This document shows, in pieces, positions 1 to 64,000 of a stretch of 64,000 nt of DNA; within the stretch, counting starts at the first letter, position 1, and every line of letters starts with the position of its first letter. Source of the DNA: an uncultured Dokdonia sp. (GTDB lineage: Bacteria; Bacteroidota; Bacteroidia; Flavobacteriales; Flavobacteriaceae); NCBI GenBank assembly GCA_947503305.1, contig CANNDF010000006.1:62001-126000 (forward strand), read 5' to 3'. The position numbers were made by a program, and so were the translations under genes. Below the pieces are notes generated by a model. The model was not told where the DNA came from. It worked only from the letters and a program-made list of their open reading frames with translations, and searched no databases.

Positions 1-202
1 TAGTATCTCCACTACCGGTGCTAAAAAATTCTAGCCTTCCTTCAGATTTAAAAATCGTTTGCCCGATCCATACAAATAATGACTCAAGCAATCTACCTCC
101 AAACATGAGAAATATGTAGAGTATAAAGTAGAGAAAAATAAATCTAAAAAAGACTTTTCTGATTATTGACCAGTCTTTGCGAACTTCATGCGTAAGTAAC
201 AT
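1..202 (-). CDS. Partial integral membrane protein, N-terminal end only (possibly DoxX-like)
   Basis: Reading the minus strand from an ATG at 200-202, an open frame of 67 codons runs off the window edge without a stop. The product begins MLLTHEVRKDWSIIRKVFFR and continues with a hydrophobic helix rich in Phe, Leu and Ile, then a Gly-Gly turn, a second partly hydrophobic stretch and the motif STGSGDT near residue 62. This start is like that of long flavobacterial membrane proteins often labelled DoxX-like, but that assignment rests on memory of the STGSGDT region and is weak. The rest of the protein lies outside the window, so length and function cannot be judged. It lies downstream of, and in the same direction as, the M20 dipeptidase gene with an 87-bp gap. 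Confidence 0.5.
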   Translation of the reverse strand, partial: MLLTHEVRKDWSIIRKVFFRFIFLYFILYIFLMFGGRLLESLFVWIGQTIFKSEGRLEFFSTGSGDT

Positions 203-289
203 ACAATAATGTGTTTTCTTTTTAAACGTAACTTAAAAAGTAACTAAGTACAATTGGTATGTGTGTATAAAAAGGTTTTTGTTACCTCT

Positions 290-1678
290 TTAACTATATA
301 ATTCGGTAAAATAGCGATAAAAATATGGAATGGTTTCTATCCCTTTTAAGTAATTCCAGATCCCAAAATGCTCATTGGGAGAATGTATCGCGTCACTATC
401 TAATCCAAATCCCATTAAAATCGTTTTACTTTTTAATTCTTTTTCAAAAAGCGCTACAATAGGAATACTTCCTCCACTACGTTGCGGAATCGGAGTTTTT
501 CCAAAGGTTTGTTCATAGGCTTTTTCGGCAGCTTGGTATCCTATACTATCGATAGGGGTTACATATCCTTGTCCGCCATGATGTGGGGTTACTTTTACAG
601 TAACTCCTGCAGGAGCTATACTTTCAAAATGTACTTTGAATAGATGGGTAATTTCTTCCCAATCTTGATGAGGTACTAGACGCATAGATATTTTTGCATA
701 GGCTTTACTTGCGATGACCGTTTTTGCACCCTCTCCTATATATCCTCCCCATATCCCATTGACATCAAGGGTAGGTCGTATAGAATTTCGTTCGTTTGTT
801 GTATATCCTTCTTCTCCATATACAGCGTCTATATGTAGTGCGTTTTTATAATTTTCTAAACTGAAAGGAGCTTCGGCCATTTTTGCGCGTTCGGTAGCTG
901 TCAGTTCTTCTACCTTATCATAAAACCCTTTTACAGTAATGTGATTGTTCTCATCATGCAATGATGCAATCATTTTTGCAAGGATATTAATAGGGTTTGC
1001 CACGGCACCGCCATAAAGTCCAGAATGTAAATCACGATTAGGTCCCGTAACTTCAACTTCTACATAACTAAGGCCACGTAAACCGGTAGTAATACTTGGG
1101 ATATCATTTGCAATCATCCCTGTATCAGAAATTAAGATCACATCATTGGCTAGTTTTTCTTGATTACGTTCTACAAACCAGGCTAGATTTGCACTCCCTA
1201 CTTCTTCTTCACCTTCGATCATAAACTTAACGTTACATGGCAGCTGGTCATTTTCTGTCATATACTCCATCGCTTTGACATGCATGTACATTTGACCTTT
1301 GTCATCACAGGCTCCACGGGCAAAAATAGCACCATCAGGATGCTTGTCTGTCGCTTTTATTACGGGTTCAAAAGGTGGTGAATCCCAAAGATCTAGTGGA
1401 TCTGGGGGCTGTACATCATAATGTCCATATACCAATACGGTAGGTAGCTTGGGATCTATAATCTTATCTGCATATACAATAGGATAGCCAGGAGTCTCAC
1501 ATATTTGTACCTGATCACATCCTGCATTACGAAGACTTTCGGCAACAGCAGTGGCGGTTTGAGTGGTCGCTTTCGCGAAAGCGGAATCCGCACTTATACT
1601 CGGTATCTTGAGTAATTCTATAAGCTCATTGATAAAACGGTCTTTGTGAGTAGCGATGTATTTTTGTATATCTGACAT
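290..1678 (-). CDS. M20-family metallo-dipeptidase
   Basis: The 462-residue product is a cytoplasmic zinc dipeptidase of the M20 (ArgE/DapE/CNDP) family, which hydrolyses dipeptides or related amides with two metal ions. Visible family motifs are GHYDVQP near residue 86 (first metal His and the following Asp), GACDDKG near 121 (bridging Asp), EGEEEVGS near 155 (general-base and metal Glu), a dimerisation domain in the middle and a C-terminal HSPNEHF with the last metal His. There is no signal peptide. Near the N terminus the stretch DSAFAKAT is encoded by a perfect copy of the dispersed GCTTTCGCGAAAGC palindrome, so this repeat has been read through in frame. It lies between that segment and the rest of the N-terminal domain, far from the active-site motifs. 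Substrate specificity cannot be told from sequence. Confidence 0.9.
   Translation of the reverse strand: MSDIQKYIATHKDRFINELIELLKIPSISADSAFAKATTQTATAVAESLRNAGCDQVQICETPGYPIVYADKIIDPKLPTVLVYGHYDVQPPDPLDLWDSPPFEPVIKATDKHPDGAIFARGACDDKGQMYMHVKAMEYMTENDQLPCNVKFMIEGEEEVGSANLAWFVERNQEKLANDVILISDTGMIANDIPSITTGLRGLSYVEVEVTGPNRDLHSGLYGGAVANPINILAKMIASLHDENNHITVKGFYDKVEELTATERAKMAEAPFSLENYKNALHIDAVYGEEGYTTNERNSIRPTLDVNGIWGGYIGEGAKTVIASKAYAKISMRLVPHQDWEEITHLFKVHFESIAPAGVTVKVTPHHGGQGYVTPIDSIGYQAAEKAYEQTFGKTPIPQRSGGSIPIVALFEKELKSKTILMGFGLDSDAIHSPNEHFGIWNYLKGIETIPYFYRYFTELYS
1568..1583. repeat. Dispersed palindrome copy 1 (in M20 gene)
   Basis: A 16-bp perfect palindrome with the core GCTTTCGCGAAAGC, located inside the M20 dipeptidase coding region. 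On the coding (minus) strand it is read as part of Ser-Ala-Phe-Ala-Lys-Ala. Confidence 0.85.
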
Positions 1679-1740
1679 ATATCCTAGTTTATCCTCAAAA
1701 ATAATGATTTTATCACCGAATTTTTTATCTCAAAAATTAT

Positions 1741-1769
1741 TTTGCAATTGAAAACTATTCTTATATTTG
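1741..1769 (+). promoter_or_regulatory. Bacteroidota-type promoter of tRNA-Leu
   Basis: TTTG at 1741-1744, a 17-bp spacer and TATATTTG at 1762-1769 fit the Bacteroidota primary sigma consensus (TTTG at -33, TAnnTTTG at -7). It lies about 40 bp upstream of the mature tRNA-Leu end and points towards it. Confidence 0.7.
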
Positions 1770-1808
1770 CACCCCGTTACAAAGCAATGCGTAACGATTT
1801 ATTGAAAT

Positions 1809-1890
1809 GCGGGCGTGGTGGAATTGGTAGACACGCTAGACTTAGGATCTAGTGCCGCAAGGTGTGAGAGTTCGAGTCTCTCCGCCCGTA
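1809..1890 (+). tRNA. tRNA-Leu (anticodon UAG)
   Basis: An 82-nt tRNA with a long variable arm, as expected for leucine. The acceptor stem GCGGGCG pairs with CGCCCGT (one G-U pair), the anticodon stem is CTAGA/TCTAG and the 7-nt loop CTTAGGA gives anticodon TAG (reads CUA). The T arm contains GTTCGAGTC. CCA is not encoded; A1890 is the discriminator. The 3' portion, from the anticodon stem onward, is repeated at 9326, which marks this gene as the insertion target of a genomic island. The 3' half now present would have been donated by the island. Confidence 0.95.
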
Positions 1891-1909
1891 CAAAGAAAAA
1901 GCCGACTTT
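1835..1909 (+). repeat. Left attachment repeat (attL-like) of the tRNA-Leu island
   Basis: These 75 bp, covering the tRNA anticodon arm to 3' end plus the first arm of its terminator, are identical to 9326-9400 in the same orientation. Identity stops abruptly on both sides: ACAC versus AATT on the left, and TTAAAG versus AAAAAA on the right. A perfect direct repeat beginning at the anticodon arm of a tRNA is the usual footprint of tyrosine-recombinase integration. Confidence 0.85.
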
Positions 1910-1927
1910 TTAAAGTCGGCTTTTTTG
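1901..1927 (+). terminator. Rho-independent terminator after tRNA-Leu
   Basis: GCCGACTTT pairs with AAAGTCGGC with almost no loop and is followed by a run of T. It ends the tRNA-Leu transcript. A variant of the same hairpin follows the tRNA fragment at 9391-9417. Confidence 0.85.
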
Positions 1928-2230
1928 TTTGGGTACAACATTTATTCTTATAGATATTACTTTGATTTAATCTCAAATCATATTTATCATTACCTAAGAT
2001 TAATAAATTACGCAACACAATCCCTTTTTTAGAATTAGGAGAAGGTATATTATCATGCAATTCAACCATAGAGGTAAACTCGTAAAATATACCGATCATT
2101 AGGATAAATAAAATTATTATGTTGTAACCTTTTAAAAAGAAGTGTATCCTATAGGTAATAACAACCTATAATTAAAAAGTGTAATTGAGTATCTCAAAAG
2201 ACCAACTAAAACAGATTATATTATAAATTT

Positions 2231-2250
2231 ACAAGCTATTAATAGCTTGT
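2231..2250. promoter_or_regulatory. 20-bp perfect palindrome upstream of the AraC-type gene
   Basis: ACAAGCTATTAATAGCTTGT is a perfect 20-bp palindrome ending 18 bp before the start of the AraC-type regulator. Its position suggests an operator or a 5'-UTR hairpin; the former is favoured because the arms are A+T-rich and there is no T run. Confidence 0.5.
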
Positions 2251-2268
2251 AAGCATTAATCGATTTTA

Positions 2269-3399
2269 GTGAACTCATTTTATGATTTTTTAAATATTCT
2301 TATCCTAGTTGGAGTGATTCAGGGATTCATTACAAGTATTTTATTGTGGAGGTTAAAAACAAACTCATCTGCCAATAAAATTTTAGCTTGGATTATCTTA
2401 TTGATTTCTTTGACTTGCTTGAATATTTATTTTTTGGAAACACTAAAAACCAAGTCAACGCCGTGGTTAATCTTTGAGGCGCTTTTTCCAATGGTTGTCA
2501 TAATGCCAATTGGTCCATTGATTTATTTTTATGTAAAAGCACTTATTCTGCACGATTTCAAAATATCACAAATTAATCGTAGGCATTTTTTAACTGTTAT
2601 TTTAGATTTAATTCCATATCTAGTTACTCTGACTTTCATTATTGGCAGTATTTTGGACGTAATTAGTGTCAAGAATAATTATAATTGGGTGGGTGGGGTT
2701 ATAGATACATATAACATCTATGTAGACATACCAAGATGGCTATCATTGACTATTTACAGTATATTATCCTTAAAGATGATTTCAATTTATAAAAAAGAGG
2801 AGAAAAATAGAGACTTTTTAAAATGGCCCCATCATTTTACAATAGGTTTTATTACATTTTCTGTAATATGGTTTTTTCACTTAATTCCATATATAATTCC
2901 ATCTTTGTCAAACAAACTTTTAGTCACAGTTAGCTGGTATCCTATTTATATTCCTTTAATAATATTGGTCTATTGGCTTGGAATTAATGGCTATATAATA
3001 AGTTTTAAAATCTTCAAAAAAACTACAAACAGGAAGGTTCTTTCTGAAGAGGAAATTCAAGGAACCATTACCACTCTAGAAGAATTGATGCAAAATCAAC
3101 GTTTGTATTTAAACCCGACTCTTAAACTCAATGATGTTGTCTCTATTACCAGAGTTCCACAAAAAACGATATCGGCTGTTTTGAATCAACATATGGGAAA
3201 AACCTTTAATGAATACGTTAATAACTTCAGGATAAAGGAATTTAAAAGACGCTTATTAGAATCTAATGACAACTTGACTATTACTGGTATTGCTTTTGAG
3301 TGTGGTTTTAATTCGCAAGCCACATTTCAACGAACCTTTAAAGCAATGACAAATCTTACACCAAAAGAATTTCAACAAAAACAGACTAAAATCAAATAG
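2269..3399 (+). CDS. Membrane-embedded AraC-family transcriptional regulator
   Basis: The 376-residue product has about seven hydrophobic helices over residues 1-250, then a C-terminal AraC-type DNA-binding domain over about 275-376. The second HTH is clear: ITGIAFECGFNSQATFQRTF followed by TNLTPKEFQ. This architecture (7TM plus AraC HTH) is common in Bacteroidota and suggests a sensor that binds DNA from the inner membrane. The start is a GTG; the frame has no upstream ATG because a TAA occurs 12 bp before it, and an ATT could also initiate. It is the first gene of the tRNA-Leu island and probably controls the adjacent serine hydrolase gene, whose start lies 72 bp downstream. The palindrome at 2231 may be its own binding site. 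The ligand is unknown. Confidence 0.85.
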   Translation: MNSFYDFLNILILVGVIQGFITSILLWRLKTNSSANKILAWIILLISLTCLNIYFLETLKTKSTPWLIFEALFPMVVIMPIGPLIYFYVKALILHDFKISQINRRHFLTVILDLIPYLVTLTFIIGSILDVISVKNNYNWVGGVIDTYNIYVDIPRWLSLTIYSILSLKMISIYKKEEKNRDFLKWPHHFTIGFITFSVIWFFHLIPYIIPSLSNKLLVTVSWYPIYIPLIILVYWLGINGYIISFKIFKKTTNRKVLSEEEIQGTITTLEELMQNQRLYLNPTLKLNDVVSITRVPQKTISAVLNQHMGKTFNEYVNNFRIKEFKRRLLESNDNLTITGIAFECGFNSQATFQRTFKAMTNLTPKEFQQKQTKIK

Positions 3400-3471
3400 T
3401 ATTAGCTCTCAAATCTAGATTTGAATAGATTATTGAGAATAGAATCAATTCATTTGTCAAAAATTAAATTG

Positions 3472-4845
3472 ATGAAAAATATTATAATTCTTTTGATAAC
3501 GATACTTTTTGCGAATACTATAAGTGCACAAAATTCAAGAAAAATTTCAAAAAATATCGCATCCTATTTTGAAAACAAATTTGAGGATAATAAGCCAGGA
3601 GTTGCTGCTTTAATTGTAAAGAGTGGAAAAGTTCTATATAGCAAAGGTCATGGCATAGCTAATATGGAGTGGAATACTAAGATAGAGACTAATACAGTTT
3701 TTCAAATAGGTTCCGTGACTAAATTATTTACAGCATTAGCTACATTACAACTTATAGAGAACAATAAACTTCGACTTTCAGATACTATTCAAAAATTCGT
3801 CCCTTCCTTTCCAGACAAGGGTTATCCTATAACTATAGCTCATCTATTAACACACTCATCTGGGTTAAAAGATTATATGACAATTGATCACCCAGATTCA
3901 TTTATTCTAAGAAAAGACCTAGAACCGCTCAAGGTTATTGATTTTTTTAAAAATGAACCTCTTGATTTCATTCCAGGAGAAAAATCCTCATATTCGAACT
4001 CTGGACCTTTTCTTTTGGGTTATATCATAGAAGTTGTTAGTGGCTTATCCTATGGAGAATATCTTAAAAAGAATATTTTTGAGAAAGCTGAAATGAATAA
4101 CTCTTATTATGGAAAGAATTCTAATATCATTCCAAATAGGGCTGAAAGCTACAAAGTATTTAACGATTCATTCAAAAAGGGAGATTATAGAAGTATGTCC
4201 ATTCCCTATTCATCTGGAGCCATATTATCCACAACGGAGGATATATTTAAATGGCAAAAGGCATTATTCAACGGTACTTTAATTGGTAAAGAATTTTTTG
4301 GTAAAATGACAAATAGCTATCATCTAAATAATGACAGTAAAAGTTCTTTTAGTTTAGGTGGTTGGTTTGTAGATTATTTAGATTTTGAAAAATCATCTTC
4401 CTTGGCACATAGTGGAGGTATATCTGCGTTTAGCTCATTTATAATATATTTACCTAAAGAAGAAATACTAGTGATAATGTTATCAAATTCTAATGAAATA
4501 AATGTTCAAGAAATGGCCCTGGATATTGCTAGACTTGCATTAGGAGAAAATAGAGGTGTGATAAGCATAAAGCAAGATGTTTTAGAAGCTTATATAGGGA
4601 AGTATTCAATAGAAGATAATACGGATACTGCAATAGCGTTGATTAAAGAAATAGATGGAAAATTAGTTCTCGAAGTAGTCGATAAATTTACACTTGAACT
4701 TTCTGCTATTAATCAAACAACTTTTTTAGTTAAAAACGCTAAACCAAAAGCGACTATAGAATTTATAAAAGATGATAATGGTAACGTTACAAAATTTATA
4801 GCAAGCCAAGGAGGTATTACAGAATGGGAAAAAGTCGAGGAATAA
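3472..4845 (+). CDS. Secreted serine hydrolase, beta-lactamase (class C/PBP4*) fold
   Basis: The chosen start gives a 457-residue product beginning MKNIIILLITILFANTISAQ, a clear SPI signal peptide. The frame is open 51 bp further upstream with a TTG start, but that would place 17 polar residues before the signal. The beta-lactamase/transpeptidase domain spans about 30-370 with the nucleophile motif SVTK (Ser81, Lys84), a second motif YSNSG (Tyr174) and a third, HSGG, near residue 330. The remaining 90 residues form a C-terminal beta domain typical of this family in Bacteroidota. Family members are peptidases, esterases or beta-lactamases, so the substrate (D-amino-acid peptide or ester) is uncertain. 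It follows the AraC-type regulator and is separated by 431 bp from the next island gene. Confidence 0.85.
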   Translation: MKNIIILLITILFANTISAQNSRKISKNIASYFENKFEDNKPGVAALIVKSGKVLYSKGHGIANMEWNTKIETNTVFQIGSVTKLFTALATLQLIENNKLRLSDTIQKFVPSFPDKGYPITIAHLLTHSSGLKDYMTIDHPDSFILRKDLEPLKVIDFFKNEPLDFIPGEKSSYSNSGPFLLGYIIEVVSGLSYGEYLKKNIFEKAEMNNSYYGKNSNIIPNRAESYKVFNDSFKKGDYRSMSIPYSSGAILSTTEDIFKWQKALFNGTLIGKEFFGKMTNSYHLNNDSKSSFSLGGWFVDYLDFEKSSSLAHSGGISAFSSFIIYLPKEEILVIMLSNSNEINVQEMALDIARLALGENRGVISIKQDVLEAYIGKYSIEDNTDTAIALIKEIDGKLVLEVVDKFTLELSAINQTTFLVKNAKPKATIEFIKDDNGNVTKFIASQGGITEWEKVEE

Positions 4846-5194
4846 AAGTAAATTTTTGTTTCCGTTTCAGCGAACTTTATAAATACCATATTACTAGATG
4901 AACTAATCACGCCATTAAATCTAAAGAACTTTTAATTTCAAATTACTGCTGTGCAAAGACTCATTCCCCCAACTTAATTTATACTAAAGTATTTTAGCAA
5001 GCTCAAAAATTGAGTGCTAAAGACTAAAAAAATGAAAATACTGACTCTAATATTTAATTTTAAGCAGAATGATTTCTCACAAAACACACAGGGAAAATAA
5101 TTCAATACAATAGAAAGAGAAGCTGTGTTATAAATCTCATATACAACTATGATTTTGCCTCATACTGCTTTTGAAATGCCTATAAAATAAGTAA
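4846..5194. other. A+T-rich intergenic stretch within the island
   Basis: No open frame of convincing length or composition was seen on either strand between the two serine hydrolase genes. The last part leads into the promoter region of the HTH fusion gene, described separately. Confidence 0.5.
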
Positions 5195-5253
5195 ATGACA
5201 CCTACATGACATCTATATGTCGTTATAAAAACCTAAGTTTAAATATAGCTTTG
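5195..5253 (+). promoter_or_regulatory. Promoter with tandem 11-bp repeats upstream of the HTH-serine hydrolase fusion
   Basis: TAGCTTTG at 5246-5253 matches the TAnnTTTG -7 element and lies 23 bp before the start codon. Just upstream are two tandem 11-bp repeats, ATGACACCTAC (5195-5205) and ATGACATCTAT (5206-5216), followed by ATGTCGT. The second repeat also forms the inverted repeat GACAT-CTAT-ATGTC. The placement over the -33 region suggests a binding site for the HTH domain of the gene itself. Confidence 0.5.
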
Positions 5254-5276
5254 TACTATCAAAAACAAAGAAAATT

Positions 5277-7031
5277 ATGGAATCCAATTCAGTAGGAAAA
5301 AATCTAGCATATCAAAGAAAATTAAAAGGGTTGACTCAAGAGCAACTATCAGAAGAAACCAAAGTCACTGTAAGAACTATTCAGAGAATAGAAAAGGGTG
5401 ATGTAAATCCGCATCTAAAAACCGTAAAACTATTAGCAGGTGCATTAAATATAGAAGTAGACGACCTATTGGTTTTAGAAAACCCCAAAGAAGAAGATAT
5501 ACAAAAGAAATGGCTTATTCTATTACACAGTACGCCTTTTTTAGGGTTTATCATTCCGCTGTCTAATATATTATTACCATTGTTTCTATGGATTCATAAG
5601 CGAGAAGATAATAGTATTTACAATGCTCATGGTAGAAAAATTATCAATTTTCAAATTAGTATGACCATTCTTTACCTTTTAAGTTTAGTTGCTTTAGTAA
5701 CTATCGAAAATTGGGGCTTTTTCTTTTTTATTGCTGTTATTCCCTTTAGCATTTTAGTCATGCTCATCAATATAATTAGAGTAACAAGTTCTGGGACATG
5801 TTTTTACCCATTAGCTTTTCCTTTTATTAGAAAAAAACAATCATCAAAATTAATTAGTTTCATTCTTGTAACGTTATTATCTTTTACTAGTTGCAATTAC
5901 ACCAATACAGATAATATTGAAAGGTTAGATGGAACTGAAATCTCAAAAGATTCCTTGACCAACAAAATCAATCAACTTACAAAAGATGCACAAGTACATG
6001 GTATCGCTGTTTCACTCTTTAATGATAACAAACCCGTTTACCAAAATACTTTTGGGTATAAAAATGTTCCTAAAAAACTTTTACTTACTGACTCCACAAA
6101 CATTTACGGAGCTTCTCTGAGCAAGGCTGTTTTTGGTGTTCTTGTTATGAAACTAGTAGAGGATAATGTAATTGATCTAGACACACCTCTAGAATCTTAT
6201 CTGCCAAAGAAAATTTATGAATACGAACCAATAACACGTTGGCATGACAACTATTCAGATTTAAAGACTGATAGTTTATACGACAAAATAACAGCAAGAA
6301 TGTGCCTAGCACATACTGCAGGATTTAATAACTGGCGATTTTTTGAGTCTGACAGAAAATTAAGAGTGAATTTTGAACCAGGTACAAAATATTTCTACAG
6401 TGGTGAAGGCTTAGTTTATCTTCAAGTTGTCTTGGAAAAACTAATAAACAAGCCTCTTGAAGAATTAGCCCAAGAGTATATTTTCACACCTTTGGAAATG
6501 CACAACACGTCGTATCAATGGCAACCAAGATTTGAAAAAGATTTTGCCCATGGGCATAACATAAAAGGAGAAGCCTATGGCAAGGATATTGATAACGAAC
6601 CAAGATCTGCTAGTACACTTGAAACTACAGCAAGCGACTACACTAAATTCTTGACTGCAATTTTGAATGATCAAATTCTTAGCAAGAGCTCTTATGATGA
6701 AATGTTCAGTCCTCAAATTAGGATTAAGTCTTTAGCGCATTTTGGGCCAAATTCTAAAACTACAACCAATAAATTCGACCCTATTAATTTAAGTTGTGGC
6801 TTAGCTTGGTTATATATAGATACTCCTTACGGAAAAGCTGTAACAAAAGGCGGGCATGGTGATGGGTTTCAGCATTATTCAATTTTATTTCCAGAAATTG
6901 GCAAAGGAATGTTAATTATGACTAACAGTGACAATGGAGAAAGTATATATAAAGAATTGTTAGAGGTGGCACTAGCCGATATATACACCCCATGGGAGTG
7001 GTCAAACTATATTCCTTATAACGACAACTAA
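5277..7031 (+). CDS. XRE HTH - membrane domain - serine hydrolase fusion protein
   Basis: The 584-residue product joins three parts in one frame. Residues 1-66 form an XRE/Cro HTH (LTQEQLSEETKVTVRTIQRIEKG, written here only to mark its place). Residues 75-185 carry hydrophobic segments resembling DUF4870 (about 80-106, 122-143 and 146-168). Residues 190-206 look like the hydrophobic core of a lipoprotein signal ending in LLSFTSC (Cys206). Residues 230-584 form a beta-lactamase-fold serine hydrolase with SLSK (Ser280, Lys283), the Tyr motif YSGEG and a C-terminal HGDG motif. The internal lipobox suggests two ancestral genes, an HTH/DUF4870 protein and a lipoprotein hydrolase, merged by loss of the stop and start. 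If the chain is uncut, a DNA-binding domain in the cytoplasm is joined to an extracytoplasmic penicillin-recognising fold, by analogy a one-component sensor. Topology is uncertain. It overlaps the next gene by 1 bp (TAATG). Confidence 0.85.
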   Translation: MESNSVGKNLAYQRKLKGLTQEQLSEETKVTVRTIQRIEKGDVNPHLKTVKLLAGALNIEVDDLLVLENPKEEDIQKKWLILLHSTPFLGFIIPLSNILLPLFLWIHKREDNSIYNAHGRKIINFQISMTILYLLSLVALVTIENWGFFFFIAVIPFSILVMLINIIRVTSSGTCFYPLAFPFIRKKQSSKLISFILVTLLSFTSCNYTNTDNIERLDGTEISKDSLTNKINQLTKDAQVHGIAVSLFNDNKPVYQNTFGYKNVPKKLLLTDSTNIYGASLSKAVFGVLVMKLVEDNVIDLDTPLESYLPKKIYEYEPITRWHDNYSDLKTDSLYDKITARMCLAHTAGFNNWRFFESDRKLRVNFEPGTKYFYSGEGLVYLQVVLEKLINKPLEELAQEYIFTPLEMHNTSYQWQPRFEKDFAHGHNIKGEAYGKDIDNEPRSASTLETTASDYTKFLTAILNDQILSKSSYDEMFSPQIRIKSLAHFGPNSKTTTNKFDPINLSCGLAWLYIDTPYGKAVTKGGHGDGFQHYSILFPEIGKGMLIMTNSDNGESIYKELLEVALADIYTPWEWSNYIPYNDN

Positions 7032-8950
7032 TGAAGTATTTTTTTGTAATAGCTCAATGTTTACTGCTAAGTACGACAGTTTCTTTTTCGCAGGAAAGTA
7101 ACATTATATCTTATGGTATTTCCGACTCTATTCTGTCAAAGGAACATCTAAATATAGATGTCTATAGAAGTAAAATCAACTTCCCTCCTTTTATAGGTTG
7201 GAATTCTAATGGAAAGAAAATGTTATTTAATGGAGGCAAGGTCATTTATTCAATGAGAAAAAATAATTCAGAAATAAGAGAATATAAAACCTTTAATCAT
7301 AACTTAAGTTCTTATCTCTCACCTAATGAAAAACAATTCTTGTATATAGAAGATACAGATGGCAATGAAGATTATCAAATTTTCTTATATGATATAGCAA
7401 AGAATCGTAACAAAGCCTTATCACCTAAAGGTTTTAAGAGCTATGACCCTTATTGGTCTTCTAACAGTAAACAAATTACTTATAAGTCAAACAAGAGAAA
7501 TCCAGCAGAAATAGACCTATATACCAAACCGCTTTCAACATCAAAAAACGAACAGCTTATATTTAAAAACTTTTCTGATGATGGACAAGTATATGACTGG
7601 AATTCAGAAAAAAAACTTCTTTTAGCAGTCAAAGTTATTTCAGAAAATGATAAGTTACTTTATCTTATCAATGATCAATCTGGTGAAATTGAACAAATCA
7701 ACCCAAATAAGAGGAATATAGCTTACTCTGATGCAAGGTTCATTCCTAATACAAACGCTTGTTTGATTGTTTCAGATGAGTTTTCAGAGTTTCTTCAGCT
7801 TCATTATTATGATTTAAAGCAAAAAGAATTTAAAACAATAACTACACATATTCCATGGGATATTGAGCACCTTACAATTGATGTTCAGGGAGAGAATGCC
7901 GCCTTTAGCATTAATGAAAATGGGTTTTCAAAGCTTTATATTTTGAATTTAAAAACACTTAAGTATTATAAAGTAAAAGATTTTCCTGTAGGTATTCTTC
8001 AAAATTTATCTATAAATAAACAGGGTACAAAAGTAGGCTTCAACTTTTACAATAGTACTTTTTACCGTAAAGTGTTTTGTTATGACGTTAAAAAAAATAT
8101 ACTCAAGCAGTATGCTAGAAAAGGAAAAATACCTGAAGATTCAATACGATTTATAGAAGCTGAACCTTTCACTTTTACATCTATAGATTCTACTACAAAT
8201 AGAGCATATGATATTCCAGCATATATTTATAAGTCGAAAAGTAATACGAAACCTTCACCTGTCCTTATTGATATTCATGGTGGTCCAGAATATCAAATAC
8301 GACCAAAATTTAATGGATTTTACCAATATTTAGTAAATGAATTAGGTATAACTATAATAATTCCGAATATCAGAGGCTCTAATGGTTACGGAAAATCTTA
8401 CATGAAGCAAGATGATGGCAAAAACCGAATGAATGCCATTAAAGATATTGGTGCATTATTAGATTGGATAGAAAAGCAAACAAATTTAGATAAAGCTAAC
8501 ATAGCTGTATTTGGGGAATCTTATGGTGGATATGCCGTTTTAGCATCCTTGACAGAATACTCAAACCGAATTAAATGTGGCATTGACGTCGTAGGCATTT
8601 CTAACTGGCTTACCTATTTAGAAAATACTAGTGACTACAGAAGAGATTTAAGACGTGTTGAATTTGGTGATGAACGTAAAGAGGGCATGCGAAATTATCT
8701 TGAAGAAATTTCACCCATCAACAATGTGGATAAGATTCTTTCACCTGTATTGATATTTCAAGGACTCAATGACCCAAGAGTAAATTACAAAGAATCTGAA
8801 CAGATATATAGAGCGCTGAATACTCAAGGAAACGAGGCTTGGTATATACTAGCAAAAGATGAAGGACATGGGTTTAATAAATACAAAAACTTTATGCTTC
8901 AAAAGCAACTTATTGTTTCCTTCTTAAAGAAGCATCTGTTATTACAGTAA
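7031..8950 (+). CDS. Secreted S9-family prolyl oligopeptidase-like peptidase
   Basis: The 639-residue product starts with a signal peptide (MKYFFVIAQCLLLSTTVSFSQ) and has a TolB/WD40-like beta-propeller over about 50-350, recognisable from SPNEKQFLYIEDTDGNEDYQI and later YWSSNSKQITYKS segments. The catalytic alpha/beta hydrolase domain covers about 380-639. The triad can be placed at Ser497 (FGESYGG), Asp581 (LNDPRVN) and His613 (DEGHGF); DIHGGP near 415 is the conserved oxyanion region. The family cleaves short peptides, often after proline or as di-/acyl-aminopeptidase. The start codon shares one base with the stop of the upstream HTH-serine hydrolase gene, so the two are translationally coupled and probably act together, for example on peptides or peptidoglycan fragments. 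Substrate is unknown. Confidence 0.9.
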   Translation: MKYFFVIAQCLLLSTTVSFSQESNIISYGISDSILSKEHLNIDVYRSKINFPPFIGWNSNGKKMLFNGGKVIYSMRKNNSEIREYKTFNHNLSSYLSPNEKQFLYIEDTDGNEDYQIFLYDIAKNRNKALSPKGFKSYDPYWSSNSKQITYKSNKRNPAEIDLYTKPLSTSKNEQLIFKNFSDDGQVYDWNSEKKLLLAVKVISENDKLLYLINDQSGEIEQINPNKRNIAYSDARFIPNTNACLIVSDEFSEFLQLHYYDLKQKEFKTITTHIPWDIEHLTIDVQGENAAFSINENGFSKLYILNLKTLKYYKVKDFPVGILQNLSINKQGTKVGFNFYNSTFYRKVFCYDVKKNILKQYARKGKIPEDSIRFIEAEPFTFTSIDSTTNRAYDIPAYIYKSKSNTKPSPVLIDIHGGPEYQIRPKFNGFYQYLVNELGITIIIPNIRGSNGYGKSYMKQDDGKNRMNAIKDIGALLDWIEKQTNLDKANIAVFGESYGGYAVLASLTEYSNRIKCGIDVVGISNWLTYLENTSDYRRDLRRVEFGDERKEGMRNYLEEISPINNVDKILSPVLIFQGLNDPRVNYKESEQIYRALNTQGNEAWYILAKDEGHGFNKYKNFMLQKQLIVSFLKKHLLLQ

Positions 8951-9325
8951 TATTCAGTGATACCTTAATTGTCTCTATAAAAATGGTTATTCGCATTGGA
9001 CACAATCTCCAATTTAGGCTTTCCGTTCAGCTGACTATTTCTAATGTTCTGGGAAGGATGCGGATTTTCTGAAAGAGTTGAATAAAGTCTAAAAAAACCT
9101 TTGAAGAGTTTTTATTTACTAGACTAAAAATCTAGTCTATAGAAATATCTTTAAACATAGGATGTGGTAAACAAAAAACGTACGTATCTCTTGAAGAATT
9201 TTTTTTACGGATACAACATAGGTACAACAAACATCTGTTTTATGTATAATTCCGACTTTTAAAATCGCTCTAAAATTATATAAACTATTGATAATCATTA
9301 CGCTTAAAATCAATCATCCATAATT
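8951..9325. other. Right end of the island, non-coding
   Basis: No convincing gene was seen. A hairpin TAGACTA/TAGTCTA (9120-9126 with 9133-9139) could end the S9 peptidase transcript. The words GGATACAAC (9209-9217) and GGTACAAC (9221-9228) resemble GGTACAAC at 1932-1939 near the left end. Confidence 0.45.
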
Positions 9326-9400
9326 GCTAGACTTAGGATCTAGTGCCGCAAGGTGTGAGAGTTCGAGTCTCTCCGCCCGTACAAAGAAAAAGCCGACTTT
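9326..9400 (+). repeat. Right attachment repeat: displaced 3' fragment of tRNA-Leu
   Basis: An exact 75-bp copy of 1835-1909 holding the anticodon arm, variable arm, T arm and 3' acceptor strand of tRNA-Leu, but without the 5' third. It cannot make a tRNA. It is followed by a terminator variant (GCCGACTTT to AAATCGGC plus T run, 9391-9417). This is the original 3' end of the tRNA, pushed away by integration. Confidence 0.85.
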
Positions 9401-9434
9401 AAAAAATCGGCTTTTTTGTTTGATATACCCTGAG

Positions 9435-9459
9435 TAGCACTCGCCATAGACGAGTGCTA
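9435..9459. repeat. RHS-associated hairpin repeat, copy 1
   Basis: TAGCACTCG and CGAGTGCTA form perfect 9-bp arms around a 7-nt loop. On the minus strand the element reads CTGCTAGCACTCGTCTATGG, shared with a second copy near 9600 and, in its first part, with the hairpin at 45138. Confidence 0.55.
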
Positions 9460-9536
9460 GCAGATGCGTCATAAATATACTTCTTTCTTCCCCTCTTTTA
9501 CACTTTCGTAAAAAGCTATACAACTTCCTTATAAAC

Positions 9537-9573
9537 ACAAAAAGCCATACGTTACGTTCGTACAGCTTTTTGT
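9537..9573. terminator. Bidirectional terminator-like hairpin
   Basis: ACAAAAAGC (9537-9545) pairs with GCTTTTTGT (9565-9573). Being A-flanked on the left and T-flanked on the right it could stop transcripts from either side, most likely the RHS operon arriving on the minus strand. Confidence 0.5.
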
Positions 9574-9584
9574 TATTATATCCT

Positions 9585-9640
9585 CACTCTTGACGACACC
9601 CGTCACAGACGAGTGCTAGCGGAGGAGCACTAGTAGATGG
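9585..9640. repeat. RHS-associated hairpin repeat, copy 2
   Basis: On the minus strand this reads CCGCTAGCACTCGTCTGTGA, matching copy 1 (9435) at all but a few positions, with further partly paired sequence (AGTGCTCC). It lies just downstream of the small lipoprotein gene at the end of the RHS operon. Confidence 0.5.
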
Positions 9641-9670
9641 CTTATATTATTTATTACTTAGAATATTATT

Positions 9671-10183
9671 CTAATTAACCATTACTTCAAATGCTTTTGT
9701 CAGTTTTACACTATTATTATTAGTAATTTCATATATATAATTTAATGTAGTGTATGAAAAAACACTATTTTTTGGACTAATTGTAACTACTATTTTATTG
9801 TTTATCCGTTCATAAAAAAACAACTTAAAACAATTATCTCCAGTGTCAGAAAACTTATCTAATCTTATATCTTTTGATTTATCATTTTTATTTTTAACAT
9901 TAGAGGAACATTTCTTTTGTTCATAAGCGTTAATAATATCTATATTTTCAGGTGCTAATTGAATTATATACTCTATATTAAAGAGACATATATCATGCAA
10001 ATACTTGCTTATTTCTATAGAAGTACAATTATCATATTCATTAGAAAAATTATTGAAACTAATATTGCCTTTTAAATCATTGATAATTGATCCATAAATG
10101 GAATCATTATTCAATTCCTTTACTGTTGAGCAAGAAAATATATAAAAAATTATTAATAAGGATATGTTACAAATTTTATTCAA
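9671..10183 (-). CDS. Small lipoprotein of unknown family; candidate immunity protein
   Basis: The 170-residue product begins MNKICNISLLIIFYIFSCST, a lipoprotein signal with the acylated cysteine at position 18. The mature part is rich in Asn, Ile and Lys and has no motif that I recognise. Four further cysteines occur in the mature region. The gene is very A+T-rich compared with the RHS genes. It starts 5 bp after the stop of the RHS gene that ends in a zincin-like tip, so the two are surely co-transcribed. By the general layout of polymorphic toxins, a small gene directly after a toxin tip is the first candidate for the immunity protein, and its periplasmic or outer-membrane anchoring would be the place to meet an incoming effector. 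This role is inference; no sequence match supports it. Confidence 0.7.
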   Translation of the reverse strand: MNKICNISLLIIFYIFSCSTVKELNNDSIYGSIINDLKGNISFNNFSNEYDNCTSIEISKYLHDICLFNIEYIIQLAPENIDIINAYEQKKCSSNVKNKNDKSKDIRLDKFSDTGDNCFKLFFYERINNKIVVTISPKNSVFSYTTLNYIYEITNNNSVKLTKAFEVMVN

Positions 10184-10188
10184 TATTT

Positions 10189-13100
10189 CTAATTTTTATC
10201 TCTGAGAGAAATTGATCTAGCATTTGCTGATTTTTTCTCTCCATTACTTATTATTGTAAATGACATTAACATAGTAACAATATCTTTTTGAGAATTAAAG
10301 TGTTCTCTATTTACTTCTAGACCTCCATAAAAATTTCTAATTCCATATTGCGTTCCATCACCTAATATTTTATTTAATGGATTAGCATCTAATTGTTCTC
10401 GAATTTTATTTATGCGTTCAACAGTTTCTCCTTTTTCTATAGAATTAGTAGGATCACTAAGACCTCCTCCAACTATAGTATGAGATAGTTCGTGCAAGAA
10501 AGTTAATCCATAACCAAGAGTTTTAGAATTTAATCCTTCAGAAACACTACTAATTTGAGAATCAACTTGTAGGTGATCAAAATAAATAGTGTTTGTCTTA
10601 ACCTTGCTGCCATCATTTAACAATAATGCCGGAACACCAGAACCTTGACCAGGTTTATTAAAAACTGAAACAGTATCATCATGATCAATAGCATCTATTA
10701 ATAGTGTTCTAGCTTCACTGCTTCCTAGTTCAATTTCTCCATTCCCAAATATTACATCCTCTTCATAATTTAGATCTCCATCCCTATTTAATGTTAAAGA
10801 TAGCCCCGTTTGCTCAGATAAATCTAATAAAATATTGATTCCATTTTCTAAACTTTGAGAATCTTCATATATTTTTGAAAAATTGATTCTAGCTCCGTCT
10901 GGGTCAATAAAAAATATTGGATTATTTACAGCATAACTATACGGTGACATAGGAGTATAGCTTTCAGCTAATGGATCAAGATTCATCCACCTTCCAAGTG
11001 AAGAATCATAATTTCTAATTCCGAAGTCTACCCACTCTAGTCCAAGTTCAGGATTGTTTTCCTTTCCATTATAAGTAAATCGTTCCGCCATTGAGTTAGA
11101 ATTTGAAGTAACTACGTCATTATATCCTTGTTGCTGTAATCCAAAGGGATAATAATGCTTCTCAGAAATAATCTCTGTGGAAGGGGTAATGGCTCCATCT
11201 CCATCACTATCGGCATAGGTGAGGCGTATATTTCCTAAATGATCGGTATAGTTAAATACATATTGATACCCAGAGAAAGCTGTAGCTTGTGTTGTTTTAC
11301 TAAATTTCTTAATGGACTTGCTTGTTGCAAAGACAGGTTCTACATAGCCTTCAGGATGTGAAAACATCTTTAGAGACTCTGTATTATTGTCATCTTCATA
11401 GATATATCCCCCTGCATAATAGGTCGTCACGGTTGTATTTTGAATTTCATCATTAACCATTTTCGCCAGTTTTATTCCTGTTGCATCATATACATAAGTA
11501 ATCGTTCCTTGTTGGGGATTCCCTTCTGCATCAACGGTATTGATTTTAACAGTTTTAGGCAGGTTTAAGTGATTGTAAATAATAGCGTCGGTAATTCCTT
11601 TATTAAGATCTTTGATCATATTACCATTGATATCATACTCATAATCATTCCCAAAAGTAGTGTTATTATCGTAGAATCCTTGATCCTTAATACTCGAGGT
11701 ACTATGTTCAGTAATATTCAGTAACTGATTTCCGTTATAGGTGTAGGTTAGGTCATCCATCACTCCAGTACTTGAGCTAGAGATATAGCCATTACGTTCC
11801 AAACCGCCTATGTTCCCGTTTTTGTCATAATTGATACCAAATACACTATAACGATCTACAGTATTGTAATTGGTACCTCGTCTACTAAAACCTGCATTGA
11901 GTCTGTTAAGCGCATCATAGGCATAACCATAGGCTCTTATTTGTGGATCTGCATTAGCCGTACTCCACATGGTTTGTGAGATATTTCCATTGTAGAGTGG
12001 TGTGATGCTTCCTGTAGCGTTCATTCCTTCTTTGGTGTCATAATTAATATGAAAGTTAAAGAGATCCCGTTCAGCAGAATTATCGTTGATATCATTGATA
12101 TCTGTAAGCCATCCACGTACGTTATATTCATAATCTACTTTCTGAAGGCTGTTATCAATAGTGGTGGCATAGAAATTAAGATTGCTAATCTCTGTATCTG
12201 GTGTTTTAAAGACCACATCTCCTATTAAAGGAATCGTAGGATCCTCTAATGCCACGATTGCTACGGTAGCATCTTCTTGTTTAAAATGTAGATCATCCCC
12301 TATACGTTCTATATCAAAACTATTACTGTCCTGATTGTATGATCCTGTATAAATATGAGTAGAGGAGCCTCCTGCCAATGGTTTTTTGAAAACAAAATAT
12401 CGATACCCTGTTTGATAAGGAACTGTTTGGAATAAAAAGAAGTAATTCACATCTGCTGTTCCCACAGCACTAGCATTTATATCATTAAGCCCAATTCGGA
12501 ATTCGCGACCAATAGATTCTACATTAAAAGAGAGTCCTCCATCACCTTGTAATTTTCCGATAGTGGCTAGGCCTGCATTATATGAGTTTGAATTTGTAGG
12601 ATCTGTTTTGGTAATATAATACCCGTCATCAGAGACACTAACATTGACAAGATCCGTATATCCACTTTCAAAAAGTTGCCCTCCCACATGTTTAGATTCT
12701 AATTGTCCTAGATCATCATAGGTATTACTAGCAATCAATTGTATAGGCTCATCATCAATCCGCTGCATATGAGTAACCAACCTATTTTGATGGTCATAGC
12801 TAAAGAAATCTTTAGTAACGATCTCTTTATGTCCCGATTTTTGATGGGTCATTCTAGTCTCAAGTACTTTTCCTGTAAAATCTAACAAAGATTCAGAAGT
12901 GTCTTGGGTACCTAGATAGTTATTCAAACTAGCACTAAATATGGGACGTGCTTTTTCATCATATCCAGTAACATTAGTAATCCAATCGTCAGTACCCAAT
13001 ACACGTACTAATGATACGGTAGGAAGTCCGTGAGTATTCATTGTTCTAGTTTGACCGTATATAGAAGTCGGCAAACTATAGTCTCCTATACCTATATACT

Positions 13101-14409
13101 GATCATAGTAATTGATGTTGTGTAATGTGATATTCGTTGTTGGAAATACCTGGTTGGTATAGTATACATTTACTGCGTTTATGGAATTACTGCTAGTAAC
13201 AGCAACCTCATTCAATTCTGATTGATTGTCAATTTGATTTTGTAACAATGATCGTGATAGAAAAGAGGTACAAAGACCTGTATATACCACACGATTAAAA
13301 TCGTCATATTTAGTAAATAAGTATTGAAAGCTTTCGCGCATGTTTGCATCTTGTGTAAGCACAGGACGATCAAGTTTATCATATAGGATATATTCCCATC
13401 CTTTGGCAGGCACTTTCTTTTCAATGAGACGGTTTCGATGATCGTATACATATTGATACCCTAATTTATCGAGTATCTCCTGTGCGTTAATCACTAAGAT
13501 AGTTCCATTTACAATTTGTGTACTTGCCTCTGGAGAAAGTACAAAAGTGAGATTCCCAAAATCATCATATACATAATAGGTGTCGTGTGTAACTTCTTCG
13601 TTATAGGTTCGTTTTAAAACAACTTGTCCTTTTTTATTGGTAAATTCTTCGGTGGCATGATCTCCACTTTCTACAATTTGATGTTCTTGCAAAGGGGGAT
13701 CAAAAGGCCCTGGCGGAGGCCCTACAGCTTCTAAGCGTTGTTCAAAATTTTCATCTTGTACAATCGTTTTGGATAAATTGTTTTCAGGATGAATACCTGC
13801 AAGTTGTAAAGAAGGCTGGGTGCCATCGGTTCCATTAAAAACCACTTCAAAATCTAATACATCATCGCCTTGATCTTCGTCAGTGCTTACTGTATTGGTT
13901 GTATAGAGATAATGAATCGTATGATCGGCAATGGTATCTTTTTGGATCTTCCAGGTATTACCTGGAGCCCCTTGCCTAAGAGGTCTGCTTAACGGAGATT
14001 CTTCAAAAAGAGTTTCACTATATGGATTAAGGGTATGTTCATATTGAGACGTATTGTAAAACGCCTCAATATTACTTTTTAATATTCCTTGATTTGTAAA
14101 ATCTAAAGGATTTACAATCTCATCGGGTGTTGCATATGGTAGGTATTGTTTGTTTGTTCGTCCTAAGGAATCATAGGCAATATGTTGTACAATAGTTTGT
14201 TTATTCCCTCCTGCTTTTACAGATACCGATTGTTTGGTTCTTCCTAATCCATCATAGTAGGTGATGGATTCTATTTTTTGATCATCGGTAACCGTTCCAG
14301 TTTGTGTGGCTACTTGATACGCTGTTGTTTTTACGTAGTTCTCTGTGGTTGTTTGTCCCATCACTAATACAGGGAACATCAATAGTATAGATATGATTAA
14401 TTTTTTCAT
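10189..14409 (-). CDS. Secreted RHS-repeat protein with zincin-like (HExxH) C-terminal tip
   Basis: The start at 14409 gives MKKLIISILLMFPVLVMGQ, a signal peptide; the frame is open further upstream, but that would overlap the preceding gene and bury the signal. The 1,406-residue product has a DUF6443-like N-terminal region (YYDGLGRTKQ, YDSLGR), many YD/RHS repeats, and the RHS core ending at NPIFFIDPDGA near residue 1172. The last 230 residues are a different, A+T-richer domain containing TFLHELSHTIVGGG, where His1306, Glu1307 and His1310 form a zinc-protease motif. This resembles the M91/NleD type of effector tip seen on RHS proteins. It follows the other RHS gene by 13 bp and precedes a small lipoprotein gene by 5 bp. 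Likely role: contact or secreted toxin delivering a metalloprotease; delivery route and target are unknown. Confidence 0.85.
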   Translation of the reverse strand: MKKLIISILLMFPVLVMGQTTTENYVKTTAYQVATQTGTVTDDQKIESITYYDGLGRTKQSVSVKAGGNKQTIVQHIAYDSLGRTNKQYLPYATPDEIVNPLDFTNQGILKSNIEAFYNTSQYEHTLNPYSETLFEESPLSRPLRQGAPGNTWKIQKDTIADHTIHYLYTTNTVSTDEDQGDDVLDFEVVFNGTDGTQPSLQLAGIHPENNLSKTIVQDENFEQRLEAVGPPPGPFDPPLQEHQIVESGDHATEEFTNKKGQVVLKRTYNEEVTHDTYYVYDDFGNLTFVLSPEASTQIVNGTILVINAQEILDKLGYQYVYDHRNRLIEKKVPAKGWEYILYDKLDRPVLTQDANMRESFQYLFTKYDDFNRVVYTGLCTSFLSRSLLQNQIDNQSELNEVAVTSSNSINAVNVYYTNQVFPTTNITLHNINYYDQYIGIGDYSLPTSIYGQTRTMNTHGLPTVSLVRVLGTDDWITNVTGYDEKARPIFSASLNNYLGTQDTSESLLDFTGKVLETRMTHQKSGHKEIVTKDFFSYDHQNRLVTHMQRIDDEPIQLIASNTYDDLGQLESKHVGGQLFESGYTDLVNVSVSDDGYYITKTDPTNSNSYNAGLATIGKLQGDGGLSFNVESIGREFRIGLNDINASAVGTADVNYFFLFQTVPYQTGYRYFVFKKPLAGGSSTHIYTGSYNQDSNSFDIERIGDDLHFKQEDATVAIVALEDPTIPLIGDVVFKTPDTEISNLNFYATTIDNSLQKVDYEYNVRGWLTDINDINDNSAERDLFNFHINYDTKEGMNATGSITPLYNGNISQTMWSTANADPQIRAYGYAYDALNRLNAGFSRRGTNYNTVDRYSVFGINYDKNGNIGGLERNGYISSSSTGVMDDLTYTYNGNQLLNITEHSTSSIKDQGFYDNNTTFGNDYEYDINGNMIKDLNKGITDAIIYNHLNLPKTVKINTVDAEGNPQQGTITYVYDATGIKLAKMVNDEIQNTTVTTYYAGGYIYEDDNNTESLKMFSHPEGYVEPVFATSKSIKKFSKTTQATAFSGYQYVFNYTDHLGNIRLTYADSDGDGAITPSTEIISEKHYYPFGLQQQGYNDVVTSNSNSMAERFTYNGKENNPELGLEWVDFGIRNYDSSLGRWMNLDPLAESYTPMSPYSYAVNNPIFFIDPDGARINFSKIYEDSQSLENGINILLDLSEQTGLSLTLNRDGDLNYEEDVIFGNGEIELGSSEARTLLIDAIDHDDTVSVFNKPGQGSGVPALLLNDGSKVKTNTIYFDHLQVDSQISSVSEGLNSKTLGYGLTFLHELSHTIVGGGLSDPTNSIEKGETVERINKIREQLDANPLNKILGDGTQYGIRNFYGGLEVNREHFNSQKDIVTMLMSFTIISNGEKKSANARSISLRDKN

Positions 14410-14422
14410 TTTGATCCAGATA

Positions 14423-17400
14423 TTAGTTATTGATTCTATAATTGTATTCATTTTCATTTAGGATGTTGCCATCACTGTCTTTGACATAGTTAAGTCTGTA
14501 TAAAGAATCATATTCATAATACATGGTATACCCTCTAGGGTCTGTCATAGAGGTAATTCCTATTAAAGGATCATAGGTATAGGTTGTTATATGAGTGTGT
14601 GAGAGTGAGGGGTCTTCTCGCATAGCATCAAGAGCTTGTCTAAGCGCTCCTTCATTACCTATGTAGTCTAAGGTCCTGTCATTATCTGCTTGTGCCAGAC
14701 TTACGAGAGAAGCGACATAGGAAGCAATCTCTGAATGAGACGCATTGACTATTTTGGCAATAGGGTATTTGTTATCATACCCCCAGATATAGGCAGTTTC
14801 ATTTACCTTAGTGATACTACTTGGAAACCCTCCGGTAATAATTTCAGCTTGATACGAAGTTTTAATATTTCCATTGGTGTAATACTCAAAAAAGATGCGC
14901 TCTTCGTTAGGGTGGTTTGATATAGCTCCCGTTGCAGGATCCATCAGATTATTTGCAATTTCAATAGACGTAGGGTAAAACCCATTTCCTATAGCACTGT
15001 AATTACTTTTTCTAGTATTTACAGCCGTCTCTGAAGTAGTTGTAACTTCTACAGGCATCTGCAATTGATTGCGCGACTGCATTTGTAGAAAGACAGGATC
15101 TGTGAGTTCTAAAGCATAACGATACTCTTGCGTGATTTGCTCATCGGTCTCCAGTGTTGATGTTTTTTCTCTTAGAAGATGTCCAATGGTATTGTCGTAC
15201 TCATAATCTTCTGTGGTTTGTAATTGTTTATTATCCGATAGATCTCCAAAATATTGTGTAGACACTTGTTGTACGACACCTCCCACAGCGCCTTCTACAC
15301 TTGAAGATCTTAACTCAAAAGAGGGGACATAACTTGTGATGTGTAAATCCCATCCTAAAAGTGTTACATCAGGATATACATAAGCACAGGCAGTAGAACC
15401 ATCTCCTTCTCCAGTACTGAAGGCTCCATATATTTTTTGTGCAAAATCATACGTAACTCCACTTAAATATGGTTTGGATACCAGTAAATCAAATGCTTTT
15501 TCTGGTTTATTGATTACATACAGTCCAAAACTTCCGAAATATTTATAAGCAGAAGAATTTGTCGCTAAATCTCTGGATACTTCCTGAAGTACTGTATCTG
15601 TATTATCAAAGGTTTTGGTATTTATTTCTTGTCCCACAGCTAAATGAGGCCTATAAGAACTCACATTAGGAGGGACCCCTGGAGAATGTAATCCTGTATT
15701 TTGATCTATATAAAAATCATGTTGAATATAGCCTCCATTATCCTCTGGAGTGGTTCCTTTTTTAAAGACTTCATATACTCTTGAATATGCTACATGAGGC
15801 TGACTTCCTCCACTGGAGCTTCCTGATACAAAAAGGGAGGTTGCATCCACAATCTGACAACCATCATCTATTCCCGTTACAGTTAATCCATTATTAACGG
15901 TATAAAACTGTGGATTGAAAATGATATTCCCAGAAGAATCTGCTGTAGAGATCTTTTCTACCTTGTATAGATATTCTTTTTCAGTGGCCAATTCATTCGT
16001 ATCGGTATAATTTTTAATGGTTTTGATACGAAACCCTGCACGTTGTACATCGGCTAATTCTGCAGGAGAATCTATGGTAGTTTCTAAGCGGCTTACTTGT
16101 AATAATTGTGTAGTATTGTCACTAGGATTTATTAAGAGTATTTGATAACACCCAGGTGTTAGAAATACACCCATTTCTCCGTCAACATTAAGTAGGTATT
16201 GATGATCATATTTATTAAAGATAACATCAGTGTTATCAATTAATAAACCTCCATCTCCTCCAGGATCAAGAATTTGATCTGTATCCAAAATAGGCGCTGG
16301 ACCACAACTTGTAGCATTAGATACTTTAAAAGCATATGCTCTGGCTACTCCTTCAGAAGGACTCCCACTATTCGTATCCGTTTCAAGATATTTTAACGTA
16401 TAATTTCCTGCCTCTTGTATGTCAAAGCTTGTATTGGTAAAGTTAGGACTTCGTCCAGGTCCATATTCATCATTACACCAACCACTTCCACATTCACATA
16501 GAGAAGCAGGCGTTCCACAAGGAGCATCGGTATTCATAGCTCCTATGAGTAATTGACTTGCATAGATTTGTGTAAATGTATTTTCATCGACATCAGATGG
16601 TTCTGCAGGAGTAGTGTGAGGTTCAAATTCAAAATCGGTATATCCTCCAGTAGGATAATAAATCCTTGAGAGAGTTCCTTTAATAGCTTGGGTAAAATTT
16701 ACAGACCGATTGGCCCCGCCAAAAGTGTGCTGCCCTACCGTTACTTCTGGAAAGAGAACCGTATTTGACCCTTGCCCATTATAATACCCCATATAATCCT
16801 GTCCTTTGCTTACCACTGGCGGGACTTGCTCAGGAGAGAAATAGTCAAAACGATATTTTTGGTACAAATCATTATTGCTGGATTTGATGTCAATACCATC
16901 GAGCTTTAATCGGATATGAGATGGTATTTCCGATGCAGGGTTTTGACCACTGCTAATCCCAAAATAAGAAGTTAAAAAATCATAGATCTTATAATCTTGT
17001 GTGCTGCCATTTTTAATGGTGATCGCATCAATTGCATCAGAGGCACCGATATCATACCTGTTTTGATAGGAGATAGAAACAATTTCTTTTCCATTATGTA
17101 CGATATTGTCTAATCGTTGTTGTTCTATTCTGATCGTAGGAATAAAGCTTGTCACATAAGGAGGAGAGGGAACATTAATTGGAGTGTTCTCATCAATGGT
17201 ATAGCTGTAGGAAGAATATCCCGATACACTAAAGTTTTGAGACCATGGATCTAATGGTGTATAATTAAATGTATAGGTATCTCTTCTATTGGCAGATTCT
17301 ACTTTAGTGAGTACCCATGAAGAATTATAGGTTTTGTATACATCAAATATACGTATATCATTTCCATCATAATCGGTGATTTCTGCGGCTTCAAAATAGT

Positions 17401-18145
17401 ATTTAGTACCATCAGCTCCTGTAATGGTCCACTTGGTAATACTGCGCATGCCATCGGTAGCATTTGGAAGTGAGGTGTCAAACTCTACAATAATATGTGG
17501 GTTGTTAAGTGCATACGCCTGACGTGTATTTACGTCAAAAGCGATATAATCATTAATCCCAATAGCATTTAAACTAAAATAATCAGGCTGAGTTTCAAAC
17601 TCATTGATGCTGATACTATTCATAAAATCAAAGTAATCCACAACATCTTGTTCATCGGCAAAAAATGCACTTTGATTCCTGTAAACTAACATCTTATCGC
17701 GTACATCGTCATTCCAAAAGCTTAAATAAGGCGTAGATCCTGCAGTGATATAATCATCGGGGAGCCCATTAGCGATACGAGAAATACGCCCTCCAACGGC
17801 CAAGTTCCATCCCAGTCCTGATGCGGTGGCTAATTGTTCTACTTTAATCCCTGAGGCATCATAGTTTAAGTTTACAGGAAGACTAAGTTCTCTTCCTTGA
17901 TGGGTGTATATAGGGATTCCTATTTCTGGCGAGCCTGCATACATATTAACAGGTGTATTTCCATACTGTGTAAAAGCTTCTGCTTCTGGAGAGTTAGGAA
18001 TAGAAACAGAACGGTTAAGTTCTGATTCATAATCAAAGGATGCTTGTGAATCTGTTTCCTGAGCATGGAGACTCAATACAGTACAAAGAATGGTCAGTAA
18101 ACACATATAATAATTGTGTTTTAAAAACAAGGTTTTTTTATTCAT
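14423..18145 (-). CDS. Giant secreted RHS-family partner protein
   Basis: The 1,240-residue product has an N-terminal signal (MNKKTLFLKHNYYMCLLTIL, cleavage after LSLHAQ) and an N-terminal region PVNMYAGSPEIGIPIYTHQG followed by SLPVNLNYDASGIKVEQLAT, which is the usual opening of flavobacterial RHS proteins. A cysteine-rich patch (CGTPASLCECGSGWC) lies near residue 547. The C terminus carries YD-type segments (YTYDPLIGITSMTDPRGY, YYEYDSLYRL). It lacks an effector tip. It stands 13 bp upstream of the second RHS gene, so the two form an operon. Such pairs are frequent in this family of bacteria; I infer that this protein and the N-terminal shell of the second together build the RHS shell, with the tip protein carrying the payload. 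Expression may depend on the LytTR system encoded upstream. Confidence 0.85.
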   Translation of the reverse strand: MNKKTLFLKHNYYMCLLTILCTVLSLHAQETDSQASFDYESELNRSVSIPNSPEAEAFTQYGNTPVNMYAGSPEIGIPIYTHQGRELSLPVNLNYDASGIKVEQLATASGLGWNLAVGGRISRIANGLPDDYITAGSTPYLSFWNDDVRDKMLVYRNQSAFFADEQDVVDYFDFMNSISINEFETQPDYFSLNAIGINDYIAFDVNTRQAYALNNPHIIVEFDTSLPNATDGMRSITKWTITGADGTKYYFEAAEITDYDGNDIRIFDVYKTYNSSWVLTKVESANRRDTYTFNYTPLDPWSQNFSVSGYSSYSYTIDENTPINVPSPPYVTSFIPTIRIEQQRLDNIVHNGKEIVSISYQNRYDIGASDAIDAITIKNGSTQDYKIYDFLTSYFGISSGQNPASEIPSHIRLKLDGIDIKSSNNDLYQKYRFDYFSPEQVPPVVSKGQDYMGYYNGQGSNTVLFPEVTVGQHTFGGANRSVNFTQAIKGTLSRIYYPTGGYTDFEFEPHTTPAEPSDVDENTFTQIYASQLLIGAMNTDAPCGTPASLCECGSGWCNDEYGPGRSPNFTNTSFDIQEAGNYTLKYLETDTNSGSPSEGVARAYAFKVSNATSCGPAPILDTDQILDPGGDGGLLIDNTDVIFNKYDHQYLLNVDGEMGVFLTPGCYQILLINPSDNTTQLLQVSRLETTIDSPAELADVQRAGFRIKTIKNYTDTNELATEKEYLYKVEKISTADSSGNIIFNPQFYTVNNGLTVTGIDDGCQIVDATSLFVSGSSSGGSQPHVAYSRVYEVFKKGTTPEDNGGYIQHDFYIDQNTGLHSPGVPPNVSSYRPHLAVGQEINTKTFDNTDTVLQEVSRDLATNSSAYKYFGSFGLYVINKPEKAFDLLVSKPYLSGVTYDFAQKIYGAFSTGEGDGSTACAYVYPDVTLLGWDLHITSYVPSFELRSSSVEGAVGGVVQQVSTQYFGDLSDNKQLQTTEDYEYDNTIGHLLREKTSTLETDEQITQEYRYALELTDPVFLQMQSRNQLQMPVEVTTTSETAVNTRKSNYSAIGNGFYPTSIEIANNLMDPATGAISNHPNEERIFFEYYTNGNIKTSYQAEIITGGFPSSITKVNETAYIWGYDNKYPIAKIVNASHSEIASYVASLVSLAQADNDRTLDYIGNEGALRQALDAMREDPSLSHTHITTYTYDPLIGITSMTDPRGYTMYYEYDSLYRLNYVKDSDGNILNENEYNYRINN

Positions 18146-18886
18146 AATGACGATTAAAAGGTTTAGTAAATTGCGTGTTAGGATTCAAATCATATGGATG
18201 TGAATCATTAAAAATGTGAATTGAGATAGAATGTGTTGTTGCAAACAAACACATGGATGTTTTATTCAGATTGTTGCTTCCATACATATATAATTAAAGT
18301 TTGTATTTGACATATTTGTAACTATCTTACTAGTACCGCATGGATATAGGCGTAGTACAGATATCTCTGTATATTTCAATAAATAGGGGTATGAAGGGTT
18401 GTTTCTATGAGGCGAAACGATGAGTAGATAGTTAATCAGTCTAACTATACTAATTTTAAAATGCTTGTTTGATGAGATCGTATAAAACGTAGATTACCAA
18501 AACATGATAGCTATTATAGTTTTGATAAAAAATATCTCCATCATACAAGCACTTTAAAAACAATTAGTCTTTTTTGATTTACAAACAATTTAGTTACATG
18601 AGCATCACTTTATAGAAGTTTTTTAATCCCAAAACTCTTTAAAATTTAGCTCTTATGTAACTAGCATTGTTTCCTTAATATTCATCAAAGACTCCCCTTA
18701 AAAACAGTACTAATTTAGGATACTAGAAGGGAGAAAAAAGAAAAAGTATGCAAGCGTTATAAAAAAATATGTAAGCGTAGTATTTTAGAATGCGAGTTTG
18801 ATATACATGAAGAAAACCACTAGGATATAAGATATAAAAAGGGCTAGAAAAGGTGATTTTTTTATAGCTTTATCATAGCAAATTGT
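18146..18886. other. Long regulatory region between the LytTR gene and the RHS operon
   Basis: These 741 bp hold no gene that I can support. They contain the inverted repeat ATAGTTA-N7-TAACTAT (18428-18434 and 18442-18448) and a pair of direct repeats TATGCAAGCGT and TATGTAAGCGT spaced 21 bp apart (18747-18757 and 18768-18778). Much of the stretch would be the 5' leader or promoter of the RHS operon (minus strand). I could not place a confident -33/-7 pair. Confidence 0.5.
18747..18778. promoter_or_regulatory. Candidate LytTR-binding direct repeats
   Basis: TATGCAAGCGT and TATGTAAGCGT lie 21 bp apart, two helical turns, the usual geometry of LytTR sites (two 9-bp repeats separated by about 12 bp). 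The word TGTAAGCGTA recurs in reverse orientation at 19735-19744 in the promoter region between the regulator and kinase genes. Confidence 0.4.
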
Positions 18887-19642
18887 TTAAGACAAGCTCT
18901 TAATAACATCCATTAATTTTTGTTTGTTTCTTATCGCCACTGGGACATTATCACCTGTAGTTAGTTTGATAGTTTCTTTTTTATAAATAGACTCTATATA
19001 CTCAATATTGATAAGAACAGATCGATGCGGTTTAAAAAAACCTTTAGTATGGAATAACTGCTCATAATACTTTAATGATTTAGAAACTAAATGCTTGGCT
19101 CCTGATTTTAAATAGAAATAAGAATAATTACTATCGGCTTCAATCTTAACGATATCTTTTATATGGATATTAATATACTTCTCCCCAGAATGGATTAGAA
19201 TCTTTGTGCTCTCTTTTTGTAAAAAAGAGGATAACTGCTGAAACTTTTCAATAGAAAATATCCGTTTTCTGAATTGTATATAACGACTTATAATTTCTAT
19301 AAATTTTTCTACGACAATGGGTTTAATTACATAACTAAAAGCAAAATAATCAACGGCTTGTTTATAAAAGTCATCAAAAGCAGTGACAAAAATCACTTCA
19401 AAATCCCATTGATTCAATTGTTCAAATATTTCAAATGCTAGCCCATCTTCTAGCTTTATATCCATAAATATAAGCTCAGGTTGTGTTTTCTCTATTAGAT
19501 TAATAGCTTCTTTGGTGGACCTTGCATACCCTAGTATTTGTAATTGTTCAGGAAAATAGCGGTTAATTAATAGTGTAAGGTATTCTTGTATTTTGATGTT
19601 ATCTTCTACAATTAAAATTTTAATAGGTACTACCTGATCCAT
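18887..19642 (-). CDS. LytTR-family response regulator
   Basis: The 251-residue product has a receiver domain over 7-120, with acidic residues ED at 13-14, the phosphoacceptor Asp61 in FMDIK and Lys107 in IKP. A LytTR DNA-binding domain follows over about 148-250 (IVKIEADSNYSYFYL and FFKPHRSVLINIEYIESI are typical segments). It is divergent from the histidine kinase gene with 123 bp between them and is clearly its partner. A good Bacteroidota promoter lies directly upstream. The next operon downstream on the same strand encodes the RHS proteins, so these are candidate targets, as are the kinase and regulator genes themselves. Confidence 0.92.
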   Translation of the reverse strand: MDQVVPIKILIVEDNIKIQEYLTLLINRYFPEQLQILGYARSTKEAINLIEKTQPELIFMDIKLEDGLAFEIFEQLNQWDFEVIFVTAFDDFYKQAVDYFAFSYVIKPIVVEKFIEIISRYIQFRKRIFSIEKFQQLSSFLQKESTKILIHSGEKYINIHIKDIVKIEADSNYSYFYLKSGAKHLVSKSLKYYEQLFHTKGFFKPHRSVLINIEYIESIYKKETIKLTTGDNVPVAIRNKQKLMDVIKSLS

Positions 19643-19660
19643 ATAGCTTGTAAATTATCA

Positions 19661-19693
19661 CGAATATAATCTGCGTCTGTTTAAAAACAAAAA
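19661..19693 (-). promoter_or_regulatory. Promoter of the LytTR regulator gene
   Basis: On the minus strand TTTTTG (19693-19688), a 19-bp spacer and TATATTCG (19668-19661) fit the Bacteroidota -33/-7 pattern with one -7 mismatch. Transcription would start about 13 bp before the start codon. Confidence 0.5.
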
Positions 19694-19765
19694 TCTTTAA
19701 GAAAATCTCAAACTATGAGCAGGTAATTATATATTACGCTTACAAAACTATCTCACATTTTCGCA

Positions 19766-21655
19766 ATGAAAAAAATCATCATTATTCTAATCTGTTTCTG
19801 CCAATCATATCATGGGATTACCCAAGAAGCACTTGACCTAGATCTCACTACTACATACACTCAGAAAACATTTGATTCACTATTAACACGTAATGTAACA
19901 GTCTACCAATTAGGTCAGATTTTAAAAAATAATATAGCTCTTACGGGATGGCATCATTATTACTATCGTAAATCATATATTTCATTAAACGAAAAACATA
20001 ATAAGGACTCTGCACTATACTATGCAAATAAAGGGATAAAAGCCTTTGAACAGCTTAAAGTAAAAGATACCTTAGATTATGAAACGGCTATTAAAATCTA
20101 TTTAAACAAAGCATTGGGGTTACAGCGCTCTCAAGATTATACAAATTCCATCCAGAGTTATCAAAAAGCTTTAGACCTAGAAAAAAATTATCCATATAAA
20201 TGGAAATCCTTTTTAATTGCTGGTATTTCAGATAACCATATTGCTATGGGTAATGATAGTCTGGCAATAGCATATCGCCTTAAAACAATTAAGGACAGTG
20301 TGTATATGAGATTAGATCGTCCAGCGGTTACAACATATACACGTCTTGGTGCTCTCTATTCCGGACAAGGAAAGCCTCAAGTAGGCAAACACTATTTTTT
20401 AAAAGCACTAGAACGATCAGAACAATCTGAAACGTATAAAAATAATATTCCGAGTATTTACTTGCAACTAGCGTATACCGAGTATAGTATTACCCCTAAA
20501 AATAAAGAGTTAATTAAAGAATATCTAACCAAGGCAATTCGAACCAGAGAAAAAAAACCATCTGCCTACGAGATTGAAAATGAAGAACTAGAGCTTATAG
20601 CTGCACAAGGCATTATTCTGCTGGAAAGTAATGCACCACAACTGGGAGTAAAAAAGCTTAAGGAGGTCTTAGAAGAGTATTATCAATTAGATAAATACAC
20701 AAAATCAGTTAAGACACAAATAGAAATAATTTATAATTTTTTATCAGATTATTTTATGCGCACTTCACAACCCAAAGCCATAAATGATATGTATAAAGAA
20801 CATGTCATTTTTCTTGAAAATTTTCATAAACAGAAAACGGATGAAGACCTACAGGAACTTGAAGTTTCCTATCAAACAAAAGAAAAAGATACTGCTATTC
20901 AATCTCTTGAAGAAAATCAAGAACAACAAAAAACTATAATAAACCAACAGCAAATTATAACCTATAGCCTTATTGGGTTTATTATTCTTTTTGTAGGATT
21001 GACATTTTTATTTTGGAGACAAATAAAACTTCAGAATAAGTATGAAAGGGAAAACTTAAAACAACGTCTTTTATTATCTCAAATGAACCCTCATTTTGTG
21101 TCTAATGCATTACAATCTATCTCTTTGTTTGTAGAAAAAAAATCCATACAAACGATTCCATATATTAATAAATTGACAACATTGTTTAGACTAATCCTCA
21201 CCAATTCAAGAGAAGACTATATTGGTTTAGACGAAGAAATCCTTACGTTAGAAAGTTACCTTGATCTACAATCACAATTTTCAGAAAATTTTGATTATGA
21301 GATAACTGTAACTTCTGATATTAATATAGGATCGACGATAATCCCCCCGATGTTAATCCAACCATTTGTCGAAAATGCCATAATTCATGGACTTAACAAG
21401 CAAGAAAATGGAAAGGTGGAAGTTCAATTTTCTAAAAAAGAAGGACAGCTTATTTGTAAAATACAAGATAATGGTACAGGTTATGACGTATTGAATGTTA
21501 ATGAAAAAAAACAGTACCCATCTGTGTCAAGTAATATTGTAAAAGAACGTCTTGAAATTCTAAGAAAAAGGCATAAGACAAAATCCTATTTTACATCAAA
21601 AAGTAATGATAAGGGCACTATCGTAGATATATATATGCCCTATATATTAGATTAA
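19766..21655 (+). CDS. TPR-containing LytS-type sensor histidine kinase
   Basis: The 629-residue product starts with a signal peptide (MKKIIIILICFCQSYHGITQ), followed by tetratricopeptide-like helices over about 70-340 (SIQSYQKALDLEKNYP and later repeats), a coiled coil near 370-395 and one membrane helix at about 396-415. The kinase domain is of the His_kinase (PF06580) type: SQMNPHFVSNALQSI holds the phosphorylated His443, PPMLIQPFVENAIIHGL is the N box and QDNGTGYD the G box. The periplasmic TPR region probably senses a protein or peptide. It is divergent from the LytTR regulator gene and forms a two-component system with it. It faces the TonB receptor gene convergently. Confidence 0.9.
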   Translation: MKKIIIILICFCQSYHGITQEALDLDLTTTYTQKTFDSLLTRNVTVYQLGQILKNNIALTGWHHYYYRKSYISLNEKHNKDSALYYANKGIKAFEQLKVKDTLDYETAIKIYLNKALGLQRSQDYTNSIQSYQKALDLEKNYPYKWKSFLIAGISDNHIAMGNDSLAIAYRLKTIKDSVYMRLDRPAVTTYTRLGALYSGQGKPQVGKHYFLKALERSEQSETYKNNIPSIYLQLAYTEYSITPKNKELIKEYLTKAIRTREKKPSAYEIENEELELIAAQGIILLESNAPQLGVKKLKEVLEEYYQLDKYTKSVKTQIEIIYNFLSDYFMRTSQPKAINDMYKEHVIFLENFHKQKTDEDLQELEVSYQTKEKDTAIQSLEENQEQQKTIINQQQIITYSLIGFIILFVGLTFLFWRQIKLQNKYERENLKQRLLLSQMNPHFVSNALQSISLFVEKKSIQTIPYINKLTTLFRLILTNSREDYIGLDEEILTLESYLDLQSQFSENFDYEITVTSDINIGSTIIPPMLIQPFVENAIIHGLNKQENGKVEVQFSKKEGQLICKIQDNGTGYDVLNVNEKKQYPSVSSNIVKERLEILRKRHKTKSYFTSKSNDKGTIVDIYMPYILD

Positions 21656-21689
21656 AAAAATAAGAACATTATAATTATCTTCATAATGA

Positions 21690-21711
21690 GTACGCTTTCG
21701 CGAAAGCGTAC
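21690..21711. repeat. Dispersed palindrome copy 2 (intergenic, 22 bp perfect)
   Basis: The core GCTTTCGCGAAAGC is extended to 22 bp by GTAC at each side. It lies between the convergent kinase and TonB receptor genes, where it could also act as a hairpin at the transcript ends. Confidence 0.85.
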
Positions 21712-21842
21712 AATACCTGTTTATTATACATTAAGCAAATTGATTTTATTTTTTTGTATTCACTAGTATTACAAATTCATTAATACATATAGAATTCGAA
21801 ATTCATATTTAAAATCAATTCTTTTGCTATCTATATTGTTGA

Positions 21843-24209
21843 TTAAAAATCGATTACTATCCCCAAACTTGGTATAATTTGAGATGTGTCTGTATCAATT
21901 TGAATAAGGCTCTGAGGCTCTGTGATATCCCCAGATGAATTGCGTGCTAGGCCAAATTGCGGTGTTTGTGGAATCTCTTGTGCAAGTACATTTTGTGCTT
22001 CACCAAAAATGTTTAACGACCAATTTTCAAAATTCCATTTCTTATCTATTCTAAGGTCTAACTGACTAAATATGTCCAGATCTTCCTCACCTAATCGGGT
22101 GTAATCTAGTATAATTTCGGGGTAGGTGTTTAAAGTAGCTTCTTGGTCTGTAGGTACAAACGGTGTATTACCAGCAAAACGATATCGAGTACTTATTTCC
22201 CAATTTTTAGGTAGTTTATAACCACCCACAAAGGAAATTAAGTGCCTGCTGTCCCAAACAGATGAGATAAATTCATTCCTGTCAAATCCAGTGAATTCAC
22301 TAAAGAACCAGGTGTATGAAAATATCCCAAAAAAGTTATTGGTTAGTTTTTGTTGGAATTGAAATTCAAGCCCATAACTTCTGCCTCTTCCTACAGTTTG
22401 AATTTCTTCACTACCTAGTATTTCAAAATCGGCCCCTTTATTTGCCAAAGAAACTCTATCCAATACCGAAACTGGATAATCATCATATGCCTTATAAAAC
22501 CCTTCTAAAGAAAAACTAGCTGATGGATTTAAAAAGTATTCAAGCCCTAAAACATAGTGATCACTCCTAGTATAATCTACATTGTTATTAATTAGTTCAT
22601 TCTGATTATTTCTGAAGCCTAGAATGGTATAAGGAGGTAATTTATAATAACTTCCGATAGTTGCATTAAGACTCCAATTCTCAGTAACCTCATAAGAAAT
22701 TGCGGCTCTAGGTGAAAAAGTGTCTAATAGGTTAGAATTATCCAAAAATGTATCATCATCAACCCTAAACCCAAAAGAAACATCTAGTTTATCTTCAAAA
22801 AATGAATTAGTAATATTTGCAAATAATCCATATTTTATAAAATCAATTTCGGTGTTAAAAAATTGATTGTCAGTCTGATTTGTAGTAATATTTCTATAAT
22901 CTGAATACTGTGTGTTAAACCCTGAAAAGAATTTCCAGTCTCCAAAGAATTTTGTGAGTTCGTATCTTATTTTAGTTTCAGATTCGTTAGCATCATTACT
23001 AAATAGGATACCTTCTTCATTTTCTGGATCATTAAACCTTGTAAATTCATTAATGAGCGTGTTGTTGCTAATAGTTGTTTGCATAAAGCCAGAACCATCT
23101 TTAAACCTATTTTTCCAAGTTAAACCGATGGCGTTGGTACGTTGGTTAATAAAAGGAGCTTGATCTAGTAATGATTGCTGTTCTTCATCAAAATCGTCAG
23201 GTGCCTCAACAGAAAAATCATCGATAGATCCCAACCCTAAAAAAGTAATAGTGTTGTACTCATTGATTTGATGATTAATTTTGTATTGATAGTCCCAATA
23301 GTTAGGTCTAAAAGGTAATCCAATGGCATCAAATAAGAATTGCAAGTAACTCCGACGAACTGATGCTAGAAAAGTAGTTTTTGATTCTTTTTTTTGCTTT
23401 TTAAATAATGGGCCTTCCAAAGTAATGGCCGCTTCACTTGCACTTACTCTAAAATTTCCTGTGAAATCACGAGGATTGCCAGTACGTTGTGAAAATTGTA
23501 AAACCCCAGAAAGTGGATTGTCATACTGGGAGCCAAAAGCAGAACTTGATAGAGTGACATCACTTATAAAAGATACATTTATCATTCCAACGGGTCCACC
23601 TGCACTACCTTGAGTAGAAAAGTGATTGATATTTGGCACTTCCATTCCATCTAAATAATATACAGTTTCATTGGGTGCTCCACCACGTATTATTAAGTCA
23701 TTTCTAAACCCACCTATGGATGGTGAGACTCCAGGAAGGGTTTGAGCAACTTGAACTACGTCATTATTACTGCCTGGATAATTGGCAACCTCTGCAGCAC
23801 TAAGTGATTGTACTGAGAGAGGGGTTTCACGTGGGCGACTTATCTTATCTGTATTGGTTATTATAACTTCATCGAGGGATGCCATAGATTCTTTTAAAAC
23901 AAAGTCATAGGAAATATTACCTTTTGATTTGATTATGATATTAAACTTTGTTTGGGTTTCATAACTTACATAACTCGCAATTAAATTATAGGAGCCTGTT
24001 GGGGCATTTTGTATAATGTAATTTCCATCAAAATCGGTACTAGCTCCTACTTGAGATCCTTCTAGGTAAACAGATGCTCCTGGAATTGGAGTCCCAGCTT
24101 CATCCTTAACAGATCCGTAAATTTCACCAGTAGTTTGGGCATTGTATACTTGTATAGTTATTGCCAAAAATAGTGTTAACATTAGCTCTTTTTTTAGATT
24201 TCTTTTCAT
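21843..24209 (-). CDS. TonB-dependent outer-membrane receptor with carboxypeptidase-regulatory-like domain
   Basis: The 788-residue product begins with a signal peptide (MKRNLKKELMLTLFLAITIQ, cleavage near VYNAQ). A CarboxypepD_reg-like domain follows over about 27-110 (GSVKDEAGTPIPGASVYLEG, FDGNYIIQNAP), then DEVIITN as a possible TonB-contact segment, a plug domain over about 125-250 (PGVSPSIGGFRNDLIIRGG, YYLDGMEVPNINHF) and a 22-strand-type barrel ending in the aromatic residue of SLGIVIDF. It is not of the SusC type and no SusD is beside it. The ligand is unknown. It is divergent from a sigma-54 activator gene, and a sigma-54 promoter match lies 128 bp upstream, so its expression is likely switched on by that activator. 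Confidence 0.9.
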   Translation of the reverse strand: MKRNLKKELMLTLFLAITIQVYNAQTTGEIYGSVKDEAGTPIPGASVYLEGSQVGASTDFDGNYIIQNAPTGSYNLIASYVSYETQTKFNIIIKSKGNISYDFVLKESMASLDEVIITNTDKISRPRETPLSVQSLSAAEVANYPGSNNDVVQVAQTLPGVSPSIGGFRNDLIIRGGAPNETVYYLDGMEVPNINHFSTQGSAGGPVGMINVSFISDVTLSSSAFGSQYDNPLSGVLQFSQRTGNPRDFTGNFRVSASEAAITLEGPLFKKQKKESKTTFLASVRRSYLQFLFDAIGLPFRPNYWDYQYKINHQINEYNTITFLGLGSIDDFSVEAPDDFDEEQQSLLDQAPFINQRTNAIGLTWKNRFKDGSGFMQTTISNNTLINEFTRFNDPENEEGILFSNDANESETKIRYELTKFFGDWKFFSGFNTQYSDYRNITTNQTDNQFFNTEIDFIKYGLFANITNSFFEDKLDVSFGFRVDDDTFLDNSNLLDTFSPRAAISYEVTENWSLNATIGSYYKLPPYTILGFRNNQNELINNNVDYTRSDHYVLGLEYFLNPSASFSLEGFYKAYDDYPVSVLDRVSLANKGADFEILGSEEIQTVGRGRSYGLEFQFQQKLTNNFFGIFSYTWFFSEFTGFDRNEFISSVWDSRHLISFVGGYKLPKNWEISTRYRFAGNTPFVPTDQEATLNTYPEIILDYTRLGEEDLDIFSQLDLRIDKKWNFENWSLNIFGEAQNVLAQEIPQTPQFGLARNSSGDITEPQSLIQIDTDTSQIIPSLGIVIDF

Positions 24210-24243
24210 TTGTTATCGTGTGTTAGCTTTTAGAATTTTAGAC

Positions 24244-24317
24244 CTATTTTAAAATAGTGATATCTCTGTATGGTGAATTATTTAAAACAAAAATCCATTG
24301 AAAAAATGGAATTTTGT
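24244..24317. promoter_or_regulatory. Palindromes in the leader of the TonB receptor gene
   Basis: A perfect 14-bp palindrome CTATTTTAAAATAG (24244-24257) and a hairpin ACAAAAATCCAT/ATGGAATTTTGT (24287-24298 with 24306-24317, one mismatch) lie between the predicted sigma-54 promoter and the receptor gene. They may be protein-binding sites or leader RNA structures. Confidence 0.4.
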
Positions 24318-24336
24318 TTAATTATTTATTATATAT

Positions 24337-24353
24337 TGCTAAAGTGATGCCAA
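24337..24353 (-). promoter_or_regulatory. Sigma-54 (-24/-12) promoter candidate for the TonB receptor gene
   Basis: On the minus strand TTGGCATCACTTTAGCA matches the sigma-54 consensus TGGCAC-N5-TTGC: GG and GC are exactly spaced, and only the C at the sixth position and one T of the -12 box differ. It lies 128 bp upstream of the receptor and beside the divergent sigma-54 activator gene. Confidence 0.6.
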
Positions 24354-24491
24354 GACGATTTTTGTATAAAAAAATTATTTAAATAATTGATATTTAGTGT
24401 CTTAAAATTAATTTTTATTTAGATTTAAAATACTAAAAACCCCAATAATTGTGTATAAACAAAAAACACAACCCAATAATAAGGTTTTAAA

Positions 24492-26579
24492 ATGAATGTA
24501 AAAGACTATAAACTTCTTTTAGATATTAATATAGCATTATCTAAAACTCAAACCCGAAAAGAATTGATTCGTTTAATTTTTGAAGAGGTAAGCAAGGCTT
24601 TTACATTTGATTGCCCTGGACTCTTTACGATAGATGAACATAATGAGTATCATACAGAGTTATCTGATGGGAACAGTGTGATGGATCCAGTTAACAGGTA
24701 TGTTTATGAACATATGGACGGAAGTAGCTATCCTCATAAAAATAGTGCTATCGAATACTGGGCTGGTTTAAAGAAACCTAAAATTTTCAACCTTCTGGAT
24801 CTACACAAAAATATCGCCACACATCCTCACTTTCCACATATGTTAGATGCAGGACTTGTCACAGTTATGGCCGGGGCATTAGTAAATGAAGGACATAGCA
24901 TTGGTATATTGTGCCTTAGTAGTAAAGATCCAAATGCTTATAAAAAAGAAGACATTTCTAGGTTTCAAGCAATTTGTAATCAATTGGCTATTGCAGTGGG
25001 GCATATTCAGTCTAAAGATAAAATTCAACTCAATGATTGGATAAATACTACTCAGTTAGAAATTATTGATGCTTTTCATAATGAGAGTTCATGGGAAAAT
25101 AGGCTTATTAGAGTCGCAAAATCTTTAAGAAATGGAATTCCATTTGATACTGTCACTTTTAGTATGATGGGCGACCGATTTAAAGAAGTGAATTATGGGG
25201 TTCAAAAAATAGGGCTTGATGAATTTAGAGCGATATCTATAGAATCTTTTTTGAAAATGACTGACTTAGATGAAGAAGTTTTTAAAGAATATCTATTAGA
25301 TAATGCAAGTAATACCCCGACTATTTCCAATTATAAAAAATATAAAAAAGAGCTAGAAAATCAGAAAGTTAAACAGAAAATTAATAGAATGTTTCAAATT
25401 CAAAGTAGTCTGACTTTTATGCTTGAAGTAAATTCCGAAAGATTCTATATTGGTTTTTATAGTAAAGAGAAAAATCCCTTTCAACAAAGACACATAACTT
25501 TATTTGATAGCCTGCAATCTACCTTAATTCAGTCATTAGAAAAATCCTTGCTTTTTAATGAAGTTGTTCGATTAAATAAACTCTTGACGGAGGAAAAGAC
25601 CTATTTGAAGGAACAAGTAAATAAAAGCTATCATACATCAAAAGTGATAGGTGAAAGTCTTTCTATGCAACACGTTTTTGATAAAGTAAATTTGGTCAAA
25701 AATACAGATACAAATATTCTCATTTTAGGTGAAACTGGAACAGGAAAGGAGGTGGTAGCAAGAGTACTTCATGAACAATCATTAAGAAGAGAAAAACCTT
25801 TAATAAAAGTCAATTGTGCTTCCTTACCAAAAGAATTAATAGAGTCAGAATTATTTGGTCATGAAAAAGGTGCTTTTACTGGAGCACTACAACAACGTAT
25901 AGGGAAATTTGAACTAGCAAGTGGAGGAACTTTGTTCTTAGATGAAATAGGTGAATTGCCTATTGAGCTTCAACCCAAATTACTTAGAGCAATACAAGAA
26001 AAAGAAATTGAACGGCTTGGAGGGCATAATACTATAAAAGTCAGTGCTAGAATAATTGCAGCTACTAATATAAATTTACTTGAAGCGGTTGAGAATGGAA
26101 GTTTTAGAGCAGACTTATATTTTAGATTAAGTGTATTTCCTATTACTCTTCCACCATTGAGAGAAAGAGGTCAGGATATTGAGTTGATGACCAATCATTT
26201 TGTTGAAGTGTTTAGTCAAAAGTTTGGGAAAGAGGGGGTGTATGTTAATAAATCAGTACAACATCTATTAAATAGTTATGAATGGCCAGGTAACGTGAGG
26301 GAGTTGTCTAATGTTATAGAGAGGTCTGTGCTTCTTACAGATAATAAATCTTTAAAATTAGCAATGTCACAAAAAACAAAAAGAACAAATACAAATTCTG
26401 TTTTTGAGTTCAAAACATTGCAGGATGCTGAAACAGAATTACTACTTCAAACACTTATTAGATGTAATGGCAAAGTTAGAGGGAAAGACGGGGCAGCAGA
26501 AAAATTAGATATACCGCCATCAACCTTAGAATACAGAATGAAAAGGGCAGGAATTACAAGGCAAATGGCTTTAGAATAG
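24492..26579 (+). CDS. GAF-domain sigma-54-dependent transcriptional activator
   Basis: The 695-residue product has an N-terminal GAF-like sensor domain (about 1-170), a second divergent sensor region (about 185-350), a linker, the AAA+ sigma-54 interaction domain (about 385-620) and a Fis-type HTH (about 640-695). The AAA+ domain shows Walker A GETGTGK (413-419), the sigma-54 contact loop GAFTGA (460-465), Walker [11 protein letters not shown] and the arginine-finger region [14 protein letters not shown]. The C terminus [25 protein letters not shown] is the FhlA-like HTH. GAF sensing implies a small-molecule or redox signal rather than phosphorylation. The TonB receptor gene, divergent and preceded by a sigma-54 promoter match, is the most obvious target. 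Confidence 0.92.
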
Positions 26580-26658
26580 AGAAAAGAATGAAACCATTTT
26601 ATTTTTTATAGTATGTTATAAAACAGATTTTAAAAGGGTATTAATTTTTTTATTTTAT

Positions 26659-26695
26659 GTTAGAAATACATAACTTTGTGTTAGAAATAAATAAC
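26659..26695 (+). promoter_or_regulatory. Promoter flanked by two 16-bp direct repeats at 21-bp spacing
   Basis: GTTAGAAATACATAAC (26659-26674) and GTTAGAAATAAATAAC (26680-26695) differ at one base and are 21 bp apart. The -7 match TAACTTTG (26671-26678) sits across their junction. They end 10 bp before the DUF2178-like gene and are a likely operator for the XRE protein encoded second in this operon. Confidence 0.55.
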
Positions 26696-26705
26696 ATATA
26701 ATAAA

Positions 26706-27110
26706 ATGATTAAAAACAAAAAAATGACTTTATTCCCAATTTTAGGGATAATAGCGCTCTGTATCTTTTGGATATATAAAACAAACAAAACATTTGATAT
26801 AGTAGCATATAGTATTATAGGGATGCTACTTTTAATTATCTCAATTAGTATATATTTTAAAATTAAAAGCTATAAGAGTATTGCATCTGGTTTAAATGCT
26901 GAAGATGAATATTCAAAAAGGGTAAAAGAAAAAGCAGCTTCAAGAGCGTATCATATGTCTATTTATATGTGGGTAATTGTAGTATTGTTTCTTATAGAAA
27001 TACAACCCAGGGAGAAAATAATTATAGGGCTAGGAATTATTGGAATGGGAGTTATTTATTTTATTAATTGGATGTATCTTTCCAAAAATGGAATCCCGGA
27101 TGAAGACTAG
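26706..27110 (+). CDS. Small membrane protein, DUF2178-like
   Basis: The 134-residue product has four hydrophobic helices (about 8-25, 33-52, 86-100 and 104-122) with the polar loop [18 protein letters not shown] between the second and third. This arrangement, and the pairing with a short XRE repressor, is typical of the DUF2178 type of membrane proteins of unknown function. A second ATG six codons downstream is an alternative start. It overlaps the following XRE gene by 11 bp, so the two are translationally coupled. Confidence 0.75.
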
Positions 27111-27291
27111 AATTAAGGAGTTGCGAGCTAGAGATAATCTAACTCAAGTAGAGCTTGCAAAAAGGGTGGGGGTCCGAAGAGAGACAATTGTCTTTCTTGA
27201 AAAAGGAAAGTATAATCCGTCCCTTAAACTAGCATACGATATTTCCAAGGTATTTAATATAAAGATAGAGGAAGTATTTATACTTGAATAG
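27100..27291 (+). CDS. Short XRE-family transcriptional regulator
   Basis: The start chosen is the ATG at 27100, giving a 63-residue protein [20 protein letters not shown]... that is one complete HTH_3 domain ([20 protein letters not shown] is the HTH). The frame is open upstream with other possible starts, but these lie inside the membrane-protein gene and add no domain. Small regulators of this class (YozG-like) repress their own operon with a membrane partner. The direct repeats at 26659 are the likely binding site. Confidence 0.85.
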
Positions 27292-27327
27292 TAAGGGATA
27301 GCATCTATTAGTAATAATAATTTAAGA

Positions 27328-27363
27328 ACATATCGATAAAATTCGATATGTTTTTTATTTTTG
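27328..27363 (+). promoter_or_regulatory. Operator and promoter of the ArsR/oxidoreductase operon
   Basis: ACATATCGA (27328-27336) and TCGATATGT (27343-27351) are perfect 9-bp inverted arms with a 6-nt spacer, immediately before the -7 match TATTTTTG (27356-27363). The arms cover the expected -33 region, so a bound regulator would block the promoter. The start codon is only 4 bp beyond the -7 box, which implies a leaderless or nearly leaderless mRNA. Confidence 0.6.
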
Positions 27364-27367
27364 CAGC

Positions 27368-27670
27368 ATGGATATCTTAAAAATTAATAAAGCACTTTCC
27401 AATAAAACGAGATTAGAAATAATACAGTGGTTAAAAGAACCAGAAAAGTATTTTGACCCACATTTGGATTTAGGGCATTTTAGAGATGGTGTATGTGTAC
27501 AGCATATTAGAAAAAAAGTAGGCCTATCACAATCTACGATTTCACATTACCTTTCGATAATGCAAAAAGCAAATTTGGTGATTCCTACCCGTCATGGAAA
27601 ATGGACGTACTATAAACGTAATGAAGAGACAATAGCTAGCTATACAGACCAAATAAGAAACGTGTTATGA
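27368..27670 (+). CDS. ArsR-family winged-helix transcriptional regulator
   Basis: The 100-residue product is a single winged HTH domain: ALSNKTRLEIIQWLKEP at the start, then the recognition helix in VGLSQSTISHYLSIMQKANL, and the wing GKWTYYKRNE. No CxC metal motif of ArsR/SmtB is present; one cysteine (Cys44, GVCVQH) sits just before the HTH and might sense redox or electrophiles. The stop overlaps the start of the oxidoreductase gene (ATGA). A palindromic operator directly upstream indicates autoregulation. Confidence 0.88.
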   Translation: MDILKINKALSNKTRLEIIQWLKEPEKYFDPHLDLGHFRDGVCVQHIRKKVGLSQSTISHYLSIMQKANLVIPTRHGKWTYYKRNEETIASYTDQIRNVL

Positions 27671-28692
27671 TTGTATCAAATAAACAATGGATATACACAC
27701 AACGTCCATCTGGACAAGTGAATGAAGAGCATTATACATTACATATTGAAAAAATAGATGCCTCTCTTTTGCAAAAAGAGGACGTCTTAGTTAAAGCAAA
27801 ATACATTAGTGTAGATCCCTATATGCGAATTCAACAATCTGCGTTAAATACTTGGGAAGAACCACATCCTATCGGAGTCGTACAAGGATCTGGGATGACA
27901 GGAGAAGTGATAGGGTCTAACTCCGATATATTAAAAGTAGGCGATTGGGTCAATTGTTACACTGGATGGCAACAATATGCCATTGTCAATGAAAAAGAGG
28001 TTCGTTTATTAGATCCTGAGATGGCACCAGTGTCAACCTCTTTAGGGATTCTGGGTATGCCAGCTCGAGTTGCTTATTTTGGATTGAAAGATGCGGGAAA
28101 ATTAAAAGCTGGAGAAACTGTGGTGGTGTCTGGAGCCGCGGGAGCGGTAGGCTCTGTAGTAGTACAAATCGCAAAATTAAAAGGATGTCGAGTTGTTGGG
28201 ATTGCTGGGACTCAAGAAAAAATGGATTTTTTAAAAAACACATTAGGAGTAGATGCTACGATTAATTATAAAGAAAATAGAACACAAACATTAATGACAC
28301 AAGCATTACAAAATGCTTGTCCAGATGGAATTGATGTGTATTATGATAATGTAGGAGGTATAATTACAGATGCTGTTTTTGATGTTGTAAATGTGGGAGC
28401 ACGAGTTTTAATATGCGGACAAATTTCTCAGTACAATCATGGCTTAGATACCCCAGATATGGGCCCACGATTCTTGCATAAAGTGCTTTACAAAAGAATT
28501 ACAATCCAAGGAATTCTCTCACGAGATTATAATGATAGAATGCTAGAAATGATTGAAGAGATGGGGCCTTGGGTAAGAGATGACAAACTTATATATAAGG
28601 AAACCATTATAGAAGGATTTGAAAACCTCCCTAAAGCATTATCTGGACTTTTTGAAGGTAAGAATATAGGAAAAATGATAGTGAAAGTATAG
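27667..28692 (+). CDS. NADP-dependent oxidoreductase of the MDR/CurA type
   Basis: The 341-residue product is a zinc-free medium-chain reductase of the leukotriene-B4-dehydrogenase/CurA group, which reduces the double bond of enones and related electrophiles using NADPH. The N-terminal part carries YISVDPYMRIQ; the Rossmann fold shows VSGAAGAVGSVVVQIAK (about residues 154-170), followed by GIAGTQEKMDFL, and VYYDNVGG near 222. No structural zinc cysteines are present. It is coupled to the ArsR gene by a 4-bp overlap, so it is probably induced by its substrate or by oxidative or electrophile stress. Confidence 0.9.
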   Translation: MIVSNKQWIYTQRPSGQVNEEHYTLHIEKIDASLLQKEDVLVKAKYISVDPYMRIQQSALNTWEEPHPIGVVQGSGMTGEVIGSNSDILKVGDWVNCYTGWQQYAIVNEKEVRLLDPEMAPVSTSLGILGMPARVAYFGLKDAGKLKAGETVVVSGAAGAVGSVVVQIAKLKGCRVVGIAGTQEKMDFLKNTLGVDATINYKENRTQTLMTQALQNACPDGIDVYYDNVGGIITDAVFDVVNVGARVLICGQISQYNHGLDTPDMGPRFLHKVLYKRITIQGILSRDYNDRMLEMIEEMGPWVRDDKLIYKETIIEGFENLPKALSGLFEGKNIGKMIVKV

Positions 28693-28872
28693 ATACATGA
28701 TTATTAAGTAGAGCCTTTACAATCACAATAATTTTGATTAAGATTTGATGAGATTCTACTAGTATGTATTTTATGTTTTATCATAAGTTTGGAAATAGAA
28801 CTCAAGGTTTTGATTATGAGAAATAGTATTCCATAGGGACTATTGATTATTTTTTTTACAGTAGATTTTTAA

Positions 28873-28906
28873 TAACATAGCTTACTTATATAAGTAAGCT
28901 ATGTTA
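28873..28906. terminator. Bidirectional terminator, 34-bp perfect palindrome
   Basis: TAACATAGCTTACTTAT (28873-28889) is followed at once by its exact reverse complement (28890-28906). It separates the convergent oxidoreductase and alpha/beta hydrolase genes. Confidence 0.75.
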
Positions 28907-28919
28907 TAGGGAATGGAAT

Positions 28920-29915
28920 CTATTTTACTTTATTTTTTTTCATAAAGTGAGTGATATAGTTTGCTATTTCATCTCCTTTTTCTTCAAGTGCAAAATGTCC
29001 GGTATCGAGTAGATGAAATTCTATATTCTTCAAATCTCTTTTATAAGGATAGGCACCTACAGGAGGAAAGATATTATCATTTTCTCCCCAAACGATAAGC
29101 ATAGGAGGTTGATGCTTTCTAAATAATTTCTGCCAAGTAGGGTATAATGGAACATTGGTTCTGTAATCGTAAAATAAAGCAAGTTGAATTTCATTATTTT
29201 CTGGTCGTGTTAAGTGTTGAAGATCCACATGCCAATTGTCTGGACTTACTTTGGTACTATCTTGTACACCATGTAAGTATTGCCACTTAAGACCATCAAT
29301 TTTATGGAAGCCTTCCAATGATTTACGTACTTCAGGTGTATTATTTGCCCAATAGTTACGAAGTCCATCCCAAAACTTATCGAGTCCTTCTTCGTACGCG
29401 TTTCCATTCTGAACGATAAAAGAATTTACTCTCTCTGGGTGCTTTGCAAAAATACGATAGCCTACAGGAGCTCCATAATCCATTACATATAGACTATATG
29501 AATCAATATTTAATTTTTCTAAGAGACCGTTTACAACTTCTGCCATGGAGTCAAACGTATAATCAAAATCTGCCATAGGAGGTTGTTCACTACGGCCAAA
29601 ACCTGGGTAATCTGGCGCAATTAAATGAAAGTCTGACGATAAATCTTTTATCAAATTACGGAACATATGTGATGAAGTAGGATATCCATGTAGTAAGACA
29701 ATCGTAGGCGCATCTTTACGACCTGCCTCTCTATAAAAAATATCCAGACCATTGACATCGATCGTTTTATATAAAGTTGGGAATGAGGTATCGTCATTAG
29801 AAACCAATGTATCCATAGTTTCTGAAGAGGTTGATAAAGTCGTGCTGGATATAGAAACCCATGAGCCTGTAATAGCAATTAATAAGAATAATGCGGTTTT
29901 AATGTTAGTTTTCAT
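28920..29915 (-). CDS. Secreted alpha/beta hydrolase with Asp nucleophile (epoxide hydrolase/dehalogenase-like)
   Basis: The 331-residue product has an N-terminal signal sequence (MKTNIKTALFLLIAITGSW) and an alpha/beta hydrolase fold over about 55-325. LLHGYPTSS is the HGxP oxyanion motif; the nucleophile elbow reads YVMDYGAPVG, so the nucleophile is Asp and not Ser, as in epoxide hydrolases and haloalkane dehalogenases. WGENDNIFPP holds the acid and DTGHFALEE the catalytic His. A TetR-type palindrome lies about 35 bp upstream and is nearly the same as that before the TetR gene at 34654, so it is probably in the same regulon. Substrate is not predictable; epoxide or halogenated compounds are the family norm. 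Confidence 0.88.
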   Translation of the reverse strand: MKTNIKTALFLLIAITGSWVSISSTTLSTSSETMDTLVSNDDTSFPTLYKTIDVNGLDIFYREAGRKDAPTIVLLHGYPTSSHMFRNLIKDLSSDFHLIAPDYPGFGRSEQPPMADFDYTFDSMAEVVNGLLEKLNIDSYSLYVMDYGAPVGYRIFAKHPERVNSFIVQNGNAYEEGLDKFWDGLRNYWANNTPEVRKSLEGFHKIDGLKWQYLHGVQDSTKVSPDNWHVDLQHLTRPENNEIQLALFYDYRTNVPLYPTWQKLFRKHQPPMLIVWGENDNIFPPVGAYPYKRDLKNIEFHLLDTGHFALEEKGDEIANYITHFMKKNKVK

Positions 29916-29948
29916 AATACTGTAATTAAGTTTAAGTGTTTAGTATTT

Positions 29949-29964
29949 TACCAAACGTTCGGTA
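29949..29964. promoter_or_regulatory. TetR-type operator upstream of the alpha/beta hydrolase gene
   Basis: TACCAAACGTTCGGTA is a near-perfect palindrome (one mismatched pair). It shares AACGTTCGGTA and most of its left arm with the site at 34664 in front of the TetR gene. Confidence 0.6.
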
Positions 29965-30038
29965 AATAAGTCGAAACTTTTTTTACTCCTTACACTACAA
30001 GTAGTATTTTTTTTGAAATTATTATAAAATGTTGTTTA

Positions 30039-30060
30039 GTATGCTTTCGCGAAAGCGTAC
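30039..30060. repeat. Dispersed palindrome copy 3 (intergenic)
   Basis: GCTTTCGCGAAAGC core with GTAT and GTAC extensions; one mismatch in 22 bp. It lies between the Rieske oxygenase and alpha/beta hydrolase genes. Confidence 0.8.
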
Positions 30061-30089
30061 TTTAAAGAAATAACATGCTATAGATATGC

Positions 30090-31178
30090 TTATATAGTAA
30101 GATACTTTGCTAGTAAACTATGGAAATGATGCACTCCTTTTTCACGAGTAGGAGAGAATCTTCCAGTTTTATAAAATTTGGACTGTAAGCCTTTATGAAC
30201 TCCTTCTACAACGAACTCATCTTCGCGTTCTACTTTATCTAATAGAGCCCCGGCTCCAGCATTTAATTTTGTTTCATCATATACATATGTGATAAAAGAG
30301 ACTTTTGTTTTAGTACGACTAAAAGGCTTCACAATATTTATAGATAAGCCCCAAGGATAAAAATTGAACATCATATTTGGGAATATCCAATAGTAATAAG
30401 CAGCTACATATTTGCCTTGGTCTGGATGTCCTTCAGGAAGGGTAAAAACTTCTTCTGCTCCATCTGTATAGCCGATCTGTAGGTTTACATGGTCATAAAT
30501 CTCGGTGGTATATTGCCCATAATCTAATGTGTCATTCAAACTTTCATGCACAAATGGGATATGAAAGCCTTCTAAATAGTTATCACAATACAATGCCCAA
30601 TGACAATTAATGATATAATCCTTATTTAATGCAGTATCAAGTTTGAATTCATTAAGAGGTAAAAAGCCTACACGCTCTTTCATCACGTCAATAACTTCTG
30701 AAAAATCAAAAGCTGGATTAAGTCCTACGAATAAGTGTGAACCCCATTCATGTAACTTAAATCTATGTAAACTATCACAAGGTCTAGGAAAATCCTGGGC
30801 TTCTTTAAACTCGGGCATTGATTTAAAACGACCGTCCAATTCAAATCGCCTTCCATGATACATACACGTAAAATTCTTTGCTTTTCCTGGATGATGTACC
30901 ACAATATTTCCACGATGTGTGCATACATTACTGAGGCATATAATATTATTATCCTTATCTCTAACAACCATCATAGGCTCTGTAAGATAGTTGTCCAACA
31001 ATACAAAAGGGTACACACTTTCTGTTAATGGGATACATGTATTTGCATCACCTATCCATTGCCATGTGGTTTCAAAAACACGTTCTTTTATAGCATCAAA
31101 AACTTCTTGACTACGATAAAAAGAAGCAGGGAGGGTTTCGGCTTGCGTAATATCAGGATGAATATAGAACTGTTCCAT
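30090..31178 (-). CDS. Rieske non-haem iron oxygenase, alpha subunit
   Basis: The 362-residue product has a Rieske [2Fe-2S] domain (Cys86, His88, Cys105, His108 in CTHRG and CMYHG) and a C-terminal catalytic domain. The mononuclear iron ligands are His206 and His211 in NYLEGFHIPFVH. At the position of the usual bridging Asp, three residues before the first His, there is Glu203. A Glu here is known from carnitine monooxygenase (CntA), so a quaternary-ammonium or related substrate is possible. No reductase gene is nearby. It begins 10 bp after an APC permease gene on the same strand, forming a two-gene operon that may import and oxidise one compound. Confidence 0.9.
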   Translation of the reverse strand: MEQFYIHPDITQAETLPASFYRSQEVFDAIKERVFETTWQWIGDANTCIPLTESVYPFVLLDNYLTEPMMVVRDKDNNIICLSNVCTHRGNIVVHHPGKAKNFTCMYHGRRFELDGRFKSMPEFKEAQDFPRPCDSLHRFKLHEWGSHLFVGLNPAFDFSEVIDVMKERVGFLPLNEFKLDTALNKDYIINCHWALYCDNYLEGFHIPFVHESLNDTLDYGQYTTEIYDHVNLQIGYTDGAEEVFTLPEGHPDQGKYVAAYYYWIFPNMMFNFYPWGLSINIVKPFSRTKTKVSFITYVYDETKLNAGAGALLDKVEREDEFVVEGVHKGLQSKFYKTGRFSPTREKGVHHFHSLLAKYLTI

Positions 31179-31187
31179 GTAACTAAA

Positions 31188-32477
31188 TTAAGAACTTTTT
31201 TGAGTTAGATACATATAAAAAGGAATTCCTATGATTAATAGTGCAAGCCCCCATAGTATAGTTTCGGTACCGCACCCTATAATTACCCAGCAACAAAATA
31301 AGATGCTTATGCCTGATAGTATCCTTTTTCCTATAGGAATAAACCCTTCCTTTTTTTGAAGTAAAATCAATAAACTTATGGTTGATAATACATAGGGTGT
31401 TAATACGGAAAGGGTAGATAGTTTCATCATAAACGTAAAAGCATCAACGAGGCTTTTTGTATAGTTTAATCCCATTAATATAGAGGCCAAAATACTCGAT
31501 AATACGATCCCTATAATAGGTGATCTGTTGCGATTCAATTTCCCAAATATCTTAGGAAAAAGTTTGTCATGAGATGCAGCCATAGGAATTTGTCCTTGTA
31601 TTAAAATCCAACCATTTAAAGCGCCTAAAGTTGCAATAACAGCACCAGCAGCGACAATATATTGAGCAGACTCGCCCCAGAATAATGCTGCGGCATCTGC
31701 AAAAGGAGCATTTGAAGTAACCAATACATCAGGAGGAATGATTCCCATAATAGCGACAGAACTTAAGATGTATACAATGATTGTAATCAAGGTGCCAAAA
31801 ACGGTAGCCTTCTTTATAGTACTGGAAGCATTTTTAATTGAAGCGCTAGGAATGGTCGCTGTTTCCATTCCTAAAAATGCAAAAAGTGTAAGGGTGGTTG
31901 TGGCTGTGATTGCAGAAAAACTTGATTCCCCACTGAGGTTAAAAGGTGTAAAATGGTCCATTTTTACATATGCAACTCCTATGAAACCTATAAGCACTAT
32001 GGGGATCACCTTAAGAATTGTAGTGATTAACTGTACAAAGGCAACTGTTTTTATAGGTTTTGAATTTATCCATGTAAATAGCCATATAAAACCTAACCCT
32101 GTGAGTACTGAGAGTATTTGGTTATCACCTAGAACAGGAAAAAACACTTCTAAATAGCCTACCAGGGCTACAGCAATGGCTGCATTTGTACACCAAATAG
32201 AAATCCAATATCCCCATGCAACCAAATACGCTGGAAACCTACCTAACCCTAATCGGGTATAGGCATAAGGACCTCCAGTAGTTTCTGGAGCCAATTTTCC
32301 TAAGTTTCCAAAAATAATAGCAAGTACGATCGCTCCTAGAGAAGAACATATCCATCCTACAACACTGATGGCACCATAAGCCGCTAGAGAAGCGGGTAAT
32401 AAAAACACCCCCGACCCAATCATGTTTCCTACTACGAGTGATGTGCTAGACCAAAATCCTATTTTTTTTGTTTTCAA
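31188..32477 (-). CDS. APC-superfamily amino acid permease
   Basis: The 429-residue product has twelve predicted membrane helices and starts with KKIGFWSSTSLVVGNMIGSGVFLLP, the unwound first helix of APC amino acid/polyamine transporters (GSG motif). The ETTGGPYAYTR segment in helix 3 is also typical. Substrate is unknown, but the following gene, 10 bp away, is a Rieske oxygenase, which suggests an amino or quaternary-ammonium compound. A terminator of the upstream GAPDH operon lies before the promoter region. Confidence 0.9.
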   Translation of the reverse strand: MKTKKIGFWSSTSLVVGNMIGSGVFLLPASLAAYGAISVVGWICSSLGAIVLAIIFGNLGKLAPETTGGPYAYTRLGLGRFPAYLVAWGYWISIWCTNAAIAVALVGYLEVFFPVLGDNQILSVLTGLGFIWLFTWINSKPIKTVAFVQLITTILKVIPIVLIGFIGVAYVKMDHFTPFNLSGESSFSAITATTTLTLFAFLGMETATIPSASIKNASSTIKKATVFGTLITIIVYILSSVAIMGIIPPDVLVTSNAPFADAAALFWGESAQYIVAAGAVIATLGALNGWILIQGQIPMAASHDKLFPKIFGKLNRNRSPIIGIVLSSILASILMGLNYTKSLVDAFTFMMKLSTLSVLTPYVLSTISLLILLQKKEGFIPIGKRILSGISILFCCWVIIGCGTETILWGLALLIIGIPFYMYLTQKSS

Positions 32478-32595
32478 AATGAGTTTTTTCTCCTTCTCGG
32501 TAATGTACGTATAAACTATCGGAAAATAGTCTTTTGTATATAGGTGTCAAAAATTGAAGTGTTGAGGTGCTTTGAGGGAACTATTTATGCATAAA

Positions 32596-32620
32596 AAAAC
32601 GGAGACTTAATCTCCGTTTT
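32596..32620 (-). terminator. Terminator of the TetR-NTF2-GAPDH operon
   Basis: AAAACGGAGA pairs perfectly with TCTCCGTTTT around the loop CTTAA. It lies directly downstream of the GAPDH gene and before the permease gene. Confidence 0.8.
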
Positions 32621-32640
32621 ATGCTTTAGCAAAAGCGTAT
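32621..32640. repeat. Degenerate copy of the dispersed palindrome
   Basis: ATGCTTTAGCAAAAGCGTAT differs from the extended ATGCTTTCGCGAAAGCGTAC form at four positions, including the central CGCG. It adjoins the GAPDH terminator. A second decayed copy (TTTTGCAAAAGCGTAC) is at 46131-46146. Confidence 0.5.
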
Positions 32641-32656
32641 CTATAAAATTAGGGTC

Positions 32657-33646
32657 TTAGATCTCTAAGATCTGACGTATCATTTGATTTGTAAATCCCC
32701 ATTCGTTATCATACCATGTCATTACCTTTAATAAATCTCCATCAACCACGCGTGTCATGCTTAGATCTACCGTAGAGGCATAGGGGCTTTTTACAATATC
32801 AGAAGAGACAATAGGCTCATAGGTCGTTGCCAGTACTTTGTCATAGCGTGCGGTAAGGGCTTCTTCTTCTAAAATAGCATTTACTTCTTCTACAGTTACA
32901 GGTTTTTCTGTAACAAATGTCATATCAGAAATAGATCCTACGGGGATCGGTACACGTAATGCAACGCCATCAAATTTGCCATTATATTGAGGAAGTGCTT
33001 TAGTCGTTGCAATTGCAGCACCTGTAGAGGTAGGAACAATATTTGCAGCTCCTGCACGCCCCATACGATAGTTCTTTTTTGATACAGAATCTACCATATT
33101 CTGAGAAGCTGTGTATGCATGAACCGTGGTCATGATTGCTTTTTTAATTCCAATATGTCTTCCTAATACTTCAACGACTGGACTTATATTATTTGTGGTA
33201 CAACTCGCACATGAAAATATGCTTGTTTTTCCAGCTTCTGAGTTTACACCGTGTACTACCGTAGGGGTATCTTCACTTTTAGTAGGAGCCGATATAACTA
33301 CAGTTTTTGCACCTGCAGTAATATGTTTTGCTGCATCTTCTCGTTGGGTAAAAAACCCAGTACTTTCTATAACTATATCAATATTGTTTTCTGACCAAGG
33401 TAATGCCTCGGGATTACGGTCTGAGAAGTATTTGATTTTCTTACCATCTATAATCAAATGGTTTTCATCATGGGTAACTTCTTTTTCATAGATGCCATAT
33501 ACACTATCATACTTAAGTAAGTAGGCTATATTTTCTACAGGGACTAGGTCATTTACAGCAATTACATCAAGTTCGGGAGTATCTAAGATCACTTTGAGTG
33601 CGGCGCGTCCTATGCGCCCCATTCCATTAATAGCAATTTTTTTCAT
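32657..33646 (-). CDS. Glyceraldehyde-3-phosphate dehydrogenase paralogue
   Basis: The 329-residue product is a complete GAPDH: GMGRIGR nucleotide-binding loop at 8-14, Asp33 (NAD preference), the catalytic Cys149 and His176 and the C-terminal WYDNEWGF. The active-site sequence reads SCASCTTNN where the family norm is SNASCTTN, giving a second cysteine (Cys146) three residues before the catalytic one. The gene is the third in a TetR-NTF2-like-GAPDH operon with 19 bp between it and the NTF2 gene. This setting, outside a glycolytic cluster and under a TetR-type operator, suggests an inducible or specialised GAPDH, possibly for redox or electrophile stress. That reading is inference; it could also be the main gapA. 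Confidence 0.9.
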   Translation of the reverse strand: MKKIAINGMGRIGRAALKVILDTPELDVIAVNDLVPVENIAYLLKYDSVYGIYEKEVTHDENHLIIDGKKIKYFSDRNPEALPWSENNIDIVIESTGFFTQREDAAKHITAGAKTVVISAPTKSEDTPTVVHGVNSEAGKTSIFSCASCTTNNISPVVEVLGRHIGIKKAIMTTVHAYTASQNMVDSVSKKNYRMGRAGAANIVPTSTGAAIATTKALPQYNGKFDGVALRVPIPVGSISDMTFVTEKPVTVEEVNAILEEEALTARYDKVLATTYEPIVSSDIVKSPYASTVDLSMTRVVDGDLLKVMTWYDNEWGFTNQMIRQILEI

Positions 33647-33665
33647 GTGTTTGATTTTTATGAAG

Positions 33666-34079
33666 TTATTTAAGTTTTCTGTCTTTTTCTTCTATGCGAA
33701 GATCATTAATACTGGCAAATCTTTGGGTCATTAATCCATTATTGTCAAATTCCCAATTTTCATTACCATATGCACGATACCAGGCTCCATCTGCAGTGCG
33801 GTATTCATATTCAAATCGTACTGCGATGCGATTATCAGTATGTGCCCAATATTCTTTTTTAAGTTTATAGTCTAATTCGTTTTCCCACTTTCGTGAAAGA
33901 AAAGTCTGGATCGCCTCTCGTCCATTAATAAATTCAGAACGATTACGCCATTCACTATCTATTGAATATGCAAGTGAGATTTTTTCTGGATTTCTACTAT
34001 TCCAAGCGTCTTCTGCTAGTTGAATTTTTTGTTTTGCCGTTTCTAATGTAAAAGGTGGCAATGGATGTTTCTGTTCCAT
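33666..34079 (-). CDS. NTF2-like (SnoaL/DUF1348) protein
   Basis: The 137-residue product is a small alpha+beta barrel protein of the DUF1348/nuclear transport factor 2-like group, recognisable from [34 protein letters not shown] and the Trp-rich strand [17 protein letters not shown]. Its biochemical role is not known. It sits 8 bp after the TetR gene and 19 bp before the GAPDH gene. Confidence 0.88.
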
Positions 34080-34087
34080 AGGTGATT

Positions 34088-34654
34088 TTATGTTGTTGGG
34101 AGGTACATTTTTTTGATTGTGATTAATATATCTTTAAATATATGTGTGCTTTTTAATCCTTTGGAAATAATTAAAGCCCCTTGAATATGAATTAATACCT
34201 GTGTTGCTTTTTGGGAGGCTTCCTTAGCACTATACCCAAATTCTTTTCCCAAAAATGTAAATCCATTGATCCAATCCTGCATACTACTCGCTATCATATC
34301 TTCTAATACGGGAAGTTCTGTATCCATAGATAACGCTCGTAGAAGACAAATTTTCTCTCCACCACCATACAATGTGTCTATATTTTTTATAACACGAGAA
34401 AGTCGTGTTTTTGGAGCTAATGTTGTGTCATATAAAATGGATGAAATATAGGTATCTCCCCATTCTTGTGTATATGTTAATACAGCAGTAGCAATCTCTT
34501 CTTTCCCTCCAGGAAATCGATGATATAAACTTGCTTTTTTAAGCCCTGCACTAGTTGCCAGTTCATTAAGACTAGAGCCTTCATACCCTTTGGATCTAAA
34601 AACTTCCATCAGTTTTCCTAAAAGCGCATGATCATCTATTTTTTGAGGTCTCAT
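34088..34654 (-). CDS. TetR-family transcriptional regulator
   Basis: The 188-residue product has an N-terminal TetR HTH ([31 protein letters not shown], about 23-53) and a ligand-binding C-terminal part with cysteine at CLLRAL. It heads an operon with the NTF2-like and GAPDH genes. A palindrome 10 bp upstream (34664-34679) matches one before the alpha/beta hydrolase gene at 29915, so it probably represses both its own operon and that gene. Ligand is unknown. Confidence 0.9.
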
Positions 34655-34663
34655 AATTTATAT

Positions 34664-34679
34664 TAACTAACGTTCGGTA
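34664..34679. promoter_or_regulatory. TetR-type operator upstream of the TetR gene
   Basis: TAACTAACGTTCGGTA is an imperfect palindrome that agrees with TACCAAACGTTCGGTA (29949) at 14 of 16 positions. Confidence 0.6.
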
Positions 34680-34730
34680 TAATAGTCTTAAAAATAAAGA
34701 TTCCTTACAAATTGCATTTTATTAAAATAA

Positions 34731-35615
34731 CTACTTGATACGGTTTTTAATTTCTTGATCAGATACTACAGCATTTGCCCCTGCTTTTCCGGCGACAAGA
34801 CTACCTAAGGCACATCCCAATTGTAGGGCTTGTTGCGGTTCTTGACCAGAAAGCAATCCATAGATGAGTCCAGCTAGAAAAGAATCACCAGCACCTACCG
34901 TATCAACCACTTTTGAAGGGTATCCTACTTGTGTATAAACTACATTTTTATGTAGAAGCATAGCGCCATCGGCACCTAGAGTGACACATATAGAGGCTGT
35001 ATCTGTTGCTTTTGCAACAGCTTTTAGTTCTTCTTGTAGGTTCTCCTTTTCAAGATCTAATGCCATAACAATAAGCTCTAATTCTTCATCATTCATTTTA
35101 ATAAAATGCGCAGCTTCCATAAGTGCAACTACCGTTTCTAAATCATAGTACGGGGTTCGTAAATTAAGATCAAAAACCGCATAGGAGGTTGTTGCGATAA
35201 GTTGAAATAATGCTTCTTGATTTTCTATATAGCGACATGCAAGACTACCAAAAACAAGAGCATCCGTATTCTGTACAGCTTTTTGAGCTTCTGAAGTAGC
35301 AAGAATCGCATCCCATGCGGCATGAGAAGCAATGGTATACGAAGCGCTACCTGATGTATCTAAGGAAACAGTTACCTGCCCTGTAGGGAGTTGGTTTTGT
35401 TGGATGTGAGAAATACTTAATCCCAGAGAGGTAATGACTTTTTGGGTTTCTTTCCCTAGAGGATCGTTTCCTATAGCACTGATCATGGAAACATTTGCTC
35501 CTAAAGTATGTAAACGAGAAGCGACATTAAGGGGAGCACCTCCTAATCGTTTTTGATCTGGAAATACATCCCATAAGATCTCTCCATAGCATGCTATTTG
35601 AGGAATTTTAGTCAT
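34731..35615 (-). CDS. PfkB-family fructokinase
   Basis: The 294-residue product is a ribokinase/PfkB-fold sugar kinase: GEILWDVFPDQKRLGGAPLNVA near the N terminus (sugar binding) and DTVGAGDSFLAGLIYGLLSG near residue 240, the family's second signature with the catalytic Asp. It overlaps the end of the MFS porter gene by 8 bp and is the last gene of a GH32-porter-kinase operon. Fructokinase is therefore the natural role: it would phosphorylate fructose released by the GH32 enzyme. Confidence 0.9.
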   Translation of the reverse strand: MTKIPQIACYGEILWDVFPDQKRLGGAPLNVASRLHTLGANVSMISAIGNDPLGKETQKVITSLGLSISHIQQNQLPTGQVTVSLDTSGSASYTIASHAAWDAILATSEAQKAVQNTDALVFGSLACRYIENQEALFQLIATTSYAVFDLNLRTPYYDLETVVALMEAAHFIKMNDEELELIVMALDLEKENLQEELKAVAKATDTASICVTLGADGAMLLHKNVVYTQVGYPSKVVDTVGAGDSFLAGLIYGLLSGQEPQQALQLGCALGSLVAGKAGANAVVSDQEIKNRIK

Positions 35616-36951
35616 CAGAAATAAGTTTTTGTTCTAGTTTTTCTAATGAAACGCCTTTGGTTTCTGGCATTTTAAAGATGGCCCAAAGTAATTGAAGAGC
35701 CATCATCCCTGCAAAGAAGTAATAAATATACCATAAGTTTTCTCTGAGGATTCCTTGCGTTTCATCTATAAAGAAAGGAGTAATTAGTGTAATGATTGCT
35801 GCAAATACCCAATGTGTACTCGTACCCCATGATTGTCCATATGCACGGACACGATTCGGAAATATTTCAGATATGAATACCCATATTACGGCACCTTGAC
35901 CAATGGCATGAGAGGCTATAAAAAGGCATATAAACGTTAGAAGTAGTGTAGCGCTTAAATCCATTTGAAAACAAATACCTACCATAATCAAACTAAAAAT
36001 ATACCCGATAGAGCCTATGATTATAAGTTGGCGCCTTCCTAGTTTGTCTATAAGGCGCACACCGATTAAGGTGAAAAGTAAATTTACAATACCAATAGCA
36101 ATAGAATTAAATAGAGATTCTGCCCCTCCTAATCCTGCTTGTTCTAAAATTTGGGGAGCATAATACAGCACAAAATTAATTCCAGATAATTGATTAAAAA
36201 ATGCAATTAAAAACCCTAACCAAAGTACACGGCTATATTTTTTCTGGAATAAGCGATCACCGCTTTTAGATAATGTAAGATCTTTTTTAATTTCTTGTAA
36301 TTGCTGTTGTGCTTGTTCTTTAGGATACATACGATATAAAACACCGAGAGCTCCTGTATCATCTTGTTTTTGAAGAGCTAACCATCGCGGACTATTAGGC
36401 ACCTTAACTACCATTAATGTATATAATAATGCAGGGAGTGCTTCTATACCTAGCATCCATCTCCAGTCGTTCTCACCGTCAAAGCCTTTGAGACTCCAGT
36501 TAGAAATAAAAGCAATTAAAATTCCAAAAACCAAACAAAATTGATATAAAGCCCCTAACTTTCCTCGATTTTCTCCTGTGGTAATTTCAGATATGTATAT
36601 GGGAGCTGCAACCGAGGATACCCCTACACCTATACCACCTATAAATCTAAAAAAAGAAAAAGAATATGGATCTGGAGCGAGTGCACTTCCTATCGCAGAG
36701 ATAAAAAATAAAACCCCTATCCAGAATAGCGTTTTCTTTCTTCCTAAATATTTAGTAGGGAATCCCCCTAGTAGTGAACCCGCAACAGTACCCCATAGGG
36801 CCATACTCATGATAAATGTACCATGGAAAAGAGGAGATAAATTCCATAATTCTTGAATAGGCTTATTTGCACCACTGATCACAACGGTATCAAAACCAAA
36901 TAGGAAGCCTGCGAGTGCTACCGTAATACTCCATTTTGTAATATCTTTCAT
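35608..36951 (-). CDS. MFS sugar porter (sugar:H+ symporter)
   Basis: The 447-residue product has twelve membrane helices and the sugar-porter signatures: YLGRKKTLFWIG after helix 2, VPNSPRWLALQ after helix 6, QLSGINFVLYYAP in helix 7, DKLGRR between helices 8 and 9 and PETKGVSLE at the C terminus. It sits in the inner membrane between a GH32 lipoprotein gene (9 bp upstream) and a fructokinase gene (8 bp overlap). It most likely takes up fructose or sucrose-like sugar. Confidence 0.92.
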   Translation of the reverse strand: MKDITKWSITVALAGFLFGFDTVVISGANKPIQELWNLSPLFHGTFIMSMALWGTVAGSLLGGFPTKYLGRKKTLFWIGVLFFISAIGSALAPDPYSFSFFRFIGGIGVGVSSVAAPIYISEITTGENRGKLGALYQFCLVFGILIAFISNWSLKGFDGENDWRWMLGIEALPALLYTLMVVKVPNSPRWLALQKQDDTGALGVLYRMYPKEQAQQQLQEIKKDLTLSKSGDRLFQKKYSRVLWLGFLIAFFNQLSGINFVLYYAPQILEQAGLGGAESLFNSIAIGIVNLLFTLIGVRLIDKLGRRQLIIIGSIGYIFSLIMVGICFQMDLSATLLLTFICLFIASHAIGQGAVIWVFISEIFPNRVRAYGQSWGTSTHWVFAAIITLITPFFIDETQGILRENLWYIYYFFAGMMALQLLWAIFKMPETKGVSLEKLEQKLISDD

Positions 36952-36960
36952 AGGTTTAAT

Positions 36961-38511
36961 TTAATTCCAAATACGTTTTATTTTTGATACAGTAACATCC
37001 TCCATTTTTGTTTTCTCACTTGTAAAAGTCATAACCGTAAAAGGTTGTTCAGGAAAGAACTGATCGGTTATGACAGTAGCTCCTTGATCTACAAAAAATT
37101 CTATAGAAGAAGCATCAAGAAATATACTGAATGTTGTACGACCATTAGAATCCAATAATGCAGGTGCTGTGTGTATTTTTTCTGCAAAACGAGGCTCAAA
37201 ATCTATTTCCCCAGAAGCACGTCTATCTATAAAAAAGGCATCTTCGTCCTTACGATACCCTATAGATAGTTTATTGTTTGGAATATTTGAAAACTGTATT
37301 TGAAAATCTTTTAGGACCCCTTCAATAGTAAAGTCGATGCGCATTTCATTAAAATTTCTGGATGTGAGTGAAAATCCATTTGTGATACTATCGTAGGTAT
37401 TTGTATCGTAGCTGTAGTTGTCTATAGTATGGACAGGGTAGCTTTTAAGATAATATGTTTTTTTATTGTGAAGTGTTAGCTTTCGCGAAAGCGTCATAGC
37501 ACTCCTCCATTCCTTAGTAGGTGTCTGTTGTGCATAATTCCAGTTACTCATCCAACCTATAAATGTGCGTTCATTGTCAGGCAAACCATTATAGGTGATA
37601 CCTGCATAGTTATCTGTTCCATAATCAATCCATTTGGGCTCTTTTTGAGTGGTGGTGAACGTTGTTCCATCAAAATCACCTACAAAATACTGTGTGCCAG
37701 AACCCCCATTGGGAGCTCCTGGATTGATACTTATGAGTAATACCCATTTGATTTGATCTGTTCCTGTTACCTGTAAAGGAAATAGATCCGGACATTCCCA
37801 AACACCTCCGTGTGCGCCTTTGTCTTTCCCAAAATCACTGAGATGTGTCCATGATTTTAAGTCTGATGAACTATAAAATTTTGCATGATCCCCAGCGACA
37901 AGTGTAAGTATCCATTGTTGCGAAGCTTCATGCCACATAACTTTAGGATCTCTAAAATCTCTGATACTGGTCGGATTTCCGATTACAGGATTACCTTTAT
38001 ACTTTGTCCATGTGTGGCCCTCATCAAGGCTATAAGCAATCCCCTGAGTCTGAAAATCATTACGCCCTGCTTTTTCACCTTCCATAAGATGGTAGGTAAA
38101 AATAGCAACCATAGGAGGATTATCTTTAGTGCCTAACCCGGACGTATTGTTAATATCCATCACAGCACTTCCAGAAAATATATATCCTAGTTTATCTGGA
38201 TATAAAGCAATAGGTTGATGTGTCCATGAAATTAGATCTGTACTTGTAGCATGTCCCCAGTGCATAGGGCCCCATACAATAGCATCGGGATAGTATTGAT
38301 AAAAAAGATGGTAAGTGCCTTTATAAAATAGTAAACCATTAGGATCATTCATCCATTTTGTAGGAGGTGTAAAATGGTATTGAGGGCGGTAGCTTTCGCG
38401 AAAATTACTGACGCTATTTTCTGGAATAGTTTCTTTTTTTATATGCGTAGTGTCTTCTTTTTTACAGCCTATACAGGATAGAAATACCAATAAAAATAGG
38501 ATAATACGCAT
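36961..38511 (-). CDS. GH32 fructan/sucrose hydrolase, lipoprotein
   Basis: The 516-residue product has a lipoprotein signal (LFLLVFLSCIGCKK; Cys16, with Cys13 as an alternative) followed by the five-bladed propeller of GH32. The catalytic set is Asp56 in WMNDPNG (nucleophile), Asp188 in RDPK (transition-state stabiliser) and Glu239 in ECPDLF (acid/base). A C-terminal beta-sandwich follows. It cleaves terminal beta-fructosyl units of levan, inulin or sucrose. Two copies of the dispersed palindrome lie inside the gene: a 5' half copy read as NFRESY before the catalytic domain, and a full copy read as TLSRKL at the end of the propeller. It heads the operon with the porter and fructokinase. Confidence 0.92.
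   Translation of the reverse strand: MRIILFLLVFLSCIGCKKEDTTHIKKETIPENSVSNFRESYRPQYHFTPPTKWMNDPNGLLFYKGTYHLFYQYYPDAIVWGPMHWGHATSTDLISWTHQPIALYPDKLGYIFSGSAVMDINNTSGLGTKDNPPMVAIFTYHLMEGEKAGRNDFQTQGIAYSLDEGHTWTKYKGNPVIGNPTSIRDFRDPKVMWHEASQQWILTLVAGDHAKFYSSSDLKSWTHLSDFGKDKGAHGGVWECPDLFPLQVTGTDQIKWVLLISINPGAPNGGSGTQYFVGDFDGTTFTTTQKEPKWIDYGTDNYAGITYNGLPDNERTFIGWMSNWNYAQQTPTKEWRSAMTLSRKLTLHNKKTYYLKSYPVHTIDNYSYDTNTYDSITNGFSLTSRNFNEMRIDFTIEGVLKDFQIQFSNIPNNKLSIGYRKDEDAFFIDRRASGEIDFEPRFAEKIHTAPALLDSNGRTTFSIFLDASSIEFFVDQGATVITDQFFPEQPFTVMTFTSEKTKMEDVTVSKIKRIWN
37479..37492. repeat. Dispersed palindrome copy 4 (in GH32 gene)
   Basis: Perfect GCTTTCGCGAAAGC inside the GH32 coding region; on the coding strand it is read as Thr-Leu-Ser-Arg-Lys-Leu. 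Confidence 0.85.
38392..38405. repeat. Dispersed palindrome copy 5, half-decayed (in GH32 gene)
   Basis: GCTTTCGCGAAAAT keeps 12 of the 14 core bases. On the coding strand it is read as Asn-Phe-Arg-Glu-Ser. Confidence 0.65.
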
Positions 38512-38532
38512 CTTTTTACTTTTGTTTAAATA

Positions 38533-38552
38533 TAATAACTAATTAGTTATTA
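38533..38552. promoter_or_regulatory. 20-bp perfect palindrome upstream of GH32
   Basis: TAATAACTAATTAGTTATTA is a perfect palindrome ending 22 bp before the GH32 start. It adjoins the LacI-type site at 38555 and may bind another regulator or fold in the leader. Confidence 0.45.
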
Positions 38553-38554
38553 AG

Positions 38555-38570
38555 ATTACAACGTTTTCGT
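38555..38570. promoter_or_regulatory. LacI-type operator between GH32 and LacI genes
   Basis: ATTACAACGTTTTCGT agrees at 13 of 16 positions with the perfect palindrome ACGAAAACGTTTTCGT found upstream of SusC at 63935. The central AACGTT is typical of LacI-family sites. It is placed to control both divergent units. Confidence 0.55.
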
Positions 38571-38633
38571 AGCAAAAAGGAATTACCTAAATTGTGAGTC
38601 TATTCCCTTACCCTTATTTTTACAATATAGATC

Positions 38634-39677
38634 ATGAAAAGAAAACTCACCTTAAAGTTAATTGCCAAAGAGCTGGATGTTTCTATCTCAACAGTTTCAA
38701 AAGCATTACGTGATAGTGCAGAGATTAGCGAGGATACACGTCAGAAAATTAAAGCCTTTGCAAAACTCTATAATTACAAGCCTAATAATATTGCACTTAG
38801 TCTTAAAAATAGAAAAACTCGTACGATAGGGATTATTATCCCTCAGATTGTACATCACTTTTTTACTACGGTAATTAGAGGGATTGAGCAAATGGCTCGG
38901 GAGCATAATTACAATGTGATTATTACATTATCTAATAATGATTTTGACAAGGAGGTACTTAATATGGAACTACTTGCAAATGGAAGTACAGATGGATTTA
39001 TTATCTCACTAGCAAAGGAAACCTTACAGAAAGATGATTTTAGACATTTGACAGAAGCTATTGATCAAGGGATGCCAGTGGTTATGTTTGATCGAATTGT
39101 AGATGAGATTCCTTGTGATAAAGTAATGATAGACGATCGTGAAGGTGCCAAAATGGGAGTACGACACTTATTAAAAACGGGATGCCGTAAAATAGCTATT
39201 ATTACAACAGAAGATTATGTAACGGTTGGAAAACTAAGGACAAAGGGGTATGTAGAAGCTCTGGAGTCTTTTGGAGTCAAAGTCAATAAAGACCTTATTC
39301 TTAGATTGGATAATATTGATCATTGTGAGAATGAATGTACTGCAAAGATCAAACACTTTTTAAAAGGGAAAGACATAGACGGTATTTTTACAGTAAACGA
39401 ACTTTTTGCAGTAAGTGCAGCAAAGTTTCTTACTGAACAAGGAAAAAAAGTTCCAGATGATGTGTCTATTGTAAGTTTTAGTGATGGAGAATTATCAAAG
39501 CATTTTATTCCTACATTAACTACGGTTAGTCAGCATGGTGAATTAATGGGTCGTAAAGCAGCAGAGCTATTAATTAATAAGCTAGAGCGACCTGAAGACG
39601 AAATAGAAGAATACACAACAGCCTATATAGATACGACGCTTATAGAGCGAGATAGTACAAATAAAATTAAAAAGTAA
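38634..39677 (+). CDS. LacI-family transcriptional regulator of sugar use
   Basis: The 347-residue product has an N-terminal LacI HTH (TLKLIAKELDVSISTVSKALRD, first 25 residues), the hinge helix region NNIALSLKNRKT and a periplasmic-binding-protein-like sensor domain from about 62. It is divergent from the GH32 operon and heads a run with beta-phosphoglucomutase (74-bp gap) and GH65 phosphorylase (38-bp gap). Sites of the LacI type lie in the divergent promoter region and upstream of the SusC gene at 63817. Confidence 0.92.
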   Translation: MKRKLTLKLIAKELDVSISTVSKALRDSAEISEDTRQKIKAFAKLYNYKPNNIALSLKNRKTRTIGIIIPQIVHHFFTTVIRGIEQMAREHNYNVIITLSNNDFDKEVLNMELLANGSTDGFIISLAKETLQKDDFRHLTEAIDQGMPVVMFDRIVDEIPCDKVMIDDREGAKMGVRHLLKTGCRKIAIITTEDYVTVGKLRTKGYVEALESFGVKVNKDLILRLDNIDHCENECTAKIKHFLKGKDIDGIFTVNELFAVSAAKFLTEQGKKVPDDVSIVSFSDGELSKHFIPTLTTVSQHGELMGRKAAELLINKLERPEDEIEEYTTAYIDTTLIERDSTNKIKK

Positions 39678-39751
39678 TAGCATAAGAATATCTCAACAGC
39701 TTATTGAGGTGTTGATACAAGGTATTTTTTAGTATACCCGTAATTTAGTTC

Positions 39752-40402
39752 ATGAAGAAAGCATTTATATTTGACCTTGACGGAGTAATTGTAGATACAG
39801 CCAAATTTCACTATCTCGCTTGGCGCAACTTAGGAAAGCAATTTTCGTATGATTTTACAGAAGAAGAAAATGAACAATTCAAAGGAGTAAGTCGAGTACG
39901 ATCTCTGGAATTGCTACTGGAAATGGCCAACTATAGCGCTACCCAAGATGAAAAAAACCAATGGCTTTCTCAAAAAAATGAGGAATATTTGAGCTATATT
40001 AATAAGATGGACGAAAGTGAGATTTTACCAGATATTCCAAGGGTTCTGGACTATTTGTGGTCAAAAAATCAAGGAGTAGCTTTAGGTAGTGCGAGTAAGA
40101 ATGCACGTCCTATTCTTAAACGATTAAATTTACTTAATAAGTTTCAGGCTATTGTAGATGGGAATGATGTTACTGCTGCAAAACCAGATCCTCAGGTATT
40201 TACTAAAGGAGCAACTGCTTTGGAAACCAGTTATGAACACTGTATTGTTTTTGAAGATTCAATTGCAGGAATACAAGCAGCAAATAGTGCTGGGATGATA
40301 AGTATCGGAATAGGAGAAGCATCCGTATTACATGAAGCCGATTATGTTTTTTCAGATTTCACAGAAATATCAAACAATTTTTTAGATCAATTGATGGCAT
40401 AA
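39752..40402 (+). CDS. pgmB: Beta-phosphoglucomutase (HAD superfamily)
   Basis: The 216-residue product is a HAD phosphatase-fold mutase: FDLDGVIVDTAKFHYLAW at the N terminus holds the nucleophile Asp8 and acid/base Asp10; GSASKN is motif II and KPDPQVF/VFEDSIAGIQAA motifs III and IV. It converts beta-glucose 1-phosphate to glucose 6-phosphate, the product of the inverting GH65 phosphorylase encoded immediately downstream. Confidence 0.92.
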   Translation: MKKAFIFDLDGVIVDTAKFHYLAWRNLGKQFSYDFTEEENEQFKGVSRVRSLELLLEMANYSATQDEKNQWLSQKNEEYLSYINKMDESEILPDIPRVLDYLWSKNQGVALGSASKNARPILKRLNLLNKFQAIVDGNDVTAAKPDPQVFTKGATALETSYEHCIVFEDSIAGIQAANSAGMISIGIGEASVLHEADYVFSDFTEISNNFLDQLMA

Positions 40403-40440
40403 TCTTTTGATATTATACTAACCCATAGACGCATAAAATC

Positions 40441-42768
40441 ATGCATTTAGAATACATTCTTCCCAACCCATGGTCTATCATCGAAGATGGATGGAATCCT
40501 GAACATGTAAAATCTTCAGAAAGTTTAATGAGTATTGGTAATGGTACCATGGGACAACGTGCAAACTTTGAAGAAGAGTATAGTGGAGCTACTTTTCAAG
40601 GAAGTTATATAGGAGGTGTATACTACCCAGATAAAACCCGTGTCGGTTGGTGGAAAAATGGGTATCCAGAATATTTTGCAAAAGTGATCAATGCACCGAG
40701 CTGGATAGGAATCAAAGTAAAAATTAACGGAGAGGCATTAGATTTACATACCTGTGTTTCTATAGAGAACTTCAGTCGCTCTCTTGATATGAAGACGGGA
40801 GTATTGCACCGTAGTTTTGAGGCTACATTACAAAACGGAATCAAAGTAGCTGTAAAAGCCATGCGTTTCCTCAGTTTAGCACTAGATGAAATAGGAGCCA
40901 TACAGTATGAAGTGACTTTACTTAATCAGGAAGGAACAGTAAGTTATGAACCTTATATTGATAGTGGTATTACAAACGAAGATTCTAATTGGGATGATCA
41001 GTTTTGGAAGACTGTAAATGTAAGTGAAGATAATGAGAAGGCCTTTATTAGAGCACATACCATGAAAACTCATTTTCATGTATGTACTATGATGAGTAGT
41101 GCATTGTATGTAGAGGGGAGAGCGGTTACGCTTTCGCGAAAGCGTGCTTCAAAAACAACCTATCAAGGGGATGTAGGTAACAAACAAGAGGTAGAGACGT
41201 ATATAGGGCATTTTTATGAGACCCATATCAAGGAAGGAGAGACATTTACGATCCATAAATTTGGAGGGTATGTAACCGATCTTAATCACCCTAAAGAATC
41301 TCTTATAGAAGTAGCCAAAAATGTATTAAACAAAGCTGCATCTATAGGGTTTGATGCACTGTTGAAAACCCAAAAAGAAGACTGGAATTCTATCTGGTCT
41401 ATGGCAGATATTACGATAGATGGAGATATAAAAGCACAACAGGGAATACGATTTAATATCTTTCAACTCAATCAGACCTATTCGGGGAAAGATGCTCGAT
41501 TAAATATAGGTCCTAAAGGATTTACGGGAGAGAAATATGGAGGATCTACCTATTGGGATACAGAGGCATATTGTATTCCGTTTTATATGGCTACAAAAGA
41601 TCAGCAAGTAGCTCGTAATTTATTAAAATATAGATATGAGCAATTAGGTAAGGCTATAGAGAATGCAGGAAAACTTGGATTTGTAAATGGTGCCGCCTTG
41701 TATCCTATGGTAACCATGAATGGAGAAGAATGTCATAACGAATGGGAGATTACTTTTGAGGAAATACATCGTAATGGCTCTATGGTCTATGCAATTCATA
41801 ATTATGAACGTTATACAGGAGATACGAGCTATATTCCAGAAATGGGACTAGAAGTTATTATTGGTGTTGCTCGTTTCTGGAAACAACGTTTTACATGGTC
41901 TGCAGATAAACAACAATATGTAATGCTTGGGGTTACCGGACCTAATGAATATGAGAACAATGTAAATAATAACTGGTATACTAATTATATTGCAAAATGG
42001 TGTTTGGAATACGCCTTTGCAAAAGCAAACCTTGTCAAACAAAACCATACGACAGATTATAACCGTATTGTTTCTAAAACAGGTTTATCAGAAACTGAGA
42101 TTGCACAATGGCAAGATATAGCTTCTAATGTCTATTTTCCATATAGTGATACCCATGAGGTATACTTACAGCAAGATGGGTTTTTAGATAAAGAGTTAAT
42201 TACTGTTGTAGATTTACCTACTTCACAACGCCCTATTAATCAAAAATGGTCTTGGGACCGTATTTTACGATCACCATATATCAAACAAGCAGATACCCTG
42301 CAAGGGTTTTACTTTTTTGAAGATCATTTTACAACAGAACAATTAGAAAAGCATTTTGATTTTTATGAACCCTTTACGGTACATGAAAGTTCATTATCTC
42401 CCTGTGTTCATGCAATCCAAGCGGCAAAATTAGGTCGTATGGAACAAGCCTATACTTTTTACTTGCGGACCTCTAGATTAGATCTGGATGATTACAATAA
42501 AGAAGTAGAAGAAGGCTTACATATTACCAGTATGGCTGGAACATGGATGAGTGTGGTCGAAGGTTTTGGAGGAATGCGTATACATGATGGAAAACTTTCG
42601 TTTGCTCCTCAAATTCCAGATGCTTGGGAGCGTTATTCATTTAATATAAATTATAGAGGTCAAATTCTAAATGTTGAGGTAACCAAAGACGGTGCTCAGT
42701 TTAGTATTGACCAAGGAGATGCTCTTGATATCTGGGTACATGGAGAACTCAAGAAGGTAACTATGTAA
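40441..42768 (+). CDS. GH65 glycoside phosphorylase (maltose/kojibiose/trehalose type)
   Basis: The 775-residue product has the GH65 N-terminal beta-sandwich, the (alpha/alpha)6 catalytic barrel and the C-terminal beta-sheet domain (GMRIHDGKLSFAPQIPDAW). The segment GEECHNEWEITFEEIHRNG around residues 430-445 holds the family general-acid Glu. It phosphorolyses an alpha-glucoside with inversion to beta-glucose 1-phosphate, and sits directly after the beta-phosphoglucomutase gene, which matches this chemistry. It lacks a signal peptide, so it acts in the cytoplasm on imported disaccharide. A perfect copy of the dispersed palindrome is read inside the N-terminal domain as TLSRKRA. The exact glucoside cannot be told. 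Confidence 0.9.
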   Translation: MHLEYILPNPWSIIEDGWNPEHVKSSESLMSIGNGTMGQRANFEEEYSGATFQGSYIGGVYYPDKTRVGWWKNGYPEYFAKVINAPSWIGIKVKINGEALDLHTCVSIENFSRSLDMKTGVLHRSFEATLQNGIKVAVKAMRFLSLALDEIGAIQYEVTLLNQEGTVSYEPYIDSGITNEDSNWDDQFWKTVNVSEDNEKAFIRAHTMKTHFHVCTMMSSALYVEGRAVTLSRKRASKTTYQGDVGNKQEVETYIGHFYETHIKEGETFTIHKFGGYVTDLNHPKESLIEVAKNVLNKAASIGFDALLKTQKEDWNSIWSMADITIDGDIKAQQGIRFNIFQLNQTYSGKDARLNIGPKGFTGEKYGGSTYWDTEAYCIPFYMATKDQQVARNLLKYRYEQLGKAIENAGKLGFVNGAALYPMVTMNGEECHNEWEITFEEIHRNGSMVYAIHNYERYTGDTSYIPEMGLEVIIGVARFWKQRFTWSADKQQYVMLGVTGPNEYENNVNNNWYTNYIAKWCLEYAFAKANLVKQNHTTDYNRIVSKTGLSETEIAQWQDIASNVYFPYSDTHEVYLQQDGFLDKELITVVDLPTSQRPINQKWSWDRILRSPYIKQADTLQGFYFFEDHFTTEQLEKHFDFYEPFTVHESSLSPCVHAIQAAKLGRMEQAYTFYLRTSRLDLDDYNKEVEEGLHITSMAGTWMSVVEGFGGMRIHDGKLSFAPQIPDAWERYSFNINYRGQILNVEVTKDGAQFSIDQGDALDIWVHGELKKVTM
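41128..41145. repeat. Dispersed palindrome copy 6 (in GH65 gene)
   Basis: An 18-bp perfect palindrome (GCTTTCGCGAAAGC with AC/GT extensions) inside GH65, read as Thr-Leu-Ser-Arg-Lys-Arg. Confidence 0.85.
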
Positions 42769-42850
42769 ATACGCCTTCACACGCCGAAATCATTATAAAC
42801 AGAATAATTTATAGCGATTTACAACCTATTCTCACAGGGCGTTTTTTCCA

Positions 42851-42908
42851 TTTATTACACAAAAGATAACAGTTATTCCCTATATCTCCCGAATATTACA
42901 TTACCTCC
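42851..42908 (+). repeat. 58-bp repeat, left copy, upstream of the OmpH-like gene
   Basis: This copy and the reverse complement of 45907-45965 share TTTATTACACAAAA at one end and a 27-bp perfect block (ATATCTCCCGAATATTACATTACCTCC, given here by its ends ATATCTCC and TTACCTCC) at the other, with a variable middle and one indel. Each copy stands upstream of a gene pointing away from it in the same sense, 74 bp before the OmpH-like gene here. Confidence 0.7.
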
Positions 42909-42982
42909 TTATTTTTTAATATTCAAAAATGGTTTTTATAGCTTTAGGGTATATTATAGCACTAAATTATTAATTGTAATTA

Positions 42983-43516
42983 ATGAGTAAATTATCATTT
43001 CTTATAGCCTTACTAGCACTATTCATTAGTGTATTATCATTTTGTTTTTTTAAGGAATCATCACATCTGGTATATGTAGATGTCAATAAATTATTAGAAG
43101 GGTATGAAGGGGCAGTTTTTGCACGTGCAGATTTTGAAAAAAAAGAAACTGCCATGCGTGCCAATGTAGACAGTCTTTTAAGTAACTGGCAACAGGAATT
43201 AAAGGAGTATGAAAAGGAGCGTGCTTCCATGAGTGCAAAAGAATTAAAACTTAAACAAGAGCTACTTAGTAATAAGCAACAGCAGATTAATAGCTACCAG
43301 CAAGCCACACAAAAACAGTTACAAGAAGAAGATCAGAAGGCTACCCAGACAGTGATTAATGATATTAATGATTTTGTAAAATCCTATGGTAAAGACCATG
43401 GGCATCGCATCATTTTAGGAGCAACGGGTAGTGGGACGATTATGTATGCAGATGAGGGGGCAGATCTTACAGATGAGATTTTAGAAAAACTCAATGCATC
43501 TTTTAATGGAGAATAG
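42983..43516 (+). CDS. OmpH/Skp-like secreted coiled-coil protein
   Basis: The 177-residue product has an N-terminal membrane or signal segment (LSFLIALLALFISVLSFCFF) followed by YVDVNKLLEGYEGA, a long charged coiled coil over about 50-125 (rich in Lys, Glu and Gln) and a C-terminal TGSGTIMYADEGADLTDEILEKLN, the typical OmpH ending. OmpH/Skp proteins are periplasmic chaperones, but this is not in the usual bamA-skp setting and may serve a local function. The stop overlaps the start of a frame-broken lipoprotein gene by 11 bp. Confidence 0.85.
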   Translation: MSKLSFLIALLALFISVLSFCFFKESSHLVYVDVNKLLEGYEGAVFARADFEKKETAMRANVDSLLSNWQQELKEYEKERASMSAKELKLKQELLSNKQQQINSYQQATQKQLQEEDQKATQTVINDINDFVKSYGKDHGHRIILGATGSGTIMYADEGADLTDEILEKLNASFNGE

Positions 43517-44107
43517 TTTCAAGTACATACTTGTTTTTTTGGACTCTTATTTATAAGTTCCTGTGGGCAATCGTCTTTTGATACCGAAGAAGCACTATGG
43601 GAATATCTCAAAGATGAAGATAATGGCTACCTGCAAAAAAGAGTATTAGAGGTATAGATTATAATCTGTTTTATAAGCCTACAGATCTATTAGTCCTTCA
43701 GGAAATAGGAGACGAGAAAGATCCCTTGCTCATAGATAGTTTACGTAGGAAGTATAGCTTATGTGTATTTCAATCTATCGATGTCTCGTGGTAATCAAGA
43801 GTTATTAAATAGTGTAGCTGGCGATAGACAGCAATTTGGAGCCATGGTACAACAATTGGCGTTTGGGATGCACGATAAAATACATCTATATACAGAAAAA
43901 AAAGATACCATCCCTATGGTAGATTATATATACCCTCGGATGTATGGAATGAGTAAAAATACCTCCTTGCTGTTGGTCTATCCCAGAGAAGACATTATCA
44001 ACGCACAAGAAGTGAATCTTACGATAGAAGACTTGGGATTTGGAACGGGGGAAGTACGGTTTACTCAGAAAGGGCATCAAATAAAAAATCAACCGAAATT
44101 ATATTAA
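43506..44107 (+). pseudogene. Frame-broken lipoprotein gene (three frameshifts)
   Basis: Beginning with ATG at 43506, the frame reads MENSFKYILV and shifts at a T7 tract (43534-43540); the next frame gives FFGLLFISSCGQSS, a lipoprotein signal, and continues with FDTEEALWEYLKDEDNGYLQKRV until a TAG at 43655. A third frame gives GIDYNLFYKPTDLLVLQEIGDEKD up to about 43755, after which a return to the second frame gives YFNLSMSRGNQELLNS and runs to the stop at 44107. Joined, these would make a lipoprotein of about 200 residues. The many intact multi-kilobase genes nearby argue against sequencing error as the cause, but that cannot be excluded. Confidence 0.7.
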
Positions 44108-44109
44108 AC

Positions 44110-44354
44110 ATGAATAAGATTAAAAAACAGGTCTAGTAGGAATTTTGATAGGGATACTTTTTTTCAGTTGTTCTGATGATGATTGTGATGGCACAGAAGT
44201 AATGATAGGTAATGAATTACAATGTATAGAAGGTTTTGGAGAAGTATCTGATTTTGAGTTGAATGCCTATTGTTATCATGATAATTATGGTTTAATTCAG
44301 TTTACTGATAATGGATGGATAACAAATCATGGAGTTTCAATACTTGTAGAATAG
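44110..44354 (+). pseudogene. Frame-broken small lipoprotein gene
   Basis: ATG at 44110 reads MNKIKK and then meets a stop. Dropping one A from the A6 tract at 44122-44127 gives a signal GLVGILIGILFFSCSDDD, a lipobox with acidic residues after the cysteine, and a frame to the stop at 44354 (about 80 residues, aromatic-rich C terminus). It lies 3 bp after the previous broken gene. The acidic residues after the cysteine resemble flavobacterial surface-lipoprotein signals. Confidence 0.6.
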
Positions 44355-44377
44355 TTTTAAATAAAAAGTAATTACTA

Positions 44378-44665
44378 ATGTATCGTATACGTATTATACT
44401 GTTTTGTTTTATAGGACTGTCTTCCATGAAGATGACAGCTCAGTTTGGGTCTTCATTAACTAAGACAAAACTAGTCTTTAAGAATGGAAAAGAAATTAAT
44501 GGAGAAGGACGACTAGCTAATGGTGCAACGGAAGTTAGAGTTGCATCTGGTTTATCTGTACATCCGACAATAGTAAGAGCTCTTAGTAAGCGTGCTGGTG
44601 CAGGAGAGAAGTTTGTAGGATTTGAAATAACTTCTGGTTGGCGTACTTGGTATTACTGGAAATAG
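44378..44665 (+). CDS. Small secreted protein of unknown function
   Basis: The 95-residue product has a signal peptide (MYRIRIILFCFIGLSSMKMTAQ) and a short basic mature part (LTKTKLVFKNGKEINGEGRL). No family is recognised. It may be a whole small gene or the surviving front part of a larger one, since it lies among broken genes. Confidence 0.5.
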   Translation: MYRIRIILFCFIGLSSMKMTAQFGSSLTKTKLVFKNGKEINGEGRLANGATEVRVASGLSVHPTIVRALSKRAGAGEKFVGFEITSGWRTWYYWK

Positions 44666-44694
44666 ATTTATACTCACAAAATCTCTATAAATAT

Positions 44695-45096
44695 ATGAAA
44701 ATAGAATATTTAAAAAAATGGATAAAACAGAATAGGTTAATTGAATTTGCAGGTCGTCATTTTATCGATGACAATTCAGATGTTGTTCAAAACTTGAGAA
44801 ATCAAGGCGAAAAAGCATTATTAGGAATTAAACAAAATAATAATATTTATACAATATTGGGTGAAAATGCGGTTTTTTACTCAACAGCAACAGGAGGTAG
44901 AGGGAAAATATCACTTGATGATTTCTCAAATGTTTTACAAGATTATGGCTTAAAGAAAGGAAAGATTTTTAGCAGTTTTAAGTACTTGAAAATTAATAAA
45001 GAAGAAAGTATTTGGTTAAAAAACAAACGAACTATGAGCGCTCTATGGAATACAGTAATATGGTTAGAAAGAGAAGCAAAGTTATCTGATAACTAA
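44695..45096 (+). CDS. Hypothetical cytoplasmic protein, 133 aa
   Basis: The start chosen (ATG at 44695) gives MKIEYLKKWIKQNRLIEFAG; the frame is open 57 bp further up but overlaps the previous gene. The product is charged and lacks a signal. No family is recognised. It is followed by a strong hairpin at 45138 related to those at the end of the RHS operon, so it might be an orphan cassette gene. Confidence 0.55.
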   Translation: MKIEYLKKWIKQNRLIEFAGRHFIDDNSDVVQNLRNQGEKALLGIKQNNNIYTILGENAVFYSTATGGRGKISLDDFSNVLQDYGLKKGKIFSSFKYLKINKEESIWLKNKRTMSALWNTVIWLEREAKLSDN

Positions 45097-45137
45097 TTAG
45101 CTAGTGTGTCAAAATGGTTCTTTTTTAATATATGATT

Positions 45138-45181
45138 ACACCCTGCTAGCACTTCGTAAATAATGAGTGTTAGCAGGGTGT
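45138..45181. terminator. Strong hairpin related to the RHS-associated repeats
   Basis: ACACCCTGCTAGCACT (45138-45153) pairs with AGTGTTAGCAGGGTGT (45166-45181), 16 bp with one G-T pair and a 12-nt loop. The word CTGCTAGCACT is shared with the repeats at 9435 and 9585. It lies between convergent genes and would stop transcripts from both sides. Confidence 0.6.
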
Positions 45182-45219
45182 AAAATAATAGTAATAAGGA
45201 TGTTTTTAAAGGATAGCTA

Positions 45220-45765
45220 TTAATCTACATAGGTTCCATCAAATTCTACCCAATCTGACCATTCATTATGGCATGTAAATCGTATTCTAAACCTACTTTC
45301 TAGATGAATATTGTTAATACTTTTAGATGAAATCTGAAACACTGGATTTGCATCTGTAGAATCATAAGTAGAAATAAAATTATATATCATATTAGGATCC
45401 CAAATTTTAGTTCCGTTAAAATCATAGAAAAATCCTTGAAATTGAATTTCATAAGGAATGAGCCCAGGAGGACAGATTTGTGGAGGTGGGAAGGGGCAAT
45501 AAATATTAAAATCCCATCCTATGACTGTATATCCTGTTGTTGTAGTATTTAAAATATGAAACCCTAGATCAGAAAAGGTGCCTATATTACAATTAGTAAA
45601 CTTTTTTTCAGAAGAAAAAGTGGATGAATCACTATGCATGTTTTCCGATGATCCTTCATTATTGAGGATTAATTGCTCTTCTAAGGATTCTATTTCATCA
45701 TCCTGAGAGCAGGATACTATTAATAGTAAACAAAATACGATAGATGCTAACTTAATTTTTTTCAT
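45220..45765 (-). CDS. Lipoprotein of unknown function with surface-export-like signal
   Basis: The 181-residue product has a lipoprotein signal (KLASIVFCLLLIVSCS, Cys19) followed by CSQDDEIESLE. Acidic residues right after the cysteine are known in flavobacteria as a lipoprotein export signal, so it may reach the cell surface. The mature part contains a Pro-rich, Cys-containing stretch (YCPFPPPQICPPG) and a C-terminal domain of likely beta structure. No family is recognised. The right copy of the 58-bp repeat lies 141 bp upstream. Confidence 0.7.
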   Translation of the reverse strand: MKKIKLASIVFCLLLIVSCSQDDEIESLEEQLILNNEGSSENMHSDSSTFSSEKKFTNCNIGTFSDLGFHILNTTTTGYTVIGWDFNIYCPFPPPQICPPGLIPYEIQFQGFFYDFNGTKIWDPNMIYNFISTYDSTDANPVFQISSKSINNIHLESRFRIRFTCHNEWSDWVEFDGTYVD

Positions 45766-46201
45766 ACGTTTAAATGTAAATGGTTAAAAATTTTAGTTTA
45801 AAAAAATAAGAAAAGGCACATCTACTTGATTTCTAGAATCTAAATAATGTAATGCCTTCACCTATAACTAAATGTAAAATATCTACAGGTAAAAAAGAAA
45901 AAAGAGGGAGGTAATGTAATATTCGGGAGATATAAGGGTATAACTACCCCTTTTTGTGTAATAAACGGATTTTTAACACCTCATAATTCTGTTCATTTTA
46001 GTATTTACTCACTTAATTTAAGACCCTAAAAAGCGAGTATAGGGTCCATTAGTCATTAAAAGTATGAACTTATATAGAGCATTGTTTCGGATTTATATAG
46101 TAAACGGGTAATTAAAATAAACGATTTGTTTTTTGCAAAAGCGTACTCATATAACCTCCTCTTTCAGAAGAATTGAGCATAGTATAGAGAGGTCTCTTTA
46201 C
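45766..46201. other. Intergenic region with right 58-bp repeat and a decayed palindrome
   Basis: No gene was seen in 436 bp. It holds the right copy of the 58-bp repeat (45907-45965) and TTTTGCAAAAGCGTAC (46131-46146), a decayed copy of the dispersed palindrome at the end of the SusC operon. Confidence 0.55.
45907..45965 (-). repeat. 58-bp repeat, right copy, inverted
   Basis: The reverse complement matches 42851-42908 with a shared 27-bp block and a shared 14-bp block. It lies upstream of the minus-strand lipoprotein gene, so either the pair is a regulatory leader used twice or it forms the ends of a 3.1-kb insertion. Confidence 0.7.
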
Positions 46202-46771
46202 TTATTTCAACCTAATTTTAAGATGTTGTACCAATCCATCTATAGTAGTTCTTGAAAATAGTGCCCCTGTGAGTCTATTCTTTTCAGGATGTATAGAGAA
46301 GTTACGAGCACTTGTAAAATCTGCTTTTTGGAGTTGAGTGTTTTCAAAAATAGCACCTTTGAGGTTACACTCAGAAAAAATAGCATTGGTAAGGGTACTT
46401 TCTGTAAAGTCTGTTTCTTTTAGGGAGCAATCTTTAAAATGGGTATTAGATAAGTTGAGTTGGAAGCAATTTGCCAGATCCAGGATACAGTTAGTAAAGT
46501 TTATAGAAAGCATAAAGTCATTACTGCTACTAAGATCAACACCTGTCATTTTACAATTTGTAAATGTTATCTGGTTTAATGTGGTCCCTCCAAATCGGGT
46601 ATTCGTAAAGTTACAATCTTCAAAATCACATTCCAGAAATGTATAGTTAGATAAATGTTTTTCTGAGAAATTACAATGAATAAACCGGCATTGATCATAC
46701 TCGCCAGAAGGAAGTTTTTCTATTGTAAAATCAATGTCTGTATAAATTTGATCTTGAAAAAAAGCAGACAT
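46202..46771 (-). CDS. Pentapeptide-repeat protein (Qnr/McbG-like)
   Basis: The 189-residue product is built of pentapeptide repeats with central Phe or Leu (CRFIH, CNFSE, CDFED, CNFTN, CSLKE, TDFTE, CNLKG, ADFTS), which fold as a right-handed quadrilateral helix. Qnr and McbG proteins with this fold mimic DNA and protect DNA gyrase. No signal peptide is present. The gene is the last of the SusC operon, 8 bp after a GyrI-like gene, the other fold known to modulate gyrase. A gyrase role is plausible but many pentapeptide proteins have other jobs. Confidence 0.88.
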   Translation of the reverse strand: MSAFFQDQIYTDIDFTIEKLPSGEYDQCRFIHCNFSEKHLSNYTFLECDFEDCNFTNTRFGGTTLNQITFTNCKMTGVDLSSSNDFMLSINFTNCILDLANCFQLNLSNTHFKDCSLKETDFTESTLTNAIFSECNLKGAIFENTQLQKADFTSARNFSIHPEKNRLTGALFSRTTIDGLVQHLKIRLK

Positions 46772-46779
46772 TATATAGG

Positions 46780-47670
46780 TTATTCTTTTATAGGTAAGAA
46801 AATCTCTGCTTTCCAGTTCATCTCATTTCCTCCCATATTAGGATTATTATAAAATACTTCTATAGGTGTAAGATCTACGTCTATATGATTTTTATCTGCA
46901 TATTCTTTGAGAGCATACCAAGCTCTGTCTGAGGTGATATAATTACCATTATAGGTAGCTTTTATGGCGTTGCGTTCTAGATATCTTTTATACTTAATTT
47001 CTGGATGTTGAGGTAAGTGATCTGGACGTTTGATAGGGAAGCAAAAATTGTACTCTATACTATCTTTAATAGCATCCCATTTTGTAATTTCTACAAAAGG
47101 AGTTCCGTTAAGTTCTACATCGCCTTTCAACATAATTTGAGTAAGAAGGGAATAATTGCGCATCATCCCTTTTGCCTTTTCTATCTGCAATCCTTTTAAA
47201 GGGGTATAAGCGACAAAAGTTGCACGGGTAGTACTTTCTCCATTAATAGTAACCTTGAATTTTTCTAGATGGCTATTGAGTAGATCAAAAAATTCTTTGG
47301 CTGTTGTTTCTGATCGTTTTTCAAAGTTGGTTTTTGAAAAAGGAATTGCTAGCTTATTAGCTAGGCTATTTTCTAGATCTTTTATATATACTTTTACGCT
47401 GGAGATAGAGTCATTTACAGGACTTAATTTCCAGGTATAGATATGTGTAGAATCTCCAAAAGTAAATTGTTGTTGGATTTCATCCAGTCTACTTTTGTCA
47501 ATGATTTGTGTATTCTCTAAGGAGGAATTCCACGATTTAATAGATTGATTGATGGTCCCTACGGTAGTTTTTGCATTAAAGCGAACTACATAATCATAGG
47601 GTTTTATAAATAGATACCATGCAATTACTGCGATGACAATAAACGCAAGTATAGCAACAATTTTTTTCAT
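46780..47670 (-). CDS. GyrI-like protein with N-terminal membrane anchor
   Basis: The 296-residue product has an N-terminal hydrophobic segment (KKIVAILAFIVIAVIAWYLF), an SRPBCC-like region over about 30-140 (IKSWNSSLENTQ...FTFGDSTHIYTWKLSP) and a C-terminal GyrI/AraC effector-binding domain over about 145-296 (GDVELNGTPFVEITKWD, TPIEVFYNNPNMGGNEMNWKAEIFLPI). The latter normally binds small hydrophobic or drug-like molecules. It lies 7 bp after the haloperoxidase-like gene and 8 bp before the pentapeptide gene, which argues for one transcript. Confidence 0.85.
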   Translation of the reverse strand: MKKIVAILAFIVIAVIAWYLFIKPYDYVVRFNAKTTVGTINQSIKSWNSSLENTQIIDKSRLDEIQQQFTFGDSTHIYTWKLSPVNDSISSVKVYIKDLENSLANKLAIPFSKTNFEKRSETTAKEFFDLLNSHLEKFKVTINGESTTRATFVAYTPLKGLQIEKAKGMMRNYSLLTQIMLKGDVELNGTPFVEITKWDAIKDSIEYNFCFPIKRPDHLPQHPEIKYKRYLERNAIKATYNGNYITSDRAWYALKEYADKNHIDVDLTPIEVFYNNPNMGGNEMNWKAEIFLPIKE

Positions 47671-47677
47671 AAAACCT

Positions 47678-49039
47678 TTAATTAGACGTCTGGGTAGCAG
47701 TCGTATTTTCGAATTTAATTTTTTGATTTACAAATTGTCCTAAGGCTCTTCCCTGGTCAAGACCATTATCTACAGCAGCTCTGTAATGGATACCTCCGTA
47801 GAGTCTACTTACCGCAGCTTCATCGGCAGCTTTTCTAAAAGATTCAAAACTGCGAACAGGAATTCCATAAGGTAACTCTGTATCGTCATCAAAAGCAAAC
47901 CCTTCTCCAAAGATATCGGTCAATGCTTCTGAAGCTGCGCCAGAAACTACAGAATGGCCACTTACGTATTCTGGAAATGGAGGGGTCTGTAAGATAGGCT
48001 CCCAGGCATCATTAAAATGCTCATTGATCAATGTTTCTGGCCGTATTAAATTACTTCGGTATTTCTCGTCCCAACAGCTTATAAAAGCATCTGCAATGGC
48101 CAGTGATGTTTTGGTATACGTATGCATGGTTTGCATAACATCATAGTTGGCTTTTCGGGAAGCTATTTTTGAAATTCCAATCCAATGTGCTCCAGGGGTA
48201 ATCTTTTTTGTTGCAAACATTAAATGCCCCCGAGTTACAGATACATAAGGATTACAATCCCAAAATTGAGCAATGGCAATTTCTTCGGCAGTGTCTCCTT
48301 TTTCTGTAATAGCCTCACTAAGATCGTATACTTCTTTAAGTTCTTTATAGAATACAGATTCTTTATCTAAAGAAAATGCCGGAGGTGGGACAGGTTTAAA
48401 TTGTGCCGCAGAGTCAATCACAAATGGCCGTATTTTATTCCAGTGAGGCTCTATACCATCCATATAAGCAGGAGGTGTAGGTTGCCATCTCGATGGATCA
48501 TCATAGGCAATTGTAAATTTAGGAAATGTACGTGTTTGCTTATACATATCTTTATCCATCCAGTCTGCAATATGTTGTGCTACTGTTAAGCCATACGTTT
48601 TTGATGCCTCTAGCTCTTTTTTATTTGTAGTACTCCATAATTGATAGAGGCTATCGCGATAGGTTGTGATTTTTTCTTCTGAGAATATAAGACGTCTACT
48701 TAAATCTATATGCGCAACTAGTGCAGCTAGGTCATAATTAATGTTTTCAGTTACTGCTGGAGTAGGGATGTCTGTAAGATCTGTAATTTGTCCAGCTAGT
48801 GAATTGAATTCTGGAGATTGACTTGCCAAAATTTCATAAGCCGCAACATTAGGATAGGCATAGATTCTACTCGCTACTGGAGGCGAGAAAATATCATGAA
48901 TCATTACTTGTGTTACCTTATCTACAGATTCATGAAAATTATCTGTAGTAATGACAATAGGCTCTGATGTATCTGCGCAAGAGGCACATATACTTAATAG
49001 GATCAATGTTCCAAAATAGTGGGATATTATTTTATTCAT
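47678..49039 (-). CDS. Vanadium haloperoxidase/PAP2-like lipoprotein
   Basis: The start at 49039 gives MNKIISHYFGTLILLSICASCADT, a lipoprotein signal (Cys21); the frame is open 42 bp more upstream but that adds polar residues before the signal. The 453-residue product shows the PAP2/vanadium-haloperoxidase phosphate or vanadate pocket: KYRSNLIRPETL, FPEYVSGHSVVSG and SRLYGGIHYRAAVDNG hold the Lys, Arg, Gly-His, Arg and His ligands. It could be a phosphatase or a haloperoxidase; sequence alone does not decide. It overlaps the third ASPIC gene by 8 bp and precedes the GyrI-like gene by 7 bp. Confidence 0.88.
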   Translation of the reverse strand: MNKIISHYFGTLILLSICASCADTSEPIVITTDNFHESVDKVTQVMIHDIFSPPVASRIYAYPNVAAYEILASQSPEFNSLAGQITDLTDIPTPAVTENINYDLAALVAHIDLSRRLIFSEEKITTYRDSLYQLWSTTNKKELEASKTYGLTVAQHIADWMDKDMYKQTRTFPKFTIAYDDPSRWQPTPPAYMDGIEPHWNKIRPFVIDSAAQFKPVPPPAFSLDKESVFYKELKEVYDLSEAITEKGDTAEEIAIAQFWDCNPYVSVTRGHLMFATKKITPGAHWIGISKIASRKANYDVMQTMHTYTKTSLAIADAFISCWDEKYRSNLIRPETLINEHFNDAWEPILQTPPFPEYVSGHSVVSGAASEALTDIFGEGFAFDDDTELPYGIPVRSFESFRKAADEAAVSRLYGGIHYRAAVDNGLDQGRALGQFVNQKIKFENTTATQTSN

Positions 49040-52000
49040 GGGACTCATTTTTTTGTAATTCGTAAACATGTGCTGTATCATTATTATACGTTACCAGAAG
49101 GTACGTTTTTTTATCAATTTGTATTGTATTAAGATGTCTAGTAGATTTTTGGGCAAGATCTAATCCAAGTTGATGACCTAGTATAACCGTTCCGTCTGCT
49201 TCTAGCATAGCGCCAGAAAAAGAATCCAATCGACCATGATATGGTTTTACACCAAAATAGTTGCCTGCCATTAAAAGCTCTTCTTGACCATCGCTGTCAA
49301 AATCATAGGTAGTAAAAGCCATAATAGGGGAGAGTTGTAGGCTTTCGCCAAAAGGGATAAATGTAAACTGTCCTCCTTCATTTTTAAGATAGCCAGAGGT
49401 AAGGGTATGTACTTTTAATAGATCACTTTTTGCTAAGGCTTTTTTGCCAAAAATTGCTTCTACCGTTTGTCCTCCAAAACTTTTATACGTATTGTATTTT
49501 TTATGAAGGTACGTCATTTGAGATGCAAGCTCATCAAGTCCTAAAATAGGATAATATTCTCCTTCTTTTTGAGTAGCAACGATTGTTTCTGATTGTCCAT
49601 TATCATCAAAATCATCAAGATACATATGCATAGGAGCGTCTGATGTAGCATAAAATTTACTATTTTCTCCCCAGTTTCCTAAGATATAGTCCATATCTCC
49701 ATCATTGTCTATATCAAAAGGCTGGATCGCTTGCCATAACCCATTGAGAGATTCATTATATACTGTGACCTTATCAAGTTTTCCGTTTGTGTTTTTATAA
49801 AATACAGGAGCCATCCATTCTCCTATAACAATAAGGTCTTTAATACCATCCCCTGTAAAGTCACTCCATACAGCATCTGTAAGCATTCCTACGGCATCAA
49901 AAGTATTGCTTGTATCTATACGAAGAGTACCATTTTCATTTTTCAGAAGTAACGACTGAGAGGGTTTTCCAAAATTATTGGTAATTGCCTGATTTCCTAC
50001 AAATAGGTCTAAATCTCCATCTCCATCATAATCATACGTTGCCAGAGTAGCTGCATTTTGAAAACTGTCTTCCAATTCTTGTTTTGTATAGGTAGTGTCT
50101 TGGGCTGTAAAATATTGATCCCGTAGCGCTCTAGCTTTGTTATAAAAATCAGTACCTCCAGTGCCCACAAAAAGATCATTGCGATTATCATTAGTAAAAT
50201 CTGCAAGGGTGGCTACAACATCTTCTGTCACTGCATTTTTTGTAAGTGCAGGATATAGCGCTTCTTTAAAACCAGCACTGTCTTGTAGATATACTTTTGA
50301 CGGAACAAACTTAGAACTGCCAAAATAAATATCGTCTTTTTTGTCTCCATTAATATCTCCTATAGCTACTGCAGGCCCTCTATCCGAAACCTGATAGGGA
50401 ATTAATTTCTGACGATTAAAATCAATGTATCGATCTTCAGTATGGGTGTAATCAATCCCTAAATTATTTGTTACTCTCGTAAATAATGTACGGTTTTTGG
50501 GGATTAACATATTGTAGTCAAAAGGTGTATTTCCTTCTGGAGAGATCGTAAGTGTTTGATTAACTTTTACATCTTTTAGAACTTGTGAGGTGTGATCAGG
50601 CCAGACAATACGTAAAGAATCTATGTTTTGTGAAGCCCCATACCCAAAATGGATAATAGGCTCTGAAGATGCTTGAAACCCTCTTACGGTATACAATTCC
50701 TTATATTGTAGTTGTCCTTGGTGATATGAGAACACCTTGGTTCCTATTCCTAGAGAATTAGGTTTTGTATAATCAAAACGAAGCTTTAAAAAAGCAGCTT
50801 TGGTATCTGTCGTATTTTTATAGACTTGAGGCGTTGTATTTATATTGTTTGTAATAATATCGAGGTCTCCGTCATTATCAAAATCGGCAATAGCAGTTGC
50901 ACCAGATATTAGTGTGTCTTTACGAGTCCAATTTCCAGAGAGGTCTTCAAAACTCAAAGCGCCATTCCCTTTATAGATATAGTTATGTGTATTGCCTTTA
51001 GGCATTAATTCTAGTGCTTTTTGATCGATAAGCTTCGTATTGTTTATTTTGTTTCGGATTTGATCACTAGAAACAAACTTGATATAATCCAAATCATTAG
51101 GTCGTTTTGGGATACCATTAGAAATAAAAAGATCTTGTTTACTGTCTTGATCAAAATCTGCAAATAGTGCACTCCAACTCCAATCTGTAGCTGCAATTCC
51201 ACTAAATAAAGCACTTTCCTGATACGTATATCCGGGTTGATTTATATACAGCATATTCCTTGTAAACTGGTAATGATATCCAAAACGTTCAATACGTAAT
51301 TTCTGGGTTTGAATATTATCATCTCCTTCAGAAGATTTTAGAACTTTCTCATCTTGAGGGAGCATATCTAATGAGATAAGATCTGGCCAACCGTCACCAT
51401 TAATGTCTGCAGCGTCATTACCCATAGAAAATCGTGAGGTATGGCCGAAGTAATCTTTTAAGCTTTCGCGAAAGCTACCATCGCCATTATTTATATAATA
51501 ATAATCATCTTCATGAAAGTCATTACCTATATAGATATCTGGCCAGCCATCCTGATTAAAATCTGTAACTGTAATTCCCAGTCCATAGCTATTAATCCCT
51601 CCATAAATTCCTGCTTCTTCACTTACATCTACAAAGGTGTTTCCGTCATTACGCATGAGTTTATCACCTGTTTCATAATTACGTTTATAGCGTAAGGATG
51701 CTTTTCCAAAAGATTCCTGAGTATGAACGGCATGGTTTAAAATATAAATATCCAAATCTCCATCTTGATCATAATCCAAAAATGCGGCATTAGAACTATA
51801 AGTATCTATATCTAGCCCATATTTTTGAGCGCTTTCTGTAAAGGTGGTATCCCCATTATTGATATAAAGTTCATTATAACCATCAAATCCATTGATGCCT
51901 ACTACAGCACATACATAGATGTCCAAAAGCCCATCCCCATTTACATCTCCCATAACGGCTCCAGTATTCCAGGTGCTGTTTCCTGAGACTCCAGCAGTAT

Positions 52001-52298
52001 CTGTTATGTCTTCAAACTTGAGATTTCCTTTGTTGAGGTAAAGTTTGTTTTTTACCTGATTTCCAGAAATAAAAATATCAGGGAGTGTATCTCCATTAAT
52101 ATCACCTACGGCTAGACCACCTCCATTATAGAAATAGAGATAATCTATAATATTAAAATCATCACTTTCTGTGAGTTGGTTGACAAACGTGAGTCCGGTA
52201 TCGCTGGCTGGAGGGTTTTTAAAAAGCGTATCCTTTTCTGCACATGCAACTAGTAAAAAAAGAAAAGTAATAAATGCTATTTTCTTAATTACTGCCAT
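49032..52298 (-). CDS. FG-GAP/ASPIC-UnbV repeat lipoprotein, paralogue 3
   Basis: The 1,088-residue product is a lipoprotein (FLFLLVACAEK, Cys19). It is built of FG-GAP/VCBS-type repeats with calcium-binding loops such as DINGDTLPD, DVNGDGLLD, DYDQDGDLD, DFNQDGWPD, DFDNDGDLD and DYDGDGDLD, which form beta-propellers. An ASPIC/UnbV domain lies near residues 490-570 (DSLRIVWPDHTSQVLKDVKVNQTL). A copy of the dispersed palindrome is read as SFRESL near residue 275. It overlaps the preceding paralogue by 14 bp. It is presumably an outer-membrane or surface protein; no catalytic site is seen and the ligand is unknown. Confidence 0.9.
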   Translation of the reverse strand: MAVIKKIAFITFLFLLVACAEKDTLFKNPPASDTGLTFVNQLTESDDFNIIDYLYFYNGGGLAVGDINGDTLPDIFISGNQVKNKLYLNKGNLKFEDITDTAGVSGNSTWNTGAVMGDVNGDGLLDIYVCAVVGINGFDGYNELYINNGDTTFTESAQKYGLDIDTYSSNAAFLDYDQDGDLDIYILNHAVHTQESFGKASLRYKRNYETGDKLMRNDGNTFVDVSEEAGIYGGINSYGLGITVTDFNQDGWPDIYIGNDFHEDDYYYINNGDGSFRESLKDYFGHTSRFSMGNDAADINGDGWPDLISLDMLPQDEKVLKSSEGDDNIQTQKLRIERFGYHYQFTRNMLYINQPGYTYQESALFSGIAATDWSWSALFADFDQDSKQDLFISNGIPKRPNDLDYIKFVSSDQIRNKINNTKLIDQKALELMPKGNTHNYIYKGNGALSFEDLSGNWTRKDTLISGATAIADFDNDGDLDIITNNINTTPQVYKNTTDTKAAFLKLRFDYTKPNSLGIGTKVFSYHQGQLQYKELYTVRGFQASSEPIIHFGYGASQNIDSLRIVWPDHTSQVLKDVKVNQTLTISPEGNTPFDYNMLIPKNRTLFTRVTNNLGIDYTHTEDRYIDFNRQKLIPYQVSDRGPAVAIGDINGDKKDDIYFGSSKFVPSKVYLQDSAGFKEALYPALTKNAVTEDVVATLADFTNDNRNDLFVGTGGTDFYNKARALRDQYFTAQDTTYTKQELEDSFQNAATLATYDYDGDGDLDLFVGNQAITNNFGKPSQSLLLKNENGTLRIDTSNTFDAVGMLTDAVWSDFTGDGIKDLIVIGEWMAPVFYKNTNGKLDKVTVYNESLNGLWQAIQPFDIDNDGDMDYILGNWGENSKFYATSDAPMHMYLDDFDDNGQSETIVATQKEGEYYPILGLDELASQMTYLHKKYNTYKSFGGQTVEAIFGKKALAKSDLLKVHTLTSGYLKNEGGQFTFIPFGESLQLSPIMAFTTYDFDSDGQEELLMAGNYFGVKPYHGRLDSFSGAMLEADGTVILGHQLGLDLAQKSTRHLNTIQIDKKTYLLVTYNNDTAHVYELQKNESHE
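51461..51476. repeat. Dispersed palindrome copy 7 (in paralogue 3)
   Basis: AGCTTTCGCGAAAGCT, 16-bp perfect, inside the FG-GAP/ASPIC gene; on the coding strand it is read as Ser-Phe-Arg-Glu-Ser-Leu. Confidence 0.8.
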
Positions 52299-55200
52299 TG
52301 TAAACCTTTGGTTTTTGATTATTGATCGCTGCGATAATATACGTTTTCCCAGCCTTGTCTTTAAAAGTAGCTATGTGTTTTACTTCATCACGTACTTCAA
52401 AACCACTAGTGCTATAATCTTGCCATTCAAATCCTAATTTCCCGTCTCCTAATAATACATTACCACTACTAGCATCTAGCTGTGAGTATTGAGGTTTAAA
52501 TTCAAAATTATTGCCGGCCATGATAAGATCTATATTCCCATCGTTGTTTACATCTGTACAAGCAATACCACATACACATGATAATTGTACTCGTGTAGGA
52601 AGTTCTTGAGTTGAGAATTTTCCATTTCCTTCATTGATAGCAATGATAGAAGTAGAGGTTTGAACTTGTTTTACAATTGAATTGTCTAGAACTTCCTTTG
52701 AAAAAAGAGCATCTATAGATCGTTTTGCATAATCTGATGCTTTTATATTTTGCTTCTTGAGGGATACAAGTTGCCCTGTAAGCTCTTTCTTTTGATGGAT
52801 AGGGTAATCTTTTCCATCTTTTTGAAAAGTCGTAATCTGCTCAATGGTTCCGTTATTATCAAAATCATTGATATACATTTTCATTAACCCTCTGTCTTCT
52901 GGTTTGTAATGGATATTGGTTCCTTCATTACCCAATATCAAATCTAAGTCTCCGTCATTATCAAGATCTGACGCTTCTATCGTATTCCACCAGCCATATA
53001 GATTGTCTAAATCACTTTCCATTTTTGATAAACGTCTTCCAGAGTTTTTAAAAATTTTAGGTGTATCCCATTCTGAGGTAGTTATAAGATCCTTTTTCCC
53101 ATCTTTATCGATGTCAATCCAGATAGCATCGGTAATCATTCCTGCGTCTTTTACAGGATAGGCAAGACGTTCTGTAGCATCTACAAATTCTCCGCCCCCT
53201 TTGTTTTCTAAAAAGAGATGTTCTGGGTTTATTCCATATACCGCAATGACACTTCGAGACCCTATAAAGACATCAATATCTCCATCTTGATCAAAGTCAT
53301 AGGGTGCTACAACAGACATATTTTGAAATACAGATGGTAAGGGAGATGTACTTTTTGTAAAGTTGCCTTTTCCGTTATTGATATATAGTCGTGGTCTATA
53401 GTCATTTTTTTTGTCTACCTGATTCCCTCCAGATGCTACTAAAAGATCCAAATCTTCATCCCCGTCTGCATCAAAGAATGCAGCTGCCACATCTTCGTAA
53501 TTTGCATCTGTTTCAAAAATAGATTGTGGACTCGTAGTTAGTTTACCATTACCGCTATGTAAATAGAGATTTGCTGCTTGTCCTTTAGCACCCCCTATAA
53601 AAATATCTTCATGCCCATCACCATTTATATCTCCTACAGCTAGTGATGGTCCTTCTTCAGATAGTTTTTTGGAGATTAAGCCTTCGTAATCAAAATCGTT
53701 ATACTCATTTTCTTTATGTGATATGAGTGACGTATTAGATACTTCATTGAGCAATTGCTTTATTTTTTTAGGTTTTGGAATGGTATAGGTAGTTACTGCA
53801 TCCGAAAGTTTTAAAGTTAGTGTTTGATTAACGTTTAGATTTTCAAATTTTTGAGTTTGTTCATTAGGCCAGATAACACGTAATGAATCTATTTTCTGAG
53901 TATCTCCCAGTCCAATAGTCATTCCGTATTCCATAGAAGATTGGAATCCTCTAGAGGGAATTAATTCTTGTAAAACGGTATTCTCCCCATGGTATAAACG
54001 TACGGTTGTCCCAACGGCAAATGGATTTTTTGTATCTCCTTCAAAGTTTAATTTAATGTAGTTATGATCCCCATCTGCAGGGGTATTATTTCTATAGACA
54101 AAGGCATCCATATTAACATTGTTAACCACAAAATCCAAGTCTCCATCATTATCCAAATCCCCGTAGGCAGCTCCATTGGACATGCTCAGAATTTCTAGTC
54201 CCCAATCTGCAGATGCATTTGAAAAAGTAATATCTTTCTGGTTATGATATGCATAGTTGGATAATGGTTTAACAGGCATTTTATTTATAATAGAATCCAC
54301 TGCTCTTGTACGTCCGGTTGTTCTGCTTTGAATAATTTCATTTGCAAAGAAATCTACAAAGTCTAGATCTGTAAGATCATGATTGATACCATTGGTTACA
54401 TAGATATCTCGATACCCATCATTATCCATATCAAAAACAAGCCCAGACCAACTCCAGTCTGTTGCCTCTACACCGCTATGGTATGCAACTTCTGAGAATG
54501 TGCCATTTCCATTATTGATTTGTAAAGTGTTTTGTATAAACTGTTGATAAAAGTCATTACGTTGTTTACGTTTATATACTGCATATCCATCAAACTCCAT
54601 TACAGATTTTACGCGCTCTTCACCATCAGGAAGCATATCTGTAATAAAAATGTCTTGTAATCCATCGTTATTTATATCGGAAATATCAATTCCCATCGCC
54701 GATAACGATAAGTGGGAAGTCCAGTTTTTTATTTCTTCTGTAAACGTACCGTCCTTTTGATTAATATAGAGGTAATCTCTTTCAAAGAAATCATTTGAGA
54801 CATAGATATCTGGATACAAATCATGATTTATATCTGTGACTAAAACTCCAAGTCCAAAGCCTATTAATGATCCATATATTCCTGCTTCTTGACTTACATC
54901 TGTAAAGGTATTTCCATCGTTACGCATTAATAAATCTCCAATACCTCGTAGATTATCATCTATATTTTCCCAGTCTTGTGCTCGTTTATCACGTTGTCCT
55001 TCATTACCTAATCGTGTAGCAGAAACATTACTATTATTAAGGATATACGCATCTAAATCCCCGTCTTTATCATAATCAAAAAACGTAGCATGTGTAGAAA
55101 AGCCTGTCGTAGCCAGATTCCATTCTTTTGCTTTTTCTGTAAATGTGAGATCTCCATTGTTGATATACAGATCGTTATCATGATTATCTGCCTCAAAATT

Positions 55201-55650
55201 CCCTGCATTACTTACATAGATGTCTAATAGTCCATCTGCATTTATATCTGCCATCGTAACTCCTGTAGACCATGGTTTGTTACCTTCTATTCCAGCTTTT
55301 TCTGAGATATCTTCAAATTTGAAATTGCCTTTATTTAGATACAATTTGTTCTTCCCCATATTTGCAGTAAGAAAAATATCCGAAAGGCCATCATTATTTA
55401 TATCTCCTATAGCTACGCCCCCACCATTATAAAAGTTGCGGTATTTAAATATGTTAAAGTCTTTTTGATTTTCTATTATATTTATAAAATCAACTCCCGT
55501 TTCTTCTTTTGGTAATAATGTAAAAAGGGTATTTTTTTGCTCTTCAGTGATGGGCTTTTTTTCACCTTTAGTTTCAGAAGTACATGCTACTATAGTTAGG
55601 ATGAAGAATAGTCCAAAAACGATTCGATATGTATGTGTAAACTGCATCAT
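52285..55650 (-). CDS. FG-GAP/ASPIC-UnbV repeat lipoprotein, paralogue 2
   Basis: The 1,121-residue product is a lipoprotein (FFILTIVACTSET, Cys23) of the same plan as its neighbours: NFYNGGGVAIGDINNDGLSDIF early on, many DxDxDG loops (DYDKDGDLD, DMDNDGYRD, DLDNDGDLD, DFDQDGDID), an ASPIC/UnbV segment DSLRVIWPNEQTQKFENLNVNQTL near 600 and further repeats to the C terminus. It starts 2 bp after the first paralogue gene stops and overlaps the third by 14 bp. Tight spacing suggests that the three are made together and perhaps form a complex. Confidence 0.9.
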   Translation of the reverse strand: MMQFTHTYRIVFGLFFILTIVACTSETKGEKKPITEEQKNTLFTLLPKEETGVDFINIIENQKDFNIFKYRNFYNGGGVAIGDINNDGLSDIFLTANMGKNKLYLNKGNFKFEDISEKAGIEGNKPWSTGVTMADINADGLLDIYVSNAGNFEADNHDNDLYINNGDLTFTEKAKEWNLATTGFSTHATFFDYDKDGDLDAYILNNSNVSATRLGNEGQRDKRAQDWENIDDNLRGIGDLLMRNDGNTFTDVSQEAGIYGSLIGFGLGVLVTDINHDLYPDIYVSNDFFERDYLYINQKDGTFTEEIKNWTSHLSLSAMGIDISDINNDGLQDIFITDMLPDGEERVKSVMEFDGYAVYKRKQRNDFYQQFIQNTLQINNGNGTFSEVAYHSGVEATDWSWSGLVFDMDNDGYRDIYVTNGINHDLTDLDFVDFFANEIIQSRTTGRTRAVDSIINKMPVKPLSNYAYHNQKDITFSNASADWGLEILSMSNGAAYGDLDNDGDLDFVVNNVNMDAFVYRNNTPADGDHNYIKLNFEGDTKNPFAVGTTVRLYHGENTVLQELIPSRGFQSSMEYGMTIGLGDTQKIDSLRVIWPNEQTQKFENLNVNQTLTLKLSDAVTTYTIPKPKKIKQLLNEVSNTSLISHKENEYNDFDYEGLISKKLSEEGPSLAVGDINGDGHEDIFIGGAKGQAANLYLHSGNGKLTTSPQSIFETDANYEDVAAAFFDADGDEDLDLLVASGGNQVDKKNDYRPRLYINNGKGNFTKSTSPLPSVFQNMSVVAPYDFDQDGDIDVFIGSRSVIAVYGINPEHLFLENKGGGEFVDATERLAYPVKDAGMITDAIWIDIDKDGKKDLITTSEWDTPKIFKNSGRRLSKMESDLDNLYGWWNTIEASDLDNDGDLDLILGNEGTNIHYKPEDRGLMKMYINDFDNNGTIEQITTFQKDGKDYPIHQKKELTGQLVSLKKQNIKASDYAKRSIDALFSKEVLDNSIVKQVQTSTSIIAINEGNGKFSTQELPTRVQLSCVCGIACTDVNNDGNIDLIMAGNNFEFKPQYSQLDASSGNVLLGDGKLGFEWQDYSTSGFEVRDEVKHIATFKDKAGKTYIIAAINNQKPKVYNGSN

Positions 55651-55652
55651 TA

Positions 55653-58600
55653 TTAGTTCTCTTTTTTAAGAAATAAGGCTGTATTATTATTACGCCCTAC
55701 GACATAAAAATCTTGCTCTTTTATTTTAATTTTTTCAATACTTCGGGAGGCTCCAGGGATATCACATTCTTGATTTTCTAAGGCAATAAAACCGCCCAGA
55801 GTATCATTTTGCAAAAATACACCATGAGAAGCATCTAGCCTACCTATTTGAGTGCTTATTTCGTAGTTATTCCCTACTAAAATAGCATCTAGAAAGCCAT
55901 CTTTATTAAAATCATCAATAGCGATATCTTGTACTGTTGATATTTGTGCGAGAAATGGTAATTCATGGGTTTTAAATGTACCATCCCCTTTATTTTCAAA
56001 ATAAACAGAAGCAAATTGATAGGCTTTTTTCTTTTCAGCTTCCTGTAATTTTTTCTTACCAAAGATATCTTCGATTTCCGCTTTCGCGAAAGCGTTATAT
56101 GACAAAAATTCTTTATTAATCAAAGGAATCTGTTTTACTAACTCATCTTTTGTCGCTAGGGTAGTTTCCGTTCCTTTATAATAATATGTAACGATTGGGT
56201 CTATCTGCTTATTATTATCAAAATCATTACGGTATAGAGTAACGGGCTCTTCTTTGTTGGGTTTTAATCGCGTGTTAAGACCCCAGTTTCCTGCTATAAT
56301 ATCAATATCACCATCATTATCAAAATCATGAGCTTCAAGAGAGTTCCACCATCCATGACTATATGCCAGAGTGCTATTTTTTTGAAGCTGTAAAGTGCTT
56401 CCATTATTTATAAAGATAGAGATGGGCATCCAATGACCAGCGACAATAGCATCTTCAATACCGTCTTGATTTATGTCTTTCCATACAATATCATATACAT
56501 TTCCTATATCTTTAAACTCTCTTGCATATGTGTTTGTGATGTCTTCAAAATGACCTTGGCCATCATTTCTAAATATATATTGTAATGGTGTTTTCCCAAA
56601 TTGATGAGGTAACACATTTGATGTTATGCTTATATCTATATCATTGTCATTATCTATATCCATAGCTCTAACTTTAGACGCATTTATAATTACATCCTTA
56701 AATTCTTGATCGGCTCTAGTGAAGACTCCTTCTTTATTATAGTATAAACGTGGTGTTAACGGGGCTCCTTTTTTAAACTCATTTCCGCCACTTACAATGA
56801 GTAGGTCTTTATAAGAATCCCCATTGGCATCAAATAAGACAGCATGTACATCTTCATGTATTTTTGTACTACTTGCGTCAGGTAGATCTTCTGGTTGAAA
56901 AATACCATCTTTGTTTTGTGACCAAATGACTGAGGGTTGCCCTTTGGCTCCCAATGCTATAAGGTCTTCATAACCATCGTTATGTATATCTCCTGTTATT
57001 ATTGAGGGTCCTAAGTTAGTCGTGGCATAAGGGATTAATGGGTCTCTATTAAATTCTATAGAAGTACCATCTCTATGCGCATATTGAATGGGAGAGGCCG
57101 TATTTGATATGTAATTTTTAAATAATGACTTTTCTTCTTTGTAATAATTATTTGAAGCGTTTTTATAGTCTAGTTCTAGAACTTGGTTAACAGATACTTT
57201 TTTTAGGGTTTGGTATTTTTTATCAGGCCATATGACTCTTAGAGAATCAATAATTGTATCCTTATGAGTTCCTGCAAAAACACTTGGTGGAACTGAAGAT
57301 AAGAAGCCTTTAGTAGTATAGTTTTCAAAATACTGATGATTTCTATTTGAAAATATCTGAACTTTTGCTCCTAACCCGTATATATTTTTTGGACTTCCTT
57401 TAAATTTAAGTTTGATATAGTTTAGACTATCTACTTCCGAATTTGTTGTATTCTCTAGAATAAATGCTTGTTCGTTTACATTGTTTACGACCAGATCTAA
57501 ATCCCCGTCATTGTCCAAATCTCCGTAACTTGCGCCATTACTAAATGTTTTTATTGAGGCTTTCCATGTAGTACTTACATCTTGAAATGTTACATTACCA
57601 TTGTTTTTATAAAAGTAGTTAGGTGTTTTTTTTTCTGGAAGTTCATCTATAAAAGCAAGCTCTTCTTCTTGCATTCCTTTACCTAATCGCTTTTGGATAC
57701 TTTCGTTAGATATAAAATTGACAAAATCCATATCATTAGTTGCTCCTTTTATTCCGTTGGTAATATAAATGTCTTTTAAGCCATCATTATCAAAATCTGC
57801 AATAAGCGGTGACCAAGACCATTCAGTAGCAGAGATACCGCTTAAATGAGCGGTTTCAGAAAATTTATTCTTCCCTAAGTTGAGGTGCAATGTATTTTGC
57901 ATAAACTGAGGAGTATATCCATTCCTTAATTGGTTTTGGAATATAGGATAGTTATATTCAGTACCTGATGATTTTAGTGTTTTTAAATCTTCTGGTAACA
58001 TGTCTAATGAAATAATATCTGATCTGCCATCATTATTGATATCTGAAATAGCATTTCCCATTGAAAAATGTGAACTATGGCCTAGTAATGATTGTGTAGA
58101 ATTTACCTCTTCAAAAGTTCCATTTTTTTGATTAATATATAGATAGTCGTTTTCAAAAAAATCATTACCTAAATAAATATCGGGATATCCATCATTGGTT
58201 ATATCTCCTATTGAAATTCCCAATCCATAACCTATTCGACTTTGAAAAATTCCTGTTTTTGAAGTTATGTCAATAAATTTTCCGTCTTGATTTTCGAAAA
58301 ATTTATCTCCAGTTAATGAATCTGCTACGTTTCTAATAGCGCCTTTACCATAATTACTGTTGGGATGAAGAGAATGATTAAGTAGATAAACATCTAAGTC
58401 ACCATCTAGGTCATAATCAAAAAAAGCAGCTTGGGTTGAAAGACCAGAATAATTAAGGCCATATTCTTCGGCTTGTTCTTTAAAAGTAGGAATTCCTGTA
58501 TCTGTATATCCTTGATTTATATATAATAGATTTGATCCTGTAAGATGTAAATGACCACTTACTTTTGAAATATAAATATCTAAGAGACCATCATTGTTAA

Positions 58601-58949
58601 TATCTACTACGGTTACTCCTGTTGTCCAGCCTTTATCATTGGTAATATTTGAAGCTTTTGTACTGTTTTCAAATTGAAGTTTTCCTTTATTTATATATAA
58701 ATGATCCTGTGTTTGATTTGCTGTAAAATAGATGTCTAATAAGCCATCGTTATTAAAATCGGCTATAGCTATTCCTGCACCATTATAAAAATATAGGTAG
58801 TTGAGTATATTAAGTTGTGTGGTATTTGTTATAGTATTTGAAAAGGAAATTCCTGTTCCTTTTGCTTGTATAAACTTAGTAGGAATCACTGCTTCTTTAC
58901 ATGAATAGATAAAGAGGATAAGTAGTAGTATTAAGTAGTTGAATCTCAA
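55653..58949 (-). CDS. FG-GAP/ASPIC-UnbV repeat lipoprotein, paralogue 1
   Basis: The 1,098-residue product is a lipoprotein (LILLLILFIYSCKEA, Cys17) with the shared opening YFYNGAGIAIADFNNDGLLDIYF, repeats with DxDxDG loops (DYDLDGDLD, DFDNDGLKD, DLDNDGDLD, DFDNDGDID), an ASPIC/UnbV segment DSLRVIWPDKKYQTLKKVSVNQVL near 570 and C-terminal repeats. A palindrome copy is read as NAFAKAEIE near residue 953. It follows SusD by 84 bp, in which a hairpin lies. Confidence 0.9.
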   Translation of the reverse strand: MRFNYLILLLILFIYSCKEAVIPTKFIQAKGTGISFSNTITNTTQLNILNYLYFYNGAGIAIADFNNDGLLDIYFTANQTQDHLYINKGKLQFENSTKASNITNDKGWTTGVTVVDINNDGLLDIYISKVSGHLHLTGSNLLYINQGYTDTGIPTFKEQAEEYGLNYSGLSTQAAFFDYDLDGDLDVYLLNHSLHPNSNYGKGAIRNVADSLTGDKFFENQDGKFIDITSKTGIFQSRIGYGLGISIGDITNDGYPDIYLGNDFFENDYLYINQKNGTFEEVNSTQSLLGHSSHFSMGNAISDINNDGRSDIISLDMLPEDLKTLKSSGTEYNYPIFQNQLRNGYTPQFMQNTLHLNLGKNKFSETAHLSGISATEWSWSPLIADFDNDGLKDIYITNGIKGATNDMDFVNFISNESIQKRLGKGMQEEELAFIDELPEKKTPNYFYKNNGNVTFQDVSTTWKASIKTFSNGASYGDLDNDGDLDLVVNNVNEQAFILENTTNSEVDSLNYIKLKFKGSPKNIYGLGAKVQIFSNRNHQYFENYTTKGFLSSVPPSVFAGTHKDTIIDSLRVIWPDKKYQTLKKVSVNQVLELDYKNASNNYYKEEKSLFKNYISNTASPIQYAHRDGTSIEFNRDPLIPYATTNLGPSIITGDIHNDGYEDLIALGAKGQPSVIWSQNKDGIFQPEDLPDASSTKIHEDVHAVLFDANGDSYKDLLIVSGGNEFKKGAPLTPRLYYNKEGVFTRADQEFKDVIINASKVRAMDIDNDNDIDISITSNVLPHQFGKTPLQYIFRNDGQGHFEDITNTYAREFKDIGNVYDIVWKDINQDGIEDAIVAGHWMPISIFINNGSTLQLQKNSTLAYSHGWWNSLEAHDFDNDGDIDIIAGNWGLNTRLKPNKEEPVTLYRNDFDNNKQIDPIVTYYYKGTETTLATKDELVKQIPLINKEFLSYNAFAKAEIEDIFGKKKLQEAEKKKAYQFASVYFENKGDGTFKTHELPFLAQISTVQDIAIDDFNKDGFLDAILVGNNYEISTQIGRLDASHGVFLQNDTLGGFIALENQECDIPGASRSIEKIKIKEQDFYVVGRNNNTALFLKKEN
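56079..56094. repeat. Dispersed palindrome copy 8 (in paralogue 1)
   Basis: CGCTTTCGCGAAAGCG, 16-bp perfect, inside the FG-GAP/ASPIC gene; on the coding strand it is read as Ala-Phe-Ala-Lys-Ala. Confidence 0.85.
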
Positions 58950-58982
58950 CGCTTTTTAATGCTGTTTGGTTATGTAAATTAA

Positions 58983-59010
58983 AAAAGAGGGTTGATACCA
59001 ACCCTCTTTT
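58983..59010 (-). terminator. Intercistronic hairpin after SusD
   Basis: AAAAGAGGGTTG pairs perfectly with CAACCCTCTTTT around ATAC. On the minus strand it ends in a short T run. It stands between SusD and the ASPIC genes, so it probably stops part of the transcripts and leaves the distal genes at lower level. Confidence 0.7.
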
Positions 59011-59033
59011 AAAGCTTAATTCAAATTTCAGGT

Positions 59034-60671
59034 TTAGTAACCTGGATTTTGTGTCAAATTAGGGTTTAAGATAATCTGACTTGCAGGAATTGGAAATAAG
59101 TTTAAGTTAGCATCTCCAACTGCACTAGGATCTTTTAACTCCCAATCTCTCGTATATTGTCCAAAACGAATCATATCGTTTCTTCTCCAAAATTCTGCAT
59201 ATAATTCACGTCCTCTTTCATCAAGCATATCCTGCTCAGTAACTGCTCCTAATGGTGCAGCTTGACGGAGAACACGTAATTCATTTACTTCTGAAGTAGC
59301 ATCTCCTCCGCTACGCATCATAGCTTCTGCTCTCATTAAGTGAGCATCTGAGAATCTAAAGAATATTTCATGATTAGTAAACCCTCCATAACGTGGGTTA
59401 TACTTCATCACACGAATACCAGTAACTTCACTGTTGTTAATAAGGTTAGAGTTACCATCTCCATCTACAAAATCTCTTTCAAATGCTAGTGGTGCTCCAC
59501 CTCTTTCATTAAGTGCATTACCATTAATTTCATATTGTTGACCAATTAAGAAACCAAACCCTACATTAGATCCTGATTCAAATCCTGGGAAATCACCAGA
59601 TTCTGTAGTTCCAGGCTCTCCCGTAAATGGCGTACCTTCAGTAGGTACATATCCTCTACGTTCTTCTTGACCAGAACCTAATTGATTAATATTTGGATCT
59701 CCTTCAAAAAGATCATAATATTCAGCTAGTGTAGAGAATCCATTCCATCCACCTCCAGCAATTTCTGGAGCCATGTTGTAGTGTAATCCATTCCAAATTC
59801 TATTACCTACTGCTGTAGGAATAAACCAGATAGTTTCTGCGTCAAGATCATTTCTGAAAATGTCAAAATATCCATCTACTAGTCCATATCCTTCTGCTTC
59901 AATAGCATCTACCAGAGATACAACTTGATTCATATCTGCAGGATCAGGAGATGTTCCTAAGTATATATGCTTATTCAAAAGAACTTTTGCAAGAAGATAT
60001 CTCGCAGCAGCTTTTGATGCTCTTGCATGAGCTGAATCTGCATTTCCTTCCCCAGAACCTGGAGCTAATGCAGGAAGATCTGCAATGGCACCGTTTAGGT
60101 CTGCAATAATTTGATCTACAGCTTCTGCACCACTGATCACAATAGGATCTTCTAATAATGACAATTCAGGATCACGAACAGGAATCTGTCCATAATTATC
60201 TAAAATAACAAACATTCCAAATGCTCTGATAAATTGAGCATCTCCTCTTTGCTCAGTTGTAAGCGTTGTCAAAGGAGAAAGTAATTGAGAACCTGCAAAT
60301 TGAGTTCCATTGAATTGGTTCCATACATTAGTAATATATGCATGGTCGTTTTGCCAATTGTGTTGGTGTAATTGTCTCCAGATACCATTATCTCCCCAGT
60401 CAGATCCTCTAGTAGGAATAAGGGCAGCATCTGTAGTTACTTCACTAAGAGCAAAAAAGTCTGCTTGATTACCAATAAGTCCGTTAAAACTATTGTATAC
60501 ACCATCAATAAAAGTGGCTGGATCTACAACACCTTGGAATCCTGCAGTGTTAATAGAATCCGTTTCTTCAACCTCTAAATCGGTACAAGATACCGCAAGG
60601 CCTAAAGCAAGTACTCCAGCAAAGAGATACTTAGCTTTAAAATTAAATCGTTTTTGTTTCATAGTATTCAT
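59034..60671 (-). CDS. susD: SusD/RagB-family nutrient-binding lipoprotein
   Basis: The 545-residue product has a lipoprotein signal (FAGVLALGLAVSCTDLE; Cys29 from the first Met) and the SusD features: the N-terminal DPATFIDGVYNSFNGLIG, helical TPR-like segments (ARASKAAARYLLAKVLLNKHIYL) and the C-terminal MRAEAMMRSG...LRVLRQAAPLG and FPIPASQIILNPNLTQNPGY. It binds an oligosaccharide or other nutrient at the surface and hands it to SusC. An alternative start lies 9 bp downstream. It begins 8 bp after SusC. Confidence 0.93.
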   Translation of the reverse strand: MNTMKQKRFNFKAKYLFAGVLALGLAVSCTDLEVEETDSINTAGFQGVVDPATFIDGVYNSFNGLIGNQADFFALSEVTTDAALIPTRGSDWGDNGIWRQLHQHNWQNDHAYITNVWNQFNGTQFAGSQLLSPLTTLTTEQRGDAQFIRAFGMFVILDNYGQIPVRDPELSLLEDPIVISGAEAVDQIIADLNGAIADLPALAPGSGEGNADSAHARASKAAARYLLAKVLLNKHIYLGTSPDPADMNQVVSLVDAIEAEGYGLVDGYFDIFRNDLDAETIWFIPTAVGNRIWNGLHYNMAPEIAGGGWNGFSTLAEYYDLFEGDPNINQLGSGQEERRGYVPTEGTPFTGEPGTTESGDFPGFESGSNVGFGFLIGQQYEINGNALNERGGAPLAFERDFVDGDGNSNLINNSEVTGIRVMKYNPRYGGFTNHEIFFRFSDAHLMRAEAMMRSGGDATSEVNELRVLRQAAPLGAVTEQDMLDERGRELYAEFWRRNDMIRFGQYTRDWELKDPSAVGDANLNLFPIPASQIILNPNLTQNPGY

Positions 60672-60679
60672 TTTTTTAA

Positions 60680-63600
60680 TTAAAATCTTGCATTTACACC
60701 TAATGTAAATGTACGAGCTCTAGGGAATGATGCATAATCAATTCCTGCAGTAGGAATTGCAGATGCATTAATGCTTCCTGTATTTGTTGATACTTCAGGA
60801 TCTAAACCACTATAATCTGTGATAAGAAATAAGTTTTGTCCTGTAAGTGTAAGTCGTAAAGAATCAAAGAAACCTTCACCGCTTAGTGGGAAATTATAAC
60901 CTAAAGAAGCAGATTGTAATCTTACAAAATCTCCTGACTCTAAGAATCTAGTTGATACTGCTGTCGTTGCTGCACCATCTTCACCACTTGAAATAGCCGC
61001 TTGAGTAACATTTTTACCAATGTTGATTCCCCCTGCTGTAAAGAATGCATTTGCTGTAGCATTATATACTGAGAAATCAAACTGACCAGCAAAATAAGCA
61101 GATAAATCAAATCTCTTATAGGATAAGTTTAAAGATAAACCTGCATTGAAATCTGGTAATGCATCTTCACCTACAAAGAATTTATCAGAATCGGGATCTC
61201 CTACACCATCACCGTTAAAATCGGTATATGTTGGGAATCCATTTTCATCAAATCCTGTGAATTCTGCTAAGAAGAAAGAGAATAATGGTTGACCAGCTTG
61301 AAGACGTTGTGCAAATGCACCTGTCAGACCGTTACCATTAATTGCTCCAGTATCAATCACTTGATCTGTATCTTCTACTTCATTGAAGTTATACGAGAAG
61401 TTGAATGATGTTGAGAAGTTCCAATCATCTGTATCAATCCAATCATAATTAAGAGTTACTTCAAATCCTTGGTTTATTACAGTACCATCATCTAAGTTTC
61501 TAAATATAGTAGGGATTCCTTGTACAGCTGGAGCAGCAAGACCACTTACTAAAAGAAGGTCATCTGTTTCTCTACGATATACATCAATCGTACCATTAAA
61601 ACGGTCATTGTTAAATCCAAAATCAAGACCGATGTTGAAATCTGTAGTCTCTTCCCATCTAAGGTCTGGATTATCGTTACCTACGAATACTGTACCTGGA
61701 GTATTGATTGTTCCATCATTATTAATACCTGGTGCTCCAAAACGAGTTCTTAATAGGAAGTTTGCAAATCCTAAACCTTCTTGGTTACCTACGATACCTG
61801 CACCTACTCTAAGTTTTAATGTAGAGAATGCATCACCTACAAAATCTTCTTCACTTAACTGCCATGCAAATGCTGCAGATGGGAAATACCCATACTGATT
61901 TTCATCTCCAAACGTTGAAGAACCATCCGCTCTAAAAGTAGCTGTAAGTAAATATTTGTCGTTATAGCTATAATTTGCTCTTACAAAGAATGACTGTAAT
62001 TCATCAGTATTATCAAAAGTGTCTCCAAAATAAGAAGTAATCTCTCTTGTAAATCCTGATCCTAAACCTTCTGAAGATGTAGTACCATCAGAAAGAGATA
62101 GTCTATTTACAAAGTTGTTACCATTTACATCATAACCAAATTGCTGGAAATCTCCTTGTATAGAGTTTGCAGTTGCAAAGTATTGTCTTCTCAATTGACC
62201 AGCCATCTCATCAAGGTTATTCGTGTTGAATCCCCAACCTCCAGCATTAATACCTTCTCTTTCAAACTCTTGATAAGCGTAAGCACCAATGATATCTATT
62301 TTTGATTTACCAAACTCTTTCTTGTAGTTTAAAGAAGCTTCAAGAAGTGAGTTGTCTTGATCAAAGGTGTTAAAAGAACCTTGTCCATTACCAGATACTC
62401 TATTAATTCCAGTTACTAATGGAGCAAAAGATGTAATTGTTTCTGCTTCAGACTTATCATATCCTACAGTAACTTTGGCACTAAACTCATCAGTAATTTG
62501 ATATTCAGCAGATAAGTTTGCTAAGAAACGATCTGTATTAGATCTACTCTGATAGTACTCTAATAAGTTAACTGGATTTAATAAGTTAGATCCAAAATCC
62601 AAATCTGCATCGATAGGGAATGTTGGATTTGTTGTAATAGCAGCACCTATTAAATCTCCTGTAGATCCTGCAGATCCACTAATAGGAGCTGCTTCATCAT
62701 TTACTCTTGAAATAGATCCCTGGAAATTTATTGTTAATTTATCATCAAAGAATTTATGTTGTGCATTTACACGACCTGTAATACGCTCTTGAGATGAACT
62801 TTCAATTACACCAAATTGATTACTGTAAGCTAAAGAAGCACGTACATTACCGCCATTGTAGCTCTTAGAATAACTTAAATCAGTTCTTCTAGAGAATGCA
62901 TTTCTCAAGATAACATCTTGAAAATCATTGTCAAATCCTTGGTCTGCCGCCACTGCATCATTTCCTGTGTCAGCGACAGCTTGTAAGAAATCATTACGTC
63001 CTAAAAGGTCATATTCATCAGCTGCAGAAGCAGAACTTACAGATGAATTTAATTCCCAAGTTCCTTTTGAGTTTCCTCTACCTCCTTTAGTTTGGATAAT
63101 GATAACACCATTTGCACCACGAGATCCATAGATCGCTGTTGCAGATGCATCTCTAAGGATGTTAATACTTTCTATATCATTAGGGTTTAAGAAACTTAAT
63201 GGGTTTCTTCCTGCACCACCACCAAAAGCAATATTTCCTGGTGCTGGAGTTCCTGCTGTAGTTAATGGAACACCATCAATTACAAATAATGGATTGTTTC
63301 CAGAACGAATAGAATTAGAACCTCTAATACGTACAGCGATACCTGCACCTGGTTCACCAGAAGACTCTGATATTTGAACCCCTGCAGTTTTACCTTGAAT
63401 TAATTGTTCTGGTGAAGCTATAACCCCTTGGTTAAAATCTTCAGCTTTTACGGCAGATACAGAACCAGTCGCATCCTTTATTGTAGTAGTACCATAACCT
63501 ATTACAACAACTTCGTCTAATGCGTTATCTAATGCAAGTGTTGCATTTACGGTACTTCTTCCTCCTACAGCTATTTCTTGGCTTGCATACCCTACATAAC

Positions 63601-63817
63601 TAAATACGAGTACTGCATCACTTGCTACATTATTAAGAGTATAATTACCGTCAAAGTCGGTAGTGGCACCATTCTGTGTACCTTTTACAATAACGTTTGC
63701 ACCTGGCAGCGGGCCACTTTCCTCAGTCACAGTACCAGTCACAGTCTGGGCATTAGCCATCCCTGTAAATAGAACCGCAACAAGCAATAGCATACTTTTA
63801 AGTAATACTTTCTTCAT
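60680..63817 (-). CDS. susC: SusC/RagA-family TonB-linked outer-membrane transporter
   Basis: The 1,045-residue product has a signal peptide (LKSMLLLVAVLFTGMANAQ), a CarboxypepD_reg-like domain (GTVTEESGPLPGANVIVKGT), the TonB contact DEVVVIGYGT, a plug domain with NIEDSINILRDASATAIYGSRGANGV-type motifs and a beta-barrel ending in TFTLGVNARF. It works with the SusD partner encoded 8 bp downstream. A LacI-type palindrome lies 118 bp upstream. This SusC pair serves an operon with ASPIC lipoproteins rather than glycoside hydrolases, so the substrate is not assigned. Confidence 0.95.
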   Translation of the reverse strand: MKKVLLKSMLLLVAVLFTGMANAQTVTGTVTEESGPLPGANVIVKGTQNGATTDFDGNYTLNNVASDAVLVFSYVGYASQEIAVGGRSTVNATLALDNALDEVVVIGYGTTTIKDATGSVSAVKAEDFNQGVIASPEQLIQGKTAGVQISESSGEPGAGIAVRIRGSNSIRSGNNPLFVIDGVPLTTAGTPAPGNIAFGGGAGRNPLSFLNPNDIESINILRDASATAIYGSRGANGVIIIQTKGGRGNSKGTWELNSSVSSASAADEYDLLGRNDFLQAVADTGNDAVAADQGFDNDFQDVILRNAFSRRTDLSYSKSYNGGNVRASLAYSNQFGVIESSSQERITGRVNAQHKFFDDKLTINFQGSISRVNDEAAPISGSAGSTGDLIGAAITTNPTFPIDADLDFGSNLLNPVNLLEYYQSRSNTDRFLANLSAEYQITDEFSAKVTVGYDKSEAETITSFAPLVTGINRVSGNGQGSFNTFDQDNSLLEASLNYKKEFGKSKIDIIGAYAYQEFEREGINAGGWGFNTNNLDEMAGQLRRQYFATANSIQGDFQQFGYDVNGNNFVNRLSLSDGTTSSEGLGSGFTREITSYFGDTFDNTDELQSFFVRANYSYNDKYLLTATFRADGSSTFGDENQYGYFPSAAFAWQLSEEDFVGDAFSTLKLRVGAGIVGNQEGLGFANFLLRTRFGAPGINNDGTINTPGTVFVGNDNPDLRWEETTDFNIGLDFGFNNDRFNGTIDVYRRETDDLLLVSGLAAPAVQGIPTIFRNLDDGTVINQGFEVTLNYDWIDTDDWNFSTSFNFSYNFNEVEDTDQVIDTGAINGNGLTGAFAQRLQAGQPLFSFFLAEFTGFDENGFPTYTDFNGDGVGDPDSDKFFVGEDALPDFNAGLSLNLSYKRFDLSAYFAGQFDFSVYNATANAFFTAGGINIGKNVTQAAISSGEDGAATTAVSTRFLESGDFVRLQSASLGYNFPLSGEGFFDSLRLTLTGQNLFLITDYSGLDPEVSTNTGSINASAIPTAGIDYASFPRARTFTLGVNARF

Positions 63818-63934
63818 AAGATTCTTGTTTAAAATTAGTTTGCTTAGTTTTAAAAATTTAGCGTTTAGTCACTTTATAAGCGCCTAATTTATGTAAAATT
63901 TACGTTAACACAATGCAATTACTTCGTTAAAGTT

Positions 63935-63950
63935 ACGAAAACGTTTTCGT
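63935..63950. promoter_or_regulatory. LacI-type operator upstream of the SusC operon
   Basis: ACGAAAACGTTTTCGT is a perfect 16-bp palindrome with the AACGTT centre of LacI-family sites. It lies 118 bp before SusC and adjoins a possible -7 element (TAACTTTA on the minus strand, 63929-63936). It resembles the site at 38555 beside the LacI gene. Confidence 0.65.
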
Positions 63951-64000
63951 GTTTATAACACGTTTTTACTAATATATTCTAAAATTGCAAGCTCATTTTT

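Follow-up and report, generated by a model that had tools for sequence, protein, structure and literature searches.

We read the eight minus-strand genes at positions 46202-63817 of the window (the whole 64,000-nucleotide stretch of uncultured Dokdonia sp. DNA that was analyzed), with confidence slightly better than even, as the outer-membrane half of a locus for disaccharide use, of the sucrose or alpha-glucoside type and under LacI control, with three putative calcium-type double propellers and an iodoperoxidase-type lipoprotein as its accessory set. The reading draws on the gene set and its order, the co-localization with sugar genes, a conserved operator upstream of susC, the orthology of the haloperoxidase, the conserved residues of its vanadate site and the folds of the propellers. 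In the scheme that we propose, SusCD would import the sugar, whose identity we infer, and the catabolic half would consist of a GH32 enzyme, a sugar porter, a PfkB kinase, the LacI regulator, a beta-phosphoglucomutase and a GH65 enzyme. The three lipid-anchored propeller proteins (ASP1–3) would be accessory subunits of the SusCD uptake system, with a binding or handling role. The lipoprotein iodoperoxidase would oxidize iodide with peroxide in the same envelope compartment, and an anchored GyrI-like domain would bind or neutralize a small reactive or aromatic product. Peroxide and iodide chemistry may be coupled to sugar uptake.

The original prediction had listed the eight genes with their spacings, and both were confirmed when checked against the coordinates. 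The SusC/RagA TonB-linked outer-membrane transporter (60680..63817, 1045 aa; TIGR04056, 686 bits vs. a cut-off of 368, with SusC homologues in the PDB) is separated by 8 bp from the SusD lipoprotein lid (59034..60671, 545 aa; PF07980 and PF14322 above cut-off; SusD_RagB). After a further 84 bp follow the FG-GAP/ASPIC lipoproteins ASP1 (55653..58949, 1098 aa, TTG start), ASP2 (52285..55650, 1121 aa) and ASP3 (49032..52298, 1088 aa), with a gap of 2 bp between the first two and an overlap of 14 bp between the last two. ASP3 overlaps by 8 bp the gene of the vanadium iodoperoxidase-type lipoprotein, VHPO (47678..49039), given the preferred ATG start at 49039; the longest open reading frame starts at 49081. 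Gaps of 7 and 8 bp then lead to a membrane-anchored GyrI-like small-molecule-binding protein (46780..47670, 296 aa; PF06445, 27.4 vs. a cut-off of 26) and to a pentapeptide-repeat protein (46202..46771, 189 aa; PF00805/PF13599), which we regard as accessory. Profile cut-offs bore out the families predicted for SusC, SusD, the three ASPIC proteins, the GyrI-like protein and the pentapeptide protein. The adjacency of susC and susD, with both families above cut-off, is a mark of a PUL. The best PDB match of SusD is 3ck7 (B. thetaiotaomicron SusD, E 6.7e-26), in an alignment that spans residues 136-278 and 437-545 only, too partial for judging maltose-binding residues. The model of the GyrI-like protein has a pLDDT of 89.9, and its nearest PDB folds are CtaZ and CTR107.

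A genome comparison of the order of the ASPIC genes and the PAP2-like gene, proposed together with the original prediction, found this order conserved among relatives, which rules out a chance arrangement and agrees with the expectation that SusCD and large ASPIC lipoproteins recur in Bacteroidota. The counts rest on 69 peroxidase, 37 GyrI and 61 ASPIC rows among the matches listed, and all are to be read as "at least". The distal genes are nevertheless parted from SusCD in some cases. The genome with the exact gene of the solved Zobellia haloperoxidase 4CIT (L157) has the same ASPIC-ASPIC-ASPIC-peroxidase-GyrI cluster, and neither SusCD nor LacI was seen within 5.7 kb upstream of its ASPIC genes, where only a symporter lies; of 80 relatives, only 8 showed the pentapeptide gene. 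SusD, ASP1–3 and VHPO carry a lipobox Cys according to a sequence test that gave false positives in 6 of 7 cytosolic pentapeptide proteins of relatives and that leaves the lipobox counts in relatives soft. In the rule for lipoprotein export, surface exposure goes with acidic residues that follow the Cys. SusD has them, and ASP1–3 and the peroxidase do not clearly; surface exposure of these four is unsupported because they are without acidic residues of the SusD type.

No glycoside hydrolase or other CAZyme was found inside 46202-63817 by family profile search of the eight genes. The claim that the operon travels without a degradative enzyme thus holds for the operon itself and fails for the window, in which six sugar genes span 34.7-42.8 kb, 3.4-11.5 kb from the operon's 3' end. 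Three are on the minus strand: a probable fructokinase of the PfkB family (34731..35615; PF00294; best NCBIfam match fructokinase, far under cut-off at 105 vs. 450), an MFS sugar porter (35608..36951; PF00083; TIGR00879, 342 vs. a cut-off of 238) and a GH32 enzyme of the beta-fructosidase/sucrase type with a lipoprotein-like N-terminus (36961..38511; PF00251/PF08244), the sole GH32 match in the genome. The plus strand carries a LacI-family regulator (38634..39677, 347 aa; PF00356 and Peripla_BP_1/3 above cut-off), a beta-phosphoglucomutase (39752..40402; TIGR01990, 211 vs. a cut-off of 189) and a GH65 family protein (40441..42768; PF03632/36/33; NF010380, 1148 bits), which may be a maltose-type disaccharide phosphorylase. 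GH32 and GH65, at 3.4-9.2 kb past the operon's 3' end, supply the CAZymes expected within a PUL. In relatives, susC is adjoined by the same gene types as those of the sugar set in the window. These neighbors vary among genomes (glucoside, fructoside, xylose and sulfonate types), which makes one fixed sugar unlikely. In 10 of 40 relatives, none of the tested sugar markers lay in the stretch read around the cluster; the 40 stretches came from genomes with a peroxidase match, mostly with an ASPIC match too, and reach mainly upstream.

A perfect LacI-type palindrome, ACGAAAACGTTTTCGT, lies at 63935..63950, 117 bp upstream of susC, and its 14-bp core has a single exact copy in the 4.26-Mb assembly. 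A weaker copy with 3 mismatches is found at 38555..38570, between GH32 and LacI, and the operator scan of the window gave these 2 sites vs. 0.28 expected. We predict that the LacI regulator may bind the palindrome. With up to 3 mismatches allowed, 27 of 36 relatives have it upstream of their susC, against 1.3 expected, a comparison in which the pattern derives from this window and the relatives are not independent of one another; a good operator is missing there in the other 9. Upstream of the ASPIC genes, the operator was not found (2 of 59 regions vs. 0.78 expected). An operator-like site elsewhere in the same genome (C1:27277) has two ASPIC genes of about 584 aa nearby; it falls within a different gene (L210:7277, ORF 5699-7375) and was taken as chance. 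Promoters of the Bacteroidota type read TTTG / TAnnTTTG, and upstream of susC no match was found at ≤1 mismatch. A sigma-70 scan of 45700-64000, of a kind ill-suited to Bacteroidota, gave 65 sites vs. 78.6 in shuffles, and we therefore claim no promoter.

The eight genes had been taken for a single operon. Their set and close spacing stand; two findings cast doubt on one transcript. A strong terminator-like hairpin (58983..59010, minus strand; 12-bp stem, dG -16.5) is predicted between SusD and ASP1, with one of the same kind after susD in 33 of 38 relatives, and several relatives have XylB, XylA or an opposite-strand symporter separating susD from the ASPIC genes. The eight genes are thus probably not one simple operon, and read-through past the hairpin may occur. 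Considering that no operator precedes the ASPIC genes and that the hairpin follows susD, expression of the ASPIC-peroxidase part may not depend on the sugar signal.

By its alignment, VHPO is an orthologue of the solved Zobellia vanadium iodoperoxidase (4CIT/4USZ, E 8.5e-213), to which it is 68% identical over 432 residues (vs. 4CIT). The residues tested came from the motifs K...RP, SGH and SR...H, which we take to be those of the vanadate site. K340, R347, S374, G375 and H376 are kept in 75 of 75 aligned sequences, and the motif SRxYGGIH is invariant across the aligned peroxidases. Of the earlier description as haloperoxidase/PAP2-like, the first part is thereby refined to orthology with a characterized iodoperoxidase, while the PAP2 profile alone stays just under cut-off (25.7 vs. 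27.2). VHPO is single-copy in the genome at E ≤ 1e-20. For the Zobellia enzyme, the one activity reported from a native-gel control is that of an iodoperoxidase (PMC10427571). VHPO may act as a peroxidase in vivo. The nearness of its gene to sugar genes says nothing on what the peroxidase does.

ASP1–3 are predicted double beta-propellers with calcium-type loops. In all three, an FG-GAP propeller followed by an ASPIC/UnbV domain passes the Pfam cut-offs (FG-GAP_3 and UnbV_ASPIC; PF13517 and PF07593 in ASP1), and ASP2, for which the fold was examined, has a CRTAC1-like half and a second propeller. The positional orthologues of ASP3 form one clade (13/13, support 1.0), and all 24 ASP2 rows likewise hold together. 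The smallest clade with all 13 ASP1-labelled rows also includes ASP3, the break being due to one row, L085:1730-5008, which is perhaps mislabelled. The proteins may bind a sugar or ligand. LGI1 and many WD40-type propellers score equally high in the ASP2 fold comparison, and the ASPIC profile search matched CRTAC1 and integrins and did not match AUDH or PVL. We rejected a role as sugar-converting enzymes resembling aldos-2-ulose dehydratase, since the fold match is shared with many propellers and there is no profile match. The openly licensed literature yielded no characterized function for ASPIC proteins, as had been anticipated, and no papers joining ASPIC, UnbV and SusD; among the papers listed, none reports this locus in its title or abstract. 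In a word search of PMC8319329, ASPIC, VCBS, haloperoxidase and sucrose were all absent.

Other explanations place the peroxidase or the transporter differently. A peroxide shield, in which the iodoperoxidase, with iodide as its mediator, would consume H2O2 at places where the cells live on sugars leaked by algae, and the propellers are only sugar- or surface-binding, strikes us as unlikely, if worth keeping in view. The enzyme would then accompany sugar loci because sugar and peroxide co-occur, and the idea fits the conserved vanadate site, the travel of the cluster with different sugar modules and the reported induction of ROS detoxification during macroalgae degradation (PMC9296495). That paper reports vIPO3, not the peroxidase copy studied here, as up-regulated on brown algae, and the cluster is without a catalase or oxidase. 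Iodine acquisition is a rather improbable alternative: the peroxidase would make HOI from iodide with H2O2 that stems from algae or from the oxidation of sugar, and the calcium-dependent propellers would bind iodine or iodinated organics, which would then cross the envelope, as has been suggested for Arenibacter C-21. The neighboring genes are sugar, not halogen, genes, and SusCD transporters are not known to carry iodine. In favor are the orthology to the Zobellia iodoperoxidase and the iodine accumulation of Arenibacter C-21, which depends on glucose, oxygen and calcium and also proceeds with added H2O2 systems; the strain's genome has at least 5 homologues of 4USZ (PMC5064120), and glucose may there only supply H2O2. 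Z. galactanivorans, too, is reported to be able to accumulate iodine (PMC9296495). A dedicated sugar-linked iodine system of marine Flavobacteriia, in which a disaccharide would switch on SusCD and calcium-dependent CRTAC1-like double propellers and the envelope iodoperoxidase would oxidize iodine and trap it, or would iodinate a ligand on the surface, might be the genetic basis of the Arenibacter accumulation; we hold this to be a long shot of similar standing. The original view of an undescribed uptake or surface-modification system untied to sugars agrees with the CAZyme-free operon and the marker-free relatives, and is quite improbable given GH32, GH65, LacI and the operator in the window and in relatives. 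Very unlikely, finally, is a PAP2-type phosphatase that dephosphorylates a ligand of the uptake system, with vanadate binding incidental, for which the PAP2 fold family (below cut-off) and a superfamily vanadate pocket that also binds phosphate can be cited, against the close identity to an enzyme with only iodoperoxidase activity in the native-gel control named above.

On the disaccharide-locus reading, the peroxidase near sugar-uptake genes suggests an unexpected link of sugar feeding and iodine chemistry. A structurally solved iodoperoxidase, for which we found no prior genetic context in the literature, is here part of a conserved cluster that accompanies sugar-uptake loci across many marine flavobacteria. 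The cluster turns two questions, the role of ASPIC/FG-GAP lipoproteins and iodine accumulation by marine Flavobacteriaceae, into deletion and expression tests in the tractable genus Zobellia. One testable candidate for the peroxidase's benefit is the iodine uptake of Arenibacter, which depends on glucose, calcium and peroxide. Were the coupling true, marine bacterial iodine cycling would be tied to algal sugar consumption.

Among known systems, SusCD PULs of the alpha-glucan type with GH13/GH65 (PMC6298971 and PMC6794258) share with the window adjacent SusC/SusD, GH65 and a LacI-type regulator nearby. In place of SusE/F and GH13, which were not found in the window's operon, it has three CRTAC1-like lipoproteins, an iodoperoxidase and a GyrI-like protein. 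Compared with CRTAC1/ASPIC-UnbV proteins (PDB 9ETN), its ASPIC proteins differ in being about 1,100 residues long, in having a second propeller that is complete (630-1121) and in their lipid anchor; the likeness of ASP2 to VCBS-superfamily propellers (PVL lectins, integrin alpha, aldos-2-ulose dehydratase; PMC8023676) is one of fold only. The iodine uptake of Arenibacter sp. C-21, for which the paper makes no link to SusCD or ASPIC, is alike in belonging to a marine member of the Flavobacteriaceae, in the 4USZ-type haloperoxidase proposed and in its need of glucose and calcium (PMC5064120). The Zobellia galactanivorans iodoperoxidase locus differs in the SusCD that adjoins the window's cluster and that was not seen in the 5.7 kb upstream of the Zobellia one, and the two share a peroxidase of 68% identity, its vanadate-site residues and the ASPIC and GyrI neighbors.

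The eight minus-strand genes at 46202..63817 have the strands, lengths and spacings of the original prediction, which rechecking of the coordinates bore out. Pfam and NCBIfam back the SusC, SusD, GyrI-like and pentapeptide-repeat assignments, and reveal FG-GAP plus UnbV_ASPIC in the three ASPIC lipoproteins (ASP1, ASP2 and ASP3; 1098, 1121 and 1088 residues), which account for three of the 12 UnbV_ASPIC matches in the assembly (4,264,867 bases, 57 contigs). A lipobox cysteine is present in SusD, ASP1-3 and the PAP2-like protein (47678..49039), the PAP2 score of the latter in Pfam being narrowly below the cut-off. Elsewhere in the window, ORFs of 1422 and 1240 aa, both very long, overlap each other and together span 10189-18145 (-).

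The PAP2-like lipoprotein is, as judged by homology, a vanadium iodoperoxidase orthologue. Its top PDB match by phmmer is 4cit (also 4usz), 'vanadium-dependent haloperoxidase' (E 8.5e-213), and the second-best reaches only E 0.0032. The 4CIT/4USZ entries are the Zobellia galactanivorans enzyme (PMC5064120), as an excerpt of PMC13198595 also names them, and an excerpt of PMC10427571 gives ZgvIPO1, used there as a control, as having iodoperoxidase activity only. Identity to 4CIT is 68% over 432 residues for the window peroxidase and 86-87% for those of three Zobellia loci (L071, L073, L080). Among nine genomes of the genus Zobellia, one (G492, presumably Z. galactanivorans) holds a gene 100% identical to 4CIT over all 433 residues used, with three ASPIC genes directly ahead and a GyrI-like gene after it. 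K340, R347, S374, G375 and H376 are identical in all 75 aligned peroxidase sequences, and the SRxYGGIH motif is invariant.

Relatives were sampled by peroxidase search (best 80 of 389; several loci end at contig ends). Within these 80 loci, gene clustering shows a GyrI-like gene in 75 and ASPIC genes in 73; the pentapeptide gene was seen in 8. The genes mostly follow the order ASP1-ASP2-ASP3-peroxidase-GyrI, to which L075, L083, L085 and L088 are exceptions; some loci carry just two ASPIC genes. An extra gene for a small lipoprotein-like protein (~283 residues, no Pfam match at E 1e-5) lies 3' of GyrI in 61 of the 80 (loci L013-L092; e.g. L020:12298-13149), and none was seen at that position in the window. 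A peroxidase match was found in 61 of 149 genomes of the family (an even draw, one per genus) and, phylum-wide, in 69 of 345. For 62 peroxidase copies of at least 40% identity, from 60 genomes of the family draw, an ASPIC gene lies upstream on the same strand within 20 kb in at least 48, the chance of one on one side being ~6% by our own rough estimate (12 ASPIC genes per 4.26 Mb); a GyrI-like gene follows within 3 kb in at least 35, with a spacing of -3 to 59 bp in no fewer than 34 of them. In other families (18 high-scoring loci, 18-20 kb read each), orders often differ, with an ASPIC match in 14 and a SusC match in 8; four (L130, L131, L132, L137) had neither over that length. In the tree, ASP2 (24/24 rows) and ASP3 (13/13 rows) are clades, each with support 1.0, and ASP1 is not strictly a clade because of one single row.

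Variants of this arrangement were also seen. In L146 (G042) a peroxidase (38-41% identity) is directly upstream of an ASPIC gene, a reversal, so the pairing is independent of order. Genome G000 has two stand-alone ~1,100-residue ASPIC proteins without a peroxidase, on contigs C5 (L094) and C2 (L096), the former gene having a lipoprotein-like gene on either side, the two (717 and 721 aa) nearly identical. In L192-L198, a lipoprotein-like gene of ~190-200 residues sits between two ASPIC genes of a second subtype.

The operon belongs to a sugar locus. Outward from it the window carries a PfkB kinase (34731-35615, -), a sugar porter (35608-36951, -), the sole GH32 found in the genome (36961-38511, -), LacI (38634-39677, +), a beta-phosphoglucomutase (39752-40402, +) and GH65 (40441-42768, +). 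In the gap from the GH65 side to the operon sits a 181-residue lipoprotein-like ORF (45220-45765, -; no Pfam match at E 0.01). Across 40 relative stretches we counted LacI in 26, GH65 in 14, an SSS symporter in 12, GH32 in 10 and XylA or XylB in 9; at least one of these markers occurs in 30 and none in 10. Two layouts are common beside susC, one being LacI-phosphoglucomutase-GH65 and the other a group of LacI, GH32, porter and kinase. Genes of the xylulokinase and xylose isomerase types lie inside or beside the SusCD-ASPIC cluster in nine of the 40 (L169, L171, L172, L175, L177, L162, L187, L197, L198). The ASPIC/peroxidase cluster of L187 and L189 instead surrounds genes resembling sulfonate-sugar oxidation, all scoring below NCBIfam cut-offs: a luciferase-type (FMN) monooxygenase nearest to alkanesulfonate monooxygenase, an aldo-keto reductase and a SorA-like sulfite dehydrogenase. 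A YeiH-type exporter family is also represented there, and in L022 a molybdopterin-type protein similar to the SorA-like one precedes ASP1.

A perfect palindrome, ACGAAAACGTTTTCGT (63935-63950), a putative LacI-type operator, ends 117 bp ahead of the susC start. With up to 3 mismatches, a second site lies between GH32 and LacI (two found in the window vs 0.28 expected), and the palindrome stands upstream of susC in 27 of 36 relatives vs 1.26 expected, including L161 and L168, whose stretches are without LacI. Its 14-bp core has one exact copy in the genome and six further places at one mismatch. Upstream of ASPIC genes it is not enriched (2/59 vs 0.78 expected). Between susD and ASP1 the window has a hairpin whose 12-bp stem is followed by a T-rich tail; hairpins of this kind, with a dG of -12 or lower and no more than 100 nt past susD, occur in 33 of 38 loci vs 0 expected (20 shuffles each). 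At the same point several relatives carry XylB-XylA or an opposite-strand symporter gene. Because of the hairpin and these insertions, we read susCD and ASPIC-peroxidase-GyrI as two expression units; where the two adjoin, transcription may read through.

The sequence itself establishes the gene set and order, sugar neighbourhood, operator, orthology and folds; the following mechanism is inferred. SusCD would import a disaccharide whose parts GH32 and GH65 would handle, and LacI would control susCD. The propellers of ASP1-3 may help binding at one or other outer-membrane face, where the peroxidase would oxidise iodide using H2O2, and the GyrI-like domain may deal with a small product. A tight sugar-peroxidase coupling is disfavoured because no operator lies upstream of ASP1, because a hairpin follows susD, because SusCD is absent from the 5.7 kb upstream of the ASPIC genes in the exact-4CIT genome, and because ASP1-3 and the peroxidase are without an export-type acidic stretch.

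No listing in the openly licensed literature searched ties the iodoperoxidase or the ASPIC lipoproteins to sugar loci of the SusCD type (the structure paper of 2014, outside that scope, may discuss context); within it, a SusCD utilisation locus with iodoperoxidase and ASPIC lipoproteins is new. In Arenibacter C-21, iodine accumulation requires glucose, oxygen and calcium, glucose being replaceable by H2O2- or iodide-oxidising systems; a membrane glucose oxidase with a haloperoxidase has been proposed, and the genome has at least five 4USZ homologues (PMC5064120). We consider it improbable that a sugar-linked iodine system is the basis of this glucose-, calcium- and peroxide-dependent accumulation. 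The calcium need of Arenibacter C-21 would suit the calcium-type propellers of ASP1-3, and its glucose need would suit a sugar locus, but each need has simpler explanations.
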